A DNA stretch of 64,000 bases from an uncultured Methylophaga sp. (lineage in GTDB: Bacteria > Pseudomonadota > Gammaproteobacteria > Nitrosococcales > Methylophagaceae). The notes below the pieces were generated by a model. It saw nothing but the letters and a program-made list of their open reading frames with translations, did not search any database and was not told where the DNA came from. Made by a program: the position numbers and the translations under genes. The stretch spans positions 682,001 through 746,000 of the forward strand of contig NZ_CAMYKO010000005.1 in assembly GCF_947259025.1 (NCBI RefSeq). Reading direction: 5' to 3'. This document shows positions 1 to 64,000 of this stretch, piece by piece; position 1 is the first letter of the stretch; every line of letters starts with the position of its first letter.

Positions 1-2
1 CG

Positions 3-113
3 TTTAAAGACCCACCATTATACCCCGAAAGCGAGGCTTTGGGATACGGAGAATTCAGTCAGGATTACGCTAACTGGCCTGCAAAGTCAGTAAAAACGGG
101 CTGTTGCGGCTAA
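3..113 (+). CDS. C-terminal fragment of an unidentified protein (cut by window edge)
   Basis: An open frame enters from the left edge and runs 36 codons to a TAA. The residues are hydrophilic and aromatic (LYPESEALGYGEF, DYANWP) and the chain ends in Gly-Cys-Cys-Gly. The composition looks more like coding sequence than either other forward frame; frame 2 stops at once and frame 1 stops earlier. I do not recognise the family. A Cys-Cys end could bind metal or be redox-active, but that is a guess. It lies on the same strand as trmB. Confidence 0.35.
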   Translation, partial: FKDPPLYPESEALGYGEFSQDYANWPAKSVKTGCCG

Positions 114-341
114 TTAGGCCATATCAGGCCAAGCCTCAGACAGGCATAATAAGGCGTCTCATTGTGCCGGTTTGCCTCGTCTCCGACCAACTCCGAATGC
201 TTGCATGGTTTTGATCTTTTTATAATTGCATCCTAACCGCGCCAGAAAAGTCTGACAAGCAGTCGGTAAATATGCCTCTGCACCAGCATTCCGGTATGAT
301 CGGGCGCTTTCATCAGCTTTAAGTTCAGGATATTGCATATC
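114..341. other. Intergenic stretch before trmB, no gene seen
   Basis: No convincing coding frame lies between the partial gene at the left edge and trmB. The reverse-strand frame that crosses it runs into trmB and lacks the character of a gene. A TATGAT hexamer at 295-300 could be a -10 box for trmB, but no good -35 box stands 16-18 bases upstream. Confidence 0.4.
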
Positions 342-1028
342 ATGACTGACTCCATGGCTAAACGCCCAATCCGCAGTTTTGTGCGCCGCGAAGGCAGGCT
401 TACCCCCGGCCAGCAGAAAGCCCTTGATCAACTCTGGCCGCAATTTGGTATTGATGACAATCACGATCCGCTTCAACTCGAGCAATTATTCGGACGCGAT
501 GCGCCCAGGGTGTTGGAAATCGGCTTTGGTAACGGCGCCTCATTGGCAGAAATGGCGAAAAATCAGCCCCAGCAGGATTTTATCGGTATTGAAGTGCACC
601 GCCCCGGTGTCGGCCAGTTGCTCAAGGCCATTCAAACCGAAGAACTGAGCAATGTCCGCGTGGCCTGTACTGATGCCGTAGAACTGCTCAAACATCGCAT
701 TGCCGATCAGAGCCTGGATCGTATTCAGATTTATTTCCCTGATCCCTGGCATAAAAAGCGCCATCACAAACGCCGCATTATTCAACCGCATTTCGTTAAT
801 GTGCTGGCTGACAAACTCAAGCATGGTGGTCACCTTCACCTTGCGACCGACTGGCAGGATTATGCCGAGCAAATGCTCAGTGATGTCAGTGGTAACCCGC
901 GTTTCCAGAACTGCAGCAAGGATTCCGGCTATATCGACCGCCCGGATTACCGGCCGGTCACTAAATTCGAACAACGTGGTCACCGGCTGGGTCACGGGGT
1001 TTGGGATCTGTTGTTCAAACGACTGTAA
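342..1028 (+). CDS. trmB: tRNA (guanine-N7-)-methyltransferase TrmB
   Basis: Uses S-adenosylmethionine to make 7-methylguanosine at position 46 of tRNA; cytoplasmic. The 228-residue product has the usual family length. Visible marks are the SAM-binding loop LEIGFGNGASL near residue 59, the GIEVH strand, and the TrmB signature FPDPWHKKRHHKRR near residue 131. The C-terminus (TKFEQRGHRLGHGVWDL) is also typical. I chose the ATG at 342 with AGGA about 11 bases upstream; a TTG at 333 is too close to that ribosome site. The fadL-type gene follows after 86 bases on the same strand. Identification is firm; the exact start is less so. Confidence 0.93.
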   Translation: MTDSMAKRPIRSFVRREGRLTPGQQKALDQLWPQFGIDDNHDPLQLEQLFGRDAPRVLEIGFGNGASLAEMAKNQPQQDFIGIEVHRPGVGQLLKAIQTEELSNVRVACTDAVELLKHRIADQSLDRIQIYFPDPWHKKRHHKRRIIQPHFVNVLADKLKHGGHLHLATDWQDYAEQMLSDVSGNPRFQNCSKDSGYIDRPDYRPVTKFEQRGHRLGHGVWDLLFKRL

Positions 1029-1114
1029 TAAATTTGTAGTCACAAAACTTGCGTCTTCAGATCGCTTAGGATACTTTAGACCCTGACTTAAGAATACGGC
1101 GCAAGTGATTGACT

Positions 1115-2407
1115 ATGAACTCTAAACTCAAAAACATTTCTGTTCTCACCCTGCTCGCTTCGGCCAGCTCAACCGCCTCAGCGGCAGGCTTTGCGATTCA
1201 GGAACAAAGCGTGACCAACCTGGGCCGAGCCTTCGCCGGCAGTGCCGCCGTAGCAGAGGATGCCAGTACCATCTTCTTTAACCCCGCGGGACTCACCTAT
1301 CTGGATCGCACAGAAATTGATATGGGTTTGAATTACATCAAACCGCAATCTGAGTTCAATAATGATGGTTCAAGTGTCGCCAACCTGGGAGGCGGCGGGT
1401 TTGTCGGCCAACCACTGACAGGTGGGGATGGCGGTGATGCGGGTACCGAAGCCTTTGTGCCCAACTTCTTTATCAGTCATCCGGTCAATGACAAAGTCAG
1501 CCTGGGATTTGGCATCACCGCCCCCTTCGGCCTGAAAACCGAATATAAAGATGACTGGGTTGGCCGCTACTTTGCCGTGAAATCGGAAATGCTGACCGTC
1601 AACTTCAACCCGACGATTGCCATTCAGGCTACCGACAAGCTGTCGCTGGGCTTTGGCGTCAGCGCCCAGTACATTGATGTCAAACTCACTCAAATGGCCG
1701 ATCTGGGTGCCAGACAAATGGCTCCACAAGCGGCCGATGGCAAAGTCAAACTCGGCGCCGATGACTGGGGCTATGGTTATAACCTGGGCCTGATCTACCA
1801 GGCCACTGAAGACACCCGCATCGGTCTGGCATTCCGCTCCAAAATATCCCACACCCTGGAGGGTGATGGCACGCTCAAGGACGCTGATGGCAATACGGTG
1901 GTAGATGACAATGTCGAAGCCGATGTCGATTTGCCGGAAACCCTGTCACTGGCATTTCATCACCAACTCAACAGTCAATGGGCTGTGTCTGCCGATGCCA
2001 CGCTGACACGCTGGAACCGCTTTCAGGAATTAAATATCAAGTCCGATGGCGGCCAGTTATCGTCAATCAAGCCAGAAGAGTGGGAAAACAGCATGCGCTA
2101 CGGTCTGGGGCTGAGCTATAAACACAATAATCAGTGGTCATTCCGCACCGGTGTGGCTTATGACGAGAGCCCGGTTCCCAGCAGCCAGCGCCGTACTGCA
2201 CGCATTCCGGGGACGGACCGCAAATGGGTATCTTTCGGTGCCAGTTACCATTACTCAGACAACATCGTCATTGATGCCGCCTACGCACATTTGTTTATGG
2301 ACGATCCCAATATCGACGAAACCGATGAAGCCGGGCGTTATAATCTGAAAGGTGATTATGAGGCCAGCGTTGATATTATCGGGCTTCAGCTTCGCTGGCT
2401 GATGTAG
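1115..2407 (+). CDS. FadL/OmpP1/TodX-family outer-membrane transporter
   Basis: A 14-strand beta-barrel family that takes long-chain fatty acids or other hydrophobic compounds through the outer membrane. The 430-residue product begins with a signal peptide ending near Ser-Ala-Ala-Gly and continues with the family's N-terminal plug sequence (GFAIQEQSVTNLGRAFAG, then DASTIFFNPAGLTYL). The end, VDIIGLQLRWLM, is a terminal barrel strand. An upstream in-frame TTG at 1109 exists but ATG at 1115 is preferred. The acyl-CoA synthetase gene starts only 4 bases after the stop, so uptake and activation of an acyl substrate are probably co-expressed. The actual substrate cannot be read from the sequence. 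Confidence 0.88.
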   Translation: MNSKLKNISVLTLLASASSTASAAGFAIQEQSVTNLGRAFAGSAAVAEDASTIFFNPAGLTYLDRTEIDMGLNYIKPQSEFNNDGSSVANLGGGGFVGQPLTGGDGGDAGTEAFVPNFFISHPVNDKVSLGFGITAPFGLKTEYKDDWVGRYFAVKSEMLTVNFNPTIAIQATDKLSLGFGVSAQYIDVKLTQMADLGARQMAPQAADGKVKLGADDWGYGYNLGLIYQATEDTRIGLAFRSKISHTLEGDGTLKDADGNTVVDDNVEADVDLPETLSLAFHHQLNSQWAVSADATLTRWNRFQELNIKSDGGQLSSIKPEEWENSMRYGLGLSYKHNNQWSFRTGVAYDESPVPSSQRRTARIPGTDRKWVSFGASYHYSDNIVIDAAYAHLFMDDPNIDETDEAGRYNLKGDYEASVDIIGLQLRWLM

Positions 2408-2411
2408 GCTT

Positions 2412-4211
2412 ATGAATAAAGACACGGATTACATATCTGCAGAGCAGGCAGGCACGCTATACGGCCTGTTTCGCGAGCGCTTGTCACGCTCACCCGACCA
2501 GATTGCCTACCAAAGCTACTCCCCAGAAACAAAGGACTGGGTTGGCACCACCTGGCATGAGGTAGGCCAGCATGTGGCCCGCTGGCAAGCCGCACTGGCC
2601 AACGAGGATCTGCAACCCGGTGACCGGGTGGCACTGAACCTGAGAAACTGCCGGGACTGGGTGTTTTTCGATCAGGCGGCAATGGGTCTGGGTCTTGTGG
2701 TTGTGCCCCTTTACCCCGACGACCGACCAGATAATGTCGCCTACATCCTGCAGGATGCTGACGTGAAATGTCTGTTGCTGCACAACACCAATCAATGGAA
2801 ACGCCTGCAACCCTCATTGAATGATAATCACCGCCTGAGCCGCGTCATCATCCAGAACAGGGATGACGACACGCTTGATGGCACAGCAGTTTATTTGCAG
2901 GACTGGCTGTCGACGGAACCTGGCACACTGCGTGACTGGGATGCCGATCCGCACCAACTGGCATCAATAATCTATACCTCGGGCACCACCGGCAGACCAA
3001 AAGGCGTCATGCTCAGCCATCACAATATGTTGTCGGTGGCAGCCGGTTCTCTGCAGTACTTTGATATTCTGCCTGACGATCTGTTTCTGTCTTTTCTGCC
3101 TTTATCACATACCCTGGAACGCACTGCCGGTTATTACCTGCCCATCATGGCAGGCGCCAGCGTGGCTTACTCCCGGGGTATTCCGCAACTGGCTGATGAT
3201 ATTCGCCTGGTCCGGCCTACCATCTTGATTGCCGTACCTCGAATCTTCGAGCGTATTTATACCCGTTTGCAGGCACAACTGGCCGATAAAGGCATGCTGA
3301 GCCGCTTATTATTCAAAGCCAACGTGAATATTGGCTGGGCGCATTTTCATTACCGTCAGGGTCGCCAGCGCTGGCGGCCGGGTTTCCTGTTGTTGCCGCT
3401 GTTAAACAAACTGGTAGCTGCCAAAGTATTACAGCGCATGGGGGGCCGCCTCAGGCTGGCCGTGAGTGGCGGCGCGCCGTTGCCGGAACAGGCTTCCAGA
3501 CTGTTTATCGGACTGGGGCTCAACCTGTTACAGGGCTATGGCCTGACTGAGACCAGCCCGGTGATCAGCGTCAACGAACCCGATAACAATGTCCCTGCCA
3601 GTGTCGGCCGTGCGATTCCCGGCGTGGCGGTCAAGGTGGGTGATAACGATGAGCTACTGGCTCGCGGCCCGGGGAATATGCTAGGCTATTGGAACAATCA
3701 CAAAGCCACAGCACAAAGCATTGATGCCGAAGGCTGGCTTCATACCGGTGATCAGGCCCGCATTGATGACAGTGGTCATATCTTCATCACAGGGCGTATT
3801 AAGGACATCCTGGTGCTGAGTAACGGCGAGAAAGTCCCACCGGCCGATATCGAGAACACCATTCAGTCTGATGAGACGTTCGAACAGGCGATGGTGATCG
3901 GCGAAGGGGAATCCTATTTGTCTGCCCTGCTGGTTCTAAACAGCGACAAGTGGTTCAGTCTGGCCCGTGAGCTGGAGCTGGATGCGATGGATAATGCCAG
4001 TCTTAATAATAAAAAGCTGCAGCAATATGTGATTCAGAAGCTGCGTGGCCTGTTACATGACTTCCCTGCTTACGCCAAAATCCGTCGGGTCAGCCTGACA
4101 CTGGAACCCTGGACCATAGATAACGGGCTGTTAACACCGACGATGAAAGTCAAACGACCTAAGGTGCTGGAACACCACAAGGACGATATCAGAAAGATGT
4201 ATCAGAGCTAG
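2412..4211 (+). CDS. Long-chain acyl-CoA synthetase (AMP-forming, FAA1-type)
   Basis: Activates fatty acids to acyl-CoA through an acyl-adenylate. The 599-residue protein is an adenylate-forming enzyme: P-loop YTSGTTGRPKG at residues 188-198, GYGLTETSPV in the middle, and the hinge with the catalytic-lysine region TGDQARIDDSGH and GRIKDILVLSNGEKVPP toward the C-terminus. Size and the sequence QGYGLTETSPVISVN resemble the long-chain FAA1 branch rather than short-chain enzymes. It is 4 bases behind the FadL-type porin gene and converges with folC, with only 7 bases between the two stops. Calling it fadD would be reasonable, but chain-length preference is unproven. Confidence 0.88.
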   Translation: MNKDTDYISAEQAGTLYGLFRERLSRSPDQIAYQSYSPETKDWVGTTWHEVGQHVARWQAALANEDLQPGDRVALNLRNCRDWVFFDQAAMGLGLVVVPLYPDDRPDNVAYILQDADVKCLLLHNTNQWKRLQPSLNDNHRLSRVIIQNRDDDTLDGTAVYLQDWLSTEPGTLRDWDADPHQLASIIYTSGTTGRPKGVMLSHHNMLSVAAGSLQYFDILPDDLFLSFLPLSHTLERTAGYYLPIMAGASVAYSRGIPQLADDIRLVRPTILIAVPRIFERIYTRLQAQLADKGMLSRLLFKANVNIGWAHFHYRQGRQRWRPGFLLLPLLNKLVAAKVLQRMGGRLRLAVSGGAPLPEQASRLFIGLGLNLLQGYGLTETSPVISVNEPDNNVPASVGRAIPGVAVKVGDNDELLARGPGNMLGYWNNHKATAQSIDAEGWLHTGDQARIDDSGHIFITGRIKDILVLSNGEKVPPADIENTIQSDETFEQAMVIGEGESYLSALLVLNSDKWFSLARELELDAMDNASLNNKKLQQYVIQKLRGLLHDFPAYAKIRRVSLTLEPWTIDNGLLTPTMKVKRPKVLEHHKDDIRKMYQS

Positions 4212-4218
4212 GGGCTGT

Positions 4219-5520
4219 TTAGCTTGCTTGAGAAACCGGTGCCTGTTGCGATTCGGGCATCAGCCGCATTGCAGCTTCAATGGTGTGGAAAGAGCCGAAA
4301 ATCAGAATCCGGTCACCTGTTGAGGCAGCCGCCATGGCAGCATGATAGGCATCATCAACCTGCTCATAACTAGCCAGTTTATCCTTGCCCACCACGGGCG
4401 TCAGGTTTTCCGCCAGGGTTTCACCGCTCATGCCCCGATTACCATCAAGCCCCGCCAGAAACCAGTAGTCAATCACGGCGTCGAGCTTGCTGGCCACCGA
4501 CTGGCAATCCTTATCACGCAGCATGGCCAGCACAGCATAGGTTTTACCTGTCGTCTGTGAGGCTTTTAACAAGGCGCTGAGATTATCCGCGCCCTGCTGA
4601 TTATGAGTGACATCCAGGATCCGCGTAACCGGGCCCGGAATAACCTGGAAGCGGCCATAAAGCCGGATCTGCGTCAATCCCTGACCAATAGCCTGATCGC
4701 TGATAATGAGTCCTTGCTGATTAAGCAATTGGCAGACGGCTATCACCGCCGCACTGTTTTGCAACTGATACTTGCCTGCCAGCACCGGTAACGGTAATTG
4801 TTTAAGCTCGGCACCTAGGCCCTGCCAGGACCAATGGTCCGCCTGTGACTGGTAGTTAAAGTGTTCACCATTGAGATAGACCGGTGTGCCCATCTCACGG
4901 GCATACGCCAGAACGGTATCCGGTGGCTGGGTTTCCGAGCACACCAGTGGTTTGTCAGCGCGGATGATACCGGCTTTTTCAAAGCCGATTTGCTCCCGGT
5001 TATCACCCAGCCAGGCCATATGATCGAGGCCAATCGGAGTGATCAACGCAACATCGGTGTCAAACAGGTTGACGGCATCCAGACGACCACCCATGCCGAC
5101 TTCCAGTACCGCGACATCCACGTCGGCGCGACAGAAAATATCGACCGCAGCCAGAGTCGCAAACTCAAAATAAGTCAGCGAAATATCACCGCGGGCATCG
5201 TCAATACGCTGGAAAGCCTCGCAGATTGCTTCATCAGTTGCCGGCTGATTATCAATGCAGATCCGCTCGTTATAGCGCAGCAAATGCGGAGAGGTATAAG
5301 TTGCCGTCTTGTAGCCTGCGGCCTGTAAAATCGCGGCACTGATCGCTACCGAAGATCCTTTACCGTTGGTACCCGCCACGGTGATCAGCTTGAAAGGTAG
5401 CTGTGTCGCGCCTCCCATCCGTTGCCAGACTGCGCCGACCCGCTCCAGGCCCGGATCAATGTCACGAAAATGCAGCTGTTCCTGCCACGTCAGCCATTGC
5501 GACAAAGATGTGAAGCGCAT
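4219..5520 (-). CDS. folC: Bifunctional dihydrofolate synthase / folylpolyglutamate synthase
   Basis: Adds glutamate to dihydropteroate and then to reduced folates, using ATP. The 433-residue protein is of normal length. It carries the P-loop VAGTNGKGS at residues 48-56, the following YTSPHLLRYNERI folate/Mg region, VGMGGRLDAVN, and the C-terminal ligase region (LDVTHNQQGADNL, FGSFHTIEAAM). It is the last gene of the long reverse-strand run and starts 10 bases after the accD stop, the arrangement seen in many gammaproteobacteria. Confidence 0.96.
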   Translation of the reverse strand: MRFTSLSQWLTWQEQLHFRDIDPGLERVGAVWQRMGGATQLPFKLITVAGTNGKGSSVAISAAILQAAGYKTATYTSPHLLRYNERICIDNQPATDEAICEAFQRIDDARGDISLTYFEFATLAAVDIFCRADVDVAVLEVGMGGRLDAVNLFDTDVALITPIGLDHMAWLGDNREQIGFEKAGIIRADKPLVCSETQPPDTVLAYAREMGTPVYLNGEHFNYQSQADHWSWQGLGAELKQLPLPVLAGKYQLQNSAAVIAVCQLLNQQGLIISDQAIGQGLTQIRLYGRFQVIPGPVTRILDVTHNQQGADNLSALLKASQTTGKTYAVLAMLRDKDCQSVASKLDAVIDYWFLAGLDGNRGMSGETLAENLTPVVGKDKLASYEQVDDAYHAAMAAASTGDRILIFGSFHTIEAAMRLMPESQQAPVSQAS

Positions 5521-5530
5521 TGATGTCTAA

Positions 5531-6388
5531 TCAGACTGCTGCACGTTTTTGCAGCATAGACAACACATTGGTCAGGCGATCACGCATATCACGGCGATCG
5601 ACAATCATGTCCACCGCGCCATGCTCCAGCAGAAATTCTGCCCGCTGGAAACCTTCGGGTAGCGTTTCCCGTACGGTTTGCTCGATGACACGGGGACCGG
5701 CGAAGCCGATCAATGCATTGGGCTCGGCAACGTTAATATCACCCAGCATGGCCAGACTGGCCGATACGCCGCCCATGGTGGGGTCGGTCATTACCGAAAT
5801 AAACGGGATACCGGCATCGCCCAATTGGGTCAGGATGGCGCTGGTTTTAGCCATTTGCATCAGCGAAAACAGGCCTTCCTGCATACGCGCGCCGCCACTG
5901 GCAGAAAAACAAATCAGCGGGATATCATGCTTAAGCGCGACCTGAGCTGCACGGACGAACTTTTCGCCCACCACAGAGCCCATGGAGCCGCCCATGTAGC
6001 TGAAATCAAAAGCGACAGCGACTACTGGCAGGCCATTCAGCTTGCCCTGCATGGCAATCAAGGCATCGTTTTCACCGGTTTTTTTCTGTGCCTGACTGAT
6101 ACGGTCACGGTAGCGTTTGCTGTCTTTGAACTTCAGGGTATCAACCGGTTTGACCTCGGCTGCAATCTCCTGACGTTCTTCTTCATCCAGAAAATGTTGC
6201 AGACGGATACGCGCATTGAGACGCTGATGATGTTCACATTTAGGGCAAACCATCAGGTTGCGCTCAAGCTCAGCGCGGTAGAGCACGCTGTCACAGTTCG
6301 GGCACTTGCACCAGACGCCTTCAGGCACCGACCGGCTACGCGCAGTGGTGCGGATCTTGGAGGGGATTAATCTTTCAAACCAACTCAT
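5531..6388 (-). CDS. accD: Acetyl-CoA carboxylase carboxyltransferase subunit beta
   Basis: Together with AccA, transfers the carboxyl group from biotin carboxyl carrier protein to acetyl-CoA, giving malonyl-CoA for fatty-acid synthesis. The 285-residue protein has the N-terminal four-cysteine zinc ribbon (CPNC at residues 29-32 and CPKC at 48-51). The crotonase-like core shows [18 protein letters not shown] and [19 protein letters not shown]. The start is ATG, 20 bases after the trpA stop. The trpA-accD-folC order is conserved in related bacteria. Confidence 0.97.
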
Positions 6389-6408
6389 TTTTTCACCTTC
6401 AATTCTAT

Positions 6409-7230
6409 TCAGGCACTGGCCAGGTCACGGGCGTTAATCGCGTGACGCATTTCAGCCAGTAAACCCGCGACAGCAGCGGGTAATTCATCCAGCCGGTCAG
6501 CATGTTCTTCGATGCAGCGAACCAGTGTACTGCCGACAACAACAGCATCAGCGACTTCTGATACTTCGGCTGCCGACTTGCCATCACGGATACCGAAACC
6601 TACGCCCACCGGCAGCTTGGTTTTTTCGCGCAACTGGCTAAGTTTACCGGAGACTTCACTGACATCTAAAGCCGCTGCACCGGTCACCCCTTTGATGGAC
6701 ACATAATAAATAAATCCGCGGGCAAAACTGGCAATCGTCTGCATGCGCTCAGCTGACGTGGTCGGCGCTACCAGGTAGATAGTATCGATCTCGTTCTGAT
6801 CCATGATCTCACGGAACTCATCAGACTCTTCCGGCGGCACATCCACAGTCAACACGCCATCAACGCCGGCCTCTTTGGCCTGCTCGGCGAAGTTGCCGTA
6901 ACCCATGGCTTCAATCGGATTAGCATAGCCCATCAACACAATCGGCGTGTGGCTGTTCTTTTCGCGGAACTGCTTCACCATTTTCAGCACATGACGGATG
7001 CTGACATCGTTTTTTAAAGCTCTTTCACAGGCCTTTTGAATCACCGGGCCGTCACACATAGGATCTGAAAACGGAATACCCAGTTCGATGATATCGGCCC
7101 CGGCATCAACCAGCGCGTGCAGCAAAGGCACGGTCACCCAGGGCTCGGGATCACCGGCGGTTACGTAAGGGATCAGCGCAGTCTGACCATCAGCTTTCAG
7201 ATTTTCAAAACACTGGCTTATTCGACTCAT
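6409..7230 (-). CDS. trpA: Tryptophan synthase alpha chain
   Basis: Cleaves indole-3-glycerol phosphate to indole and glyceraldehyde 3-phosphate; indole is channelled to TrpB. The 273-residue TIM barrel keeps both catalytic acids, Glu49 and Asp60, in [16 protein letters not shown], numbered exactly as in classical TrpA. Phosphate-binding sequences ([19 protein letters not shown]) are present. It starts 10 bases after the trpB stop, so trpF, trpB and trpA form one translation-linked set without the other trp genes. Confidence 0.97.
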
Positions 7231-7240
7231 TGTTGCTCCC

Positions 7241-8461
7241 TTAGAATTTCAGGCCAGCCATTGCGGCGACGGTGTGCATGTCCTTGTCTCCACGACCGGA
7301 CAGGTTGATAACGATCGACTGCTCGGCTGACATCGTAGGTGCCAGCTTGCTGACATAGGCCAGTGCGTGGCTGGACTCCAGTGCAGGAATAATGCCTTCA
7401 GTGCGGGTCAATTCATGAAAAGCCGCCAGAGCTTCATCATCAGTGACCGACACATAGGTGGCCCGACCGATATCTTTCAACCAGGCATGCTCGGGGCCAA
7501 CGCCCGGATAGTCAAGGCCGGCTGAAATCGAGTGAGTTTCAATGATCTCACCGTTATCATCCTGCATCAGATAAGTACGGTTACCATGCAAAACACCTGG
7601 CCTGCCCGCTGACAGCGGTGCCGAGTGTTCGCCGGTATCGATACCATGACCGGCACCTTCAACGCCGTACATGGCCACTGACTCGTCCTCAATGAAGGGA
7701 TGGAACATGCCAATAGCATTGGAGCCGCCACCGATACAGGCCACCAGGGCATCCGGCAATCTGCCGGTCACTTCAGTGATCTGACGTTTGGTTTCACGAC
7801 CAATCACTGTCTGGAAGTCCCTCACCATGGCCGGATAAGGATGCGGGCCGGCGACAGTACCAATAATGTAGAAGGTATCATCGACGTTGGTGACCCAGTC
7901 ACGCAGCGCTTCGTTGAGCGCGTCTTTCAGTGTGCGTGAACCTGACTCTACCGGAACAACCTGAGCGCCCAGCAGTTTCATCCGGTAAACGTTCTGGGCC
8001 TGACGTTCAACGTCTTCAGCGCCCATGTAGACCACGCATTCCATGCCCAGACGAGCGGCAACGGTGGCCGTCGCCACACCGTGCTGTCCGGCACCGGTTT
8101 CGGCGATGATGCGGTTTTTGCCCATGCGTTTGGCCAGCAAAGCCTGACCGATAGTGTTGTTCACTTTGTGCGCGCCGGTGTGGTTGAGGTCTTCGCGCTT
8201 GAGATAAATCTGTGCCCCACCCAGTTTCTGCGACCAGTTTTCGGCAAGATAGAGAGGTGAAGGTCTGCCGACAAAGGTGCTGAGATCTTTATCCATCTCA
8301 GCCAGAAATTCAGGGTCATTACGATACTGCTCGTAGGCTTGTTCCAGCTCGTAGATAGCACCCATCAGGGTTTCGCCTACAAAACGGCCACCATATGGGC
8401 CGAAATGTCCCCGCTTATCGGGGAAATTTTTAAAGTAATCATGAATATGCTGTTCAAGCAT
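7241..8461 (-). CDS. trpB: Tryptophan synthase beta chain
   Basis: PLP enzyme joining indole and serine to make tryptophan. The 406-residue protein shows the PLP lysine in [12 protein letters not shown] (Lys99), the phosphate-holding loop GGGSNAIG, and the long family motif region around [12 protein letters not shown]. Length is standard. Its ATG lies inside the last codons of trpF (8-base overlap), implying coupled translation. It pairs with the adjacent trpA product in an alpha2-beta2 complex. Confidence 0.97.
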
Positions 8462-9068
8462 TGCTTACCTCTCTCATAAAAGCGCTGATCTTGTCATGAC
8501 TTTTTATACCCTTTTCACTCTCAACGCCGCCGCTGACATCAACAGCAAAAGGATGCACTTGTCGGATCGCTTGTTGTACATTGTCGGCGTGGAGTCCACC
8601 TGCCAGGATGACCGGCTTGTCGATCTTGGCGATCAAAGACCAGTCAAAAGTCTTGCCGGTCCCGCCCGGCACGCCGGGCTGATAACTGTCTAACAACAGA
8701 CCACGGGCCGAGGCATATTGCTGCGCCAGCGACTGCAGTTCGGTATCTGTCTGCATCCGGATAGCCTTGATGTAAGGCTTGCCGAATTGCTCGCAAAAAG
8801 CCGGACTCTCATTGCCGTGAAACTGAATTATATCAACCGCTAAAGCGTCAAGACACTGTGAAACCTGTTGCGGCTCCGGATCAACAAACAGTGCCACAAC
8901 AGAGACAAAAGGTGGCAAGGCAGCCACGATTTGCTGTGCCTGCGCAATGGTCACCGCACGCGGACTGGACGGATAGAAGACCAGACCTATCGCATCAGCC
9001 CCGGATTCAGCCGCAAAATCAGCATCTTGGCGGCGCGTTATACCGCAAATTTTGGCACGGGTTCTCAT
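8454..9068 (-). CDS. trpF: Phosphoribosylanthranilate isomerase
   Basis: Third step of tryptophan synthesis, an Amadori rearrangement of phosphoribosylanthranilate. The 204-residue TIM barrel starts with the family's [11 protein letters not shown] and contains [23 protein letters not shown] and, near the C-terminus, [13 protein letters not shown] and VDVSGGVE. It is a stand-alone TrpF, not fused to TrpC as in enterobacteria. It overlaps trpB by 8 bases and follows truA on the same strand. Confidence 0.96.
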
Positions 9069-9104
9069 TCAGCGTTGAAATAAAAAAGTTACAATCGTGA
9101 TACT

Positions 9105-9884
9105 TTACCAGAGCACCGGGAAACCGGACACTATTGGTAAAGAATATTGTGACGGGTACTCAACATCGACCAGGTATAGCCCGTCCGGCGGCGCCGTCAC
9201 CCCACCCTGGCTACGATCAACACTGCGAAGCACCTGCCCGGCCCATTCCACCGGTTTGCTGCCATCTCCGATAGCGGTCATCACCCCCACCAGATTCCTG
9301 ACCATATGATGCAGAAATGACCTGGCCTCGACATCAACGGCGATGCAGTCATGCTGTTGGCTGACTTTAATCAGATCCAGGGTTTTGACCGGGCTTTTCG
9401 CCTGACATTCGCTGGCGCGGAAGGCTGAGAAGTCATGGCGGCCATGCAGTTGATCGGCGGCAGCCTGCATGCGGCTGATATCCAGAGGATGGTGATGCCA
9501 CCACATACGCTGATGATGCACTGCCGAGCGACTGAGACGGTTGAGAATCAAGTAGCGATAGCGACGTTTGATAGCACTGAAACGGGCATTGAAGTCGTCA
9601 TCAACGGATCTCACCCAGCTGACATTGACGTCTTTGGGCAGATTGGCATTAATCCCCAGCAGCCAACCACGCTGGTCCCGCTCTGACGGGGTATCAAAAT
9701 GCACCACCTGATTCAGTGCATGAACACCGGTATCAGTCCGCCCTGCGGCAAACACCTCAACCGGATGGTTGGCGACCCTGGAGACCGCTTTTTGCAACTC
9801 ATCCTGCACGGTGCGGGCATGAGGCTGATACTGCCAGCCGCAAAAAGCGGTTCCGGCATATTCTACGCCGAGCGCAATCCTCAC
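9105..9884 (-). CDS. truA: tRNA pseudouridine synthase A
   Basis: Converts uridines 38-40 of the tRNA anticodon arm to pseudouridine. The 259-residue protein carries the catalytic aspartate, Asp51, in AAGRTDTGVHALNQVVHFDT. RSFLHHMVRNLVGVM toward the C-terminus is also typical. The start codon is GTG, 11 bases after the fimV stop. The fimV-truA-trpF order is a known gammaproteobacterial arrangement. Confidence 0.96.
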   Translation of the reverse strand: MRIALGVEYAGTAFCGWQYQPHARTVQDELQKAVSRVANHPVEVFAAGRTDTGVHALNQVVHFDTPSERDQRGWLLGINANLPKDVNVSWVRSVDDDFNARFSAIKRRYRYLILNRLSRSAVHHQRMWWHHHPLDISRMQAAADQLHGRHDFSAFRASECQAKSPVKTLDLIKVSQQHDCIAVDVEARSFLHHMVRNLVGVMTAIGDGSKPVEWAGQVLRSVDRSQGGVTAPPDGLYLVDVEYPSQYSLPIVSGFPVLW

Positions 9885-9895
9885 CTCAACACCGC

Positions 9896-12634
9896 TTAAG
9901 ACAGCGTGTTGAGCAAGTCGTTGGCGCGGTCTTTCTGGGCGTCATTACCCTCAACCAGCACTTCATTGAGGATACTGCGGGCACCATCTGGGTCGCCCAT
10001 ATCAACGTAGGCCGCGGCCAGATCCAGTTTGGTCTCAGCTTCGTCGATATCATCAAGTTCACCGATATCAAATTCAAGATCCGGGGTATCGTCGTCTGTA
10101 GACAGATCGAACTGTTCAGGTTCATCAAACTCACTGTCATCAGCTTCGCTCGCTTGCAGCTCTTCATCAAATGACAGCATCTGATCCGACTGTGCCTGTT
10201 CATTGATGTCGAGTTCCGGAGTTGAATCGTCCTCAACCGGGGGCGTTTCTTCACGTTGACCGAAATCGGTATCAAATGCCAGCAGATCGTCATCCAGTTC
10301 GTTGTCGCTGCTGACTTTTTCTGCTTTTTCTTCGGCAACGGCTTCAGTGTCTTCTGACGCTACCTGTCTCTCTGCGTCGGCAAAATCATCGAATTCAAAT
10401 TCAATGTGGTTGTCTTGCGTGGTGACCGCTTCTTCACTGATGGCCACATCATCAACTTCAGCTTCAGTCGTGGCCTCTTCAGTCACGTTATCGGTCATCG
10501 CCGGTGTTTCCGCGAACGTTTCTGATGCTTCGGGCTCAGTGGGCTTTTCGAATAAGGCATGACCGGGAAGCAGTTCCCTGCCCCACTGGCTGACTTCATC
10601 CCATTCATAGGACCCCCGGTCGAAATCCGTTTGCTCGGCCAGTTCTACAAAGGCTTCTGCCTGCTCCTGCTTGTAAAGCACAAACAGCAGCTTGTAAGCG
10701 ACCAGCGTGTTGGCGGGCTCCAGCCCCCGGGCTTTATCCAACGCTGAACGGGCCTGAACATAGTCAGCGTAACCGACAAACATATCTGCCTGTTCCACCA
10801 GCTCTGCCACTGTCTTCTGATCATCTTGCTCTTCATCTGCCAGTGGCGCATCTTCGTTATCAGCTTCATCGGGCGCGACCACTTCAGGCGACTCAGTGTC
10901 GGTGCTGCGATCATTTTTATCCAGTTTCCTGACCGCTTCATCCCAAGTCACTTCACGGCTATTGCGGCGTACCAGTAACCAGATAAGCAGCAGAAGCAGT
11001 AACAGTCCCAGCGCCAGCGGTAGTTTATTATCAGCAATAAACTGCTTGCCCTGATCGATGGTAGATTGTGTTTTGGCCTGATCCAGGTTCAGCGCGCCAG
11101 CGACTTTATTGACCATTCCGTCCTGCTGGCTCTGAGTTTTCTCAGCGCCTGATGATGCTGCTTCTGTTGGCCCATTGTTGCTGTCAGTGTCTGCCACCTC
11201 TTCGGCTTCGTCTGCTACGGCTGATTCCGCACTGGCTTCGTCAGCCACGGTACCAGTGTCATCGTTTGAGCCAGTGCCAGCATCATTATCGGCGGCAACC
11301 TCGCTCTGAGGGGTGGATTCAGTATCAAGCTGTGCGAGTGTGTCTTCGCCTTGTGCGGTCGGCTCAGACTCGTTTTCAGCCATCATTGACGCCGTTTCAC
11401 CGCTGTCATCCTGCAGTGCAGCCATGGCAGCTGCAGCCAGCTCCGGGTTGTCCTCCTCCAGCATAGATTGCAGCCGCGCCAGATCGGCGTCTTTGAGTGA
11501 AATCAGCCTGCGCATGGTTTCAAGCTGATCTTCCATCGCGTTCATACGGGCTTCGAAGTCGATATTTTCCTGAGCCTGCGCTTCGATAGTTTCCTGAGCC
11601 AGGGTTAGTTGTTCGGTCAGTTGGCTGATTTGATCGTTACCGGTCACATTAGGAGCCGCATCATCTTCCGAACTGACTTCCTCTTCCGGAGCGACCAGCT
11701 GCAGACGGGCATCGCCCTGCTCAACGGCTGGCGCTGATTCAGCCGCCGCATTCTCTGCCATTTGCTGCGGCTCTGTGGCTGTTTCAGCCGACGTATTTGG
11801 GATTGTTTCCGTGCCGTCAGGCTCGGTTTGCTGCGTCACCGTGGTAGCCGGACGGTTACGGTTTTTCCAGGCTTCATTCTGCTCGGCAAAAGCCTGCCGT
11901 GCAGCCGCTTTCGACATGGCAGTGATATCGCTGCGTGCCGGCACCTGCAACGTCACCCCGGCCCTGAGTCCATTGACGTTATTATTGGCAAAGCTGTCGG
12001 GGTTTTCCTCCAGCAAAGCCATCATCATCTGATGCACGCTGACACCACTGTCAGGACGGGTTTGCAAAGCAACATGCCACAGCGTATCGCTGCGCGTGAC
12101 TTTGTAGCTGTTGCCACTAAAGCCACTGCTTGTTGAGGTTCGAGCACGCTGACTGGCTGTTGAGGGTGATGTCGCAGCTTGAGTATTGGCTGGCGCCGGG
12201 CTGGATACAAAGCCACGGCTTTCCGCCATTACATACTCTGGTGGATCCAGTAACACCGTGTATTCCCGCAACATCAGACCAGAGCCTGCAGTGGCGCTGA
12301 TCAGAAAATCCAGAAAGGGTTCTTTGATCGCCTCCTTGGAGCTGATCAAGATGAGGTCCTGTCCTCCTCGCTCAACAATGTCGAACTCCATCTGGCTGAG
12401 CAGGATACTGCGGTTAAGGCCGGCTTTGTTGAACTCTTCTTCCGAGGCAATCCGCACTTCAAGATTGCCTTTTTCCTCAGGCCGTAGCGCAGCAATAGGA
12501 ATTTCCGCCTGGAACGGTTGGTTCAGTGCCGATTTGACATCGATCTTGCCGAGCCCGAAGGCATGGCTGGTGAGAGGAGAAAGAAAACCTATCGTGGTTG
12601 CCGCTACCATACTGGCCAGGACAGTCTTTTTCAT
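9896..12634 (-). CDS. fimV: FimV-type peptidoglycan-binding hub protein
   Basis: FimV organises polar type IV pili and related machinery at the inner membrane. The 912-residue protein has a signal peptide (cleavage near SHA-FG at residue 25) and the conserved FimV N-domain (GLGKIDVKSALNQPFQAEI). A LysM domain spans residues 177-232 and a coiled coil about 333-395. A highly acidic repeat-rich linker is followed by one membrane helix at 539-556 and a long acidic cytoplasmic part. The protein ends in the FimV C-terminal TPR-like motif (LDLAAAYVDMGDPDGARSIL). I chose the ATG at 12634: GAGGGG sits 6 bases upstream, whereas the earlier ATG at 12640 abuts it. Confidence 0.93.
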   Translation of the reverse strand: MKKTVLASMVAATTIGFLSPLTSHAFGLGKIDVKSALNQPFQAEIPIAALRPEEKGNLEVRIASEEEFNKAGLNRSILLSQMEFDIVERGGQDLILISSKEAIKEPFLDFLISATAGSGLMLREYTVLLDPPEYVMAESRGFVSSPAPANTQAATSPSTASQRARTSTSSGFSGNSYKVTRSDTLWHVALQTRPDSGVSVHQMMMALLEENPDSFANNNVNGLRAGVTLQVPARSDITAMSKAAARQAFAEQNEAWKNRNRPATTVTQQTEPDGTETIPNTSAETATEPQQMAENAAAESAPAVEQGDARLQLVAPEEEVSSEDDAAPNVTGNDQISQLTEQLTLAQETIEAQAQENIDFEARMNAMEDQLETMRRLISLKDADLARLQSMLEEDNPELAAAAMAALQDDSGETASMMAENESEPTAQGEDTLAQLDTESTPQSEVAADNDAGTGSNDDTGTVADEASAESAVADEAEEVADTDSNNGPTEAASSGAEKTQSQQDGMVNKVAGALNLDQAKTQSTIDQGKQFIADNKLPLALGLLLLLLLIWLLVRRNSREVTWDEAVRKLDKNDRSTDTESPEVVAPDEADNEDAPLADEEQDDQKTVAELVEQADMFVGYADYVQARSALDKARGLEPANTLVAYKLLFVLYKQEQAEAFVELAEQTDFDRGSYEWDEVSQWGRELLPGHALFEKPTEPEASETFAETPAMTDNVTEEATTEAEVDDVAISEEAVTTQDNHIEFEFDDFADAERQVASEDTEAVAEEKAEKVSSDNELDDDLLAFDTDFGQREETPPVEDDSTPELDINEQAQSDQMLSFDEELQASEADDSEFDEPEQFDLSTDDDTPDLEFDIGELDDIDEAETKLDLAAAYVDMGDPDGARSILNEVLVEGNDAQKDRANDLLNTLS

Positions 12635-12664
12635 TATCATCCCCTCATTTTCCCTATGCTGTGA

Positions 12665-13687
12665 TCAAAGATATTTATCGACCAGAACTTCAGCAATCTG
12701 AACGCTGTTCAAGGCAGCGCCTTTTCGTACATTATCCGCAACCACCCACAAATTCAAACCTTTGTCATGCGAGATATCTTCACGGATACGGCCGACATAG
12801 ACCGGATCGGTTCCAGAAGCTTCTGTCACCGCTGTCGGGTAGCCACCATCATTACGGTCATCGAGCACCTCAATGCCAGGTGACTTTCTCAACAGTTCGG
12901 TCGCCTGCTCGGCGGTGATTTTGTCGCGGGTTTCGATGTGAATGGCTTCGGAGTGGCCAAAGAAAACCGGTACCCGGGCTGCAGTAGGATTCACCAGAAT
13001 CTTTTCATCACCCATGATTTTGCGGGTTTCCCAGACCATTTTCATTTCTTCTTTGGTATAGCCGTTATCCATAAATTTATCGATATGCGGCAGCACATTG
13101 AAGGCAATCTGCTTGGGATAGGCATGGCTCTCTACTGAGCGGCCATTGAGCAAGTCAGCGGTTTGCTTGGCCAGTTCATCCATGGCCGGTTTGCCCGAGC
13201 CCGACACTGCCTGGTAAGTGCAGACATTGAGACGGGTAATGCCCACGGCATCATAAATCGGCTTCAGCGCGACCATCATCTGGATAGTGGAACAGTTGGG
13301 GTTGGCGATAATACCGCGCTGGGTGTAACCCGCTACCGCATCGGGATTGACTTCAGGCACCACCAGCGGCACATCGTCATCGTAACGGAACTGCGAGGTG
13401 TTATCGATCACCACACAACCGGCTGCGGCTGCTTTGGGGGCGTATTCAGCGGAGACACTGGCACCCGGCGAGAACAGACCGACCTGCACCTTGGAAAAAT
13501 CAAATTCGGCCAGGTTTTCCACGATCAGTGATTTGTTACCAAACTGAACTGTGCTGCCGGCACTGCGCTCACTGGCCAGGGCATACACCTTACCCACCGG
13601 GAAATTGCGCTGGTGCAGAATCTCCAGCATGGTTTCACCGACAGCACCGGTAGCGCCTACGACTGCAACATCTACTTGTTTACTCAC
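12665..13687 (-). CDS. asd: Aspartate-semialdehyde dehydrogenase
   Basis: Reduces aspartyl phosphate to aspartate semialdehyde, the branch point to lysine, threonine, methionine and diaminopimelate. The 340-residue protein has the NADP loop VVGATGAVGETM at residues 9-20 and the catalytic Cys132 in NPNCSTIQM. QAVSGSGKPAMDEL is also typical. The start is GTG with AAGGTG upstream. It sits 20 bases after leuB and about 30 bases before fimV, the standard leuB-asd-fimV order. Confidence 0.96.
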   Translation of the reverse strand: MSKQVDVAVVGATGAVGETMLEILHQRNFPVGKVYALASERSAGSTVQFGNKSLIVENLAEFDFSKVQVGLFSPGASVSAEYAPKAAAAGCVVIDNTSQFRYDDDVPLVVPEVNPDAVAGYTQRGIIANPNCSTIQMMVALKPIYDAVGITRLNVCTYQAVSGSGKPAMDELAKQTADLLNGRSVESHAYPKQIAFNVLPHIDKFMDNGYTKEEMKMVWETRKIMGDEKILVNPTAARVPVFFGHSEAIHIETRDKITAEQATELLRKSPGIEVLDDRNDGGYPTAVTEASGTDPVYVGRIREDISHDKGLNLWVVADNVRKGAALNSVQIAEVLVDKYL

Positions 13688-13707
13688 ATTTCACCTTTCA
13701 TATTTGT

Positions 13708-14778
13708 TTACAAAGCGGCGACAACCGCGTCACCCATTGCTGATGTTGACACCTTGGTGGTGCCCTCAGAATGGATATCCGCCGTTCTCAGACCGTCATC
13801 AAGCACCTGGCTAACCGCTTTTTCAATGCGATCTGCCATCTCAGCCTGATCCAGCGTATAGCGTAGCATCATTGCCGCTGACAGAATGGTTGCCAGTGGA
13901 TTGGCGATATTCTCACCGGCGATATCCGGTGCACTGCCATGAATGGGCTCGTACATGCCTTTACTGTTCTCATCCAGCGATGCCGAAGGCAGCATGCCGA
14001 TAGAACCGGTCAGCATGGAGGCACAGTCAGACAAAATGTCACCGAACATATTGGTCGTCACCATGACATCGAACTGCTTAGGCGCACGCACCAGTTGCAT
14101 GGCGGCGTTATCAACGTACATATGACTCAAATCGACGTGTGGGTAATCCTGGGCTAATTCTGTCATAGTTTCACGCCACAGTTCCGTGCACTCCAGCACA
14201 TTTGCCTTATCCACAGAACACACACGGCCCTGACGTTTACCGGCGATATCAAAGGCAACCTTGCCGATGCGTTTGATTTCACTCTCACGATAAACCAGGG
14301 TGTTGTAACCCTGCTTTTCCCCGTTGTCGAGGGTGCGGATACCGCGCGGTTGACCAAAATAAATACCCCCGGTCAGTTCACGCACAATCATCAGATCCAG
14401 CCCGGCTACCACTTCCGGTTTGAGCGTAGAGGCACCGGCCAGTTGCGGATACAACAAGGCGGGACGCAGGTTGGCGAACAGGTTAAGCTCACTGCGCAGG
14501 CCCAGCAGGCCTTTCTCAGGACGCACACTGATATCCAGCGACTCCCATTTATAGCCCCCGACAGCGCCCAGCAATATGGCATCGGCAGATTTAGCCAGAT
14601 CCAGTGTAGCTCCGGGCAGCGGCGTGCCAGTCTCATCATAAGCGGCGCCACCAACCAGGCCATAGTCGAGACTGATATCCAGTCCTTCTTTACGGAGTTG
14701 TTCCAGGACTTTCACTGCCTCGGCAACAATTTCGGGACCGATACCGTCGCCGGGCAAAACTGCAATTTTCTTTGTCAT
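13708..14778 (-). CDS. leuB: 3-isopropylmalate dehydrogenase
   Basis: NAD-dependent oxidative decarboxylation in leucine synthesis. The 356-residue protein starts with [14 protein letters not shown] and contains the LeuB signature region [14 protein letters not shown] and the NAD-binding end [20 protein letters not shown]. The substrate loop [21 protein letters not shown] identifies LeuB rather than isocitrate dehydrogenase. It is 34 bases behind leuD. Confidence 0.96.
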
Positions 14779-14812
14779 CTAATTATCTTTAATCTGTTTG
14801 CTATAGCTTGAA

Positions 14813-15451
14813 TCAGGAAAACAGCCAGGGCGCTTCCTGCTTACGTTTTTCTTCGTAGGCTTCTATGTCATCAGTGTGCTGCAGGGTAAGGCCGATGTCA
14901 TCCAGCCCTTCCAGCAGACAGTGTTTTTTGAAGCTGCCTATCTCGAATGGGATATTTTCACCATCGGGCAGTGTAATCGTCTGCGCCGGTAAATCAACCT
15001 TGAGTTGATAGCCCGGTGTCGCCTCTACCTGGGCAAACAGCTTGTTGATCACACTTTCTTCCAGGGTGATCGCCAGAATGCCGTTCTTACTGGTATTACT
15101 GAAAAAGATATCGGCAAAGCTGGGCGCGATAATCACCCGGATGCCAAAATCATCCAGTGCCCACACCGCATGCTCGCGGCTGGAGCCGCAGCCGAAATTT
15201 TCCCGTGCCAGCAAAATCGTACCGTCTTTATAGCGTGGCTGATTGAGCTCAAAATCGGGATTGATCGGACGTTTAGTGCAATCCTGACCCGGCTCGCCAT
15301 GATCAAGATAGCGCCATTCATCAAACAGGTTGGGGCCAAAGCCAGTGCGTTTGATTGACTTAAGAAACTGCTTGGGAATAATGGCATCGGTGTCCACATT
15401 GGGTCTGTCCATCGGAATCACGACGCCGGTTTCAACTGAAAACTTTTGCAT
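14813..15451 (-). CDS. leuD: 3-isopropylmalate dehydratase small subunit
   Basis: Small subunit of the LeuCD hydro-lyase that isomerises 2- to 3-isopropylmalate. The 212-residue protein shows [16 protein letters not shown], the swivelling-domain motif [15 protein letters not shown] and [13 protein letters not shown]. The large, 4Fe-4S-carrying partner leuC normally stands directly upstream, but here yceI and motAB occupy that place with only 17 bases before leuD. LeuC must therefore be encoded outside the window if the pathway is complete. Confidence 0.95.
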
Positions 15452-15468
15452 TACGCGGTATGACCTCT

Positions 15469-16056
15469 TTACTTCGCGTTTAATGTTAAATAAAAACTGA
15501 CGGGGACTGCCTGGCTGATGCTGGGCAGGCCAGCAAGTTCACGCAGCTCTTCTACACCTTCTGTCAGTTCATAATCGGCCACATTGAGCACTATCGGCTG
15601 GGCTGAGATGACGAGTAATGATGAATCACTGACCTTGGTGACCCGAACGTCCAGCTTGAGGGGCTGTGACTGGTCATGCAGGTTAAGCTGAGCATTCACC
15701 ATGGTCAGTTCTGACTGGCCAACGGTGAGGTTGCTGATAAACTCCGGTGACAAACTGGCCGTCAGTGTCGCTTGTGGAAACTGTGCTGTTTTGAACAAAA
15801 AAGAGCGCATTCTGCTGTCTCGGATCTGGATACCGGTATTAACACTCTCCAGGGCAATGCTGAGTTCAAACTGACCATCCTGTTGCAGCCCGCCGGCAAT
15901 CTCGCCAAAGCGATGCACTTCAGCCACGTCCCCTTTTTTGATGGAGATAAAGCTCAGCTGTGACTGGGCATTGTCAATTTGCCAGTCTGCCGCGGCTGAG
16001 ACGGCACTCACCAGCAACAAAGATAAGGGCACAATGGCTTTCAAAAGCTGTTTCAT
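15469..16056 (-). CDS. YceI-family periplasmic lipocalin-like protein
   Basis: YceI proteins are small periplasmic beta-barrels that bind isoprenoid or other lipids; their physiological role is mostly open. The 195-residue product has a signal peptide ending near VSAAA-DW. It starts the mature part with the family pattern [18 protein letters not shown] and later has [21 protein letters not shown] strong ribosome site (CAGGAG) precedes the ATG. It lies 12 bases after motB and 17 before leuD, so it looks co-transcribed with both, an unexpected partner for either. Confidence 0.85.
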
Positions 16057-16068
16057 AGTTAACTCCTG

Positions 16069-16962
16069 TTATTCATAAAGCGGGGTAATAACACTGTCGA
16101 CAGCGTCATGCTCGCGTTTTAACTCATCTATCGAGCGTACCAGTTCATCTTCTACCGGCGATTTAAGCACGATAATCTCGACCCGGCGGTTTTTAGCACG
16201 GTTGGCCGGACTGTCATTGGGTACCAACGGCCGGGTGTCAGCATAACCTTCCAGCACAAAACGCTCGGCATCCATTTGTTCGGGTGCCAAGAGTTCATGC
16301 ACCACCGAAGTGGCACGAGAGGTCGATAACTCCCAGTTGGAGCGGTAGCGAGCGGTATTAATAGGCACATTATCCGTATGGCCGGCGACGGCGATGCGGC
16401 CATCGGTCTCGAGCAGTACGTCATGTATCTTGCCCAGAATCGGAATAAAGTCCCGGTTCAATCTGGCATCCCCAGAGGGAAACGAGCCCTTTTCGCGGAT
16501 GCGAATAACAATTCTGCTGAACTGGCTTTCCACCACGATCAGGCCTTCTTCGATCTCGTTTTGCAGCGCCTGTCGAAACTGCTGCGTTTCTTCTGCAACC
16601 TGCTGAACCTGCTGCTGTGCCAGTTGTTCTGCATCTGCCGTGACTTTCAGTTCCTGGCGGCTATTATCCATTGTATCCTGTCTCACCACTTTGAGTGGCG
16701 TAGGCTTCGGCTCGCCGGGGCTGAACTCCTGGGCAATGATACTGGTGCCTTCCGGTATTTCACTGGACGGCACTTCGCGCTGCACACCGAAGGCATTCTC
16801 CAGTGACTTGATCACCATTTTGTATTTGAGTGCATCAATCTCGGCAAAAGACAGCAACAAGACAAAGAAACACATCAACAGCGACATCAAATCGGCGAAG
16901 GTCGCCATATAAGCCGGCAATCCCTCGGCGTCGCGCTTGGTTCTCCGTGCAGTTTCAGACAT
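16069..16962 (-). CDS. motB: Flagellar motor stator protein MotB/PomB type
   Basis: With MotA, forms the ion channel that drives the flagellum and anchors the stator to peptidoglycan. The 297-residue protein has the single N-terminal membrane helix with the essential ion-binding aspartate at residue 24 (ATFADLMSLLMCFFVLLLS). A periplasmic linker follows, then an OmpA-like peptidoglycan-binding domain (IAVAGHTDNVPINTARYRSN and NRRVEIIVL). The gene follows motA by 23 bases. No other flagellar gene is nearby. Confidence 0.92.
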   Translation of the reverse strand: MSETARRTKRDAEGLPAYMATFADLMSLLMCFFVLLLSFAEIDALKYKMVIKSLENAFGVQREVPSSEIPEGTSIIAQEFSPGEPKPTPLKVVRQDTMDNSRQELKVTADAEQLAQQQVQQVAEETQQFRQALQNEIEEGLIVVESQFSRIVIRIREKGSFPSGDARLNRDFIPILGKIHDVLLETDGRIAVAGHTDNVPINTARYRSNWELSTSRATSVVHELLAPEQMDAERFVLEGYADTRPLVPNDSPANRAKNRRVEIIVLKSPVEDELVRSIDELKREHDAVDSVITPLYE

Positions 16963-16985
16963 AGCAGTATCGATAACGGCGCTGT

Positions 16986-17756
16986 TCAGGCAGCGGCTTG
17001 CTCGGCTTCCTCATCACGCTTGGAAGCCGGCAGAAAGTTTTTCAGGATCTCACCCAGGATTTTAGGGTTCTGCCCTTCCTGGATGCCAATCACACTCTCG
17101 ATAATGATGTTTTTGTTCATCTGCTCTTCATTACTGCGCAGCGATAGTTTATCCGCAATCGGCAAGGCGAACATATTGGCCAGCATCGCACCGTACAGGG
17201 TGGTCAGCAAGGCCACCGCCATGGCCGGGCCGATGGATTTTGGATCGGACATATTGCTGAGCATTTGCACCAGGCCCACCAGAGTACCAATCATGCCCAT
17301 AGCCGGCGCCGCATCACCGATGGCCTTGAATATCTGCTGCCCCAGGCTGTGGCGGTTGAGGGTTTCGTTCATTTCCGTCAGCAGGGCTTTTTTGACCACC
17401 GCGGGCTCATGGCCATCGACCAGAAGATTGATGCCTTTTTGTAAGACCGGATTGCTGATTTCCTGCCGCTCCAGCGCCAGCAATCCCTCTTTACGGGCGA
17501 TACTGGCCAGCTCCACCACCCGCTCGATGATCTCTTCTGGTGACTCCGATTTGTGCAAAAACGCTTTGGTCGCCGTTTTCAGAGAGCCAATAAACTGGCC
17601 CAGCGTGAACCGCATCAGCACGACGGCAAAAGTGCCACCGATAACAATCGCTACCGAGGGCAGGTTAATGAAAGTACTGGCTGCAGCGCCCAACAAGATT
17701 GTGGCGATAATGAGGCCCCAGGCAATCACCAGCCCCAGTAATGTAGCAAGATCCAC
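16986..17756 (-). CDS. motA: Flagellar motor stator protein MotA/PomA type
   Basis: Ion-channel and torque-generating stator subunit with four membrane helices. The 256-residue protein is close to the Na+-type PomA branch: a short N-terminal part, then GDAAPAMGMIGTLVGLVQML and GPAMAVALLTTLYGAMLANM in helices 3 and 4, and cytoplasmic loop charges. Sodium rather than proton use is inferred from this resemblance only. The start is GTG with GAGGGAG about 8 bases upstream. A weak sigma70-like promoter precedes it. Confidence 0.9.
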   Translation of the reverse strand: MDLATLLGLVIAWGLIIATILLGAAASTFINLPSVAIVIGGTFAVVLMRFTLGQFIGSLKTATKAFLHKSESPEEIIERVVELASIARKEGLLALERQEISNPVLQKGINLLVDGHEPAVVKKALLTEMNETLNRHSLGQQIFKAIGDAAPAMGMIGTLVGLVQMLSNMSDPKSIGPAMAVALLTTLYGAMLANMFALPIADKLSLRSNEEQMNKNIIIESVIGIQEGQNPKILGEILKNFLPASKRDEEAEQAAA

Positions 17757-17790
17757 GCGTTAACTCCCTCTATAGACTTTCCGTACAGCC

Positions 17791-17819
17791 AATATAATTT
17801 AAGGCGCTATTTTACCCAA
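17791..17819 (-). promoter_or_regulatory. Possible sigma70 promoter of the motA-folC gene run
   Basis: Reading the reverse strand, TTGGGT and TATATT are separated by exactly 17 bases, 35 bases ahead of the motA GTG. The -35 box is poor (4 of 6) and motility genes often use sigma28 or sigma54, so this is only a suggestion. Confidence 0.33.
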
Positions 17820-17846
17820 ACAAACAGAAAAAATCTGCCCTCACTG

Positions 17847-19994
17847 TTAAGCAGGAATTTGATGGCGTCTGTGTTTCTTATGCCGGTATACCACCACGGC
17901 CGGCAATACCATGATGATGAGCAAGGCCACGACCAGCAATAACGGCCAGGCAAGCGGCTTGTTCCACTGCTGTTGTTTGTCCTGGCGCAGCTCGGTATCG
18001 ATACGCCGATACTTGAGCGTATTGTTGGCCATCAGGTTGGCTTTCACATTGTGGTTCCAGGCGTGATAGAGCGTAAACATCTTCGGGTGAAAGCCCCACA
18101 CCCAGGGGGCATCCTCGCGGGCAATATCCGCCATTTGCTGAATAATGCGCTGACGTTCATCGGTGTTCGGCATCACCCGCATCTCCTCAAATAGCCGGTC
18201 GAACGCTTTATTCTGATAGTTAGCGGCATTTTCACCGCCGGTATTGACCTTGCCGTTGGGTCCGTAGAGCAAAAACAGGAAATTTTCCGGGTCCGGGTAA
18301 TCAGCATTCCAGCCCCACTGGAAAATCTGCGCCGTACCCCGCCGCATCTTGTCCTGGAAACGGTTGTAATCAGTGCTGCGAATTACCAGCTGCAGATTCA
18401 GCTTGCGGAATTGTTTGCGTAGCCAGTCAAGTTGAGCTTTGCTGTCGGGGCCGCTGGCCGGCACATCGAAATACAGCACCAAAGGTTCACCGGTTTCGGC
18501 ATGACGGCCGCGAGGATAACCGGCTTCGGCCAGCAACTCACGGGCAGTATCAATGGAACGCCGCTGTGGCTGCTTGTTTTCCCATTTGTAGGTGTAGGGA
18601 TTGATGCCGTCCTCACCTTCAACATACCCAAAGATACCCGGTGGTACCGGCCCCTGTGCAGGAATACCGCGGCCATTGGCGAAGATGGAAATATATTCCT
18701 CATGATCAATGGCAATGGAGATCGCGCGGCGCAGCTTTTTCGCCTGTTCGCTATAACCACCAACCACCGGATCCAGCATGTTGAATCCGATGTAGAAAGT
18801 GGAGGTACCCACCGCGGTTTCCAACTGAATCCCCTTATCCTTCATCGCATCGCTAAGGCCGAACTCGCCCGAGGACGAGACCTGCACCGCCTGATCGAAA
18901 CTATCTGAGCTAATACCACTAACATCATAATATCCCTGGATAAACTTACCCCAGTAAGAGGTATTTTCCTTCTCCAGCGTAAAGACAATTTCATCAATCA
19001 GCGGCAACGGCTTGCCGGCATCTTTAAGCAAACCGGCTTCGGCATCACCCGGCTCCCCCTCGCCGGGATAAAACTCCCCGTGAAAGTTGGGGTTCTTGCT
19101 CAACACCATACGCCGGTTGGGATCGTTTTCAGTCATGTAAAACGGACCGGTGCCGACCGGATACCAGTCGATAGTGATATTTTTATCAATCAGGCCTGGC
19201 TGCTGATAAAAATGGTCGGCTTCCCAGGGAATCGGCGCAAAAAACGGCATCGCCAGCCAGAAACGCAATTGCGGGTATTTACCATGGACTTTGATCTGGT
19301 ACTGATAGTCATCCAGTACCTCAACCCCCGCTATCTCATGCTGTCTGAGGTCAATATTCTCACCTGATTGGCGCAGCTCCCTGAGCTTGCCGGCATAGTC
19401 ACTGAGGCCGACGATATGCTCGCCCATCAAGCCCAGAATCGGAGAGTGAATTTCGGGATGCGCCAGACGTTTTATTTGATAAGCATAATCATGGGCGTTC
19501 AATTCGCGCGTGGCGGTCTTGTCAAAATCACTGAGTTGTTCAATTTTTTCCAGCGCTTTGTCATCCAGCTTATGATAGAGAAACTGTCCGCTGTCATCCC
19601 TGACAAAAGCTGGATGCGGCTGGTAATGGATGCCGTGTTTTATGGGAATGGTATAAACGCTGTAGGCCACCGCATCGCTGTTTTCCGGGACAGTCTGACC
19701 ATCCGCATCCTGGTAACTGACTTCAGGCATGGCTGCCGCTGACAGCGGCTCCAGTTCATAGGGCCGTTTGAAATAATGATACTGGTAAGGCGGTTCGTAG
19801 ATCTGACCGGTAATGGCAATTTCGTTGGCACTGTATGAGCGGGCCGGGTCCAGGTGTTTGGGCCGCAAAGAGAATGAAGTATAGAGCGTCGATTGTTCAG
19901 CATCTTTGTCGGGATACGGGGAGTTCACGGCCTGAAACTCACAGCCGGACAGGGAGAGCATTAACAGGGTTACCAGCAAATAATTCAGTCTCAT
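17847..19994 (-). CDS. Extracellular solute-binding lipoprotein (SBP family 5) with C-terminal membrane helix
   Basis: Family 5 proteins capture peptides, nickel or other solutes for ABC importers. The 715-residue product has a lipoprotein signal (LMLSLSGC, Cys18), the family opening (FSLRPKHLDPARSYSANE) and the WNADYPDPENF motif toward the end. Unusually, the C-terminus adds one hydrophobic helix (PLAWPLLLVVALLIIMVL) and a basic tail RHKKHRRH, so the protein should be held at the inner membrane twice. At over 700 residues it is longer than usual for the family. No permease or ATPase genes adjoin it. I trimmed 16 residues from the longest frame to give a proper lipoprotein start. Confidence 0.82.
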   Translation of the reverse strand: MRLNYLLVTLLMLSLSGCEFQAVNSPYPDKDAEQSTLYTSFSLRPKHLDPARSYSANEIAITGQIYEPPYQYHYFKRPYELEPLSAAAMPEVSYQDADGQTVPENSDAVAYSVYTIPIKHGIHYQPHPAFVRDDSGQFLYHKLDDKALEKIEQLSDFDKTATRELNAHDYAYQIKRLAHPEIHSPILGLMGEHIVGLSDYAGKLRELRQSGENIDLRQHEIAGVEVLDDYQYQIKVHGKYPQLRFWLAMPFFAPIPWEADHFYQQPGLIDKNITIDWYPVGTGPFYMTENDPNRRMVLSKNPNFHGEFYPGEGEPGDAEAGLLKDAGKPLPLIDEIVFTLEKENTSYWGKFIQGYYDVSGISSDSFDQAVQVSSSGEFGLSDAMKDKGIQLETAVGTSTFYIGFNMLDPVVGGYSEQAKKLRRAISIAIDHEEYISIFANGRGIPAQGPVPPGIFGYVEGEDGINPYTYKWENKQPQRRSIDTARELLAEAGYPRGRHAETGEPLVLYFDVPASGPDSKAQLDWLRKQFRKLNLQLVIRSTDYNRFQDKMRRGTAQIFQWGWNADYPDPENFLFLLYGPNGKVNTGGENAANYQNKAFDRLFEEMRVMPNTDERQRIIQQMADIAREDAPWVWGFHPKMFTLYHAWNHNVKANLMANNTLKYRRIDTELRQDKQQQWNKPLAWPLLLVVALLIIMVLPAVVVYRHKKHRRHQIPA

Positions 19995-20124
19995 TGTCTC
20001 AACATAACAAATTGGAAGCTTAGGTGTGACCAAGATTATCATGAGATTACTGCGTGGTCGCCCTTCCCGTGATCAGCAAAATCAGGTAAGTTATCCCGCT
20101 TTATCCGCCGTTTAGGAGAGACTT

Positions 20125-20913
20125 ATGGGCTTTATGCAAGGCAAACGTGTGTTAATTGTGGGCGTTGCCAGCCCCCGTTCCATCGCCTCAGGCATTGCTC
20201 ATGCCATGGCCAGAGAGGGTGCCGAACTGGCTTTTACCTACCAGAACGACAAACTCAAATCCCGGGTTGAGAAAATTGCCAGCGAATGCGGCGCCGATCC
20301 TGCCCTGGTCTTTCCCTGCGATGTCAGCAGTGATGAGCAGATTAATGCGGTGTTCAGCGAGCTTAATAAACACTGGGATGGACTCGACAGCATCGTTCAC
20401 TCGGTAGCCTTTGCACCGCGAGAACAACTGCAGGGCAGTTTTGTTGACAGTGTGACCCGTGAAGGCTTTGCCCAGTCACACGATATCAGCGCCTACAGCT
20501 TTGCTGCGCTGGCCAAGGCGGGCAAAGTGATGATGGCCGGTCGTAACGGATCTTTGCTGACTTTGAGCTATCTTGGTGCCGAGCGAGCTATTGATAACTA
20601 TAACGTGATGGGCGTCGCCAAGGCTTCACTGGAAGCGACTGTTCGCTACATGGCTTACTCACTGGGTGAAGAAGGCATTCGCGTTAATGCGGTCTCTGCA
20701 GGACCTATCAAAACACTGGCGGCCGCCGGTATCGGCGACTTTGGCAAGATGCTGGCCTATGGTGAGCGCAACTCGCCTTTACGCCGCAACGTGACTATTG
20801 AAGAAGTCGGCAATGTCGGCGCTTTCCTTTGCTCCGACCTGGCATCGGGCGTGACCGGCGAGATCACCTATGTCGACGCTGGTTACAACATCGTCGGTAT
20901 TGGCGACAAGTAA
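20125..20913 (+). CDS. fabI: Enoyl-ACP reductase (NADH) FabI
   Basis: Catalyses the last step of each fatty-acid elongation round and is the target of triclosan. The 262-residue short-chain dehydrogenase-like protein has the FabI nucleotide loop [11 protein letters not shown] at residues 13-23 and the spaced catalytic residues Tyr149, Tyr159 and Lys166. [20 protein letters not shown] contributes to the substrate-binding loop. Ribosome site TAGGAGAG precedes the ATG. It is transcribed alone and ends in a clear terminator. Confidence 0.97.
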
Positions 20914-20941
20914 ACCAGCCTATATCTGCTACCATCCACTT

Positions 20942-20969
20942 ACAGGGCATTTTTTAATGCCCTGTTTTG
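20942..20969 (+). terminator. Intrinsic terminator of fabI
   Basis: Arms ACAGGGCATT and AATGCCCTGT are perfectly complementary over 10 bases with a TTTT loop, followed by a short T-rich tail (TTTGT). It stands 28 bases after the fabI stop. Confidence 0.85.
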
Positions 20970-21025
20970 TATCCGGGGCATGCTGAGAAAACAGGCTGCC
21001 GCCTCCCGTACCAAGGAAGACAATC

Positions 21026-22228
21026 ATGTCACATTCACATGCCATGGCCCTGCTGGGCTTTATCATCGCCGGGGCTGTCGCAGGGGTTTTCTATGGCTGG
21101 TATGCCGGCGAGGCAGCTACCGGCATCGGCTGGCTGGGGACACTGTTTCTTAATGCGCTGAAAATGACCATCATTCCGCTGATCATTGCCTCGATCATCA
21201 GTGGTATCGGTTCGATCGGTGATATTCGGCAGATGGGCAGACTCGGCGGTACCACAGTGGCCTATTATTTTGCGACTACCGGTATCGCTGTTTTCATTGG
21301 CCTTTTGGTGGTGAATTGGATCCAGCCCGGTGCCGGTATTGCCCTGACCCAGACTGAGGTGCCGGAACGTATTCTGGCCAAGCAGGATACCGGTATCAGC
21401 GATATCTTTTTATCCCTGATTTCTCCTAATCTGATTGATGCCGCTGCTGAAACCCAGCTACTGCCGCTGATTGTGTTTGCTATTTTGTTTGCAATGGCGT
21501 TAACCACTGCCGGTGACAAAGCCAAACCGGTATTTGCAGTGTTTGACGGCATCAATGAAGCAATGATGAAACTGGTGATCTGGATCATGCACCTGGCACC
21601 TGTCGGTATCTTCGCCCTGATAGCCGCGAGGTTGGGCAGTGTCGGTGGCGGCGAACAGTTTATGGCAGAAATTAAAGCCGTAGGCCTGCATGTGGTGACC
21701 GTATTAACGGGTCTGTTGATCCACGGCGTAGTACTGGTGTTGATCATGCTGTTTGTCGCTCGCCGTGGCTTTGATTATCTGCTGGGCATGGCACGGGCGC
21801 TGGTCACCGCTTTCGGTACCGCCAGTTCTTCTGCCACCCTGCCACTGACCATGGAATGTGCCCGTGAAAACAAAGTCGATCCCAAAGCAGTGAAATTTGT
21901 CTTGCCCCTGGGCGCCACCATCAATATGGACGGCACGGCGCTGTATGAAGCCGCGGCCGTGATGTTTATTGCCCAAGCTTACGGTATCGAATTGAGCCTG
22001 ATGCAGCAGGCACTGGTCTTCATCACTGCCACCCTGGCAGCGATCGGCGCCGCCGGCATTCCCGAAGCCGGTCTGGTCACTATGGTCATAGTACTGACTG
22101 CAGTGGGCCTGCCACTGGAAGGGATTGCCTTACTGTTAGCGGTGGACTGGTTCCTAGATCGTTTTCGCACCACCATCAATGTCTGGGGTGACAGTGTCGG
22201 TGCGGCAGTGATTGACAGGCTGACATAA
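21026..22228 (+). CDS. Na+/H+-dicarboxylate (glutamate-type) symporter, SDF family
   Basis: Secondary transporter of C4-dicarboxylates or acidic amino acids, inner membrane. The 400-residue protein has eight predicted helices and both family hallmarks: the serine-rich re-entrant loop (GTASSSATLPLTMECA) and the unwound helix motif GATINMDGTALYEAAA. These are typical of GltP/DctA relatives; which acid is carried cannot be told. AAGGAAG lies 7 bases before the ATG. It stands alone between two terminators, converging with ppiD. Confidence 0.88.
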   Translation: MSHSHAMALLGFIIAGAVAGVFYGWYAGEAATGIGWLGTLFLNALKMTIIPLIIASIISGIGSIGDIRQMGRLGGTTVAYYFATTGIAVFIGLLVVNWIQPGAGIALTQTEVPERILAKQDTGISDIFLSLISPNLIDAAAETQLLPLIVFAILFAMALTTAGDKAKPVFAVFDGINEAMMKLVIWIMHLAPVGIFALIAARLGSVGGGEQFMAEIKAVGLHVVTVLTGLLIHGVVLVLIMLFVARRGFDYLLGMARALVTAFGTASSSATLPLTMECARENKVDPKAVKFVLPLGATINMDGTALYEAAAVMFIAQAYGIELSLMQQALVFITATLAAIGAAGIPEAGLVTMVIVLTAVGLPLEGIALLLAVDWFLDRFRTTINVWGDSVGAAVIDRLT

Positions 22229-22254
22229 AAAAAGCGCCCGCAGGCGCTTTTTTA
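22227..22254. terminator. Bidirectional terminator between the symporter gene and ppiD
   Basis: A run of seven A, the hairpin GCGCC-CGCA-GGCGC, then six T. The T-run serves the symporter transcript and the A-run (T on the other strand) serves ppiD, whose stop codon is about 20 bases away. Confidence 0.88.
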
Positions 22255-22273
22255 TTGCTGAGAGCGTTACCAA

Positions 22274-24157
22274 TTAACGCAGGCTTTTATCGATAATATC
22301 GATATTCGCCTCAGCCCGCAGACTGGCAATAAAGGCCTGTAGCTGAGCACGGGCCTGCATTTGCGCCAGCGACTGTCTGGCAGTCTCACGGTCTTCTTCT
22401 GAAACTGACGCGGGGTCACCGTTTTCAACGGCGCTAAGTTTGATCAGCACGTAGTTACCATTGTCTGCACTAAAGCCGGCATACTCAGCAGCATTACCCG
22501 GCTGAGCCATCGCAAAGGCGCGGCGCAGGATTTGAGCACTGACCTCTTCACTGTCACGGCCGTAAGAAGCCGCTGCCTGCCAGTTGTCCAGCTGTGCTTC
22601 GGCGTCAGCGCCGGATTTGATTTCGGCCAGAATCGCTTCACCTTTTTCACGGGCGAATTCACGTGCTCTTTCAAACAGCAACTGTTGTTGAATCGCCGGC
22701 TGAACGGATTCGAAAGGCAGCACGGTTTCCGGAATGTGCTTGTTCTTATGAATAACGACCAGACGGGTGTCGGACAACTCTATCACTGCGCTGTTGAGAT
22801 CATTATTGAGCACATCCTCACCAAAAGCAGCTGACAGCACTTTGGCTTCACTGCTGATACCCGCTTCAGTACCGCCCCGGGTAAACAGTTCGGTGGTTTT
22901 AATATCGAGTTCCAGCGCTTCAGCCGCGACATCGAGACTGTCAGGATTTTCAAAGCTCAGGTTAGCCAGTTGCTCGGCCTGGTCGAAAAAGCGACTCTCC
23001 GCTTCCTGACGGCGATAGCGTTTTTTGACTTCATCCTCAACTTCAGCAAAATCCTTCACTTCAGGCTGCTTAATGCCAGTGAGCTTAATCAAGTGATAAC
23101 CAAACTCGGTCTCAACCGGTTCACTGACTTCGCCGGTTTCAGTCAGCGCGAATACGGCTTCTTCAAAGGCCGGATCCATGACATCACGACCGAAATAGCC
23201 CAAATCACCGCCCTGAGAGGCTGAGCCCACATCTTCAGAGCTGCTGCGAGCGAGTTCTTCAAATGCTTCGCCCTGGTCGATACGTTCAGCAATGGCCTGG
23301 ATTTTCTCCAATGCCGCCTCATCATTGCCCTCAATCAGGATATGGCTGGCACGGCGTTGTTCATTACCCACAAACTGCGATTCATTATCAGCGTAAAACT
23401 GCTTGAGTTCGTCTTCAGTCACGGCAATGTTGTCAGCCACTGTCTCCATGTCCAGCTCAATATAATTAAGCCTGATTTGTTCTGGTGCGGTATAGCTGCT
23501 TTTATTAGCTTCGTAATAGTCGCGCATCGCCTGATCTTCAATCTCAATCTGATCGACGTAGTCCTGCAATGGAATCACGCCATAGGCAATTTCACGCTGC
23601 TGATTTTCCAGCGCCAGCTTGCGATCGACCTGTTCCTCAGTGACAAAGGCACTACGCTCAATATTTGAGGTCAGCTCCCGTGCCAGCAGATCAGTGCGAA
23701 GCTGTGCCTCGTAGCTGGTCGGCGTATAGCCGGCCCGTGCCAGCACCATTGAATAGTATTCAGAATCAAACTGACCATCACGCTGGAAAGCCGGAGTCGA
23801 GCGAACCATTTCAGATACGCTGGCATCATTCACCGTCTGATTCAGTGAGTTATTGGCTTCACGCAGCAGTTGCTGCTCAATCAGGCCATCGAGAATCCGG
23901 CGCTTGGCAGCAGCGCCTTCGAACATCGCCGGATCAAACTGCTCACCCAGAGCGTTACGCATCTGGTCACGGTATTGTTGCAAAGATTGCTGCAACTGGG
24001 TCTGTTTGATTTCCGCGCCATTCACCTCGGCTACCACGACATCGGAAGCTCCGGTCATGTAGGAGTTCACACCCCAAAGCGCAAACGGAATACTAATCAG
24101 ACCGACGATGAACCAGGCAATCCATCCCTGGGCGCGATCTCGTATGAAATGCAACAT
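22274..24157 (-). CDS. ppiD: Periplasmic folding chaperone PpiD (membrane-anchored parvulin-type)
   Basis: Assists newly exported proteins at the Sec translocon. The 627-residue protein has an N-terminal cytoplasmic stub and one membrane anchor (WIAWFIVGLISIPFALWG). A SurA-like N-domain follows, then one parvulin domain (RRASHILIEGNDEA through GDLGYFGRDVMDPAFEEA and EFGYHLIKL) at about residues 265-360, then a second chaperone lobe. Length matches the family. It follows hupB and the tRNA pair on the same strand, but a strong terminator separates them, so it should have its own promoter. Confidence 0.94.
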   Translation of the reverse strand: MLHFIRDRAQGWIAWFIVGLISIPFALWGVNSYMTGASDVVVAEVNGAEIKQTQLQQSLQQYRDQMRNALGEQFDPAMFEGAAAKRRILDGLIEQQLLREANNSLNQTVNDASVSEMVRSTPAFQRDGQFDSEYYSMVLARAGYTPTSYEAQLRTDLLARELTSNIERSAFVTEEQVDRKLALENQQREIAYGVIPLQDYVDQIEIEDQAMRDYYEANKSSYTAPEQIRLNYIELDMETVADNIAVTEDELKQFYADNESQFVGNEQRRASHILIEGNDEAALEKIQAIAERIDQGEAFEELARSSSEDVGSASQGGDLGYFGRDVMDPAFEEAVFALTETGEVSEPVETEFGYHLIKLTGIKQPEVKDFAEVEDEVKKRYRRQEAESRFFDQAEQLANLSFENPDSLDVAAEALELDIKTTELFTRGGTEAGISSEAKVLSAAFGEDVLNNDLNSAVIELSDTRLVVIHKNKHIPETVLPFESVQPAIQQQLLFERAREFAREKGEAILAEIKSGADAEAQLDNWQAAASYGRDSEEVSAQILRRAFAMAQPGNAAEYAGFSADNGNYVLIKLSAVENGDPASVSEEDRETARQSLAQMQARAQLQAFIASLRAEANIDIIDKSLR

Positions 24158-24215
24158 GGAAGAGAACCTTACTTATTTTGTTTGTTGAAAAAAGGGATAG
24201 TCTAAACCATTAGGC

Positions 24216-24247
24216 AAAAAAAAAGGCGCATCAAATGCGCCCTTTTT
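24216..24247. terminator. Intrinsic terminator behind hupB-tRNA-Val-tRNA-Asp
   Basis: Hairpin GGCGCAT-CAA-ATGCGCC flanked by nine A on one side and CTTTTT on the other. On the reverse strand it ends in T9, 7 bases beyond the tRNA-Asp 3' end, and closes that transcript before ppiD. Confidence 0.9.
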
Positions 24248-24253
24248 CCGTCT

Positions 24254-24330
24254 TGGCGGAGCGGACGGGACTCGAACCCGCGACCCCCGGCGTGACAGGC
24301 CGGTATTCTAACCAGCTGAACTACCGCTCC
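24254..24330 (-). tRNA. tRNA-Asp (anticodon GTC)
   Basis: A 77-base cloverleaf on the reverse strand. The acceptor GGAGCGG pairs with CCGCTCC, the anticodon loop CTGTCAC gives GTC, the T arm is GCGGGTTCGAGTCCCGT, and CCA is encoded. It lies 9 bases after tRNA-Val and ends shortly before a terminator. Confidence 0.97.
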
Positions 24331-24339
24331 AAGAATTCC

Positions 24340-24415
24340 TGGTGGGTGCTGAGGGGATCGAACCCCCGACCCTCGCCTTGTAAGGGCGATGCTCTCCCAG
24401 CTGAGCTAAGCACCC
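24340..24415 (-). tRNA. tRNA-Val (anticodon TAC)
   Basis: A 76-base cloverleaf on the reverse strand. The acceptor GGGTGCT pairs with AGCACCC, the anticodon loop CTTACAA gives TAC, the T arm is GGGGGTTCGATCCCCTC, and CCA is encoded. It begins only 11 bases after the hupB stop, so it is probably cut out of the hupB mRNA. Confidence 0.97.
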
Positions 24416-24426
24416 CAGAAAAACGA

Positions 24427-24699
24427 CTAGTTTACAGCATCCTTGAGCGCTTTACCAGCTTTGAATGCAGGAATTTTAGCAGCAGCAATTTTGATTTCTT
24501 CGCCGGTACGTGGGTTACGACCAGTGCGTGCAGCACGTTCGCGAACAGAGAAGGTGCCGAAGCCAACCAAAGTGACTTGATCGCCTTTACCCAGAGATTT
24601 GGTAACCGCGGCAGTCATACCATCAACAGCTTGAGCGGCTTTCGCTTTAGAGATATCTGCAGCAGCGGCAACTGCATCGATAAGTTCAGATTTATTCAC
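24427..24699 (-). CDS. hupB: DNA-binding protein HU-beta
   Basis: Abundant nucleoid protein that bends DNA as a dimer. The 90-residue protein is a full-length [20 protein letters not shown] at the start, [20 protein letters not shown] spanning the turn into the DNA-clasping arm, and the end [15 protein letters not shown]. The start codon is GTG with GAGGAA about 8 bases upstream. The tRNA-Val and tRNA-Asp genes follow within 11 bases with no terminator between them. Confidence 0.97.
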
Positions 24700-24788
24700 A
24701 GCTTAATTCCTCATATCGTTATTAATCGTTATGTCGTCCAAAAGTCGGTAGGCCCATCGTCTGGCTCAGCGCTACCGGACTGTTGAGT

Positions 24789-24817
24789 ATCTAACTACAG
24801 CAAAATCAGCGTGTCAA
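24789..24817 (-). promoter_or_regulatory. Candidate promoter of hupB and the two tRNAs
   Basis: On the reverse strand a perfect TTGACA is followed after 17 bases by TTAGAT (or after 18 by TAGATA). It lies about 90 bases ahead of the hupB GTG in an otherwise non-coding 210-base gap. The -10 box is imperfect. Confidence 0.45.
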
Positions 24818-24910
24818 GAAGGGTAATGGGTGTTTGGGACAAGATTTTTTCAGACTTGACGACTGTTAAAGCTCACACGGTTGACAATCAGCCTGCAGCC
24901 ATGAATATTG

Positions 24911-25717
24911 TCAGGTTCGCTGCTGTTGCAAAAAGCCCTGTGTTAATTGCACATACTGTTCAACAGACACAGTTTCAGGGCGCTGTGACGGGTCGATACC
25001 AGCCTGCTCGAAAGTTTCCGAAGTTACCAGTTTTTTCAAGGTGTTAGCGATCGTTTTACGACGTTGACTGAAAGCCTGAGTGACGATCCGGTTGAGTGCT
25101 GCCAGTTCAACCTCTCCCCCCCGGTTTTGTGACAAAGGCTGCAAGTAGATAATCGCAGATTCCACTTTGGGCGGCGGATCAAATGCTTCGGGGGGTACGA
25201 CGAATAATTGCGTTGCAGCGCACTGGTGCTGAATCATAATGCTGAGGCGACCATACTGCTTGTTGCCTGGCGCAGCGCAGATGCGCTCCACCACCTCCCG
25301 CTGCAGCATAAAGCACATATCATCAATAATGTCGCCCTGCGCCAAAAGATGAAATAACAAAGGCGTGGTAATGTTATAGGGCAGGTTGCCAATGACCCGC
25401 AGTTTTTCATTGCTGCGCTGCAGGCTGTGATAATCAAACCGCAAAGCGTCGGCCTGATGAATCTCCAGCACCTGTTCATGAGCGCTGAGTTTTTGGCTCA
25501 GTAGCGGCACCAGATCACGATCCAGTTCAATCACATCCAGTCGATCACAATGTGCCAGCAGCGGCTGGGTTAGTGCCCCGCGGCCCGGACCGATCTCAAC
25601 CAGGTGTTGCCCCGGCTCGGGGCTGATTGCCTCGATAATCGCCTCAATAATGGCTTCATCATGCAAAAAGTTCTGACCGAAGCGTTTACGTGCTCTTGGA
25701 TATTGCTGTGTGGCCAT
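24911..25717 (-). CDS. rsmA: 16S rRNA (adenine1518/1519-N6)-dimethyltransferase
   Basis: Dimethylates two adjacent adenines near the 3' end of 16S rRNA during 30S maturation (KsgA). The 268-residue protein starts KRFGQNFLHD and has the SAM loop VEIGPGRGALTQPLL and the catalytic NLPYNITTPLL. PPKVESAIIYL and FSQRRKTIANTL are also typical. Its ATG shares one base with the pdxA stop (TAATG), the coupling known from the surA-pdxA-ksgA operon. The apaG/apaH genes that often follow are absent; hupB comes next. Confidence 0.97.
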   Translation of the reverse strand: MATQQYPRARKRFGQNFLHDEAIIEAIIEAISPEPGQHLVEIGPGRGALTQPLLAHCDRLDVIELDRDLVPLLSQKLSAHEQVLEIHQADALRFDYHSLQRSNEKLRVIGNLPYNITTPLLFHLLAQGDIIDDMCFMLQREVVERICAAPGNKQYGRLSIMIQHQCAATQLFVVPPEAFDPPPKVESAIIYLQPLSQNRGGEVELAALNRIVTQAFSQRRKTIANTLKKLVTSETFEQAGIDPSQRPETVSVEQYVQLTQGFLQQQRT

Positions 25718-26709
25718 TATTTATCCCTGCTGTCTGCCATATCGACAGCCATATCAACCGCCGCCTGCAGACTCCCGGCAGAAGCGCGGCCGCTACCCGC
25801 CATATCTAAAGCTGTGCCGTGGTCAACCGAGGTACGGATAAACGGCAAGCCGAGCGTCACGTTGACGGCTTTACCAAAGCCGTGGTGCTTCAGCACTGGC
25901 AGGCCTTGATCATGGAACATAGCGAGCACCACATCGTAATCTTTCAGTTTGTCCTGATTGAATATCGTGTCGGCCGGCCAGGGTCCGGTGACAGCCAACC
26001 CTTGCGACTTGCAAGCCTCAATCACTGGTTCAATGACCTCAATTTCTTCACGTCCCAGATGCCCGCCCTCACCAGCGTGCGGATTAAGCCCACAAACCGC
26101 TATACGAGGGGAAGGGATGCCAAACTGCCGCTGCAGGCTGTTATCGATGATGTGAATGATCTGGTCAAGACTGGACCGGGTAATAGCGGCGCTGACAGCT
26201 TGCAAAGGCAGGTGTGTGGTGGCGAGCGCGACCCGCAGATCATGCGTCGCCAGCATCATCACTACATGTGCCACACCGGCGCCATCCGCAAAAAATTCGG
26301 TGTGGCCACTGAAACTGACCCCGGCATCGTTGATCACGCCTTTATGCACCGGCGCGGTGACAATGGCATCAAATGTGTTTTGCAAACTGCCATCCAACGC
26401 GACTTGCAGGGTCTGCAACACATAACGGCTGTTGACGGGATTGAGCTCACCCGCGGCCACATCATCGTTCAAAGCGACCGGCAGATAATACAGGCTGCCA
26501 GGCTCGCTGATCACGGCTGCTGAGTTTAAATCCACTTCAATAAGCTGCAGCGGTAAATCCAGCATTGCCGCACGTTGGCGTAAAAGCTCAGGATCAGCAA
26601 TGGCTATCAGTTGCGCGTGCTGTTGTTGCTGGGCTAGTTGAACACACAGATCGGGGCCGATACCGGCCGGTTCACCGGCGGTCAGGGCAATACGACGGAC
26701 CGGGCTCAA
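25717..26709 (-). CDS. pdxA: 4-hydroxythreonine-4-phosphate dehydrogenase
   Basis: NAD-dependent step in deoxyxylulose-5-phosphate-dependent vitamin B6 synthesis. The 330-residue protein begins with ALTAGEPAGIGPDLC and shows GVSFSGHTEFFAD and metal-ligand histidines (GLNPHAGEGGHLG, AMFHDQGLPVLK). PFIRTSVDHGTALDMAG is near the end. The start codon is TTG and overlaps the surA stop as TTGA, so initiation is probably coupled to surA termination; length against known PdxA supports this start. Confidence 0.95.
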   Translation of the reverse strand: MSPVRRIALTAGEPAGIGPDLCVQLAQQQQHAQLIAIADPELLRQRAAMLDLPLQLIEVDLNSAAVISEPGSLYYLPVALNDDVAAGELNPVNSRYVLQTLQVALDGSLQNTFDAIVTAPVHKGVINDAGVSFSGHTEFFADGAGVAHVVMMLATHDLRVALATTHLPLQAVSAAITRSSLDQIIHIIDNSLQRQFGIPSPRIAVCGLNPHAGEGGHLGREEIEVIEPVIEACKSQGLAVTGPWPADTIFNQDKLKDYDVVLAMFHDQGLPVLKHHGFGKAVNVTLGLPFIRTSVDHGTALDMAGSGRASAGSLQAAVDMAVDMADSRDK

Positions 26710-27971
26710 ATTTCGCGATACTCCACATAAGCTTCGTCGCGCATTGCCCGCAGCCAGCTTTCCATTTCCTCATCAATTTTACGCTGACGGATTTGTTCAC
26801 GCGCTTTGTTGCGCTTGAATTCTTCCGCCATATTTTCTTCACGGCGGTCGTCGACCATGATCAGATGCCAGCCAAAACGGCTTTTGAAGACTTCGCTGAG
26901 TTCGCCGACGGCCAGTTCATCCATTTTTTCCTGGAACTCGGGCACCATAACACCGGGGCTCACCCAACCCAGGCTGCCGCCTTCAATGGCTGAGCCGGTA
27001 TCTTCCGAGTGCGCACGTGCCAATTCGGCAAAATTCTCACCGTTTTCAATCCGCTGGCGTAATTGATTGAGGCGTTTCTGAGCCTCTTCATCGCTGACTA
27101 CTTCGTTGGGTTTGATCAGGATATGGCTGGCCTTGGTTTGCTTGACCAGGTGACGCTCAGCACTCTTCTTGTCTTTCAGCCTGACCAGGTGAAAACCACT
27201 GCCGCTACGCAGCGGTTCACTGACTTCACCCACTGTCAATCTGGGCACCACATCGGCAAACAGGGACGGCAGTTCACCCTGCTTACGCCAGCCCAGTTCA
27301 CCGCCATCCAGCGCATTCTGACCATCGGAATAACCGGCTGCGACTTCTCCGAACTCACCACCTTCGTTCAGCAAAGACTGAATGGTGTCCAGTTTGTCCT
27401 GCGCTTCCTGCACCTCTTCTGGTGCAGCGGCTTCAGGCATGCTGATTAGGATGTGCTGCAAGTGATATTCAACTTCATTACCGGCCTGCACTGTTTGTGT
27501 CGCCAGGAAATTATCGACTTCCCGATCCGAAACCACGACCCGGTCTTCCACCTGGCTTTTGCGCAGGCGGGTAATGATCATTTCTTCGCGAATGGTTTCG
27601 CGAAAACGACTGAACTCATAACCATCATCTTCCAGCACATCCCGGAACTGGCGTAGGTTCATGTCATTGTTATTAGCAATCTGGCGCAGCGCAGCGTTGA
27701 GCGCATCATCGCCAACCCGCACGCCCACTTCTTCAGCGCGCTGTAATTGCAATCGCTGCACAACCAGGCGTTCAAGCACCTGTTTACGCATCACATCTGA
27801 GGGCGGTATGGCTGACTGGCGCTGACGCAACTGCTGACGAACCGTCTGCTGCATTTCTACCAGTTCACTTTCCAGGATGACCTCGTCGTTGACAACCGCG
27901 ATGATGCGATCCAGCGGTGCAGCCCAAGCGACATTGCAGACCAACAAAAAGGCGGCGAAAAGATACTTCAT
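26706..27971 (-). CDS. surA: Periplasmic peptidyl-prolyl isomerase/chaperone SurA
   Basis: Escorts outer-membrane proteins, including LptD, to the Bam complex. The 421-residue protein has a signal peptide (AAFLLVCNVAWA-AP), the SurA N-domain (LDRIIAVVNDEVILESEL) and two parvulin domains. The first runs about 170-275 (YHLQHILISMP to GFHLVRLKD) and the second about 285-385 (ASHILIKPNEVV to FGWHLIMVD). The ATG at 27971 is preferred; a TTG one codon upstream is closer to the GGAG site. It is downstream of lptD and overlaps pdxA. Confidence 0.95.
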   Translation of the reverse strand: MKYLFAAFLLVCNVAWAAPLDRIIAVVNDEVILESELVEMQQTVRQQLRQRQSAIPPSDVMRKQVLERLVVQRLQLQRAEEVGVRVGDDALNAALRQIANNNDMNLRQFRDVLEDDGYEFSRFRETIREEMIITRLRKSQVEDRVVVSDREVDNFLATQTVQAGNEVEYHLQHILISMPEAAAPEEVQEAQDKLDTIQSLLNEGGEFGEVAAGYSDGQNALDGGELGWRKQGELPSLFADVVPRLTVGEVSEPLRSGSGFHLVRLKDKKSAERHLVKQTKASHILIKPNEVVSDEEAQKRLNQLRQRIENGENFAELARAHSEDTGSAIEGGSLGWVSPGVMVPEFQEKMDELAVGELSEVFKSRFGWHLIMVDDRREENMAEEFKRNKAREQIRQRKIDEEMESWLRAMRDEAYVEYREI

Positions 27972-28061
27972 CAAAACAATTACTCCAAAATTCGAGCTGG
28001 CATTATAAAGGATTACAAAGCTTGCTGTTTATAGTCGCAGACAGTGCCGGCGTTGCTGAGT

Positions 28062-30341
28062 TCAGTCAGCGCTATAGCCGCGAATACTCTGCTCCAGCAA
28101 ACGATCTGTTTTATTACCGAAGGCACCCAGTCCCTTGAGCTCAATCTGGAAATAAATGGCCAGATTGCGATCATCATCGATAGGCTGGTTGTTATTCACA
28201 TTATTGTTAAAGGCGCGGCTCTCATTCACGTAGTTACGAATAGCCAGCCGGGTCGCCCAGCAGCAACTGTCGTACTGCACACCAAGCAGCCCCTCAAGCG
28301 TCCGCCCCTCGGTGAGGGAGCGGTACCAGCGACCGAACACCTGCCAACGTTCATTAATCGGCACACTGGCTGAAATATCGATTTGTTCGAGACCATCCAG
28401 GCGGTTGGTTGAGGCATTCTGACGGCGATAACGGTGTGAGACATTAAAGACGCTGCCATTATCACCACGGTAACGCACACCGACTGATGACAAATTAGAT
28501 TCATTAACGTCCGGATCCCACTGTATTTCGCCATTCACTGACCACTCATCATTGATATAGGCCACTGCCTCAGCCACCATGTCCGACTCTCGATCTTCTT
28601 CAACCATACCCTGAGGCAAGGTCACATCACGATCACTGAAATACTGGATTTGTCCCAAAGTCAGACGCAGTTTTTCCTTACCCGTCTGCTCTTCAATGAT
28701 GCGGGTAGTCACTGCCAGTGACAGTTGGTTAGCATCACCCACCCGGTCATTACCGATAAAGCGATCATAGGAAAACAGACGGATCATATTGAATGATGAC
28801 AGGGCGGTATCAAAGTCAGGAATATCAGACTGTTCACGCTCGGGGATGTACAGATAAAAAGCACGCGGCTCGAGGGTCTGAATAAAACCATTCCCACTGA
28901 TATTCAATGGCCGCTCGAAAAACAGGCCGGTATCAAAGCTGGCAATCGGCAAGGAACGTGAAGCATCATCATCAAACTGATTAAACTGATCATTCGTCAG
29001 GTTGTAGCGGGTGTGGTTAAAAGCGAGTCTGGGTGTTGCAAAGAAAGCAGCCGAGCCCATCGGCAGGCTCACTGCCGGTTCAAAATTCACACGCTGCCCT
29101 TCGACCCTGTCATCGTGATCAAACTCGACATATTCAGCCTCAAACTCATACGTGAGACCCAGCGCCCGATCCGGCATATACCCACGCAACAGGAACTGAG
29201 GCAGCCGCTTGTATTGCTCGGGGACATCACGCAGCGTCTGGTAGCCCTGCATTCTCGCTGTGAAGTCCCAGATTTGGCCACGATACCCCGCTTCCACCCT
29301 CCGGTTCAGATGAGTGCGACTGGACAGATTGAGACTGGAGCCAAAGTCTTCAAAATAGTTTTCATCCGATACGTAATTGTAGTCAACAAGAGCACGCCAG
29401 TTGTTTTCAAATAGGCTTCGGTGCTGCCATGAAAACAGTTTGCGGTCTTCCTGATAGTGTGGATTGATATCTTCTCCATCTTTACGCAGATTATCAGAGC
29501 CCAAGTAACTGGCTTCCACTACGCCCTCTGCCTTTTCGAAAAGGTAACGGAATTCCCCGCCCAGCATCATTCCTCTGTCACTCATGTAGCGTGGCGTTAA
29601 AGTGGCATCCAGGTTCGGCGCAATATTCCAGTAGTATGGGGTGAAAACATCAAAACCGGTTTCGTCACTGTTACCGATAGACGGTACCAAAAAACCGGAT
29701 TTACGCTCGTCGTTAAGGGGGAAGTTGATATACGGGGTATAAAAAACCGGCATACCGGCCACTCTGACAACCACGTTTTCAGCCTCGCCAACCCCAGCTT
29801 CATGGTCAAGGTGCACTTCGCTGGCTTTAAGCTTCCAGAAGTTATCGCCCTCGGGACACGTAGTGTAGGTGGCATTATCAAGATCGGTAGAACTGATGCC
29901 CTGACGTAACAGGTGCGATGCTTCACCGCGGGCATGCATTTGCCTGACCCGATACTCAGCGTTGAGCATGAGTCCTCTGTCACGTGTCATAGACCATTCA
30001 GCCTGTTCAGCATCAATGACCATTTCACTGTCTCGCAGTCGCACGTTACCTCGTGCCGTCACATCACCACTGTTGCGGTTGTATGTAGCACGGTCTGCGC
30101 TGAGTTGCTGACCGCTCCGGGTAATATCAACATTGCCGGAAAAAACCGAAGTGCCCTGTTGCAGTAGTTGCACATCGTCAGCTTTGACATCGATTTCGCT
30201 CTGCTGTGGTCCCTGAGTCGTGGCGGGAAGAAACAAATCCTCATAGCCAAAGTGACACATCAATCCCTGTTCTTGTTCGGCCAGAACAGTCCCGGCAAAG
30301 CAGGACATTAAAAGCGTTGATATAAGCTTTAATTTGCGCAT
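28062..30341 (-). CDS. lptD: LPS-assembly outer-membrane protein LptD
   Basis: With LptE, inserts lipopolysaccharide into the outer leaflet. The 759-residue product has a signal peptide ending VLA-EQ and an N-terminal OstA jelly-roll (DVKADDVQLLQQGTSVFSGN, DRATYNRNSGDVTARGNV). The large 26-strand barrel follows. The cysteines that form the conserved disulfides are present: Cys29, Cys162 and the pair Cys693-Cys694 in YDSCCWATR. GAGG lies 6 bases before the chosen ATG; another ATG sits two codons upstream. First gene of lptD-surA-pdxA-rsmA. Confidence 0.95.
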   Translation of the reverse strand: MRKLKLISTLLMSCFAGTVLAEQEQGLMCHFGYEDLFLPATTQGPQQSEIDVKADDVQLLQQGTSVFSGNVDITRSGQQLSADRATYNRNSGDVTARGNVRLRDSEMVIDAEQAEWSMTRDRGLMLNAEYRVRQMHARGEASHLLRQGISSTDLDNATYTTCPEGDNFWKLKASEVHLDHEAGVGEAENVVVRVAGMPVFYTPYINFPLNDERKSGFLVPSIGNSDETGFDVFTPYYWNIAPNLDATLTPRYMSDRGMMLGGEFRYLFEKAEGVVEASYLGSDNLRKDGEDINPHYQEDRKLFSWQHRSLFENNWRALVDYNYVSDENYFEDFGSSLNLSSRTHLNRRVEAGYRGQIWDFTARMQGYQTLRDVPEQYKRLPQFLLRGYMPDRALGLTYEFEAEYVEFDHDDRVEGQRVNFEPAVSLPMGSAAFFATPRLAFNHTRYNLTNDQFNQFDDDASRSLPIASFDTGLFFERPLNISGNGFIQTLEPRAFYLYIPEREQSDIPDFDTALSSFNMIRLFSYDRFIGNDRVGDANQLSLAVTTRIIEEQTGKEKLRLTLGQIQYFSDRDVTLPQGMVEEDRESDMVAEAVAYINDEWSVNGEIQWDPDVNESNLSSVGVRYRGDNGSVFNVSHRYRRQNASTNRLDGLEQIDISASVPINERWQVFGRWYRSLTEGRTLEGLLGVQYDSCCWATRLAIRNYVNESRAFNNNVNNNQPIDDDRNLAIYFQIELKGLGAFGNKTDRLLEQSIRGYSAD

Positions 30342-30583
30342 GTTCATCCTCAAGCTGCTGCCCCAGCCATGACATCGTTTCTGACCGAATGCAAAATAAC
30401 GCTCAATTTATCGCATATATAGGAGTAATCGGCAAATCAGCTGTCAGGGCCGCATCGTCCACGCTGATGATAATCATGTACAGTCAAAGACTTAGCAGGA
30501 ACAGCCTCTGAAACGGGGAAAACTCGCTACTGATAAGCCTCGCAGATACCGGCGTGGCAATGAAATTAATTTACCATCTTGTG

Positions 30584-30612
30584 TTGACAGTATTAGCTCC
30601 AGTCCCTATGAT
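30584..30612 (+). promoter_or_regulatory. Consensus sigma70 promoter of the tRNA-Ala-tRNA-Glu cluster
   Basis: A perfect TTGACA and TATGAT (5 of 6) are separated by exactly 17 bases. The -10 box ends 17 bases before tRNA-Ala, and the stretch after it is GC-containing (GCGC), as in stringently controlled stable-RNA promoters. Confidence 0.87.
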
Positions 30613-30628
30613 ATGCGCTTCCTTTCGG

Positions 30629-30704
<76 letters not shown>

Positions 30705-30728
30705 TAAAAACGAAAGAAAAAGTTTTAG

Positions 30729-30804
30729 GTCCCCTTCGTCTAGAGGCCTAGGACACCGCCCTTTCACGGCGGTAACAGGGGTTCGAACCCCCTAGGGGAC
30801 GCCA
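30729..30804 (+). tRNA. tRNA-Glu (anticodon TTC), copy 1
   Basis: A 76-base cloverleaf with encoded CCA. The acceptor GTCCCCT pairs with AGGGGAC, the anticodon loop is CTTTCAC (TTC), and the T arm is AGGGGTTCGAACCCCCT. It follows tRNA-Ala by 24 bases and is identical to the second copy. Confidence 0.98.
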
Positions 30805-30810
30805 TACGAT

Positions 30811-30842
30811 AAACGGGTCTGACAGCAGGCCCGTTTGTTTTT
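30811..30842 (+). terminator. Terminator-like hairpin between the two tRNA-Glu genes
   Basis: The arms AAACGGGTCTG and CAGGCCCGTTT pair over 11 bases with one G-T pair and an ACAG loop; GTTTTT follows. It would end the tRNA-Ala-Glu transcript before the second tRNA-Glu copy. Confidence 0.75.
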
Positions 30843-30868
30843 AAAACTTTACAATCTGCAAGATCCGG

Positions 30869-30944
30869 GTCCCCTTCGTCTAGAGGCCTAGGACACCGCC
30901 CTTTCACGGCGGTAACAGGGGTTCGAACCCCCTAGGGGACGCCA
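30869..30944 (+). tRNA. tRNA-Glu (anticodon TTC), copy 2
   Basis: Base-for-base identical to copy 1 over the whole 76-base gene and one base on each side, offset 140 bases. It stands beyond a terminator-like hairpin. A TACAAT hexamer 14 bases ahead could be a -10 box, but no matching -35 box is seen. It is either expressed by read-through or is a recent, weakly expressed duplicate. Confidence 0.97.
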
Positions 30945-30990
30945 TCTTTTCAACTCTTTCCTTGATATCTTTCCAGCAAACAAAGCACTG

Positions 30991-32055
30991 CTAACGGACC
31001 CGGCTGTTCATCCACCAGGCCAGACCGGCGAACACCAGCGTCGGAAATGCCGATGCCAGCCAGGGCAGTAAACCAAACACCAGCCCCATATGCTGAAAAC
31101 TCTGATTAAACAGGTGAAAACCAATCCCGGTCAGCGCCCCGGCCAGAATGCGGCCACCAATCGGTGCCGTTCGCAAAGGACCGAATACAAACGGCACGGC
31201 CAGTAATACCATCACTGCGGTGCTGAGCGGCATCATCAGCTTGCTCCAGAATGCCAGCTCATACTGTGCCACCGACTGATGATTGTCTTTCAGATACTGC
31301 ACATATTCGAGCAGACTCCACACCGGTAAAAACTCCGGTGGCACCACCACGATGTTCACCATGCCGGGGTTGAGTTGTGACTGCCAGCGGGCGTGATTAA
31401 CCGAACGCACCTTGACCCCGGCTTTATCAATATTGCTCTGCACCACATCGGTTAAAATCCAGCTGTCCTGCTGGTACTCAGCCGTTGCAGCCCGGGTCAC
31501 AACCCGCAGACGATGCTTATCATCAAACTCATAGATCTGCACATTGGAAAAACTACCATCACCGTTGATCCGCTCAATGTGATTGAAGTGATTGCCGTCC
31601 CGGGTCCAGAAACCATGTTCGGAGCGTGAGCCCACCGTGCCGGTCTGTGCCACCGACTGGAGCTGGCGTGCTGATTGTTCAGTCAGTGGTCGCAGCCCTT
31701 CGCCCACAACCAGCGCCAGCAGCATCAGTAAAACAGCAACAACAATCACCGCCTTATTGATATCGGCCAGGCTGTAACCGGCCGCCCGCATCGCCACCAA
31801 TTCACTTTGACTGGCCAGATTCCCCAGGCCAATCACGCTGCCCAGTAAAGCCGCAATCGGCAGCAGTTCATAAATCCGCTTAGGCATGGTGAGGCCGATA
31901 TAGCGGAGAATTTCCAGTAAACCGTAGCTGCCTTCACCCAGGTCATCAAGCTCGGTGATAAAGTCCATGAACGTATATAAAGCCAGCAACACCAGCAATA
32001 CCAGCACCGTGCTGGCCAGGATATTCTGAGCGAGGTATTTCGATAAAATGCGCAT
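30991..32055 (-). CDS. lptG: LPS export ABC transporter permease LptG
   Basis: One of two membrane subunits of the LptB2FG exporter that extracts LPS from the inner membrane. The 354-residue protein has the family layout of three helices, a periplasmic jelly-roll and three helices. It begins MRILSKYLAQNILASTVLVL, has the MPKRIYELLPIAALLGSVIGLGNLA region, and ends in several hydrophobic helices. Its ATG directly follows the lptF stop (TAG-ATG). Confidence 0.93.
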   Translation of the reverse strand: MRILSKYLAQNILASTVLVLLVLLALYTFMDFITELDDLGEGSYGLLEILRYIGLTMPKRIYELLPIAALLGSVIGLGNLASQSELVAMRAAGYSLADINKAVIVVAVLLMLLALVVGEGLRPLTEQSARQLQSVAQTGTVGSRSEHGFWTRDGNHFNHIERINGDGSFSNVQIYEFDDKHRLRVVTRAATAEYQQDSWILTDVVQSNIDKAGVKVRSVNHARWQSQLNPGMVNIVVVPPEFLPVWSLLEYVQYLKDNHQSVAQYELAFWSKLMMPLSTAVMVLLAVPFVFGPLRTAPIGGRILAGALTGIGFHLFNQSFQHMGLVFGLLPWLASAFPTLVFAGLAWWMNSRVR

Positions 32056-33186
32056 CTAGGATTCCACGCTGGCTTTGCGACGGTTCAGATAACGTTTCAG
32101 CGGCTGACGGTTTAACAGTAGCAGTAGGACCACCAGCATTAACAGGTGCACCCAAATTCCGCCCAGCCAGGCAGGCATTTCTGCCTTGGCCACCCAGGCC
32201 CTGTTTACTGCCAGCAGATTACTGTAGATGATGTAGACCAACACCGCCGGCACAAAACCGGCATACCGGCCCTGCCGCGGTCCGGCATTGGCCAGTGGCA
32301 CCGCCAGCAAACACAACAACAAGGTCATTAAAGCTGCTGCCGTTCGCCACTGCACTTCAGCAATATCACGCGGCTCACCCCGCTCCAGCAGTTCGGCAGT
32401 GGGCAGCGCTTTATGCCGCTCACGAACTTCGCCCTGCTGACCTTTTTCGATCAGCAGGCTGTGAGTGCCGAACTCGGCAATGGTAAAGTCCTGGTCACCG
32501 GCTTTACCTTCATAACGATAGCCATCCTCCAATACCAGAAACTTATCCCCGCTTTGCTGATCAATTTCGAAATGCCCGGTTTCCGAACGGAATATCAGTG
32601 GCTTGTCGTCACGCTGGATCTCGATAAACACGTTTTCCATAAACTGCTTGTTGGCGCTCAAACCCTGCGAGTAAAAAGTCCAGTCGCCCTCTTCACTCTC
32701 CTTGAAGCTACCGGCAATCAGCCCGGTGGTGTTGGCGGAGATCTTGGCTTTTTCCTGAAGTTGGTAGCGATCCGATAAAGCGCCGGGAACGACAAAAAGC
32801 GCCAGCACCGCCACAATCACCGCGACTGTACCGGCAAACAGCATGACATTGCGCATGATGCGTAGCCTGGAAATGCCACAGGCCGCCATCACCGTGAGTT
32901 CATTATCAGAACTCATCCGCCCCAGCGACAGCATCACCGCCAGGAAAGCCCCGATGGGCAGCAAAATCGATAAAGCCCCCAGCGAACTCAGCCCCAGCAG
33001 GCTGAAAATCACATCTGCCGGCATATTACCCACGGCCGCATCGGCCAGGTAACGGGCAAAGCGGGTGGACACATAAATCAGCCACAACACACCGGTGACG
33101 GCCACCAGGTTAATAACACACTCCTTCAGCAGGTAGCGATCCAGTGTCGTCAGCCAGGCAGTCAGTGGTCGGGGAACGATGAGCAT
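32056..33186 (-). CDS. lptF: LPS export ABC transporter permease LptF
   Basis: Second membrane subunit of LptB2FG, 376 residues with the same three-helix / periplasmic domain / three-helix layout as LptG. Typical sequences are LDRYLLKECVINLVAV, GNMPADVIFSLLGLSSLGAL and DNELTVMAACGISRLRIM. A longer reading from a TTG at 33231 exists, but comparison with the length of known LptF and the presence of an ATG favour 33186. It is divergent from pepA, as in E. coli. Confidence 0.93.
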   Translation of the reverse strand: MLIVPRPLTAWLTTLDRYLLKECVINLVAVTGVLWLIYVSTRFARYLADAAVGNMPADVIFSLLGLSSLGALSILLPIGAFLAVMLSLGRMSSDNELTVMAACGISRLRIMRNVMLFAGTVAVIVAVLALFVVPGALSDRYQLQEKAKISANTTGLIAGSFKESEEGDWTFYSQGLSANKQFMENVFIEIQRDDKPLIFRSETGHFEIDQQSGDKFLVLEDGYRYEGKAGDQDFTIAEFGTHSLLIEKGQQGEVRERHKALPTAELLERGEPRDIAEVQWRTAAALMTLLLCLLAVPLANAGPRQGRYAGFVPAVLVYIIYSNLLAVNRAWVAKAEMPAWLGGIWVHLLMLVVLLLLLNRQPLKRYLNRRKASVES

Positions 33187-33284
33187 TAAAGGCGAGTCTT
33201 GGTTAGAATAAAACGTTTGTTTTTGGCACAATCAGATTCGAATTCAAAGAAGTCTAAACTAATTCATGCCTACAGGAGAAATCC

Positions 33285-34778
33285 ATGCAGTATTTTGTAA
33301 CTACCGATGCGCTGGCATCGCAGGCGACTGACTGTCTCGTCGTTGCCGTTTATCAGGATGGCGAAATGAGCCCGGCTGCTGCGCAACTTGACGAAGACAC
33401 CCGCGGCGCTGTCCAGCGCGTAATTGATGGCGGCGATATCACCGGTAAACCCGGCCAGACACTGTTCCTGCACCATCTCGATGGCATTGAAAGCCCGCGG
33501 ATTCTGCTACTGGGTATAGGCAAAAAAGGTAAAACCACAGAAAACGACTTCAACACCGCGACCACCGCCATGGCTCAGGCCCTGAACGAAAGTGGTGCTC
33601 AGTCTGCAGTCTGCTGTCTGGCGGAAATCGAACTGGGCAGTCGCAGCGGTGCCTGGAAAGTGCGCCAGACCGCGCTCAACACCGAAACTGCGCTATATCG
33701 CTACACCCACACCAAAAGCGAAAACAAGCCGATTGAAAAACCGCTCAATACACTTAGCTTCGTCGGCGAAGAAACCGATACGGCGGCATTTGGTCAGGCG
33801 GTTGATCAAGGCGCAGCGATTGGCCGCGGTATGAACCTCGCCCGAGAGCTGGGTAACCTGCCGGGCAATATCTGCACTCCGACCTACCTGGCAGAACAGG
33901 CTGTCAGCCTGGGCGAGCGATTTGATTCCGTGACCACCACGGTTCTGGATGAAGCGCAAATGGAAGAATTGGGCATGGGCTCGCTGCTGTCCGTATCACG
34001 CGGCAGTCGTGAACCGGCCAAGCTGATGACCATGGAATACAAGGGCGGCGGCGATGCTAAACCGGTCGTGCTCGTCGGTAAAGGCCTGACTTTTGATGCC
34101 GGCGGTATTTCACTTAAACCGGCGCCGGGCATGGATGAAATGAAATACGATATGTGTGGATCTGCCAGTGTCTTTGGCACCATTCAAACCGTGGCGGAAC
34201 TGGGCCTGCCAATTAATGTGGTGGGTGTTGTGCCCAGCTCGGAAAACCTCCCTGATGGTGATGCCAATAAACCCGGCGATATTGTCACCAGCATGGCCGG
34301 TAAAACCATCGAGATCCTTAATACCGATGCTGAAGGCCGCCTGATCCTCTGTGATGCACTGACCTACAGTGAGCGCTTTGACCCAGATACCGTGATCGAT
34401 ATCGCCACCCTGACCGGCGCGGTGATTGTTGCGCTGGGCAGTGTCACCACCGGTCTGATGGCCAATAATCAAACGCTGGCTGACTCTCTGATCAAGGCCG
34501 GTAACGACAGTTATGACCGCACCTGGCAGTTACCCATCTGGGATGACTACCAGCAGCAACTGGACAGTAACTTTGCTGATATGGCGAATGTTGGCGGTAA
34601 AGAAGCAGGCAGTGTCACCGCCGGCTGTTTCCTGTCGCGCTTCACTGAAAAGTTCAACTGGGCGCATCTGGATATTGCCGGTACCGCCTGGAATAGCGGC
34701 AAAGCCAAGGGGGCCACCGGTCGTCCGGTGCCCCTGCTGGTACAGTTCCTGCTGAACAAAATTGAAGCGCAAGGCTGA
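33285..34778 (+). CDS. pepA: Leucyl aminopeptidase PepA
   Basis: Hexameric two-metal (M17) aminopeptidase of the cytoplasm; homologues also bind DNA in plasmid resolution and carAB control. The 497-residue protein has the metal-binding regions VGKGLTFDAGGISLKPAPG and YDMCGSASVFG, the M17 signature NTDAEGRLILCDALTY, and WAHLDIAGTAW near the end. A strong CAGGAG lies 8 bases before the ATG. First gene of pepA-holC-valS. Confidence 0.96.
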   Translation: MQYFVTTDALASQATDCLVVAVYQDGEMSPAAAQLDEDTRGAVQRVIDGGDITGKPGQTLFLHHLDGIESPRILLLGIGKKGKTTENDFNTATTAMAQALNESGAQSAVCCLAEIELGSRSGAWKVRQTALNTETALYRYTHTKSENKPIEKPLNTLSFVGEETDTAAFGQAVDQGAAIGRGMNLARELGNLPGNICTPTYLAEQAVSLGERFDSVTTTVLDEAQMEELGMGSLLSVSRGSREPAKLMTMEYKGGGDAKPVVLVGKGLTFDAGGISLKPAPGMDEMKYDMCGSASVFGTIQTVAELGLPINVVGVVPSSENLPDGDANKPGDIVTSMAGKTIEILNTDAEGRLILCDALTYSERFDPDTVIDIATLTGAVIVALGSVTTGLMANNQTLADSLIKAGNDSYDRTWQLPIWDDYQQQLDSNFADMANVGGKEAGSVTAGCFLSRFTEKFNWAHLDIAGTAWNSGKAKGATGRPVPLLVQFLLNKIEAQG

Positions 34779-34780
34779 AC

Positions 34781-35209
34781 GTGACCCGCGTCAGCTTTTA
34801 CCTGCTCAAATCAACCGAAGCCGAACAGCGGCAGGCTTTTGCCTGCCGCCTGGTTGAAAAGGCCTATCATCAGGGCCAGCAGGTTTATATTCATACTGAT
34901 AATGCTGACCACAGTGCCGACATTGATTCGGCTTTGTGGGCTATTCGTCCCGACAGCTTTGTCCCCCATCAGATTATTGAAAACGACAGCGACTGCGACA
35001 GCCCGGTATTGATTGGACATGGCGATAACACCCCGCCGCGGCTGATGGATGTGTTGGTCAATCTGACCCAGCAGCAGCCACTGTTTTTCAGCCAGTTTGA
35101 ACGGGTTGCCGAAATCATTGATGACAACGACCACATCAAACAGGCAGGCCGCGAGCGCTACAAATTCTATAAACAGCGTGGCTACGAGCTCGACACCCAC
35201 TCAATCTGA
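34781..35209 (+). CDS. holC: DNA polymerase III subunit chi
   Basis: Links the clamp loader to single-strand DNA-binding protein. The 142-residue protein starts with TRVSFYLLKSTEAEQR and shows the family pattern ACRLVEKAYHQGQQVYIHT, LIGHGDNTPPRLMDVLVNL and ERYKFYKQRGYEL. The start codon is GTG, two bases after the pepA stop. Family identity is supported strongly by the pepA-holC-valS order. Confidence 0.92.
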   Translation: MTRVSFYLLKSTEAEQRQAFACRLVEKAYHQGQQVYIHTDNADHSADIDSALWAIRPDSFVPHQIIENDSDCDSPVLIGHGDNTPPRLMDVLVNLTQQQPLFFSQFERVAEIIDDNDHIKQAGRERYKFYKQRGYELDTHSI

Positions 35210-35245
35210 ATTCTCCTCCCCCGAACAAAACCACAACATCGGCGG

Positions 35246-35274
35246 TAAACAGGACTGTTCACAACAGGTATAAT
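35246..35274 (+). promoter_or_regulatory. Candidate sigma70 promoter of valS
   Basis: TAAACA and a perfect TATAAT are 17 bases apart in the 101-base gap between holC and valS, about 37 bases ahead of the valS ATG. This would let valS be expressed apart from pepA-holC. Confidence 0.62.
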
Positions 35275-35310
35275 GCACCGCTTATCTCTCGACTGATCTG
35301 AACTGCAAAG

Positions 35311-38136
35311 ATGGAAAAAACATACAGCCCTGACGCGATCGAACAACGCTGGTATCAAAAATGGGAACAGGCCGGTGAATTCAAGCCCAGCGGTGAGGGT
35401 AGCCCCTACTGCATCATGCTGCCGCCCCCCAATGTCACCGGCAGCCTGCATATGGGCCATGGTTTTAACAACACCATCATGGATACCCTGACCCGCTACC
35501 ACCGGATGAAAGGTGATAACACCCTTTGGCAGCCGGGTACCGACCATGCCGGTATCGCCACCCAGATGGTAGTGGAGCGTCAGGTCAATGGTGAAGGCAA
35601 GACCCGCCATGAACTGGGCCGCGAGGATTTCACTAAGCGCATCTGGGAGTGGAAGGAAGAATCCGGTGGCAATATCACCCGTCAGTTGCGTCGCCTCGGC
35701 TCCTCGCTGGACTGGTCGCGTAACCGCTTCACCATGGATGATGAGTTGTCCGAAGCGGTCAAACACGTTTTCGTCAAACTCTACCAGGAAGGCCTGATTT
35801 ATCGCGGCAAGCGCCTGGTGAACTGGGATCCCAAGCTGCATACCGCCATCTCCGATCTGGAAGTGGAAAACCGCGAACAGAAAGGTCATATGTGGCATCT
35901 GCGCTACCCGCTGGCGGATGGTCTCAAAACCAGCGAAGGCAAAGATTATATTGTCGTGGCCACTACGCGTCCTGAAACCATGCTGGGTGACACCGGCGTC
36001 GCTGTTAACCCGGAAGATCCGCGCTACAAAGACCTGATTGGCAAAGATATTCTGCTGCCCCTGGTCAACCGTCGCATCCCTGTGGTGGCTGATGAACATG
36101 CCGATATGGAAAAAGGCACCGGTGCGGTCAAAGTCACCCCGGCGCATGATTTTAATGACTATGAAGTCGGCAAGCGCTGCGGCCTGCCCATGATCAATAT
36201 CTTTACCCTCAATGCTGATGTGCGCGATGTGCCGCAGGTATTTAATACTGATGGTAGCCCCAACAATGAGGTTGAAGCCCGCATTCCTGAGTCTTATCAG
36301 GGCATGGAGCGCTTCGCAGCGCGTAAAGCCATCGTCGCTGATTTTGAAGCAGCCGGGCTACTGGATGAAATCAAGGACCATGAACTGACCGTGCCTTATG
36401 GTGACCGCGGCGGTGTGGTTATCGAACCGATGCTCACCGATCAGTGGTATGTCGATGCCAAGACTTTGGCTAAACCCGCCATCGAAGCGGTAGAAACCGG
36501 CAAAGTCCAGTTTGTACCCAAGTCCTACGAGAACATGTACTACAGCTGGATGCGTGATATCCAGGACTGGTGTATTTCCCGTCAGCTCTGGTGGGGGCAC
36601 CGCATTCCGGCCTGGTATGACGATAACGGCAATGTCTATGTCGGTAACGATGAAGCCGCAGTGCGTGCAGAAAATAAGCTGGCTGACGATATCGCTTTAA
36701 CCCAGGACGAAGACGTACTGGATACCTGGTTCTCCTCCGCCCTGTGGCCATTCTCAACTTTGGGCTGGCCCAAAGAGGATGAAGCGGTCAAAACCTGGTA
36801 CCCCGGCAATGTACTGGTCACCGGTTTTGACATTATCTTCTTCTGGGTGGCCCGGATGATGATGATGGGTATTCACTTCCTTGGCGATGTGCCGTTCAAG
36901 GAAGTGTATATTCACGGTCTGGTGCGTGACTCCCACGGCCACAAAATGTCCAAATCCAAAGGCAATGTGCTGGACCCGATTGATATCATCGACGGTATCG
37001 ATTTGGAAACCCTGGTTCAGAAACGCACCGCCGGCATGATGCAACCCAAACTGGCTGAGAAGATTGAAAAAGCCACACGTAAGGAATTTCCGGAGGGGAT
37101 TGAAGGCCACGGTACTGATGCGCTGCGCTTTACCTTTGCCTCGCTGGCTTCTACCGGCCGCGATATCAACTTTGATATGAACCGCATCGCCGGTTACCGT
37201 AATTTCTGTAACAAGCTGTGGAATGCCGCCCGCTACGTGCTGATGAACACCGAAGGTCAGGATACCGGTGTTGATAATGACGAGGTCGAGCTGAGCCTGG
37301 CAGATCGCTGGATCATCTCCCAGTTGCAGAGCACAGAACAGGACGTCACTCGCGCCCTGGATGCTTACCGTTTTGACCATGCCGCGCAAAGCATTTATGA
37401 GTTTATCTGGAACAACTACTGTGACTGGTACCTGGAACTGTCCAAGCCGGTACTGACCAGCGATACGGCCTCAGCCGCAGCCAAACGCGGTACCCGCCGC
37501 ACTTTGGTCCGGGTGCTGGAAGCGACGTTGCGCATGACCCACCCGTTTATGCCGTTTATTACCGAAGAAATCTGGCAGACCATTGCCCCGCTGGCAGGCA
37601 AATCCGGCGACACCATCATGTCCCAGCCCTACCCGGTTGCCGATGACAGCAAGATTGATAACACCGCGGTCACTGAAATGGAATGGGTGATGAACTTCAT
37701 TACCGGTATCCGTTCTATTCGCTCGCAAATGAATATTGCACCGAAAAAAGCGCTGCCGGTGCTGCTGAAAGATGCACAGGCTGATGATCAGCAAAAACTT
37801 AACAATAACCGTAATTTCATCAGCCGCCTGGCTAACCTGGAGTCTATCGAACTGCTTGAAGGCGAGGCACCGGCAGCCGCCACCGCGCTGGTCGGGAAAA
37901 TGGAGATCCTGATCCCGCTGGAAGGCCTGATCGATAAAGACGCTGAAATCGCTCGTCTGAACAAGGAAATGGGCAAGCTGGATAAGGTCATCAAACAATC
38001 TTCCGGCAAATTGTCCAATGACAACTATGTCAACAAAGCGCCAGCAGAAGTGGTGGCCAAAGAGCGTGAAAAGCTCGCTGAAATGCAGCAGGCCTATCAG
38101 CAGCTGGAACAGCAGTTAGCCGCGCTGGGGGCTTAA
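35311..38136 (+). CDS. valS: Valyl-tRNA synthetase
   Basis: Charges tRNA-Val and edits mischarged threonine. The 941-residue class I synthetase has the HIGH-type motif [15 protein letters not shown] near residue 40, an editing domain ([19 protein letters not shown]), the KMSKS loop (HKMSKSKGN, Lys545) and an anticodon-binding domain. The ValS-specific C-terminal coiled coil is at about 880-940 ([18 protein letters not shown]). The ribosome site is weak. Confidence 0.98.
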
Positions 38137-38167
38137 AGCTGGGCTGTAGACGAACCGCATGGCATGA

Positions 38168-38424
38168 GATGCCTCCGCTATCGGTCGGCATGACAGCTTC
38201 ATGTGTTATCGGAACGGTTCTGAGCACACTACCCCGATGTCATGTTGAGCGCAGCCGAAACATCTATACGGCTTGGAATAAAGATGCCTCCACTCCGGTC
38301 GACATGACAGCTTCATGTGTTATCGGCATGCTGAGCACATTACCCCACCGTCGTGTTGAGCGGAGCCGAAACATCTTTCCGGCTTGAGATAAAAATGCCT
38401 CGACTACGGCTCGCAATAACAGGC
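38168..38424. repeat. REP-like repeat array A (alternating inverted units) behind valS
   Basis: Five copies of a roughly 28-base unit alternate in direction: forward at 38168 (GATGCCTCCGCTATCGGTCG...), inverted at 38238, forward at 38283, inverted near 38349, forward partial at 38394. Two larger direct repeats of about 115 and 111 bases (38168-38282 and 38283-38393) include the spacer GCTTCATGTGTTATCGG. The unit resembles GAGATGYYTCGGCTTCGCTC-RRCATGACA. The open frame across it is repeat-derived and not a gene. Confidence 0.85.
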
Positions 38425-38460
38425 AAAAAAAAAGCCGCTGAAAATTCAGCGGCTTTTTTA
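38425..38460. terminator. Bidirectional terminator between valS/repeats and the PepSY gene
   Basis: Nine A, hairpin GCCGCTGA-AAAT-TCAGCGGC, then six T. On the reverse strand it lies 19 bases after the PepSY stop and ends in T9. Confidence 0.88.
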
Positions 38461-38478
38461 TAGTAGTCAGAAAAAGGC

Positions 38479-39033
38479 TTATTCTTTTTCCATACCGATT
38501 TCATAAAGTTCGATATTGGCTTCTTCAATTTCGCCGGTTGTGGCATCTACATCGACTTTCACTTCATAGCCATGAACGCTTTGAATATCGAACTCGTAAG
38601 TGGCGTCGCCATCAAAACCCACTTCCATTTCTGAGGCAACCACTTCACCCGGATGAATGCTCAAAGCAAAATCCTGAGCTTCAGCCTGGGAAATTTTAGC
38701 GAGTTTCTTGAAGGTGGGGTCATCAGCAGCAACTTCACGTTCGATTTCAGTGATGAAACCTTCTTCAGCATTACACTCGACATTGTAAGTGTTGCCATCG
38801 GCTTCAGCTTCAATATCAAACTCGTATACCGGGTCGTCGCCTTCCATTTTCAGTTCGACTTTGCGGGCATTACCGGGAATGGTGTCCAGCGCCGCATCCA
38901 GGCAGGTTTCAATCTTCACAATGTTCCAGTCACGGACATCATCCAGATCATAGTTGTCATGATCGGCAAAAGCTGCTGGTGCCATGGTCATGGCAATAGC
39001 AGCAGGGATGGCTTTCAGCATTGTGTTTTTCAT
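38479..39033 (-). CDS. Exported protein with two PepSY-like domains
   Basis: PepSY domains are small periplasmic or extracellular modules found as protease inhibitors and in redox/metal proteins. The 184-residue acidic product has a signal peptide (AMTMAPAAFA-DHDNYD). Two similar halves follow: about 32-95 (ALDTIPGNARKVELKMEGDD, YEFDIEAEADGNTYNVECN) and 105-180 (ISQAEAQDFALSIHPGEVVA, YEFDIQSVHGYEVKVDVDATTGEI). It has no membrane anchor. AAGGAG precedes the ATG. Upstream lie a TATACT -10 box and a perfect palindrome shared with the pilus-like locus, suggesting common control. The substrate or partner is unknown. Confidence 0.8.
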   Translation of the reverse strand: MKNTMLKAIPAAIAMTMAPAAFADHDNYDLDDVRDWNIVKIETCLDAALDTIPGNARKVELKMEGDDPVYEFDIEAEADGNTYNVECNAEEGFITEIEREVAADDPTFKKLAKISQAEAQDFALSIHPGEVVASEMEVGFDGDATYEFDIQSVHGYEVKVDVDATTGEIEEANIELYEIGMEKE

Positions 39034-39114
39034 AGTTAAGCTCCTTTTAGAGATGAATGATCTGAAAAAAGATCACCCTCTACCCACAAGAGCAATGATC
39101 GAACTCGTACATGC

Positions 39115-39143
39115 AGTATAACAGTCCTGGTTAATTTTAGGAA
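39115..39143 (-). promoter_or_regulatory. Candidate PepSY promoter overlapping a regulator palindrome
   Basis: On the reverse strand TATACT is a good -10 box. Exactly 17 bases upstream the -35 position is occupied by TTCCTA, one half of the perfect palindrome TAGGAA-N3-TTCCTA. A transcript would start near 39108, about 75 bases before the ATG. Confidence 0.55.
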
Positions 39144-39152
39144 TTTTTCCTA
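39138..39152. promoter_or_regulatory. Palindrome site a: TAGGAA-TTT-TTCCTA
   Basis: A perfect 6-3-6 inverted repeat upstream of the PepSY gene, with TATA directly after it. It is the best member of a family also found upstream of the small gene at 55.4 kb, the glycan ligase and the RNA candidate near 57.5 kb. The candidate binder is the NarL-type regulator encoded in the pilus-like locus. Confidence 0.55.
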
Positions 39153-39194
39153 TAACACATCTCAACTGACAAGGAGTATATGGAAAAGGTTTTT

Positions 39195-40886
39195 TTAAGT
39201 ACTGACCCGCCGGTATGAGCGGTAACGTGGCAACCAGAAATTCTCCTCAATCGCCGTTTCAAGCTCGGCTTCTGTACAGGCCGCTGCCAGCCCTCGCTGC
39301 TGAGCCAGCCTCCCTACTTCCAAGGCAATATTTTTGCTCAGTGTTGCCACATCACCCAGTGACGGCAACAAGGCTTCCCCACTCTCTTGCAGCAGCGGCG
39401 ATGCATCCGCCAACACCTGACTGGCCACCATCATCATTTCATCAGTGATGCGGCTGATACCGGCAGCGACCACCGCCAGACCGATCCCCGGGAAAATATA
39501 ACTATTATTGCACTGTGCAATCGGGTATTGGCGTGCCTGATATTCAACCGACTCAAAGGGACTGCCTGTGGCTATCAGGGCCTGCCCCTGTGTCCATGCC
39601 ACCAAATCGGCGGGATGGGCCTCAACTTTTTTAGACGGATTACTTAACGGGAATATCACCGGCTGTGGACAGTGACTATGCATGGTTTTAATTAATGTTT
39701 CGGTAAACAGCCCGGCCTGACCGGATACACCTATCAGCACCGTGGGCTTAGCTTTATCCACTACCTGCTGGAGGCTGATATTTTCCTCCTGGATATCCCA
39801 GTCATGACGCAAAGCGGCATTCTGGGCCAGTTGTAACTGGAAGTCATATAAACCGGCTTGCTCACGGAGCAGCAGCCCCTGACGGTCCACCATAAAAATG
39901 CGGGCGCGGGCATCATCCTCTGCCAGTCCTTCCGCGCACATATGCTTAATCAGTTGTTCGGCAATACCGCAGCCCGCGGAGCCGGCACCGACAAACACAA
40001 TAGTCTGATCACTAATCTGCTCCTGTTTGGCCTGGCAGGCTGCCAGCAATGAGCCTGCCGTGACCGAAGCCGTGCCCTGAATATCATCATTAAAGCAGCA
40101 GACTTTATCCTGATATTTGCGTAACAATGGCAGCGCCTTGCTTTGTTTGAAGTCTTCAAACTGCAGCAACGCATCAGGCCAGCGCTTTTGTAACGCTGTG
40201 ATAAACAAATCAACAAACTCCAGATATTGCTCATCATTAATACGCCTGTGCTGCCAGCCGATATACATGGGGTTTTCCAGTAGTTCCTCATTATCGGTGC
40301 CCACATCCAGCGTGATCGGCAATGTATAAGCCGGGCTGATGCCAGCACAAGCGGTATATAGGGAGAGCTTTCCAATCGGGATCCCCATACCACCAGCGCC
40401 CTGATCGCCAAGACCCAGGATACGGCTGCCGTCCGTGACCACGATAATTTTGACATGACGCTTGGTGGCGTTATGCAGAATTTCATCGATGCGAAACCTG
40501 TCCGGGTAGGCAATAAACAGTCCGCGCGCCCGGCGGTAAATCTGCGAGAACCGTTCACAGGCCTCCCCTACCGTTGGGGTATAGATAATGGGCATCATTT
40601 CCTGCAGATGCTGCTCGACCAGGTAATAAAACAGGGTTTCATTGGTATCCTGGATGGTGCGCAGGTAGATATGCTTGTTTATCGGTTCATCAAAGCTGGA
40701 ATACTGCAGATAAGCTCGCTCGGCCTGCTCTTCGATGGTTTCAAAATGATGCGGTACCAGACCTCTCAGGTTGAAATCATGACGCTCTTCTTCAGTAAAG
40801 GCTGTGCCTTTATTGAGCAGCGAGGTGCCCATCAGCGCCGGACCGGCATAGGAAATATAAACGGGATCCTGGTTATTATGACTCAT
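39195..40886 (-). CDS. maeA: NAD-dependent malic enzyme
   Basis: Oxidatively decarboxylates malate to pyruvate with NAD. The 563-residue protein matches the large SfcA/MaeA type. It shows [19 protein letters not shown] at the start, the signature [19 protein letters not shown], the NAD/metal region [19 protein letters not shown] and the Rossmann loop [32 protein letters not shown] follows. ATG at 40886 is chosen over the upstream TTG because AGGAAG stands 8 bases before it. A TATACT hexamer at 40929-40934 may be its -10 box. Confidence 0.94.
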
Positions 40887-40993
40887 CAAACGCGCTTCCT
40901 TGTGATTACTGCAACACGTGGTGAGTCCAGTATAAACCGTTGACTGTCAGAAAAAGCAAGGCTGGATTGGGGCTGCTGTTTTAAGCGTCAGGG

Positions 40994-41242
40994 GGAGATG
41001 TTTCGGCTTTGCTCAACATGACAAATTGTATCTGTCATCCTGAAGCACGCTGACAGGCCAGAAAATTGTCATGTCGACCGGACTACATCCCAAGCCGCAG
41101 AGATGCTTCGGCACCGCTCAGCATGACAACCAAGGCTATATACGCACCTAGAGGCTGAAAGGCCGGAAACTGTCATGCCGACCGCAGCGGAGGCATCTCT
41201 GCCCCAGGTCTTGAAGATGACTCGGCTTCGCTCAACATGACA
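40994..41242. repeat. REP-like repeat array B between maeA and the small heat-shock gene
   Basis: Five copies of the same unit type as in array A, again alternating: forward 40994-41023 (GAGATGTTTCGGCTTTGCTC...), inverted 41067-41090, forward 41099-41128, inverted 41171-41200, forward 41216-41242. Neighbouring inverted units can form long stem-loops. The rest of the gap (40887-40993) holds only the maeA upstream region. Frames crossing the array read through repeats and are not credible genes. Confidence 0.85.
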
Positions 41243-41272
41243 GGGCTGGGGCGTAGCTGAAGTGAAGCAAGA

Positions 41273-41297
41273 GCCTGGCAGCGCATGGCTGCCAGGC
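41273..41297 (-). terminator. Hairpin terminator of the small heat-shock gene
   Basis: GCCTGGCAGC-GCATG-GCTGCCAGGC is a perfect 10-base stem 9 bases after the stop codon. On the reverse strand the tail is TCTTGCTTC, only partly T-rich, so efficiency is uncertain. Confidence 0.6.
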
Positions 41298-41306
41298 ATG
41301 GTTCTG

Positions 41307-41741
41307 TTAATCGACTTTCACTTCAATCCGTCTGGGTTTGCCTTCTGCTGATTTGGGAATCGTCAGCTCCAGCACGCCATCACGGCTGTGTGCGGTGATA
41401 TTTTGTAAGTCAGCGCGTTCCGGTAAAGTGAATCGGCGCATAAATTGCCCGCTGAAGCGTTCAATACGGCGGAAATTGTCCTTGTCTTCTTCTTTGTGAC
41501 TTTCACGCTGACCTTTGATGGTCAGCACACCGTTTTCAGCAGTGACTTCAATATCGTTGGATTTAACGCCGGGCAGATCGGCATGAATGGTAAAGCCGTT
41601 TTCATCTTCACTGATATCCACGGCCGGGCTCCATTCTTCGCTGTTGAAGCTGCTTTCTACCGCTGGAGTATGGAAAATGGTGTTCATTTCCCGCTGCAAT
41701 TCGTCCAGCAGGCTGAGTGGTCTGTAACGTTGTATTGCCAT
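41307..41741 (-). CDS. Small heat-shock protein, Hsp20/alpha-crystallin family
   Basis: ATP-independent holdase that binds unfolding proteins. The 144-residue protein has the N-terminal RYRPLSLLDELQREMNTIF and a complete alpha-crystallin domain (SPAVDISEDENGFTIHADLPG to DGVLELTIPK). The Hsp20 marks GQRES and FMRRFTLPERAD are present, with a C-terminal extension. A sigma32-type promoter stands upstream and GGAGGG precedes the ATG. A palindrome occupies its untranslated leader. It is monocistronic. Confidence 0.93.
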   Translation of the reverse strand: MAIQRYRPLSLLDELQREMNTIFHTPAVESSFNSEEWSPAVDISEDENGFTIHADLPGVKSNDIEVTAENGVLTIKGQRESHKEEDKDNFRRIERFSGQFMRRFTLPERADLQNITAHSRDGVLELTIPKSAEGKPRRIEVKVD

Positions 41742-41767
41742 AGTATACCCTCCAAAAAAACCGAATT

Positions 41768-41793
41768 AATCAGAGAGACATGTCTTTCTGATT
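41768..41793. promoter_or_regulatory. 26-base palindrome in the leader of the small heat-shock gene
   Basis: Arms AATCAGAGAGACA and TGTCTTTCTGATT are complementary except for one base, with no spacer. It begins about where the heat-shock transcript should start, so it would be a 5' stem-loop in the RNA or an operator in the DNA. It does not match CIRCE (TTAGCACTC-N9-GAGTGCTAA). Confidence 0.5.
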
Positions 41794-41797
41794 TTTA

Positions 41798-41826
41798 AAA
41801 TAGGGTCGGCTTGAGGGCTTTTCAAG
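41798..41826 (-). promoter_or_regulatory. Sigma32 (heat-shock) promoter of the small heat-shock gene
   Basis: On the reverse strand CTTGAAA and CCCTATTT are 14 bases apart, close to the sigma32 consensus CTTGAAA-N13/15-CCCCATNT. The position, about 57 bases before the ATG of an Hsp20 gene, fits. Confidence 0.68.
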
Positions 41827-41899
41827 AGAAAAGTTAAAAAATTTTATTCCCTAAAAAAACAGCAATTACAGTGAGTTGAATAAAATATAACGATAGTCG

Positions 41900-42553
41900 C
41901 TAAGGTTTGATGATGCCTAACACTACGGCAATGTTGGCTAGCTCAGCTGCAGTGTTCACTCTCAGCTTGCTTTTGATTTGGGTGTTGTAGTTCGCTACGG
42001 TTTTATAACCCAGGTGAAGTTCATTGGCGACTGCATGCGCGGTCATCCCGCGGGCAAGTCGGCAGAACACATCAAACTCACGGGGTGACAAAGAGGCGAC
42101 GGTCTGTCGGTAGTGCTCGATATCAACATAGCGCACATCGTCGGCCTCAGGCATCAGTTGCTGTTCAATATACTGCTTACCGCTGGCCACAGTTTTTACG
42201 GCTTCAGCCAGTACTTCGGCGGCGCTGTTTTTACTCACATAACCCATAGCACCGGCCTGCAAAGCGCGCTCGACGTAGATCGCTTCATCATGGATGCTGT
42301 AAACCAGTACGGCTGCCCCTGCGTCTTGTTTATGTAGGCGACGGATCGTTTCCAGGCCGCCAATACCGGGCATTGAAAGATCCATCACCACCACATCAGG
42401 GTGCAGACGTTCGTATTCCTGTGAGACCAGTTCACCACGGTTCACATCTTTTATTTCACCGATAAATGGCTGGGAAGACAGCAGAATACGGAAACCGGCG
42501 CGAACGACTTCATGATCATCGACCAATAGCACGCTGATATCATTATTTTTCAT
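41900..42553 (-). CDS. NarL/FixJ-type (LuxR-HTH) response regulator
   Basis: The 217-residue regulator has a receiver domain with acidic pocket VDDHE at 11-15 and phosphoacceptor Asp58 in DVVVMDLSMPG. The C-terminal LuxR-type helix-turn-helix is at about 150-210 (LSPREFDVFCRLARGMTAHA, ELHLGYKTVANYNTQIKSKL). It is similar in layout to UvrY/GacA and to MoxX. Its ATG overlaps the kinase gene by 11 bases, so it is the cognate partner. It is the last gene of the pilus-like run. Its likely DNA sites are the TAGGAA-N3-TTCCTA palindromes; this is inferred from their position, not shown. Confidence 0.92.
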   Translation of the reverse strand: MKNNDISVLLVDDHEVVRAGFRILLSSQPFIGEIKDVNRGELVSQEYERLHPDVVVMDLSMPGIGGLETIRRLHKQDAGAAVLVYSIHDEAIYVERALQAGAMGYVSKNSAAEVLAEAVKTVASGKQYIEQQLMPEADDVRYVDIEHYRQTVASLSPREFDVFCRLARGMTAHAVANELHLGYKTVANYNTQIKSKLRVNTAAELANIAVVLGIIKP

Positions 42554-43877
42554 CTTGTTTCTCTATAAACGGCATTGAGGCCCTGACTCTGACACCCTTG
42601 CCCGGCAAAGAGTCGAATTTGAAATGACCGCCCATGCTTTCCACACGTTCTCGCATACCCAGAATACCGAAGCCCTCGCCCTCGGCGCTACCGCCGCTGC
42701 CGTTATCTTCAACACGGATCACAATCCAGGGCTTCATATTATGCAGCTGACGGCGAATAACGACATCAACACGGGTTGCTTCAGCATGTCGCACTACATT
42801 GGTCAGACATTCCTGCACAATCCGATAGACATGTATCGCTACCTCATGATCCAACCAGTCTATGGTTTCATCGTAGTCAAGTTCGACTTTGAGCGAAGGA
42901 TTACGCCGCAGCCACTCGTTGACCAGATCTGTCAGGGTAGCGGAAAGGCCTAAATCGCTGAGGCTGAGTGGATGCAGAGTTCGCATCATTGATCTGACCA
43001 CACCGGACAGGTGGTTACAAATCTCGATAATCGAATCGGCAATATCCGGAATTCTGGCCTGAGGCTGCTTAGTAGCAACCGCCATCGCCTTCACTGCGGT
43101 TAGTGACTGGCCCATTTCGTCGTGCAGCTCACGCGACATGGTTTGACGCTCATTCTCCTGAATATGCATGGTATGTCTTGCCAGTGCCTGATTACTGCGC
43201 CGTGCACTGTCCAGCGCGTCAGAGAGGTTATTCACTTCGGTAGCGATGGCATCAAACTCGCTGATTCTGAAATTAGGCAGTTTTTTACCGTATTCGCCGC
43301 TCTCTACCCGCCGTAAGCCCGCCAGGATGGCATGGACGGTTCTCAGCATAGACTGGAAAACGATATTAATGGCCACAAAGATAAAGGTCATCATCAGCAC
43401 AATTGACCAGAAAAAGGCCTTGGACTCGGCCCAGGCCTCAGCCACTTCGTCGATGGGATCAGCGCGAATAATGATTGTCCGGCTGCTGCCATCCATCAAG
43501 TTAATGTTGTAGCTAGCAGAAGGATATTCAGAAGTCACCGCCTTTTTAAACCAGTATGGCGGCATATTTTCCAGCTCCGGCTCAGATTGTTCGGTCAGCC
43601 ACTCACTTTCCGAGCCGTCGTCCTTCACTACCGTAATGTGAATATGGCGGGTTTTCTGAATGGTGCTGAGCTGACGCATCCAGTGCTGTTCACTGACCAC
43701 GCGGCTGGCCGGGTAATTAAAACCCAGATCGATCATCTGCAAAGCCAGGTTAAAGGAAGAGTTGACCTCTTCCTCAACTGACTGGCGGGCCTGCCAGATG
43801 GCCAACAAGCCGCCCAGCGTCAGAATCAGGATAACAGCAATAATAATCCTGACATTTATCAGTCCGCGGAGGCTCAT
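42543..43877 (-). CDS. MoxY-like membrane sensor histidine kinase
   Basis: The 444-residue kinase has an N-terminal helix (9-28), a short periplasmic sensor part of about 120 residues, and a second helix (155-175). A HAMP-type linker, a HisKA_3 dimerisation domain with His252 (SRELHDEMGQSL) and a C-terminal ATPase (RVEDNGSGG, GFGILGMRERVESMGG) follow. The opening, ending RQSVEEEVNSSFNLALQMID, resembles the LapD/MoxY-type N-domain. MoxY/MoxX controls methanol dehydrogenase in Paracoccus; here the gene instead sits 7 bases behind a secretin gene, suggesting it senses the state of that machine or its surroundings. Confidence 0.9.
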   Translation of the reverse strand: MSLRGLINVRIIIAVILILTLGGLLAIWQARQSVEEEVNSSFNLALQMIDLGFNYPASRVVSEQHWMRQLSTIQKTRHIHITVVKDDGSESEWLTEQSEPELENMPPYWFKKAVTSEYPSASYNINLMDGSSRTIIIRADPIDEVAEAWAESKAFFWSIVLMMTFIFVAINIVFQSMLRTVHAILAGLRRVESGEYGKKLPNFRISEFDAIATEVNNLSDALDSARRSNQALARHTMHIQENERQTMSRELHDEMGQSLTAVKAMAVATKQPQARIPDIADSIIEICNHLSGVVRSMMRTLHPLSLSDLGLSATLTDLVNEWLRRNPSLKVELDYDETIDWLDHEVAIHVYRIVQECLTNVVRHAEATRVDVVIRRQLHNMKPWIVIRVEDNGSGGSAEGEGFGILGMRERVESMGGHFKFDSLPGKGVRVRASMPFIEKQDEK

Positions 43878-43883
43878 CCCAGA

Positions 43884-46127
43884 CTACCTCGGTGAGCTGA
43901 GCGCAGTAATCACATCATCAAATGGTTGATCAGACACCAGGTAAATCATTGATGAAGCATCATCGGTACCGGTCGGCGCCAGTTGCCCGGCTTCCATCGC
44001 TACCGACAACCAGTCACCGCGCAGCATCTCTTTGGAAAGTTGAATCACTTTATCAGAGCGATTGAACAAAGATACGGCTGTCACGTACAGACTGCCTTTC
44101 TGCCAGCTTTCCTGTGGCACAGTCTTGATGGCAGGCTCAGAGAACATACCGGCAGCAATCGGAATCACCCGGACTGACTGGTAAATCTGGCTATCCGGAC
44201 GCTGCACATCGGGTGTTCTGCTCATCTGCGCCGCATAGTTGGTCATCGCTTTGAATGCATCTGCCTGCTCAGCAGTCGGTATAAACTCGCTTTCTTCAGC
44301 GGCCTTCTCAATATCGATAAACTTATTCTCAAAATCCTGCATCGGTGGCTGATGCTGGTTGTAATCCTGATAAAAACGATTATCGGACTGACGAAGCTGC
44401 TCACTTTCCTCTGGTGTATTCATCAGCCGCGGCGTGATCAGCAGAACCGTTTCTGTCTCTTCTTCACTCTCACGAGTGGAACGAAATGCACGGCCAATAA
44501 TCGGGATTTCACTCAGGATAGGCACTTTCCGTTCATTTTTGTTGGTGCTGGTGCGGATCAAACCACCCACCGCTACCGTCAGTCCATCTCTGGCCATCAC
44601 AGTACCCGTGAGGCGCGCAGTATCGACCGTATCTACCGGCAGGTTCTGTACCGTGCCTTCACCATCGGTTACGGGCACCACACCCCCACCAGGGTTCACA
44701 GTGGAGTTCTCCTGTTCAATAAACAGTTCAACCGTATCATCGCCATTAATTCTGGGGGTAATGCGTAAGGTAATACCGATATCTTCACGGTTCACAATCG
44801 CCTGTACATAGGCGGGCTGCACCACTACTCCGTTATCTACAATGGCCGGGAAAAATTCAAACCCTTCTGTCAGCAGTGTTTCTTCACCCACAAACAGCTC
44901 GGCCTGGCGATGATTGGACGCCACCACCATCGGGTTGGAAAGCACCCTGACCCGATTATTTTCTTCCAGGAACTGAAGGTTCATTCTGAGCCGATCATTT
45001 AAAAACTGATAAACGAAGGTACCCGAATTCAATAAGGCGTTGTTACCTATCCTGAGCGGCGTATCAGCATCATTGCCGCCGGGCAGCGATTCGCGAATTT
45101 CAAAGTTGAATATCGAATCAAAATCTTCACCCAGCAACACGCTCAGAATCCGCATCTCCAACATCACCTGCGGCACCGGGATATCCATTTTATCAATAAG
45201 CTGCTCAATGCCAGCCAACACTGATTTATCATCAGAGCGCACAATCAGCATATTGTGCTCATTGTTGACCGTGACATAGATAGGTTGAGACTGGATAGTG
45301 GCCTGCTGCAGGGCTTCCTGGGAAACATTACGCTGGCCGCTTTGCTCAATGGCCTGGGCCAGCTGTTCAACTTGGTCAACGGTCAGTTCATCACTGTCGA
45401 GCTGAGCGCCGGATTGTGCGAGGTTGCCCTGACCGAACCTGCCTGAGATGCCCCCACGGCTACCCCCAAAGCGATTGCCCCTGCTGGAGTTACGCACGCT
45501 CCGATTACCACCTCGTACACTACCAAAGCTCCCGCCTCTGTTGGTACCACCCGCACGGTTTCCTGTTGTACCATTGCCGGAATTGCCAAAACTGTTGGAC
45601 GCGGGCGGCAGACCATAGGAAAGGATAACTCGCTGGCCGAACAAATCCTCAATGGCCTGCGCGATGATGAGCACGTTGGCATTAAGCAAACGGAAGATTT
45701 CAATGTTCTCGCTCTCTCTGACAATCAGATCTTTACTGTATTGCTCACGGGTCATCAGGCGATAGGTATCAGTGTCCTCATCATAGCGATACCAGAGGTC
45801 ACTGATACGGCTAATGGATTTAACCGCATCCAAGATGCTCACATTTTTGAGATGAATGGTCACCGTTTTGTTGGCGGCTTCCGGAGTCGCAATGATGTTC
45901 TGCTTGCTGAGCTCGGAAAGTGTCCTGACAACATCACTGATTTGACTGCCACTGAACTCTACCTCGGTGATCTTTGTGGTGTTGTCTTCAGCAGTCACAA
46001 CTCTTGGCTGAACAGGTGACTCAACGACACCAGTCTGAGCAGGCTGAGTATTAGAAATTCCTCCTGCCTGAACCGCTCCGGCAACAAATAATGCGGTTGT
46101 AAGTATGATTGTTTTTTGTAGTTTCAT
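43884..46127 (-). CDS. Secretin (GspD/PilQ/MshL-like) of the pilus-like system
   Basis: Outer-membrane ring of a type II secretion or type IV pilus-like machine. The 747-residue protein has a signal peptide (cleaved near VQA-GG) and an N0/STN-like domain at about 50-128. An N1-like segment (FRLLNANVLIIAQAIEDLFG) follows, then a striking loop rich in Gly, Asn, Ser and Arg at 178-238. After that come another N-type domain and the secretin core with VAVGGLIRTSTNKNERKVPI and LSEIPIIGRAFRS. An unusual extension of about 170 residues follows the core. No lipobox or S-domain is apparent. It lies 4 bases after the PilP-like gene. Confidence 0.9.
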   Translation of the reverse strand: MKLQKTIILTTALFVAGAVQAGGISNTQPAQTGVVESPVQPRVVTAEDNTTKITEVEFSGSQISDVVRTLSELSKQNIIATPEAANKTVTIHLKNVSILDAVKSISRISDLWYRYDEDTDTYRLMTREQYSKDLIVRESENIEIFRLLNANVLIIAQAIEDLFGQRVILSYGLPPASNSFGNSGNGTTGNRAGGTNRGGSFGSVRGGNRSVRNSSRGNRFGGSRGGISGRFGQGNLAQSGAQLDSDELTVDQVEQLAQAIEQSGQRNVSQEALQQATIQSQPIYVTVNNEHNMLIVRSDDKSVLAGIEQLIDKMDIPVPQVMLEMRILSVLLGEDFDSIFNFEIRESLPGGNDADTPLRIGNNALLNSGTFVYQFLNDRLRMNLQFLEENNRVRVLSNPMVVASNHRQAELFVGEETLLTEGFEFFPAIVDNGVVVQPAYVQAIVNREDIGITLRITPRINGDDTVELFIEQENSTVNPGGGVVPVTDGEGTVQNLPVDTVDTARLTGTVMARDGLTVAVGGLIRTSTNKNERKVPILSEIPIIGRAFRSTRESEEETETVLLITPRLMNTPEESEQLRQSDNRFYQDYNQHQPPMQDFENKFIDIEKAAEESEFIPTAEQADAFKAMTNYAAQMSRTPDVQRPDSQIYQSVRVIPIAAGMFSEPAIKTVPQESWQKGSLYVTAVSLFNRSDKVIQLSKEMLRGDWLSVAMEAGQLAPTGTDDASSMIYLVSDQPFDDVITALSSPR

Positions 46128-46131
46128 AGAA

Positions 46132-46584
46132 TTATCTTAAAACGCGAATGCGCCCCAGCGTGCCTGTTTCAATGGTGATACTTAAACGGGAAATTTCAGA
46201 GATACGAATGGCGTTGGCTGGCTGTCTGGGGTCAATATTGATTTCATCGCCCTCACGAACCATATAAACGCCACTGCCTTTAATTTCCAACAACGCCAAC
46301 TGCTCCTGAGAGCCCTCGGGTGTGATGAATCCTCTCAGACGCATTGTCGGAATTTCAATATCACCACCTTCATTTGGTCGAAAGCCATACACATCATAGT
46401 TAACGGCACCTTCAGCGCCTGCCTGTTCGAACATCAGACGGCTGGGCGTGAATGGATCACGAATAAAGGTGCCGTCAACATTCTCATCTTGGGATTGACC
46501 GTTGGCATAAATCAGCGCCATGGGCATCAACAGTATTAAACATATCAATATTTTCAATTGATTAATCATTTCTTTCACCTTCAT
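46132..46584 (-). CDS. PilP/GspC-like periplasmic linker protein
   Basis: The 150-residue product has one N-terminal membrane helix (LKILICLILLMPMALIYA), then the motif RDPFTPSRL typical of PilP/MshK/GspC proteins. A small beta domain (MRLRGFITPEGSQEQLALLEI, GVYMVREGDEINID) resembles the PilP/HR domain that contacts secretin N0. Its ATG overlaps the platform gene stop as ATGA. It probably joins the inner-membrane complex to the secretin encoded next. Family assignment rests on motif and position. Confidence 0.75.
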   Translation of the reverse strand: MKVKEMINQLKILICLILLMPMALIYANGQSQDENVDGTFIRDPFTPSRLMFEQAGAEGAVNYDVYGFRPNEGGDIEIPTMRLRGFITPEGSQEQLALLEIKGSGVYMVREGDEINIDPRQPANAIRISEISRLSITIETGTLGRIRVLR

Positions 46585-47792
46585 GCCGCGAGGGCAAATA
46601 ATGCCTGGAAAAAGGCATAATAAACAAAGCCCACCATGCCACCAATGACCAGAATCATGGCTGGCTCAATCATGGCTGAAAGCCGTTTGATAGCAATCTC
46701 CAGGAGGCTCTGATAGTAGACACCAAGCTCTTGTTGTATGCGATCCAGTGACCCTGTTCTCTCACCAATTGCGATCATATGAGTGACCAGAGTCGGCATC
46801 TTGGGGTGGGTAATACTGCTAGCCAGGTCACGGCCTGCCATAACACTGTCAGAAGCCTGTTTCAGCTTATCTGAATAAATCTTGTTGGCAATCAAATCAG
46901 CAGTAATTTTAAGAGAGTCAAAAATCGTGATACCACTGCGCATTAATATAGAGGATGCCCAGTTCAGCTGTGCCATTGAACCGTAAGTAATCATCTTGCC
47001 GAAGATCGGTGTGCTGAGCAGTAATCTGTCAATTAAGCGCCTGCCTTTATAGGTTTTGTAAATAATAAATGTCAGGATCATAGCAACAATCACAGAGCCA
47101 ATGATGATGAGTCCGTTCTCCCTCAAAAAAGCAGCCCCATCAATCAGCGCCTGGGTAGAGTCTGGCAGCCGCCGACCTCGCCCCTGAATAAATTCAGCGA
47201 ACTTGGGGATGATCATCGTCACCATAAATACCGCCACGCCGATGGCCGCCAACACGACCACCACCGGATAAATCATCGCATTGATCATCTGCTTACGCAG
47301 CTGGGATTTTTTCTCCAGATGCACAGCCAGACGCTCCATGATGACATCCAACTCACCAGTGCTTTCACCGGCCACGACCAGGTTGATAGCAATGTCACTG
47401 AAAACATCATCGTGTTTGCGCAGTGAGGTCGATAAAGACTTACCAGCCTCTATATCACCATGCATTTTTCTCAAGGCCAGATTGAGCCTTGGACTGCTGA
47501 TTTGTGTTGCGGCGAGTTCAAGACATTCCGCCAGAGGCAGGCCCGCCCTCAACATAAATGCCATTTGGCGATAAAAGAAAATCAATGCATCGGTAGAAAC
47601 AGAACGCTGCGTCGCTAGCCAGTCTTTGAAGTTATCCTGTCCGAGAAAGCCCGACCGACGTTCTTTAATCTGTAACACTCGCAGACCTTCCGTACGCAAG
47701 GCCTGAGCCACCGCACCAGTGCTGTCAGCCCGCATCTTACCGGAGAGTTCATCACCGGTTCGGCTCAGCGCCTGGTAGGCGAACATCGGCAT
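46581..47792 (-). CDS. Type II secretion/type IV pilus platform protein (GspF/PilC-like)
   Basis: Inner-membrane platform that converts ATPase motion into filament assembly. The 403-residue protein has the family start MPMFAYQALSRTGDELSGKM and two repeated T2SSF domains (FFYRQMAFMLRAGLPLAECL near 68 and MAQLNWASSILMRSGITIFD near 270). Three helices are present and the end is MVGFVYYAFFQALFALA. It follows the ATPase gene directly. Confidence 0.94.
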   Translation of the reverse strand: MPMFAYQALSRTGDELSGKMRADSTGAVAQALRTEGLRVLQIKERRSGFLGQDNFKDWLATQRSVSTDALIFFYRQMAFMLRAGLPLAECLELAATQISSPRLNLALRKMHGDIEAGKSLSTSLRKHDDVFSDIAINLVVAGESTGELDVIMERLAVHLEKKSQLRKQMINAMIYPVVVVLAAIGVAVFMVTMIIPKFAEFIQGRGRRLPDSTQALIDGAAFLRENGLIIIGSVIVAMILTFIIYKTYKGRRLIDRLLLSTPIFGKMITYGSMAQLNWASSILMRSGITIFDSLKITADLIANKIYSDKLKQASDSVMAGRDLASSITHPKMPTLVTHMIAIGERTGSLDRIQQELGVYYQSLLEIAIKRLSAMIEPAMILVIGGMVGFVYYAFFQALFALAA

Positions 47793-47793
47793 A

Positions 47794-49440
47794 TCAGTTC
47801 ACCTCCGCCGTCTCACGCTGTTTGAACACCGCGACATTCTTCACTTCACTGAGCGTCGTCAGGCCACGCAACACCTTGTCACAGCCATCTTCCCACATAT
47901 ACTTGAGGGCATTGCCGGCACTGGCTTCCAGTGTTTCTTCATCAGCGCCTTTTGAAACCATTCGGGCCAACTTTTCATCGAACCATAACGTTTCAAACAA
48001 ACCTAGACGGCCGCGATAACCCTGCCCTTGGCAGACTGCACAACCCTCCGGCTCATAGATATCTACATCATCTTCCCTGCCCAGCAAAACCAACTCCTCT
48101 TTGGTCGCTGGTCTCGATTTGGCACAGTGTCGGCACAGACGCCTGACCAGACGTTGGGCAATGACCGCTGTCATGGTTGAACCAATCAAAAACGGTTCAC
48201 AGCCGATATCAACCAATCGGGTTACGGCACTGACCGCATTATTGGTATGCAAGGTAGAAAATACCAAGTGGCCGGTCATCGCGGCTTTAACTGCTACATC
48301 AGCTGTTTCTGAGTCACGAATCTCACCGACCATCAAGACATCAGGGTCATGCCTGAGCAAGGATCGGAGTGCGTCGGCAAAATTGATTTTCGGCCCCGTT
48401 TGAATCTGGGAGATGCCATCAATCACATATTCGATGGGGTTTTCCACCGTCATGATGTTGAGATCAGGCTGGTTAATCTCCTGCAGTGCCGCACAGAGCG
48501 TAGTCGATTTACCACTCCCCGTGGGACCAGTCAGCAAGATCATGCCATAGGGTTTTCTGATGGCTTGTTTGAACTCATTCAGGTCATGCTCCAGAAAACC
48601 CAGATCCGTCAGTGTTAATGTGCTGCTCTCACTGCCAAGCAGTCGCATCGTTATCCGCTCACCGAGACGCGTTGGCGCGGTGGCAACCCGGATATTGAAC
48701 TCCATATCGACAGGTGGAGGCATATAATAGGAGAAACCACCGTCCTGAGGCATACGCTGTTCCGAAATATCGAGGCTAGCCAGGACTTTTACCCTTGAGA
48801 TCAAACCAGCAGCAATATCGGGCGCATTTTCCAACGGATAATCATTCAACTTGCCATCCACCCGAAAGCGGACTCGCAGTCCCTCTTCTTCTGTCATGAG
48901 GTGAATATCAGAAGCACGATTAAGATAGGCATCCCGCATGATTCTATCGAGCAATGCAACCAAATCAGTGGCTGCCGGCACACTCTGCTGGTTCGCCTGT
49001 GCCACGGCTGTGTTGGCTAAGACCTTTTTGACAGCCAGTCTCAAATGCTCTGGGTCTGTCATTGCAACAGGCAGTGTCTCACCAATCAGGCGCTGTGCTG
49101 AATCAACCGACATGGTATCGGCCGGATCACTAATAACCAGCACCCGCTCTTCCCCGAGATTCACGACCAGCATTTGCTTACGGCTGATCAGGCTGGACGG
49201 CATTTTTTTAGTTAAGACAGGATTGACCTTAGCCTCAGCCATATTGATGAAGCGCAAGCCATGGTCTTGAGCCAATGCCCGATGCAGAGCCGATAAAGGG
49301 AGACGAAAGTCTGCCAACACCTTGGATAGCAACGGGACCCGCTCGCGCCGTGCTTTCAGACGCAGCTGGTCGACGACTGACTGCTCCAGCAGCCCTGTCT
49401 CTACACTTGCCTTTAGAAGTTGTTCGTCTCTGACAGCCAT
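47794..49440 (-). CDS. Assembly ATPase of GspE/PilB/MshE type
   Basis: Cytoplasmic hexameric ATPase driving pseudopilus assembly. The 548-residue protein has an N-terminal GspE_N-like part, Walker A GPTGSGKST at 305-313, an Asp-box and Walker B region (DVLMVGEIRDSETADVAVKA) and a His-box (MTGHLVFSTLHTNNAVSA). The zinc-binding C-terminal cysteines are CRHC and CAVC. Its N-domain lacks the RLG...G...Q pattern of c-di-GMP-binding MshE; that pattern appears instead in the GspL-like protein of the same locus. Confidence 0.94.
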   Translation of the reverse strand: MAVRDEQLLKASVETGLLEQSVVDQLRLKARRERVPLLSKVLADFRLPLSALHRALAQDHGLRFINMAEAKVNPVLTKKMPSSLISRKQMLVVNLGEERVLVISDPADTMSVDSAQRLIGETLPVAMTDPEHLRLAVKKVLANTAVAQANQQSVPAATDLVALLDRIMRDAYLNRASDIHLMTEEEGLRVRFRVDGKLNDYPLENAPDIAAGLISRVKVLASLDISEQRMPQDGGFSYYMPPPVDMEFNIRVATAPTRLGERITMRLLGSESSTLTLTDLGFLEHDLNEFKQAIRKPYGMILLTGPTGSGKSTTLCAALQEINQPDLNIMTVENPIEYVIDGISQIQTGPKINFADALRSLLRHDPDVLMVGEIRDSETADVAVKAAMTGHLVFSTLHTNNAVSAVTRLVDIGCEPFLIGSTMTAVIAQRLVRRLCRHCAKSRPATKEELVLLGREDDVDIYEPEGCAVCQGQGYRGRLGLFETLWFDEKLARMVSKGADEETLEASAGNALKYMWEDGCDKVLRGLTTLSEVKNVAVFKQRETAEVN

Positions 49441-49455
49441 TTTTCTTGGTTCTTT

Positions 49456-50106
49456 TTATAGCGCCAATATCAGTTCAGTTTTAAGAATTTGAGAGCCGCC
49501 CCTCAGTGGTGCAATCGCTAACTTATCAATGTTGAGTCTGACAACAGTCACCAGATAAGGCAGTTCATCCAGCCCATGAATGAAACGACGCAATGCCAGG
49601 TAACTGCCATCCAGTTCTAATCGCTGCAATGGGCGTTGAAACATCGATCCGGGTGACATACGGGGTATCCAGCCGGCAGTAACAGGCGGCATGATCTCTC
49701 CATACTCCCGATTTTTGCTGGCTTTTAAAGGGGGCGGACTCAGTGCTTCGTTAACACGAATACGAACACCACTATCGCGTGCCAGTTCAGAAATTCGTAC
49801 TTTCAGCTCCTGAGAATCCAATGGGGCCAGTGTGGTTTCTACTTGTTCAGCGCTATCTTTTATTGCTTGGAGAGCATTTTCCTGATCATCAAGTTCTTTG
49901 TTAATATCCTCAACTTCCTCTTGCGGCTCTGTCGGAATATCCATAGTTGCAAGCCGTTTTATGGTTGCCTGCTTTTGTTGTTCAAGCCGCTGAATATCAC
50001 TGTACTTTGGGTCTAGTCGCATAAGGCCATACCCACCCAGAACGATAACGACGATGATGCAGCCTGCAAGAATACGTTCACGTTTGTTTAATTGCTTTAG
50101 GTTCAT
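49456..50106 (-). CDS. PilO/GspM-like inner-membrane assembly protein
   Basis: The 216-residue protein has a short cytoplasmic start (NLKQLNKRERI), one membrane helix (13-30) and a coiled coil (about 36-90). A small periplasmic domain follows with LELDGSYLALRRFIHGLDEL, the PilO/GspM ferredoxin-like fold pattern. Its ATG overlaps the preceding gene stop as ATGA. It should pair with the C-terminal half of the GspL-like protein. Confidence 0.82.
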   Translation of the reverse strand: MNLKQLNKRERILAGCIIVVIVLGGYGLMRLDPKYSDIQRLEQQKQATIKRLATMDIPTEPQEEVEDINKELDDQENALQAIKDSAEQVETTLAPLDSQELKVRISELARDSGVRIRVNEALSPPPLKASKNREYGEIMPPVTAGWIPRMSPGSMFQRPLQRLELDGSYLALRRFIHGLDELPYLVTVVRLNIDKLAIAPLRGGSQILKTELILAL

Positions 50107-51860
50107 AACGTATTCACCTCACCAGCGCCGGCTTGTACTACTCGTACTAAACTCAGGGAGACAGAGTAACCGGTCAGATTCATCGGCCCTGTTTTTTCTA
50201 CAACCTGAATATCTCTGACTTCCATATCCCAGGCGGTCACCGCTAATTTCATATTCTGAACAAACTCCTGCGCCGCGCTCTCGGTTAGAGCCCAGGCATC
50301 GATATTGAAATTATCGGTTTCTATTACACCGGGTTTATTAAGCGGATTAGTGGGTGGCTGAATGCCAACTCTACGGCCCATTTCATCAATACGATTCACG
50401 ATAATCTGTTCAGTCGTGTTGTTCTGTAAAATCCCAAGCATCGCTTGAACCAGCAAAGCTCTGTCAGGCAATTCATTACCGAAGAATTCCAACCGGGCCT
50501 GCATTCTTCTCTGGTTTTCTTTTTGCTGTTCGAGTTCAGCTTTTCGTTTTTCAATTTCTGCGCGCTGTTTTTCGATCCTTGCAACAGCTTGGTCCAATAC
50601 CTCTGCCCGTTCATCAATTTCCTTTTTTTCGGCTCTGATGCCGCTGTATTGGACGGCCATGATCACTTCGGTGACGATGATAAGACAGAGCAGACCCGCC
50701 ACCAGTAGGCCGCCCTGCACTTCTGGCCTCTGGATGGGTGCTGGCAACGGCCCGCCTGGACGCACCATGCTGATCTTGCGAGCACCGCGAAGTCCGAAAA
50801 ATAACCTGCCTGCGGCAAATAAACCTGGTGACACACCCTCTTTCTGATCAAACATCACCAGTGCCGGCTCATTGGCCAGCGCCGAAGAAAGACTGCGTTT
50901 TAAATCAGGCAAACTGTCTGGTGGCGCCGCCAGCACCAGGCCCGGATGTTGTGCGTTTTCTGCATGAAAGACTTCCAGACAGGAATCGAGCATAGAAGCA
51001 CTGCGGTTGGCATAGTGCTGGACCGACGTAATCTGCTGTCGTCTCAGATGGGTGGAAGTAGTCATGAACTCAGTCGTTTCCAGCACCACCACGTGTTTTT
51101 CCGCCTGCTCAATCAGTGCCACACTGTTACCGGTAAGCGGCATCAAGCCAGCCAGCGTCAGGTTATAGTCCTGACAAAGCTCCTGCCACTTATCCAGTAA
51201 TGACTGATAGGTGGCCGTAGTCAGCCAGTTCCAGACACCGGGCGCATCCTCTACCTCGCCTTGAGCCGACCAGCCACACATGATTTCATCATCTTCACCC
51301 CGCAGCCAGTCCTGAACAACAAACAAAGACTGCGCCTGTTCACGAGTGACATGCCCCAACTCCAGCGCGACTTCACCAAAACGCTTAGAACCATGCTCTG
51401 ACTTGATACCTTCCTGTTTGTATCGTTTCTGAGTCTGGTTGATTTCCAGTACCTGGCTGGCCGAGAGCATGCCGTGGGACTCCATCAACTGCCCCAGTGT
51501 CCACTGCTGCTGATGTTGCATTAGCAAAGGCTCAACTTCCCAGCGAACCAGTTCATGCATCTGTGGCACGGGTTTGGGCTTTTTGGGTGAAACCGGTAGC
51601 TCCACCATGGCACTCATCACTGAGGGCGTGAGAACGATAACGTGATTGCCTTTCCAGCCCTGGGTTTTAAGTGAGCTCAATACCTGGCTGAATGCCACTG
51701 TCGGGTCAATGTTATCTGAATTGGCTGTGCCCTGAACCTGCAACTTTTTGCCTGTCCGGGTGATGATTGCAGCCTGCATGGATATACCTGTCCATTCGCA
51801 GACCATCACCGAGGCGGCTTTAAATGAAGTGAGTTTGTCTGTTATTTGCTTCAGGTTCAT
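50103..51860 (-). CDS. GspL/MshI-like (PilM-PilN fusion) protein with embedded MshEN-like domain
   Basis: Inner-membrane assembly component of 585 residues. The N-terminal half resembles the actin-like PilM/GspL cytoplasmic domain (VMVCEWTGISMQAAIITRTG, HVIVLTPSVMSAMVELPVSP). One helix (384-404), a coiled coil (408-455) and a PilN-like periplasmic domain follow. Inserted at about 121-183 are two 24-residue segments, each with Gly at positions 3 and 10 and Gln at 24 (TLGQLMESHG..., RFGEVALELG...). This is the layout of GspE_N/MshEN domains that bind c-di-GMP in MshE. The chosen ATG overlaps the upstream stop as ATGA; a longer frame lacks support. Confidence 0.82.
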   Translation of the reverse strand: MNLKQITDKLTSFKAASVMVCEWTGISMQAAIITRTGKKLQVQGTANSDNIDPTVAFSQVLSSLKTQGWKGNHVIVLTPSVMSAMVELPVSPKKPKPVPQMHELVRWEVEPLLMQHQQQWTLGQLMESHGMLSASQVLEINQTQKRYKQEGIKSEHGSKRFGEVALELGHVTREQAQSLFVVQDWLRGEDDEIMCGWSAQGEVEDAPGVWNWLTTATYQSLLDKWQELCQDYNLTLAGLMPLTGNSVALIEQAEKHVVVLETTEFMTTSTHLRRQQITSVQHYANRSASMLDSCLEVFHAENAQHPGLVLAAPPDSLPDLKRSLSSALANEPALVMFDQKEGVSPGLFAAGRLFFGLRGARKISMVRPGGPLPAPIQRPEVQGGLLVAGLLCLIIVTEVIMAVQYSGIRAEKKEIDERAEVLDQAVARIEKQRAEIEKRKAELEQQKENQRRMQARLEFFGNELPDRALLVQAMLGILQNNTTEQIIVNRIDEMGRRVGIQPPTNPLNKPGVIETDNFNIDAWALTESAAQEFVQNMKLAVTAWDMEVRDIQVVEKTGPMNLTGYSVSLSLVRVVQAGAGEVNTL

Positions 51861-52918
51861 CTTGGTTTCACATTCCAACGAATTGGGGCCAGTTGTTGGC
51901 GAGGAAAGACAATAACACGGTATGGGGTACTCACATTCTCGGTGACGCAATCGCCCGGTGAGTTTTCACAAGTCAGAGAAACACGGTAATGACCAGCTGG
52001 AATACGACTGGAAAAAGTCGCTGTTTCATCAACCGCATTGTTGCCACTTCCAGCTGCCGGTATTGAAGAGGCGGCTATGGTAATAGCATCTGTTGAGAAG
52101 TTTGAGGCACTATTAGCCAGTGTCAATGTCCACTTATACGCTGGGTCTGATAGAGGAATGCCCGACACCGCGGTAGTCTGATCAACATTGAAGAACCTTA
52201 CCGTGTATGTATCCTGTGCTAACCATGCATCGCTGGTGATCAAGGTCTCACTTCCAGTTGGCGGGTAGTCATCCATGCTTGAGTTCAGGTCAAATCCCAC
52301 ACTTGATACAGACAATGTGTAAGCCATTGGATCAATAGCTTGCACAGGGCTGGAGAGCGGAGTCATATCTGAGGCTTTAAGTGTCCATAGCCAGCCTGAG
52401 TTCTCTTCTATAGCCGCTGGTGCGACAACACTCACATTCACAAACGCATTTTCATAGCCGTCACGGAATCGACGGCCGCCATCCTGATCTGGCTGAACCT
52501 GAATGTAGGGCCCCCACCATCCATAACGAATTCCGTCAGAAGTCACACCAGGTTGTTTGATAGTCAGTTCGCCTGTGTCATTACAAGGTGATTCGACCTC
52601 ATTAGTGCCACTTACTGCCACCGTTGTATCAACAAACAACAGTTCTTCAAGACAATAAGGCAGTCTGCCATTATCAACCACAAACCCACTCAACTCCGGT
52701 TGATTATTCACCGTACGCTCGCCGCTCTGGATAATGGCTTTGCGGATCATCTCAAGCCGACGCTGGGTTTCATCAAACTGCGCATCATCGCGGAGGTTAT
52801 CGGTAAACAGTAAACCTGCCGACGCCAGCAGACCGATAAGAAAAAGCACCAGCACCAGTTCAAGTAACGTGAAGCCCTTTTGCTTCCAAAGCGCAGGGCA
52901 TTTAGCAGCGATGTTCAT
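51857..52918 (-). CDS. Pseudopilin-like protein 3 (type II/IV prepilin leader)
   Basis: The 353-residue product has a short basic leader and a prepilin-peptidase site KQKG-FTLLELVLVLF at Gly15/Phe16, with the essential Glu at mature position 5. A hydrophobic helix follows, then a large, mostly beta, periplasmic part unlike ordinary pilins. Two cysteine pairs are plausible (LPYC...SPC; SLTC...GDC). AAGGGG stands about 6 bases before the ATG. An alternative ATG at 52936 overlaps the previous stop as TGATG. It may be a minor, tip-forming pseudopilin; the large C-domain is unidentified. Confidence 0.82.
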   Translation of the reverse strand: MNIAAKCPALWKQKGFTLLELVLVLFLIGLLASAGLLFTDNLRDDAQFDETQRRLEMIRKAIIQSGERTVNNQPELSGFVVDNGRLPYCLEELLFVDTTVAVSGTNEVESPCNDTGELTIKQPGVTSDGIRYGWWGPYIQVQPDQDGGRRFRDGYENAFVNVSVVAPAAIEENSGWLWTLKASDMTPLSSPVQAIDPMAYTLSVSSVGFDLNSSMDDYPPTGSETLITSDAWLAQDTYTVRFFNVDQTTAVSGIPLSDPAYKWTLTLANSASNFSTDAITIAASSIPAAGSGNNAVDETATFSSRIPAGHYRVSLTCENSPGDCVTENVSTPYRVIVFPRQQLAPIRWNVKPR

Positions 52919-52935
52919 CCTGTGCCCCTTTCTCA

Positions 52936-53820
52936 TCAATTCAGCAGACACCGGACAATATCATCGCCCAAGGCAACGCAGGGGTCATCAGGAATATCAG
53001 GGTCAGTACCAAGCAGATCATATTCACTGGTCTGGCTTTCAAAGATGCCATCCGGGCCACTGCTGGCAATCCGCGCAATATTACCGGCCAACGGGTAATC
53101 CGCCGACATAGGGATAGTGATGTCCTGTGCGGGTAAACAGTCATAAAAGCCTGCCGACCGTTCGTAGCCCGAACCATCATCAGCACAACGATAACGCTGG
53201 TCATAAGCCAGCTCAGGGTCTAACAGCTTGTAGGGGTTTCCCCAGCCATCTTTTAAAGCTTCCTTGCTGATATAGGGGCCATTCCAGCCACTTTGGGTAT
53301 CCTGACTCCACAACAAATCACTGTTTGAGGACTGAAGTGGAAAAGGAAATTGATTCAACATGGACAGCGCATTATCAGACTGAATCACATCTTCATTGGA
53401 TGCATTTTCCAGGCTGTCACTACACCACTGGGCGTAAGTGGCCACTGAATCAGGTTGAGCAGGATCGGTCGGGTTATTAAGCGTATTAAACTGAAGTCGA
53501 TCCATATCACTGGCAAAATCACTCAGTGAAATGAACGGCGTGTATTTCTGGTTGGCTGGGAATTCAACATAGACCAGGCAAGGTAATTCACGATTATCGC
53601 GGCGAAATTGCAGCAAAGCTTTCTGAAGCTCTGATAACTCCAGGCGGGTAATATTTTCACGGGCCTGATCTTCATTACCATCAAAGGCATTAATGGCAGC
53701 GATGCTGACAATACCCAACAGCACAATCACCATCAAGATTTCTATCAGCGTAAAGCCGCTTTGTCCAGGCTGGCGCCTGTTCGTGTTGTTATGTTGTCGG
53801 TCAAACAATAAAAACCACAT
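52936..53820 (-). CDS. Pseudopilin-like protein 2 (GspG-type)
   Basis: The 294-residue product has a 22-residue leader and the cleavage site QSG-FTLIEILMVIVLL, with Glu at mature position 5. The helix and the following acidic stretch resemble GspG/GspH-type pseudopilins. The rest contains repeated GWGNPYKLLD / GWNGPYISKEAL patterns seen in GspG-like proteins, and several cysteines toward the end (CVALGDDIVRC). It is followed by pseudopilin 3 with a one-base overlap to that gene's alternative start. Confidence 0.85.
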   Translation of the reverse strand: MWFLLFDRQHNNTNRRQPGQSGFTLIEILMVIVLLGIVSIAAINAFDGNEDQARENITRLELSELQKALLQFRRDNRELPCLVYVEFPANQKYTPFISLSDFASDMDRLQFNTLNNPTDPAQPDSVATYAQWCSDSLENASNEDVIQSDNALSMLNQFPFPLQSSNSDLLWSQDTQSGWNGPYISKEALKDGWGNPYKLLDPELAYDQRYRCADDGSGYERSAGFYDCLPAQDITIPMSADYPLAGNIARIASSGPDGIFESQTSEYDLLGTDPDIPDDPCVALGDDIVRCLLN

Positions 53821-53946
53821 TTACTTGTTCCCGATTTTGTTAATTATTCAGCGCTGCATTAAAAGCACCCACCTCGACGTAGTACCACTTCCTGTTAATA
53901 CAAAACGTTCTGGCAATACAAAGGTATTGGCACAACATTCTGAGAT

Positions 53947-53972
53947 AAAGAAAGGGCGGGCAGAGCCCGCCC
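53947..53972 (-). terminator. Terminator/attenuator after pseudopilin-like protein 1
   Basis: On the reverse strand a GC-rich perfect 8-base stem (GGGCGGGC-TCT-GCCCGCCC) is followed by TTTCTTT, 28 bases after the stop. Because same-strand genes continue beyond it, it probably reduces rather than abolishes downstream transcription. Confidence 0.82.
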
Positions 53973-54000
53973 CTCCGTCAACATTAACCTCTGTGTGAGA

Positions 54001-55026
54001 TTATTGTTGTGCTTCCGAAGTCAGCTGGTCGATGTTTTTACCATCTGGTGTAACAATGGTGACCAGTTGAGGCTTGTCATACCAAGTCCAGACTTCAGTA
54101 CCACCGTCACCGATTTCGCCATTTTCGTCAGCATACTGACCCAACGCGAACAAACCAATGTAACGGGCATAATGAATTTCCGGATTCACTTCGGTATCTT
54201 CATTACCAGTGTTACGAACATAGGTCGGTGACTGTGAAATAGCCACATTACTGAAGGTTGTAGAAGCGGCAGCGTCACCACCGAAACCTAAAGCAACCAG
54301 TGCGTGACATTCGTCAGCTTCCAGCGCATCACCATAACGGTTTTGGAAAATGTTACTGGTGGCTGGAGTGCCGTCAAATGCGGCGGCAGGGTAGTTTGTA
54401 GGTTCACTAGCGGCCACATCAGCACAGTTTGCATTTGGCACTACAGAAAGGTGAGATGGATATTCATCTGACTCTTCAAATTCAGCCTCAAATGAAGTGC
54501 CCGCAGGGCCTGTACTTTCGTTATGGAAACGGTTAGGGGCAATATTTGGAGGTAGTGCAGTACCTGCCGAAATCATTTGCAGTTCTTCAATACCAGAGTC
54601 CAGGAAAGCCGTCGCGATTGTGTCACCACCGTTAGCTGAAGTCGGGAACTCCCACGCAGCCAGGAAACCATTCATGATTGGCGCAGAGAACTGCATGCCA
54701 CTACCTTGGTCTTCAACCAACAAGTCCCATTGGTTCGGATAGACATTTTCAACAGCGCGGTAGGTGCGAATCGCGCGGTCCAGTGTGGCTGCAGCATTAC
54801 CTGCTGAAGCGGCTTCAGCATTCTCGCCCACATCTTCATAGGCAATCAGCGCACCGGTTGCCAGAATCGCGATCAGAGTAATAACAACCAGCAGTTCCAG
54901 CAGGGTAAAACCTTTTTCTTTACCTTGCAGCTTCTGGCCCTGAGCACGCAGTTTTTCATCTTTAATCACAGACAAGTCCGCTTTGCGGAACTTGGCAATT
55001 GACGCTTTCATTTGTTGGATGTTCAT
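54001..55026 (-). CDS. Pseudopilin-like protein 1 (probable major subunit, long leader)
   Basis: The 341-residue product has a prepilin-peptidase site EKG-FTLLELLVVITLIAIL at Gly39/Phe40, with Glu at mature position 5. The 39-residue charged leader is unusually long; typical leaders have 6-25 residues. The periplasmic part is acidic, with two cysteines (NANCADV, DECHALVALGFGG) that may form a disulfide. It is first of the three pseudopilin genes and is followed by a terminator, the usual arrangement for an abundantly made subunit. Confidence 0.85.
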   Translation of the reverse strand: MNIQQMKASIAKFRKADLSVIKDEKLRAQGQKLQGKEKGFTLLELLVVITLIAILATGALIAYEDVGENAEAASAGNAAATLDRAIRTYRAVENVYPNQWDLLVEDQGSGMQFSAPIMNGFLAAWEFPTSANGGDTIATAFLDSGIEELQMISAGTALPPNIAPNRFHNESTGPAGTSFEAEFEESDEYPSHLSVVPNANCADVAASEPTNYPAAAFDGTPATSNIFQNRYGDALEADECHALVALGFGGDAAASTTFSNVAISQSPTYVRNTGNEDTEVNPEIHYARYIGLFALGQYADENGEIGDGGTEVWTWYDKPQLVTIVTPDGKNIDQLTSEAQQ

Positions 55027-55125
55027 TATATCTCTCTCAGGTTTGCGCCTCAGCCACCCCTTGTGGCCTATTGGTCATCGGTTAAAAAATCAATTTGAGA
55101 TGTGACCCGCTCACACTCTTTGCCA

Positions 55126-55356
55126 TCATGCCGGGTTAACGTCTTCTCTTGAGGAAGCTGCTCCCTGCTCACCCGGGAAGTCAATCACATAGCGGTATTG
55201 TTTACCGCAGTGCAAAATCACTTCTTTCTGACGGCGTTTTAAGATACGAACCTCAACGCGAATATCGCCATAGCCATCATGCGCCAGTACGTCATCCACC
55301 AGCTCCAGTAGTTTGGCTTTAACAGGCTGTTGGTCTGAATCGACTTTAGCATTCAT
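55126..55356 (-). CDS. Small basic/acidic cytoplasmic protein of unknown function, head of the pilus-like cluster
   Basis: A 76-residue product with no signal peptide or membrane helix. It contains AKLLELVDDVLAHDGYGDIR and an arginine/lysine-rich turn (EVRILKRRQKEVIL). One Cys is in LHCGKQYRYVIDFP. I do not recognise a domain. It stands 99 bases before pseudopilin 1 and has two regulator palindromes upstream, so it is probably real and co-regulated. GGAG lies about 12 bases before the ATG. It could be a regulator or a chaperone; there is no direct evidence for either. Confidence 0.6.
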   Translation of the reverse strand: MNAKVDSDQQPVKAKLLELVDDVLAHDGYGDIRVEVRILKRRQKEVILHCGKQYRYVIDFPGEQGAASSREDVNPA

Positions 55357-55405
55357 GCTTATGACACTCTCCGGTTGATTTCGTCATTGTTGATACTAGG
55401 TGAAT

Positions 55406-55436
55406 CAGGAAAGCTTCCCTATAGGAATAATTCCTG
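55406..55436. promoter_or_regulatory. Palindrome sites b1 and b2 upstream of the small gene
   Basis: Site b1 is TAGGAA-TAA-TTCCTG (55422-55436) and site b2 is CAGGAA-AGC-TTCCCT (55406-55420), side by side. On the reverse strand b1 is followed by six bases, a 17-base spacer and TAGTAT, so b1 abuts the -35 position, as at the ligase gene and the RNA candidate. Site b1 begins 66 bases from the small gene's ATG. Confidence 0.5.
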
Positions 55437-55545
55437 AAATTTAAAACTCTGTTTTTGAATAATTGATGTGTCTATTTTTTGTACCTGATTAATGGGTTCT
55501 GCTAACCATCATTACGCGCCATTACCTAGCCCTGGTACCACTGCA

Positions 55546-57309
55546 TCACTCTTTTTCCTTGTAGGGGTCCTGCAGAATCAGCAAAAGAGGTAGTAGTTGG
55601 TTTTGTTGCTTTTTAAAAACCTGGGCCAACACAAAGTTATGGTAAGCCTCTCTGTATTCAGGAAATTGTTTGATCGCCATCCTAATCATGTTTTGCGCCT
55701 CAAGCGGCTTGTTGTTCATCGCCAGCAAATAGGCATGGGTATAGGTTTCTACTCTACCCGGCCAGTTCTCAATGACTTGTTGGCTGATCGAGAGCTTGTC
55801 TTTTAATAGTTCTGGACGATTTGGTAACACGCGCACCAAAAAATTATCAGCAATGGGAGTAAAGACAGAACTCGCCCGCAATTCATATAGTTTATCTAGG
55901 TTCTGCTCTACCTCAGCCTGGGGCAGACCTTCCTCACGCAGTGAAGTCAATGTCGATTCCAATTCGTGATAACTGGTCTGCAGACTTCCCAGAGACCATG
56001 CAGAAAAGATGAAAATCACCAGGAAAAATACCGGGGCCAGATTAAAACGCAGTTGCAATGGTTTTTCAGAACCCAGTCCCAGCAGCAGGCTGGCAATACA
56101 GAGAAAAGTGGCATACCAGAGTGGGTACTCAAGCATGCTGTGAATACCAATAACAGACAAGAGCGCCAGTAACCACCAGCGTTCGGGGCTAAGGCTGTTG
56201 AAGAACTGCTCTCGGAACCAGTAGATGATACCGATAGTTAAAACCAGCGCCCCCAATATCCCTGTTTCAGCGAGAAGTTGCATAATCAGATTGTGGGCGT
56301 GGTGCCATAAGCCATCGAGGCCGGGATAGGCTTCGGTCACACTGAAGTTGTACCAGGGCAACTCTGCCCAGCCAGCTCCTAGCCATGGGTTTTGCTTGAA
56401 CATCTGCCAGGCCTGTTCAATCAGAATCAGACGACTGGATTCTGTACCCATGGTTTTAACCAGGCGTTCGGCTGGCATTGATGCGGGTTCCAGAAATGTC
56501 AGAAAGGGCACAAAAAGCTGAGCTGCAATAAATCCGGGTATTAACCAAAGCAGGTTAATTGGCTTGAGTGCAAGCTCATCTGATGACACTGTTATTCTTG
56601 CCAGCAGCCATCCTCCGACTGACAGTAGAGCAATATAGAGAATTGCCATACGTTGTCCGCCCTGAGCGAGCCCGATAAGTATAAGCGTACTAATTACTAA
56701 AAGTCCTGCTCGGCCTATTCGACCTGTCAAACCCAGGTACAGTAAAGATGCCAAGCCAAGCGCCAGATAATTGGAAAAGTGATTGACCTGCCCAATGTTG
56801 CCGGACTTACCATCCAGAACCCACTCTGCTAAGACACTCTCGTCAGGAATAAACTTTCCAGTAAAGAGTAAAACCATGATCACAGCGGCACCTGTCGCAA
56901 ATGACCAGGCAATGACCGGCACGATCTTCTCAAGACTCAATGAGTGCCGCATATTGGCACCCAACACAATAAGCAGTGCTGACAATCCCAGGTAGAGCAT
57001 CGCAATAAACTGATTTTGCCAATAATCAGGCATGCCCACTGCGATCTGTACGCCCAACAGCACCATCAGCAGCAACGGAACAAAAGTCATAACAGGTAAT
57101 TGAAACTGAGCCTGTCTGTTTTTGATTAGGAAAATGCTGGCAAACACTGCGAAAAACGCCGCCATCCACTCATTATAAAAGCTGGCAATTGGTGGCATAT
57201 GGTAGGGAGACAGAAACGGTATTAGGCACATCAATGCCAGAGCAGCAATACTGAAGTTACCGAGCAAGGAACGAGGTGATTGATTTGAATCTAGTTCTGT
57301 CGCTGACAT
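55546..57309 (-). CDS. O-antigen ligase / PglL-type glycan transferase (Wzy_C family)
   Basis: Large inner-membrane enzyme that passes lipid-linked glycans to LPS core or to pilin-like proteins. The 587-residue protein has about ten or more helices, a Wzy_C-like periplasmic region (NPWLGAGWAELPWYNFSVTE, LWHHAHNLIMQLLAETGILG) with the conserved histidines, and a soluble C-terminal part of about 150 residues. The HAHNLIMQLLAETG pattern and soluble tail favour the PglL/PilO protein-glycosylating branch. Its position just upstream of a pseudopilin cluster agrees, but WaaL-type function is not excluded. Confidence 0.78.
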   Translation of the reverse strand: MSATELDSNQSPRSLLGNFSIAALALMCLIPFLSPYHMPPIASFYNEWMAAFFAVFASIFLIKNRQAQFQLPVMTFVPLLLMVLLGVQIAVGMPDYWQNQFIAMLYLGLSALLIVLGANMRHSLSLEKIVPVIAWSFATGAAVIMVLLFTGKFIPDESVLAEWVLDGKSGNIGQVNHFSNYLALGLASLLYLGLTGRIGRAGLLVISTLILIGLAQGGQRMAILYIALLSVGGWLLARITVSSDELALKPINLLWLIPGFIAAQLFVPFLTFLEPASMPAERLVKTMGTESSRLILIEQAWQMFKQNPWLGAGWAELPWYNFSVTEAYPGLDGLWHHAHNLIMQLLAETGILGALVLTIGIIYWFREQFFNSLSPERWWLLALLSVIGIHSMLEYPLWYATFLCIASLLLGLGSEKPLQLRFNLAPVFFLVIFIFSAWSLGSLQTSYHELESTLTSLREEGLPQAEVEQNLDKLYELRASSVFTPIADNFLVRVLPNRPELLKDKLSISQQVIENWPGRVETYTHAYLLAMNNKPLEAQNMIRMAIKQFPEYREAYHNFVLAQVFKKQQNQLLPLLLILQDPYKEKE

Positions 57310-57374
57310 TGACCGAATCCCATTAATGAACTTGAAAATCAGTCAATCTTAGTGGGGCGCTTTCAATCACACAC

Positions 57375-57389
57375 TAGGAAAAAGTCCTG
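57375..57389. promoter_or_regulatory. Palindrome site c upstream of the glycan ligase gene
   Basis: TAGGAA-AAA-GTCCTG, an imperfect member of the family, starting 66 bases from the ligase ATG. On the reverse strand it is followed by six bases, a 17-base spacer and TAAGAT. Confidence 0.45.
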
Positions 57390-57472
57390 TTTTTGAATTA
57401 TCCAAATACAGGGGTTCTTGTGAATTGTGTGACCCAATTTGCTTTCTTGTTGAGAGGTGACGAGAAATAATT

Positions 57473-57487
57473 CGGGAATTTTTCCTA
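57473..57487. promoter_or_regulatory. Palindrome site d upstream of the RNA candidate
   Basis: CGGGAA-TTT-TTCCTA. On the forward strand it is followed by TATCCA, a 17-base spacer and AAGAAT at 57511-57516, the same geometry as sites b1 and c on the other strand. Confidence 0.48.
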
Positions 57488-57520
57488 TATCCACCGGGGA
57501 CATGTGAGTTAAGAATGGAC

Positions 57521-57630
57521 AGCGAGATTACTTAATAATCTCGCTTATTACTCGACTGTCATTATGACAGCCCCTTCGAGACCAAAATTAGGTTCTCAAC
57601 TGTGGGTGGTTTTCACCCACAGTATTTTTC
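57521..57630 (+). ncRNA. Candidate structured small RNA with intrinsic terminator
   Basis: A forward-strand stretch of about 110 bases made of consecutive hairpins. AGCGAGATTA-CTTAA-TAATCTCGCT is perfect over 10 bases. CTGTCA-TTA-TGACAG is enclosed by CTCGA/TCGAG. A third helix, ACTGTGGGTG with CACCCACAGT, is followed by ATTTTTCTT. A -10-like AAGAAT ends 4 bases upstream and palindrome d precedes it. No gene on this strand explains the terminator. A 46-codon frame begins inside it but lacks a ribosome site and crosses the terminator. Function is unknown; no known RNA family is recognised. Confidence 0.45.
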
Positions 57631-57634
57631 TTCT
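57599..57634 (+). terminator. Intrinsic terminator of the RNA candidate
   Basis: A perfect 10-base stem (ACTGTGGGTG / CACCCACAGT, loop GTTTT) followed by ATTTTTCTTCT. It acts on the forward strand only; the reverse-strand flank has no T-run. Confidence 0.8.
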
Positions 57635-57744
57635 GGCTTTGACATTTCCTATAGCCTGTTTTCACTCAATTGAGCTTGTCTTGGGTGACTTACACGACTT
57701 GTGATGTAAGACTCCTGCCCGGTTTCTTAAATAAGATCTGGGAC

Positions 57745-58178
57745 TGGATTGCCACGGCCTGCGGCCTCGCAATGACAGGGGATATGAAAATCAGCGTGGT
57801 TTGTCACTGCGAGGAACGGTAGTGACGCGGCAGTCCAGTCCGGTGTTTGGTTAAAACTCTGGGCTTGGGATAGACAACACTTACCTGTGACTGATTTAAG
57901 CTCTGGGCCTAGATTATTCGCCACATCCATGTGGCTCTCCCGCAGACGGGTTGCTTCGCAATTCAAAATCATTCCCGATGATTTTGTGCCACGGCCTTCG
58001 GCCTCGCAATGACGGGAGATATGAAAATCAGCGTGGTTTGTCACTGCGAGGAACGGGAGTGACGCGGCAGTCTAGTCCGGTGTTTGATTAACACTCTAGG
58101 CTTGGGATAGACAACACCTACCCGTGACTGATTTAAGCTCTGGGCCTGGATTGCCGCGGCCTTCGGCCTCGCAATGAC
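57745..58178. repeat. Second repeat family: alternating GTCATTGCGAGGCC-type units with a 137-base direct repeat
   Basis: Units A (GGATTGCCACGGCC...CTCGCAATGAC) at 57745, 57986 and 58147 alternate with inverted units B (TGTCACTGCGAGGAACGG...) at 57802-57838 and 58039-58075. Bases 57774-57910 and 58011-58147 are a direct repeat with only a few differences. The second A unit is split by about 70 bases rich in hairpins (GCCACAT-CC-ATGTGGC at 57920; AAAATCAT-TCCCG-ATGATTTT at 57965). Such units occur in many bacterial genomes. The reverse frame across them is not a gene. Confidence 0.85.
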
Positions 58179-58216
58179 TAGGGGGACGAGTACCTGCAGT
58201 GAAGACTGATTTAAGT

Positions 58217-58546
58217 CTAGAACATCCCCAACTGCAACTGCGCTGCTTCAGTCATCATGTCCTTGGTCCATTGTGGTTCCCAGACCAATTCGACATGGGC
58301 TTTTTTGACGCCGGGCACACCCATAACTCGGGACTCGACATCACCGGGAAAGGTCTGGGCGACCGGACAGCCGGGTGCCGTCAATGTCATATCAATGTGC
58401 ACATTACCGGAGTTGCTGATTTCAATATTGTAGATAAGCCCCAGCTCGTAAATATTGATGGGGATCTCCGGATCGTAAATGGTTTTCAGCACATCGATGA
58501 TGTTTTCTTTAAGTGCATCTGGGCTGGTTTGATATTGATCGTTCAT
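58217..58546 (-). CDS. sufT: SufT-type iron-sulfur assembly factor (MIP18/DUF59 family)
   Basis: Helps mature iron-sulfur proteins. The 109-residue single-domain protein has the family motifs DPEIPINIYELGLIY and TLTAPGCPVAQ, the latter with the conserved cysteine. A longer frame starts inside sufU, but the ATG at 58546 with AGGGCAGG upstream gives the right size and begins 13 bases after the sufU stop. Last gene of the SUF operon. PaaD-like phenylacetate proteins share the fold, but the context is clearly SUF. Confidence 0.9.
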   Translation of the reverse strand: MNDQYQTSPDALKENIIDVLKTIYDPEIPINIYELGLIYNIEISNSGNVHIDMTLTAPGCPVAQTFPGDVESRVMGVPGVKKAHVELVWEPQWTKDMMTEAAQLQLGMF

Positions 58547-58559
58547 AGTCCTGCCCTGC

Positions 58560-59006
58560 TTATTCTGTAGTAACCGAAATATCGTGTTCGTTGTCCATCG
58601 CCGCATGCACGGTGTGCCAGGACAAAGTGGCGCATTTGACGCGGGCCGGGAATTCCTTGACGCCGCCCAGTACTTCCAGCTTGCCGGCGAGTTCCGCGCC
58701 ACCGTCTTCGCCAGTCAGTGCTTTATGCACGTTGTCGTAGAGGGTTTCGGCCTCTTCCATGGTTTTGCCTTTGAGCATTTCGGTCATCAGTGAGGCCGAA
58801 GCCACTGAGATCGCACAGCCACTGCCCTGAAAGCTGACATCTTCAATGACGTCATCGTTGAGTTTGACGTAGACCACCAGTGCATCGCCGCATAACGGGT
58901 TATTGCCATGCGCCATATGATTGCAGTCTTCAATCTCGCGGAAGTTACGCGGATTTTTCTTGTGATCCAGAATCACTTGTTGATACAGATCGCGTAAATC
59001 ACTCAT
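58560..59006 (-). CDS. sufU: SufU-type iron-sulfur/sulfur-transfer protein (NifU/IscU family)
   Basis: Accepts sulfur from SufS and passes it to the SufBCD scaffold. The 148-residue protein keeps the zinc/sulfur ligands Cys39 and Asp41 (NNPLCGDAL), Cys64 (GSGCAIS) and Cys125 (VKCATLSW). An insertion of about 20 residues between the second and third cysteine (GEDGGAELAGKLEVLGG) distinguishes SufU from IscU. Its ATG overlaps the sufS stop by one base (TGATG). SufE and SufA are absent from the operon. Confidence 0.94.
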   Translation of the reverse strand: MSDLRDLYQQVILDHKKNPRNFREIEDCNHMAHGNNPLCGDALVVYVKLNDDVIEDVSFQGSGCAISVASASLMTEMLKGKTMEEAETLYDNVHKALTGEDGGAELAGKLEVLGGVKEFPARVKCATLSWHTVHAAMDNEHDISVTTE

Positions 59007-60265
59007 CAGGCAAACATCTCCTGTGTATTTTTAATGGCATCAACCAAAGCGGCCACTTCCTGCTCGGTGTTATAAAAAGCAAAGGAAGCACGCGCTGTGG
59101 CAGCGATGCCATAGAATTCCATCACCGGCTGCGCGCAGTGATGGCCGGCGCGGATAGCAACGCCCTGCTGATCGAAAATAGTACCAATATCATGCGGATG
59201 CACATCTTCAATCATAAATGACAAAACACTGGCCTTGTCTTTGGCTGTGCCGATAATGCTAACGCCGTCCAGTGCTTCCAGTTCGGCGGTAGCGATTTCC
59301 AGCAGGTGATGCTCATAAGCTGCCAGCTTATCGATGCCCAAAGACTGCATATAATCCACTGCCGCGCCCAGACCGACAGCACCAGCGATATGTGGTGTAC
59401 CGGCTTCGAACTTGTACGGCAACGTGTTGTATTCAGTGTGGCTGAAGCTGACTGCCAGAATCATATCTCCGCCGCCCTGATAGGGAGGCATTGCTTCCAA
59501 CAGTTCCTGCCTGCCATATAGTGCGCCAATGCCGGTAGGCGCGAACATTTTGTGGCCGGAAAACACATAAAAGTCACAGTCCAGATCCTGCACGTCGACT
59601 TGCAGGTGCGGGACAGCCTGAGCACCATCTATCAGAACCGGAATCGATTTAGCCTTGGCTTTGGTAATCATGTCCTTGATAGGGTTAACCGTGCCCAGAG
59701 CATTGGACACATGGCCAAGCGCCAAGATTTTGGTACGCTCATTGAGCAAATCATCCAGCCCGCTCAGATCGAGCTCACCGCTTTGAGTCATCGGGATGAC
59801 TTTGAGCTTGGCACCGGTCTGTTCACACACCATCTGCCAGGGCACGATATTGGCGTGATGCTCGGTGTGGCTAATCAGAATTTCATCGCCCGGCTTGATT
59901 TGTGGCCTTACAAAACTTTGCGCCACCAGGTTAATAGCCTCAGTTGCACCTCGGACAAAGACGATTTCCTTGTCCGATTTGGCGCCCATAAAGTCACGTA
60001 CTTTGCTACGCGCGCCTTCGTAGGCATCAGTCGCACGCTGACTCAGCTTGTGCACACCACGGTGAATATTGGCGTTGTCATGACGATAAAAGGCATCGAC
60101 CGCTTCAATCACCTGAACCGGTTTCTGGCTACTGGCAGCATTATCCAGATACGCCAGCGGATGACCATTGACCTCCTGGTTAAGCACCGGAAAGTCACGT
60201 CTGATGGCAGCAATATCAAAATCGCTGAACGACTCGGCCATGGTTTGTAATTCGGTTTGTGTCAT
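59006..60265 (-). CDS. sufS: Cysteine desulfurase SufS
   Basis: PLP enzyme that removes sulfur from cysteine for cluster assembly. The 419-residue group II desulfurase shows HTEHHANIVPWQM, the PLP lysine in FSGHKMFAPTGIGALYG and the catalytic cysteine in RAGHHCAQP. RGATEAINLVAQSF is also typical. It starts 5 bases after sufD ends and is coupled to sufU. Confidence 0.97.
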   Translation of the reverse strand: MTQTELQTMAESFSDFDIAAIRRDFPVLNQEVNGHPLAYLDNAASSQKPVQVIEAVDAFYRHDNANIHRGVHKLSQRATDAYEGARSKVRDFMGAKSDKEIVFVRGATEAINLVAQSFVRPQIKPGDEILISHTEHHANIVPWQMVCEQTGAKLKVIPMTQSGELDLSGLDDLLNERTKILALGHVSNALGTVNPIKDMITKAKAKSIPVLIDGAQAVPHLQVDVQDLDCDFYVFSGHKMFAPTGIGALYGRQELLEAMPPYQGGGDMILAVSFSHTEYNTLPYKFEAGTPHIAGAVGLGAAVDYMQSLGIDKLAAYEHHLLEIATAELEALDGVSIIGTAKDKASVLSFMIEDVHPHDIGTIFDQQGVAIRAGHHCAQPVMEFYGIAATARASFAFYNTEQEVAALVDAIKNTQEMFA

Positions 60266-60269
60266 GCAA

Positions 60270-61571
60270 TCACGCCCCTTTCGGTAATCGTTTCTCTATC
60301 ACATTGGACAGGCCCTGACGGATAGGTTCTGACTTGATCCGCTGCAAAACATCCACCGCAAAGGCATAAGTCAGCAAACTGCGGGCTGCCGTCTCATCCA
60401 GACCACGGGCACGCAGGAAGAACAGCTGTTGCTGATCGATCTGTCCGACTGTGCTGCCGTGAGCACATTTGACATCATCGGCGTAGATTTCCAGTTCCGG
60501 CTTGGTGTCGATTTCACTGCTGCGTGACAGCAGCAGGTTTTTATTGCTCTGACTGGAGTCGGTCTTCTGCGCATCCTGATGCACAAACACCTTGCCGTTA
60601 AATACTGCATGGCTTTTGCCGTCAAGCACGCCTTTATAAACTTCATCACTGGTGGTGTTGGGCACCGCATGATCGATACGGGTATGGTTATCGACATGCT
60701 GATCGCCGGTCACCAGATACAGGCCGTCCAGCGTTACATGGGACTGCTCGCCCAGCAACTGGCTGTGAATATCATTGCGTGCCAGCTTACTGCCCAGTGA
60801 AATGTTATTGGTGTGCCACTGACTACCTTCAGCCTGTTTAGAGGCCAGCGTAGCAATGTGATAGTGACCCAGTGATTCATGCTGCAACTTGAAGTGATTC
60901 AGGCTGGCATTGTCAGCCAGGTTCACTTCAGTCACCACATTGGTAAAGCCCTGAGTTTCGCCAACACTGACATAGTTTTCAACCAGCGTGGCTTTAGCAC
61001 CCGTTTCCAGGTGAACCAGGTGACGCAGATGACTGGCCAATCTGTCATTATCAGCCGTGCTGATCACCAGCAATTCAATCGTCTTGGTGATGCTGTTATC
61101 GGCCGCGACATGAATATAAGCGCCATCCTGCATCAACATAGTATTGAGGGCATTAAGCCCCGGCTTATCCAGATCGATTTGCTGACCCAGCAGCTTTTCG
61201 GCCTGATCCCAGGCTTCAGCCATTGGTTTGATGGTGAGTCCGCTTTCAAGGCCTTCAATATTCGACAACTCGGCATTAAAGCGGCCATCCACAATCACGA
61301 CGCGATAGGCATCTTCCAGCACTGCCGCATCAGCGACTTCGCTGGCTTGCAGTGTTGAAGCTTTAGCATCATGGGTGAAGCCTTCACGACTCAGTTGCCA
61401 CAGCGAGGTGTATTTCCAGTCCTCTACCTTTTTAGCAGGCAGGCCCTGACGTTCAAACAGGCCCAGTGCCTGCTGGCGTAACTGCGTTAACCAGTCGAGT
61501 CCGGCACCCGGCAAGCTGACGGTTTTCGCCACCTCGCTGAAAGGGGTTGTGATCTCGGTTAACTGTTTCAT
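60270..61571 (-). CDS. sufD: Fe-S assembly scaffold subunit SufD
   Basis: Forms the SufBC2D scaffold with SufB and SufC. The 433-residue protein has a helical N-domain ([18 protein letters not shown]) and a long right-handed beta-helix. The C-terminal signature [20 protein letters not shown], followed by [18 protein letters not shown], includes the conserved Cys-Ala-His. Its start overlaps the sufC stop as ATGA. Confidence 0.97.
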
Positions 61572-62329
61572 GCTGTCTGACCTTCCGGTGCGTCATGGAC
61601 CCAGCTGTAACCGGATTTCTCCAGTTCCTTGGCCAGTTCCTTGTCACCGGATTTAACGATTTTGCCTTCCGACAGAACGTGAACGAAGTCGGGCACGATA
61701 TGATCCAGCAGACGCTGGTAGTGCGTGATCATCACAATCGAACGATCTTCCGCACGCAACGCGTTGACGCCTTCTGCCACGGTTCTCAGAGCGTCGATGT
61801 CCAGACCAGAGTCAGTTTCGTCCAGAATGGCCAAAGCCGGTTCCAGCACCGCCATTTGCAGGATCTCGTTGCGTTTTTTCTCACCGCCGGAGAAGCCTTC
61901 GTTGACGTTACGGTGCAGGAACTGCTCGTCCATTTTCACCAGTTTCATCCGCTCACGCACCAAGTTAAGGAAGTCAATAGCATCAACTTCATCCTGACCG
62001 TTGTATTTGCGAACCGCATTCAAGGCAGCTTTGAGCAGGTAAATATTGCTGACACCGGGAATTTCCACCGGATACTGGAATGCCAGGAACACGCCGCGCT
62101 GGGCACGTTCTTCCGGCTCCAGCTCCATCAGGTTTTCACCTTTATAAATGATTTCACCCTGCGTCACTTCATAGCCATCACGGCCAGCCAAAACGTTGGA
62201 CAGGGTGCTTTTACCCGCACCGTTGGGGCCCATAATCGCGTGGACTTCACCGGGATTCACTGTCATGTTGATGCCGCGGAGGATCTCTTTGCCCCCTACG
62301 CTGGCATGCAGGTTTTTAATCTCTAACAT
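61568..62329 (-). CDS. sufC: Fe-S assembly ATPase SufC
   Basis: ABC-type ATPase of the SufBC2D complex, soluble. The 253-residue protein has Walker [17 protein letters not shown], the signature [14 protein letters not shown] and Walker [18 protein letters not shown], with the SufC-specific residues around [15 protein letters not shown]. Length and motifs are standard. Confidence 0.98.
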
Positions 62330-62373
62330 ATCTATTCTCTAATCTCTGAAATCCTAATCGGGTCTCGGTGGGT

Positions 62374-63822
62374 TTAACCGACCGAGCCTTCCAATGACAA
62401 ACCAAGCAGGTTCTGGGCTTCTACCGCAAACTCCATCGGCAGCTCGCGAATCACCTCTTTACAAAAACCATTAACAATCATTGATACCGCATCCTCGGTA
62501 TCCAGACCCCGTTGTTTACAGTAGAACAACTGGTCTTCACTGATTTTGGAGGTGGAAGCCTCATGCTCAACCTGTGCTGTCGGGTTTTTCACTTCAATGT
62601 ACGGGAAGGTGTGAGCACCACATTTGTCGCCCATCAGCAGCGAGTCACATTCAGTATAGTTACGGGCGTTTTCCGCTTTCGGCGTGACCCTGACCAGACC
62701 GCGATAAGCGTTCTGTGAACGACCGGCTGAAATACCCTTGGAAATGATGGTCGAGCTGGTGTTTTTACCCAGGTGGATCATCTTGGTACCGGTATCGGCC
62801 TGTTGCATGTTGTTGGTGACCGCAACCGAGTAGAACTCACCGACCGAGTTATCACCCTGCAGGACCACACTCGGATATTTCCAGGTGATGGCTGAACCGG
62901 TTTCTACCTGAGTCCAGGACACTTTGGATGACTCACCGCGGCAGGCTGCGCGTTTGGTCACAAAGTTGTAAATGCCACCTTTGCCGTTTTCATCACCGGG
63001 GTACCAGTTCTGAACGGTTGAATATTTAATTTCAGCGCGATCATTAGCAACCAGCTCCACCACCGCGGCGTGCAGTTGGTTTTCATCACGCATCGGCGCG
63101 GTACAGCCTTCGAGGTAACTGACATACGCGTCATCATCGGCAATAATCAGGGTACGTTCGAACTGACCGGTATTGGCGGCGTTGATACGGAAATAAGTCG
63201 ACAACTCCATCGGGCAACGTACGCCCTTAGGAATGTAGACAAACGAACCGTCACTGAATACCGCTGAGTTCAATGCCGCGTAGTAGTTATCTTTGTAAGG
63301 CACGACGCTGCCAATGTACTGTTCAACCAGCTCCGGGTGCTCATGAACAGCCTGAGAGATAGGCATAAAGATAATGCCCTCTTCTGCCAGTTTGTCCTGG
63401 AAGGTGCTGGCAACAGAAACACTATCGAATACCGCATCCACGGCAACACCGGCCAGGCGGGCACGTTCGTCGAGTGGCACGCCCAGTTTTTCGTAGGTTT
63501 TCAGCAGTTCCGGATCGACTTCGTCCAGGCTTTTTGGTGCATCGTCTTTTTTCTTGGGCGCTGAATAGTAGCTGATATCCTGGTAGTTAATCGCCGGATA
63601 GTGCACGTGGGCCCATTCCGGGGTTTCCATGGTCAGCCAGTGGCGATAGGCCTTAAGGCGCCATTCCAGCATAAACTCAGGCTCGCCCTTGATACGGGAG
63701 ATTTCACGAACGACATCTTCACTGAGACCGGGTGGCAGGCTGTCTGCCTCAATATCGGTAACAAAACCGGCCTTGTATTCTTTCTGTGTAATCGATTCAA
63801 GTTGTTGACTTTCATCAGTCAT
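62374..63822 (-). CDS. sufB: Fe-S assembly scaffold subunit SufB
   Basis: Core scaffold on which clusters are built. The 482-residue protein shows [15 protein letters not shown] at the start, [19 protein letters not shown], the beta-helix, [20 protein letters not shown] and the C-terminal [20 protein letters not shown]. The chosen ATG has GGTGAG 4 bases upstream and overlaps the end of sufR by 8 bases; two ATGs further upstream are possible but fit less well. Confidence 0.97.
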
Positions 63823-64000
63823 GGAACTCACCATCCTGTATTGTTGCATCACTCATCTTGGCTGCCGATGAGTAAAATCTGATTGGGCTCAGGCCCGACA
63901 CATTCTGCGGTGCCAGCATGTCCGACAATTTCACTTCGTCCAAAGCATGGAAAACCGCGTTGTTAATGCGTGTCCAGTTAGTCTGGACAGCACAGTGTGT
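63815..64000 (-). CDS. sufR: SUF operon Rrf2-type regulator, C-terminal part (cut by window edge)
   Basis: A reverse-strand frame open to the right edge encodes 61 residues and stops inside the sufB start. It reads [20 protein letters not shown] then EVKLSDML, matching the C-terminal half of Rrf2/IscR-like regulators; the Cys is one of the [2Fe-2S] ligands. Position at the head of sufBCDSUT identifies the SUF system regulator found in many gammaproteobacteria. The DNA-binding domain lies outside the window. The symbol is used in this operon sense, not for the cyanobacterial SufR. Confidence 0.85.

Follow-up and report, generated by a model that had tools for sequence, protein, structure and literature searches.

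The gene run analyzed here, on the reverse strand of a 64,000-nucleotide stretch of Methylophaga DNA (the window), probably codes for an accessory machine that resembles a type IV pilus and belongs to a lineage not yet described, with a proposed regulation of its pilin gene pilA and a proposed glycosylation of PilA. By its sequence it belongs to the type IV filament superfamily but not to the type II secretion system (T2SS), MSHA, or type IVa pilus (T4aP) groups, and it adds to this superfamily a lineage outside the MSHA, T2SS, and T4aP clades. The island is accessory in Methylophaga, being present in 12 of 24 genomes of the genus and rare elsewhere. No description of this locus was found among titles and the opening lines of abstracts.

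All named genes were confirmed on the reverse strand where the original prediction had placed them, and Pfam and NCBIfam scans together with the coordinates bear out a prepilin-to-secretin order in a single run. Besides PilA, the run encodes the prepilin-like proteins PilG (52936..53820; GspG-like, T2SSG and N_methyl above cut-off) and PilH (51857..52918; N_methyl 26.7 bits, above cut-off). It continues with the platform protein L (50103..51860), which is GspL/PilM-N-like by a partly positional label, and the GspM/PilO-like protein M (49456..50106; PF04612 24.2 bits, below the cut-off of 27.8). These are followed by the assembly ATPase E of the GspE/PilB family (47794..49440; T2SSE 402.9 bits, and trees), the inner-membrane platform F of the GspF/PilC type (46581..47792; T2SSF 168.7 bits), a small protein P in the PilP position (46132..46584), so labeled from position and size only, and the secretin D (43884..46127; Secretin 125.8 bits). 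Another 12 loci (L022-L030, L033, L034, and L138) show the same gene order, with a PilT-like gene inserted into an otherwise like order in L033 and L034; in L061, E to D are absent from the fetched contig. As had been noted, no gene of the run, the three prepilins included, reaches an NCBIfam cut-off for GspI, GspJ, or GspK, and the Pfam scan of the run revealed neither GspN nor a prepilin peptidase; it also gave no GspC match. The further description of the locus as self-contained is not supported, as the one prepilin peptidase found, the sole Peptidase_A24 match of the genome, is located on contig C8 beside a PilB/PilC pair.

Superfamily membership follows from N_methyl in pilA, pilG, and pilH and from T2SSE and T2SSF, all above cut-off. 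The profile search of the components that had been suggested as a check stopped short of every narrower assignment: GspE (474.8 of 630.25 bits), GspF (296.1 of 424), and GspD (156.1 of 351.35) for T2SS, PilB (468.3 of 675.65) and PilQ (116.8 of 284.35) for T4aP, and MshL against D (97.6 of 250.2) for MSHA. In the trees of E, F, and D, the 18 island proteins each formed one clade (SH-aLRT 100, 99, and 99, respectively). The E and F clades were separate from the T2SS, MSHA, and T4aP rows, and the D clade was separate from the T2SS and nearly all MSHA rows in a tree that held no T4aP rows. The claim that the locus fits no canonical T2SS, MSHA, or T4aP operon thus stands. The E clade persisted upon addition of E. 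coli references and one type IVb pilus row, which sat on a very long branch; the corresponding PDB match of E, BfpD, reached 126 bits versus 356 for GspE and 341 for PilB. E also scored below cut-off for TadA (50.5 of 373.15 bits) and ComGA (227.3 of 300), and the trees, which carry no Tad or ComM rows, judge family placement against T2SS, MSHA, and T4aP. L066, with a split frame and a long branch, was left out of the E tree with E. coli references and is present in the other trees; L115, fetched as MSHA and yielding no E or F, is outside the trees, L116 has E and D rows and no F row, and L033 was kept in alignment A8 despite visible misalignment.

The sensor kinase HK (42543..43877; HisKA_3 and HATPase_c above cut-off) and the NarL/UvrY-type response regulator RR (41900..42553; Response_reg and GerE above cut-off) closely follow the secretin gene, at 6 nt and not the 7 bases first given. 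The periplasmic domain of HK may be of the LapD/MoxY type (LapD_MoxY_N 24.0 bits, just below the cut-off of 25), and HAMP also stays under its cut-off (16.8 of 25). Of the 23 other Methylophaga genomes, 22 have an HK ortholog (57-79% identity). The pair had been taken for a part of the machine inside the run; it lies at the edge, also occurs without pilus genes, and is a linked neighbor rather than an internal part. The suggested survey of the secretin-kinase junction revealed HK next to the island in 14 of the 14 loci showing both, in two orientations (L031 and L032, with no HK on their contigs, are excluded, and G003 enters via L046). With a probability not far below even, the HK-RR pair just happens to reside in the suf-malic enzyme region, beside a favored spot, and has no role in the filament. 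Among the loci fetched through HK, 10 Methylophaga sites have the pair next to sufT and no pilus genes, and two sister-genus genomes also have it without pilus genes. The occurrence of the island beside it in both orientations, HK distances that do not follow pilA or pglL once the core is removed, and the failure to find the pair beside five more distant clusters point the same way. However, in G676, which belongs to another family, the pair adjoins the island and the fetched flanks contain no suf genes, and in G027 and G029, which have no L match, it adjoins a pglL2-type ligase. Moreover, all 10 empty sites retain orfS, which is tied to pilA in islands, and therefore look like losses rather than unoccupied sites. 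Both HK-RR and orfS are also found where the machine is absent and might therefore act on other targets.

The original prediction also spoke of secretion, which we consider less likely than a pilus since a PilT-family ATPase is carried by type B islands and distant relatives: all seven T proteins scanned from these exceeded the TIGR01420 cut-off (388 to 412 bits versus 319). The island resembles the type IVa pilus (PilB/PilC/PilT/PilQ) in its assembly ATPase, platform, secretin, and partly positional PilM/N/O/P-like set, in having its prepilin peptidase elsewhere, and in the PilT-family ATPase of type B and distant relatives. It differs in the separate clade of E and F, in L being one long protein with an MshEN-like insert, in the size of its pilins (294-353 aa), and in the lack of a PilT-like gene from the locus of the window type. 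This lack would also suit a reduced T2SS, in which the prepilins would build a short pseudopilus to drive exoproteins out through D, as would the GspL/M-like pair, the match of the GspG-like PilG to T2SSG, GspD and GspE as the best NCBIfam matches of D and E, and a secretin extension that could conceivably bind clients. Yet we regard such a system as unlikely: the GspD, GspE, and GspF cut-offs are unreached, E, F, and D fall outside the T2SS clade, GspC/I/J/K/N/O are missing at cut-off from the run, relatives carry the PilT-like ATPase, and the ligase pairs with the pilin.

Within the pilus-like machine, pilA (54001..55026; N_methyl 33.2 bits) is the probable major pilin gene because it alone among the island genes has an RNA leader and is followed by a strong hairpin. 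This leader, an element of 81 nt (55041..55121, reverse strand), lies between orfS and pilA, 14 nt ahead of the pilA start, and comprises two hairpins with NNGGG loops. Model R1, of which the window is itself one row, scores 81.8 bits there and finds the RNA in 14 of 14 near islands, six of them outside the model, with the next best match in 1.08 Mb at 13.1 bits. Of 20 base pairs, 12 changed on both sides, in 31 cells and against 0 of 500 shuffles, a control that leaves relatedness in, several rows being close relatives; slid partners gave 0 to 7 such cells. An eight-row alignment had double-change pairs no higher than in shuffles (5 versus 4.5), with cells and score higher, and the first automatic fold of the leader gave 7 pairs only. 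Close relationship among rows, the position directly ahead of pilA, and inverted repeats that could be protein sites on DNA might favor two DNA operators, or conservation through shared ancestry, over RNA structure. This is improbable, as the stems change while pairing is kept and the GGG of the loops is conserved in nearly all rows. Two hairpins with G-rich loops also recall CsrA-type leaders, whose motif is GGA; this candidate was rejected on account of the NNGGG loops.

The reach of the element beyond the near islands is less clear-cut. No Rfam family attained its gathering score in the window leader, and four leaders scanned at relaxed thresholds yielded nothing or weak snoRNA/lncRNA family matches (E 1.2-2.6). 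R1 had no match in the six distant loci, where model R2 reached at best 18.3 bits (E 0.04, in L064), and a class search added five weak genomes of 369 (best E 0.0125), with a pilin start in none of the five loci by regular-expression check. Five distant clusters have one or more NNGGG hairpins in the 200 nt preceding pilA, with three start codons chosen post hoc; L065 has none when the earlier pilA start is used. The simple NNGGG pattern misses L138, though the model finds its leader. These hairpins in distant clusters are a weak hint that the RNA and OrfS could date back to the origin of the filament family. The orfS gene (55126..55356, reverse strand) is unannotated and encodes 76 aa. In all 20 loci that have pilA, tblastn located it upstream of that gene and in the same orientation; two of these loci are the same sequence (L062/L063, from two assemblies). 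OrfS reached no Pfam or NCBIfam cut-off. A copy in G259 beside a TonB receptor gene, with HemS and FecCD genes near, suggested HemP/HmuP, which was rejected in the absence of a PF10636 match and with an hhalign probability of 0.6% against E. coli YdiE.

PilA itself has a 39-residue leader ending in EKG|FTLLE that is conserved in four genomes. The 12-bp, GC-rich hairpin 3' of its gene (53950..53976, reverse strand), with a T-rich tail, is terminator- or attenuator-like and has counterparts, judged by eye, in many other islands, not in L062; promoter-like sites showed no excess (19 versus 18.4 in shuffles). The ligase gene noted upstream, pglL (55546..57309, reverse strand), encodes an O-oligosaccharyltransferase-like protein (PglL_A 26.8 of 25 bits, Wzy_C 52.5 of 31.7, and Wzy_C_2 above cut-off) and belongs with the pilin: the divergence of pglL tracks that of pilA (partial Mantel r 0.78, p 0.002, n 8 loci, L031 and four pglL2 loci left out), with 0.00 for HK-pglL. 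This is as expected for pilin glycosylation and suggests that PilA may be glycosylated; covariation with pglL extends to pilH (r 0.63), so there may be substrates besides PilA. In PglL/ComP-type pilin O-glycosylation (PMC3643930), a PglL_A/Wzy_C ligase gene is likewise near a pilin gene, whereas the island ligase has Wzy_C_2, orfS intervenes between ligase and pilin, and ligase and pilA alleles change together. The island can serve as a natural experiment, with pilin and ligase alleles switching together while the machine stays fairly constant.

A divergent MSHA pilus is very improbable: MSHA likewise encodes pilins, ATPase, platform, and secretin from a single locus, both systems have MshEN-type domains (in MSHA on the ATPase), and the MshL profile weakly matches D, but gene set and order differ, the E and F rows of MSHA group in separate clades, the window genome has no MshL match at E 1e-70 (21 of 65 genomes have one), and the run has no mshM, as only E matched a P-loop/AAA ATPase family in Pfam, while mshM is given as mandatory for MSHA in PMC6668835.

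For the working of the machine, we infer that the shared genomic prepilin peptidase would process PilA as the major subunit and PilG and PilH as minor pilins, that E, acting on platform F together with L, M, and P, would polymerize them, and that the filament would exit through D. PglL would glycosylate PilA in the periplasm. Relatives with the PilT-like ATPase would retract the filament; the window type would borrow such an ATPase from outside the locus or not retract. The neighboring HK-RR pair might set transcription of the island and the orfS-RNA-pilA unit pilin output, the leader hairpins and the hairpin behind pilA letting pilA message build up over minor-gene message under control of a factor reading the two GGG loops. 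In papB-papA intercistronic mRNA processing, a small upstream gene and a structured intercistronic region precede the major subunit gene. The island shares this arrangement, and its RNA might be processed. More speculatively, these islands could represent a family of type IV filaments, not classified before, that are retractable and glycosylated. Their major pilin would be set by a new cis-regulatory RNA (tandem NNGGG hairpins) that is read by a dimeric factor, possibly OrfS, and the kinase-regulator pair would stand above this control. Should the RNA work in this way, it would constitute a new leader class controlling pilus subunit dosage. Small protein, structured RNA, and pilin make a compact, testable regulatory unit in a marine methylotroph genus.

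A phylum search matched 36 of 397 genomes, three at full length; the other matches were short and partial, many on the MshEN-like stretch. Plasmid carriage was rejected: L had no match on 72,556 plasmids, and for E the top plasmid hit (Candidatus Manganitrophus, 38.6% identity) belongs to a cluster ordered differently. L033/L034 and L026/L027/L029 are close relatives among the loci.

Of the less conserved components, P matched nothing in Pfam or NCBIfam, and the M counterpart in L034 matched PilO (25.6 bits, cut-off 22). L exceeded no Pfam cut-off; 12 of its relatives were aligned, and its family profile matched PilN weakly in the PDB (E 0.27). Residues ~122-187 of L (51303..51500, reverse strand) make up an MshEN-like segment: profile A3 had MshE and PilF as its five best PDB matches (E 0.0018 to 0.035). 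The MshEN cyclic di-GMP receptor comprises two 24-residue motifs (PMC5013675). L falls short of this: a single 24-residue half-motif occurs in 10 of 17 L proteins (3 of 3,400 shuffled proteins match) and is missed by one residue in the window's own L. E was rejected as such a receptor (MshEN 22.4 bits, below the cut-off of 23.1; all 12 E proteins scanned lack a 24-residue motif). Four-sequence alignments gave AlphaFold models of L (pLDDT 47) and PilA (36) that were too poor for fold searches and were left unused. Finally, the secretin bears a C-terminal extension (43908..44297, reverse strand) resembling DUF3438/TIGR03749, a family of conjugative-element proteins, which like orfS, the structured RNA, and the hairpin after pilA did not figure in the original prediction. 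It scores 37.5 bits against PF11920 (cut-off 25) and 53.7 against TIGR03749, below the cut-off of 138.8, and two of four distant secretins scanned carry a DUF3438-like extension as well.

By its sequence, the island encodes a type IV filament superfamily machine that is real, coherent and rare, and whose function we infer. In transcription order, on the reverse strand from 57309 to 41900, the run comprises pglL (an O-oligosaccharyltransferase-like ligase), orfS (a small unannotated gene), an RNA element, the prepilin genes pilA, pilG and pilH, then L, M, E (ATPase), F (platform), P, D (secretin), and the genes for a MoxY-like kinase (HK) and a NarL-type regulator (RR), with 6 nt between the end of D and the start of HK. 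The original prediction had left orfS out of its gene list, although the gene is present upstream of pilA. Its statement that the locus matches no canonical T2SS, MSHA or T4aP operon was borne out, E and F forming clades apart from all three and D a clade apart from the T2SS and nearly all MSHA references. The E, F and D proteins of 18 loci each fell on one side of a branch (SH-aLRT 100, 99 and 99) in trees with MSHA and T2SS references from the same class and, for E and F alone, T4aP references. The MSHA rows needed two changes in the tree of D, where the program also flags a long-branched second secretin of one MSHA locus as meeting the branch of the island group; in the E tree, it flags the T4aP branch and that of the island group in the same way. 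The E clade stayed at 100 when E. coli HofB and GspE, a PilQ of IncI origin and a Nitrospirota plasmid pair were added, L066 being left out of this extended tree. These are quick trees without bootstrap; T4bP is represented by a single, very long-branched row and there are none for Tad and ComM, so the claim goes no further than placing the island outside MSHA, T2SS and T4aP, and does not extend to every family.

The genome of the window encodes two PF00482 platform proteins, the island F and one on contig C8. Since its sole Peptidase_A24 match also lies on contig C8, beside E and F homologs, the island machine appears to rely on a prepilin peptidase encoded elsewhere. Residues ~122-187 of L are similar to MshE/PilF domains, with an incomplete two-motif c-di-GMP signature. 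The secretin bears a DUF3438-like C-terminal extension. Among the distant secretins scanned, that of L064 scores over the cut-off of 25 for it (31.6 bits) and that of L065 close to it (24.4 bits), whereas no match was obtained for the L062 and L066 secretins; a literature search pairing "secretin" with "DUF3438" returned no paper.

The island is accessory. A search of 58 genomes with L as query gave matches in 14, namely the window's own, 11 of the 23 other Methylophaga and two of a sister genus (G031 and G032). The window's genome and its named relatives (Methylophaga thiooxydans DMS010, Methylophaga sp. OBS3 and an uncultured Methylophaga) are placed in one genus; the cultured strain DMS010 has the island as locus L021. 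The same search matched 10 of 370 genomes in the class sample, 7 with long matches (2 of these Methylophaga), and 36 of 397 in the phylum sample, 3 at full length, the window's own among them. Two island types were distinguished: type A, that of the window, and type B, found in G007, G022 and, by L alone, G032. The type B L is diverged (16-18% identity to the window's L), and the type B clusters that can be seen (L033 and L034) contain an additional PilT-family ATPase, T. A T match was present in 6/6 distant loci, of which L062 and L063 are identical in sequence, and all 7 T proteins scanned passed the TIGR01420 cut-off of 319 with 388-412 bits. The two assemblies carrying L062/L063 are labelled as separate families (G401 and G089), and this duplication may reflect transfer or cross-binning. 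In the near-identical type B islands, F encodes 326 aa in one (L033:13109-14089) and 406 aa in the other (L034:13223-14443); one copy may be truncated or frame-changed.

The original prediction saw HK-RR as a two-component system internal to the run. A survey of junction conservation upheld the adjacency: HK adjoins the island in 14/14 loci showing both HK and an island end (the window, L022-L030, L033, L034, L046 and L138). The direct secretin-kinase junction was found in 5 (the window, L022, L023, L025 and L046; gap 6-22 nt). A Pom-family gene stands between D and HK in 4 (L024 and L027 by PF17251, L026 and L029 by similarity; the RR of L027 lies beyond the end of the fetched sequence), and HK is divergent from orfS-pilA in 5 (L028, L030, L033, L034 and L138, the last from another family and without suf genes in its fetched flanks). 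Counting the window's, 23 of the 24 Methylophaga genomes have an HK ortholog. In genomes that gave no L match, ten of the regions retrieved through HK carry sufT and HK on one contig and lack the pilus core genes; another, L040, is cut at HK. All ten of these empty sites keep orfS, and in L039 a 273-aa Pom relative separates it from HK; they therefore look like island losses rather than sites never filled. Two sister-genus genomes have HK-RR beside a pglL2-type ligase with no L match, and HK was not found beside the distant clusters, the extra flanks of G143, G397 and G089 included. The pair also stands without the island, and the prediction of an internal two-component system fails in its stated form; we read the pair as a linked regulator that would persist after loss of the machine and infer that it may act directly on pilA.

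In G029 (L167:7434-14159), two PilT-family genes are next to HK-RR and a pglL2-type ligase, and the far end of the island lies near a PilT-family pair in G031 (L048:2645-4835); pilus genes therefore gather here repeatedly. In Methylophaga, a PepSY-domain gene (window 38479-39033) is found in the neighbourhood of HK-RR, and a close relative (277 bits) stands just behind Pom in a distant island (G397, L141:4025-4570). PepSY may belong to the wider neighbourhood of the system.

In eight type A islands of one orientation, the alleles of pilA and those of pglL sort alike into two groups, {window, L022, L024} versus {L023, L025, L026, L027, L029}. Between L022 and L023, identity is 76-89% for L, M, E, F, D and HK, as against only 44% for pilA and 34% for pglL. 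In partial Mantel tests with core distances removed, r was 0.78 (p 0.002) for pilA-pglL, 0.63 (p 0.0002) for pilH-pglL, 0.52 (p 0.010) for pilA-pilH, -0.34 for pilG-pglL and 0.00 for HK-pglL. Covariation of pilA and pglL is the pattern that a substrate-matched ligase would give. A published study reports that 21 of 31 PglL homologs adjoin or neighbour pilin genes and that ComP glycosylation in A. baylyi requires PglL (PMC3643930).

The pilA leader is an 81-nt element with two hairpins carrying NNGGG loops, and a GC-rich hairpin lies 3' of pilA. R1, a model built from eight leaders and searched over 60 sources (1.08 Mb), recovered the pilA leader in 14/14 near islands at 41 to 90 bits, including L028, L029, L030, L033, L034 and L138 from outside its training set. 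It also found the duplicate L047, and nothing else exceeded 13.1 bits, whether in L035-L045 (L040 and the ten empty sites), in the loci of MSHA, T4aP and T2SS or in any of the six distant islands. Shuffles of the eight-row alignment reached its covariation score in 0/500 cases, its number of double-change cells in 2/500 and its number of double-change pairs in 253/500, so that only the first two stand above shuffles. In the 14-row alignment, which was fitted to the structure, 90.9% of cells pair and double changes occur in 12 of 20 pairs (31 cells); 0/500 shuffles, which leave relatedness in place, reach the pairing, double-change or covariation values, and slid structures give 0-4 double-change pairs. 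RNAalifold predicted 18 pairs on this alignment, 16 shared with the model structure, and just 7 on the first automatic alignment. The window leader has no Rfam match at gathering, and scanning four leaders at relaxed thresholds yielded nothing credible. A second model, R2, found one copy in the window's own genome, and its best match in distant clusters lies upstream of pilA in L064 (18.3 bits, E 0.04). In 5/5 distant clusters, the 200 nt upstream of pilA contain an NNGGG hairpin with a 5-bp stem, against a background of 0.025-0.2 per kb over those loci; as the pilA start codons of three clusters were moved beforehand, and L065 had none with the earlier start, these hairpins are suggestive only.

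Together, orfS, the RNA and pilA would form a regulatory unit, unseen by the original prediction, with a putative function. OrfS (core HDGYGDIRVEVRILKRRQKEVILHCGKQYRYVID) keeps 12 columns invariant in an 18-row alignment, and neither Pfam nor NCBIfam gives a match above cut-off. In 20/20 loci with pilA (two of identical sequence), the gene precedes pilA on its strand; in a class sample of 262 genomes it occurs in 8, 5 with the machine (G000, G013, G089, G143 and G258). In G259, which had no L match in the class search, the homolog (L189:9521-9778) starts 3 nt after the end of a TonB-dependent receptor gene, with HemS and FecCD genes near. G787 and G801 are incomplete and were not searched for L; in G787, a TonB receptor gene lies ~3 kb from orfS. 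The setting in G259 hints at a possible additional role of the OrfS family in heme or iron uptake.

Between pglL and sufT, the window carries intergenic repeats (57727-58044), with an identical stem-loop at 57809-57792 and 58046-58029. The repeats fall inside an ORF with HCEAEGRG/HCEAAGRG, a pattern known from dispersed repeats.
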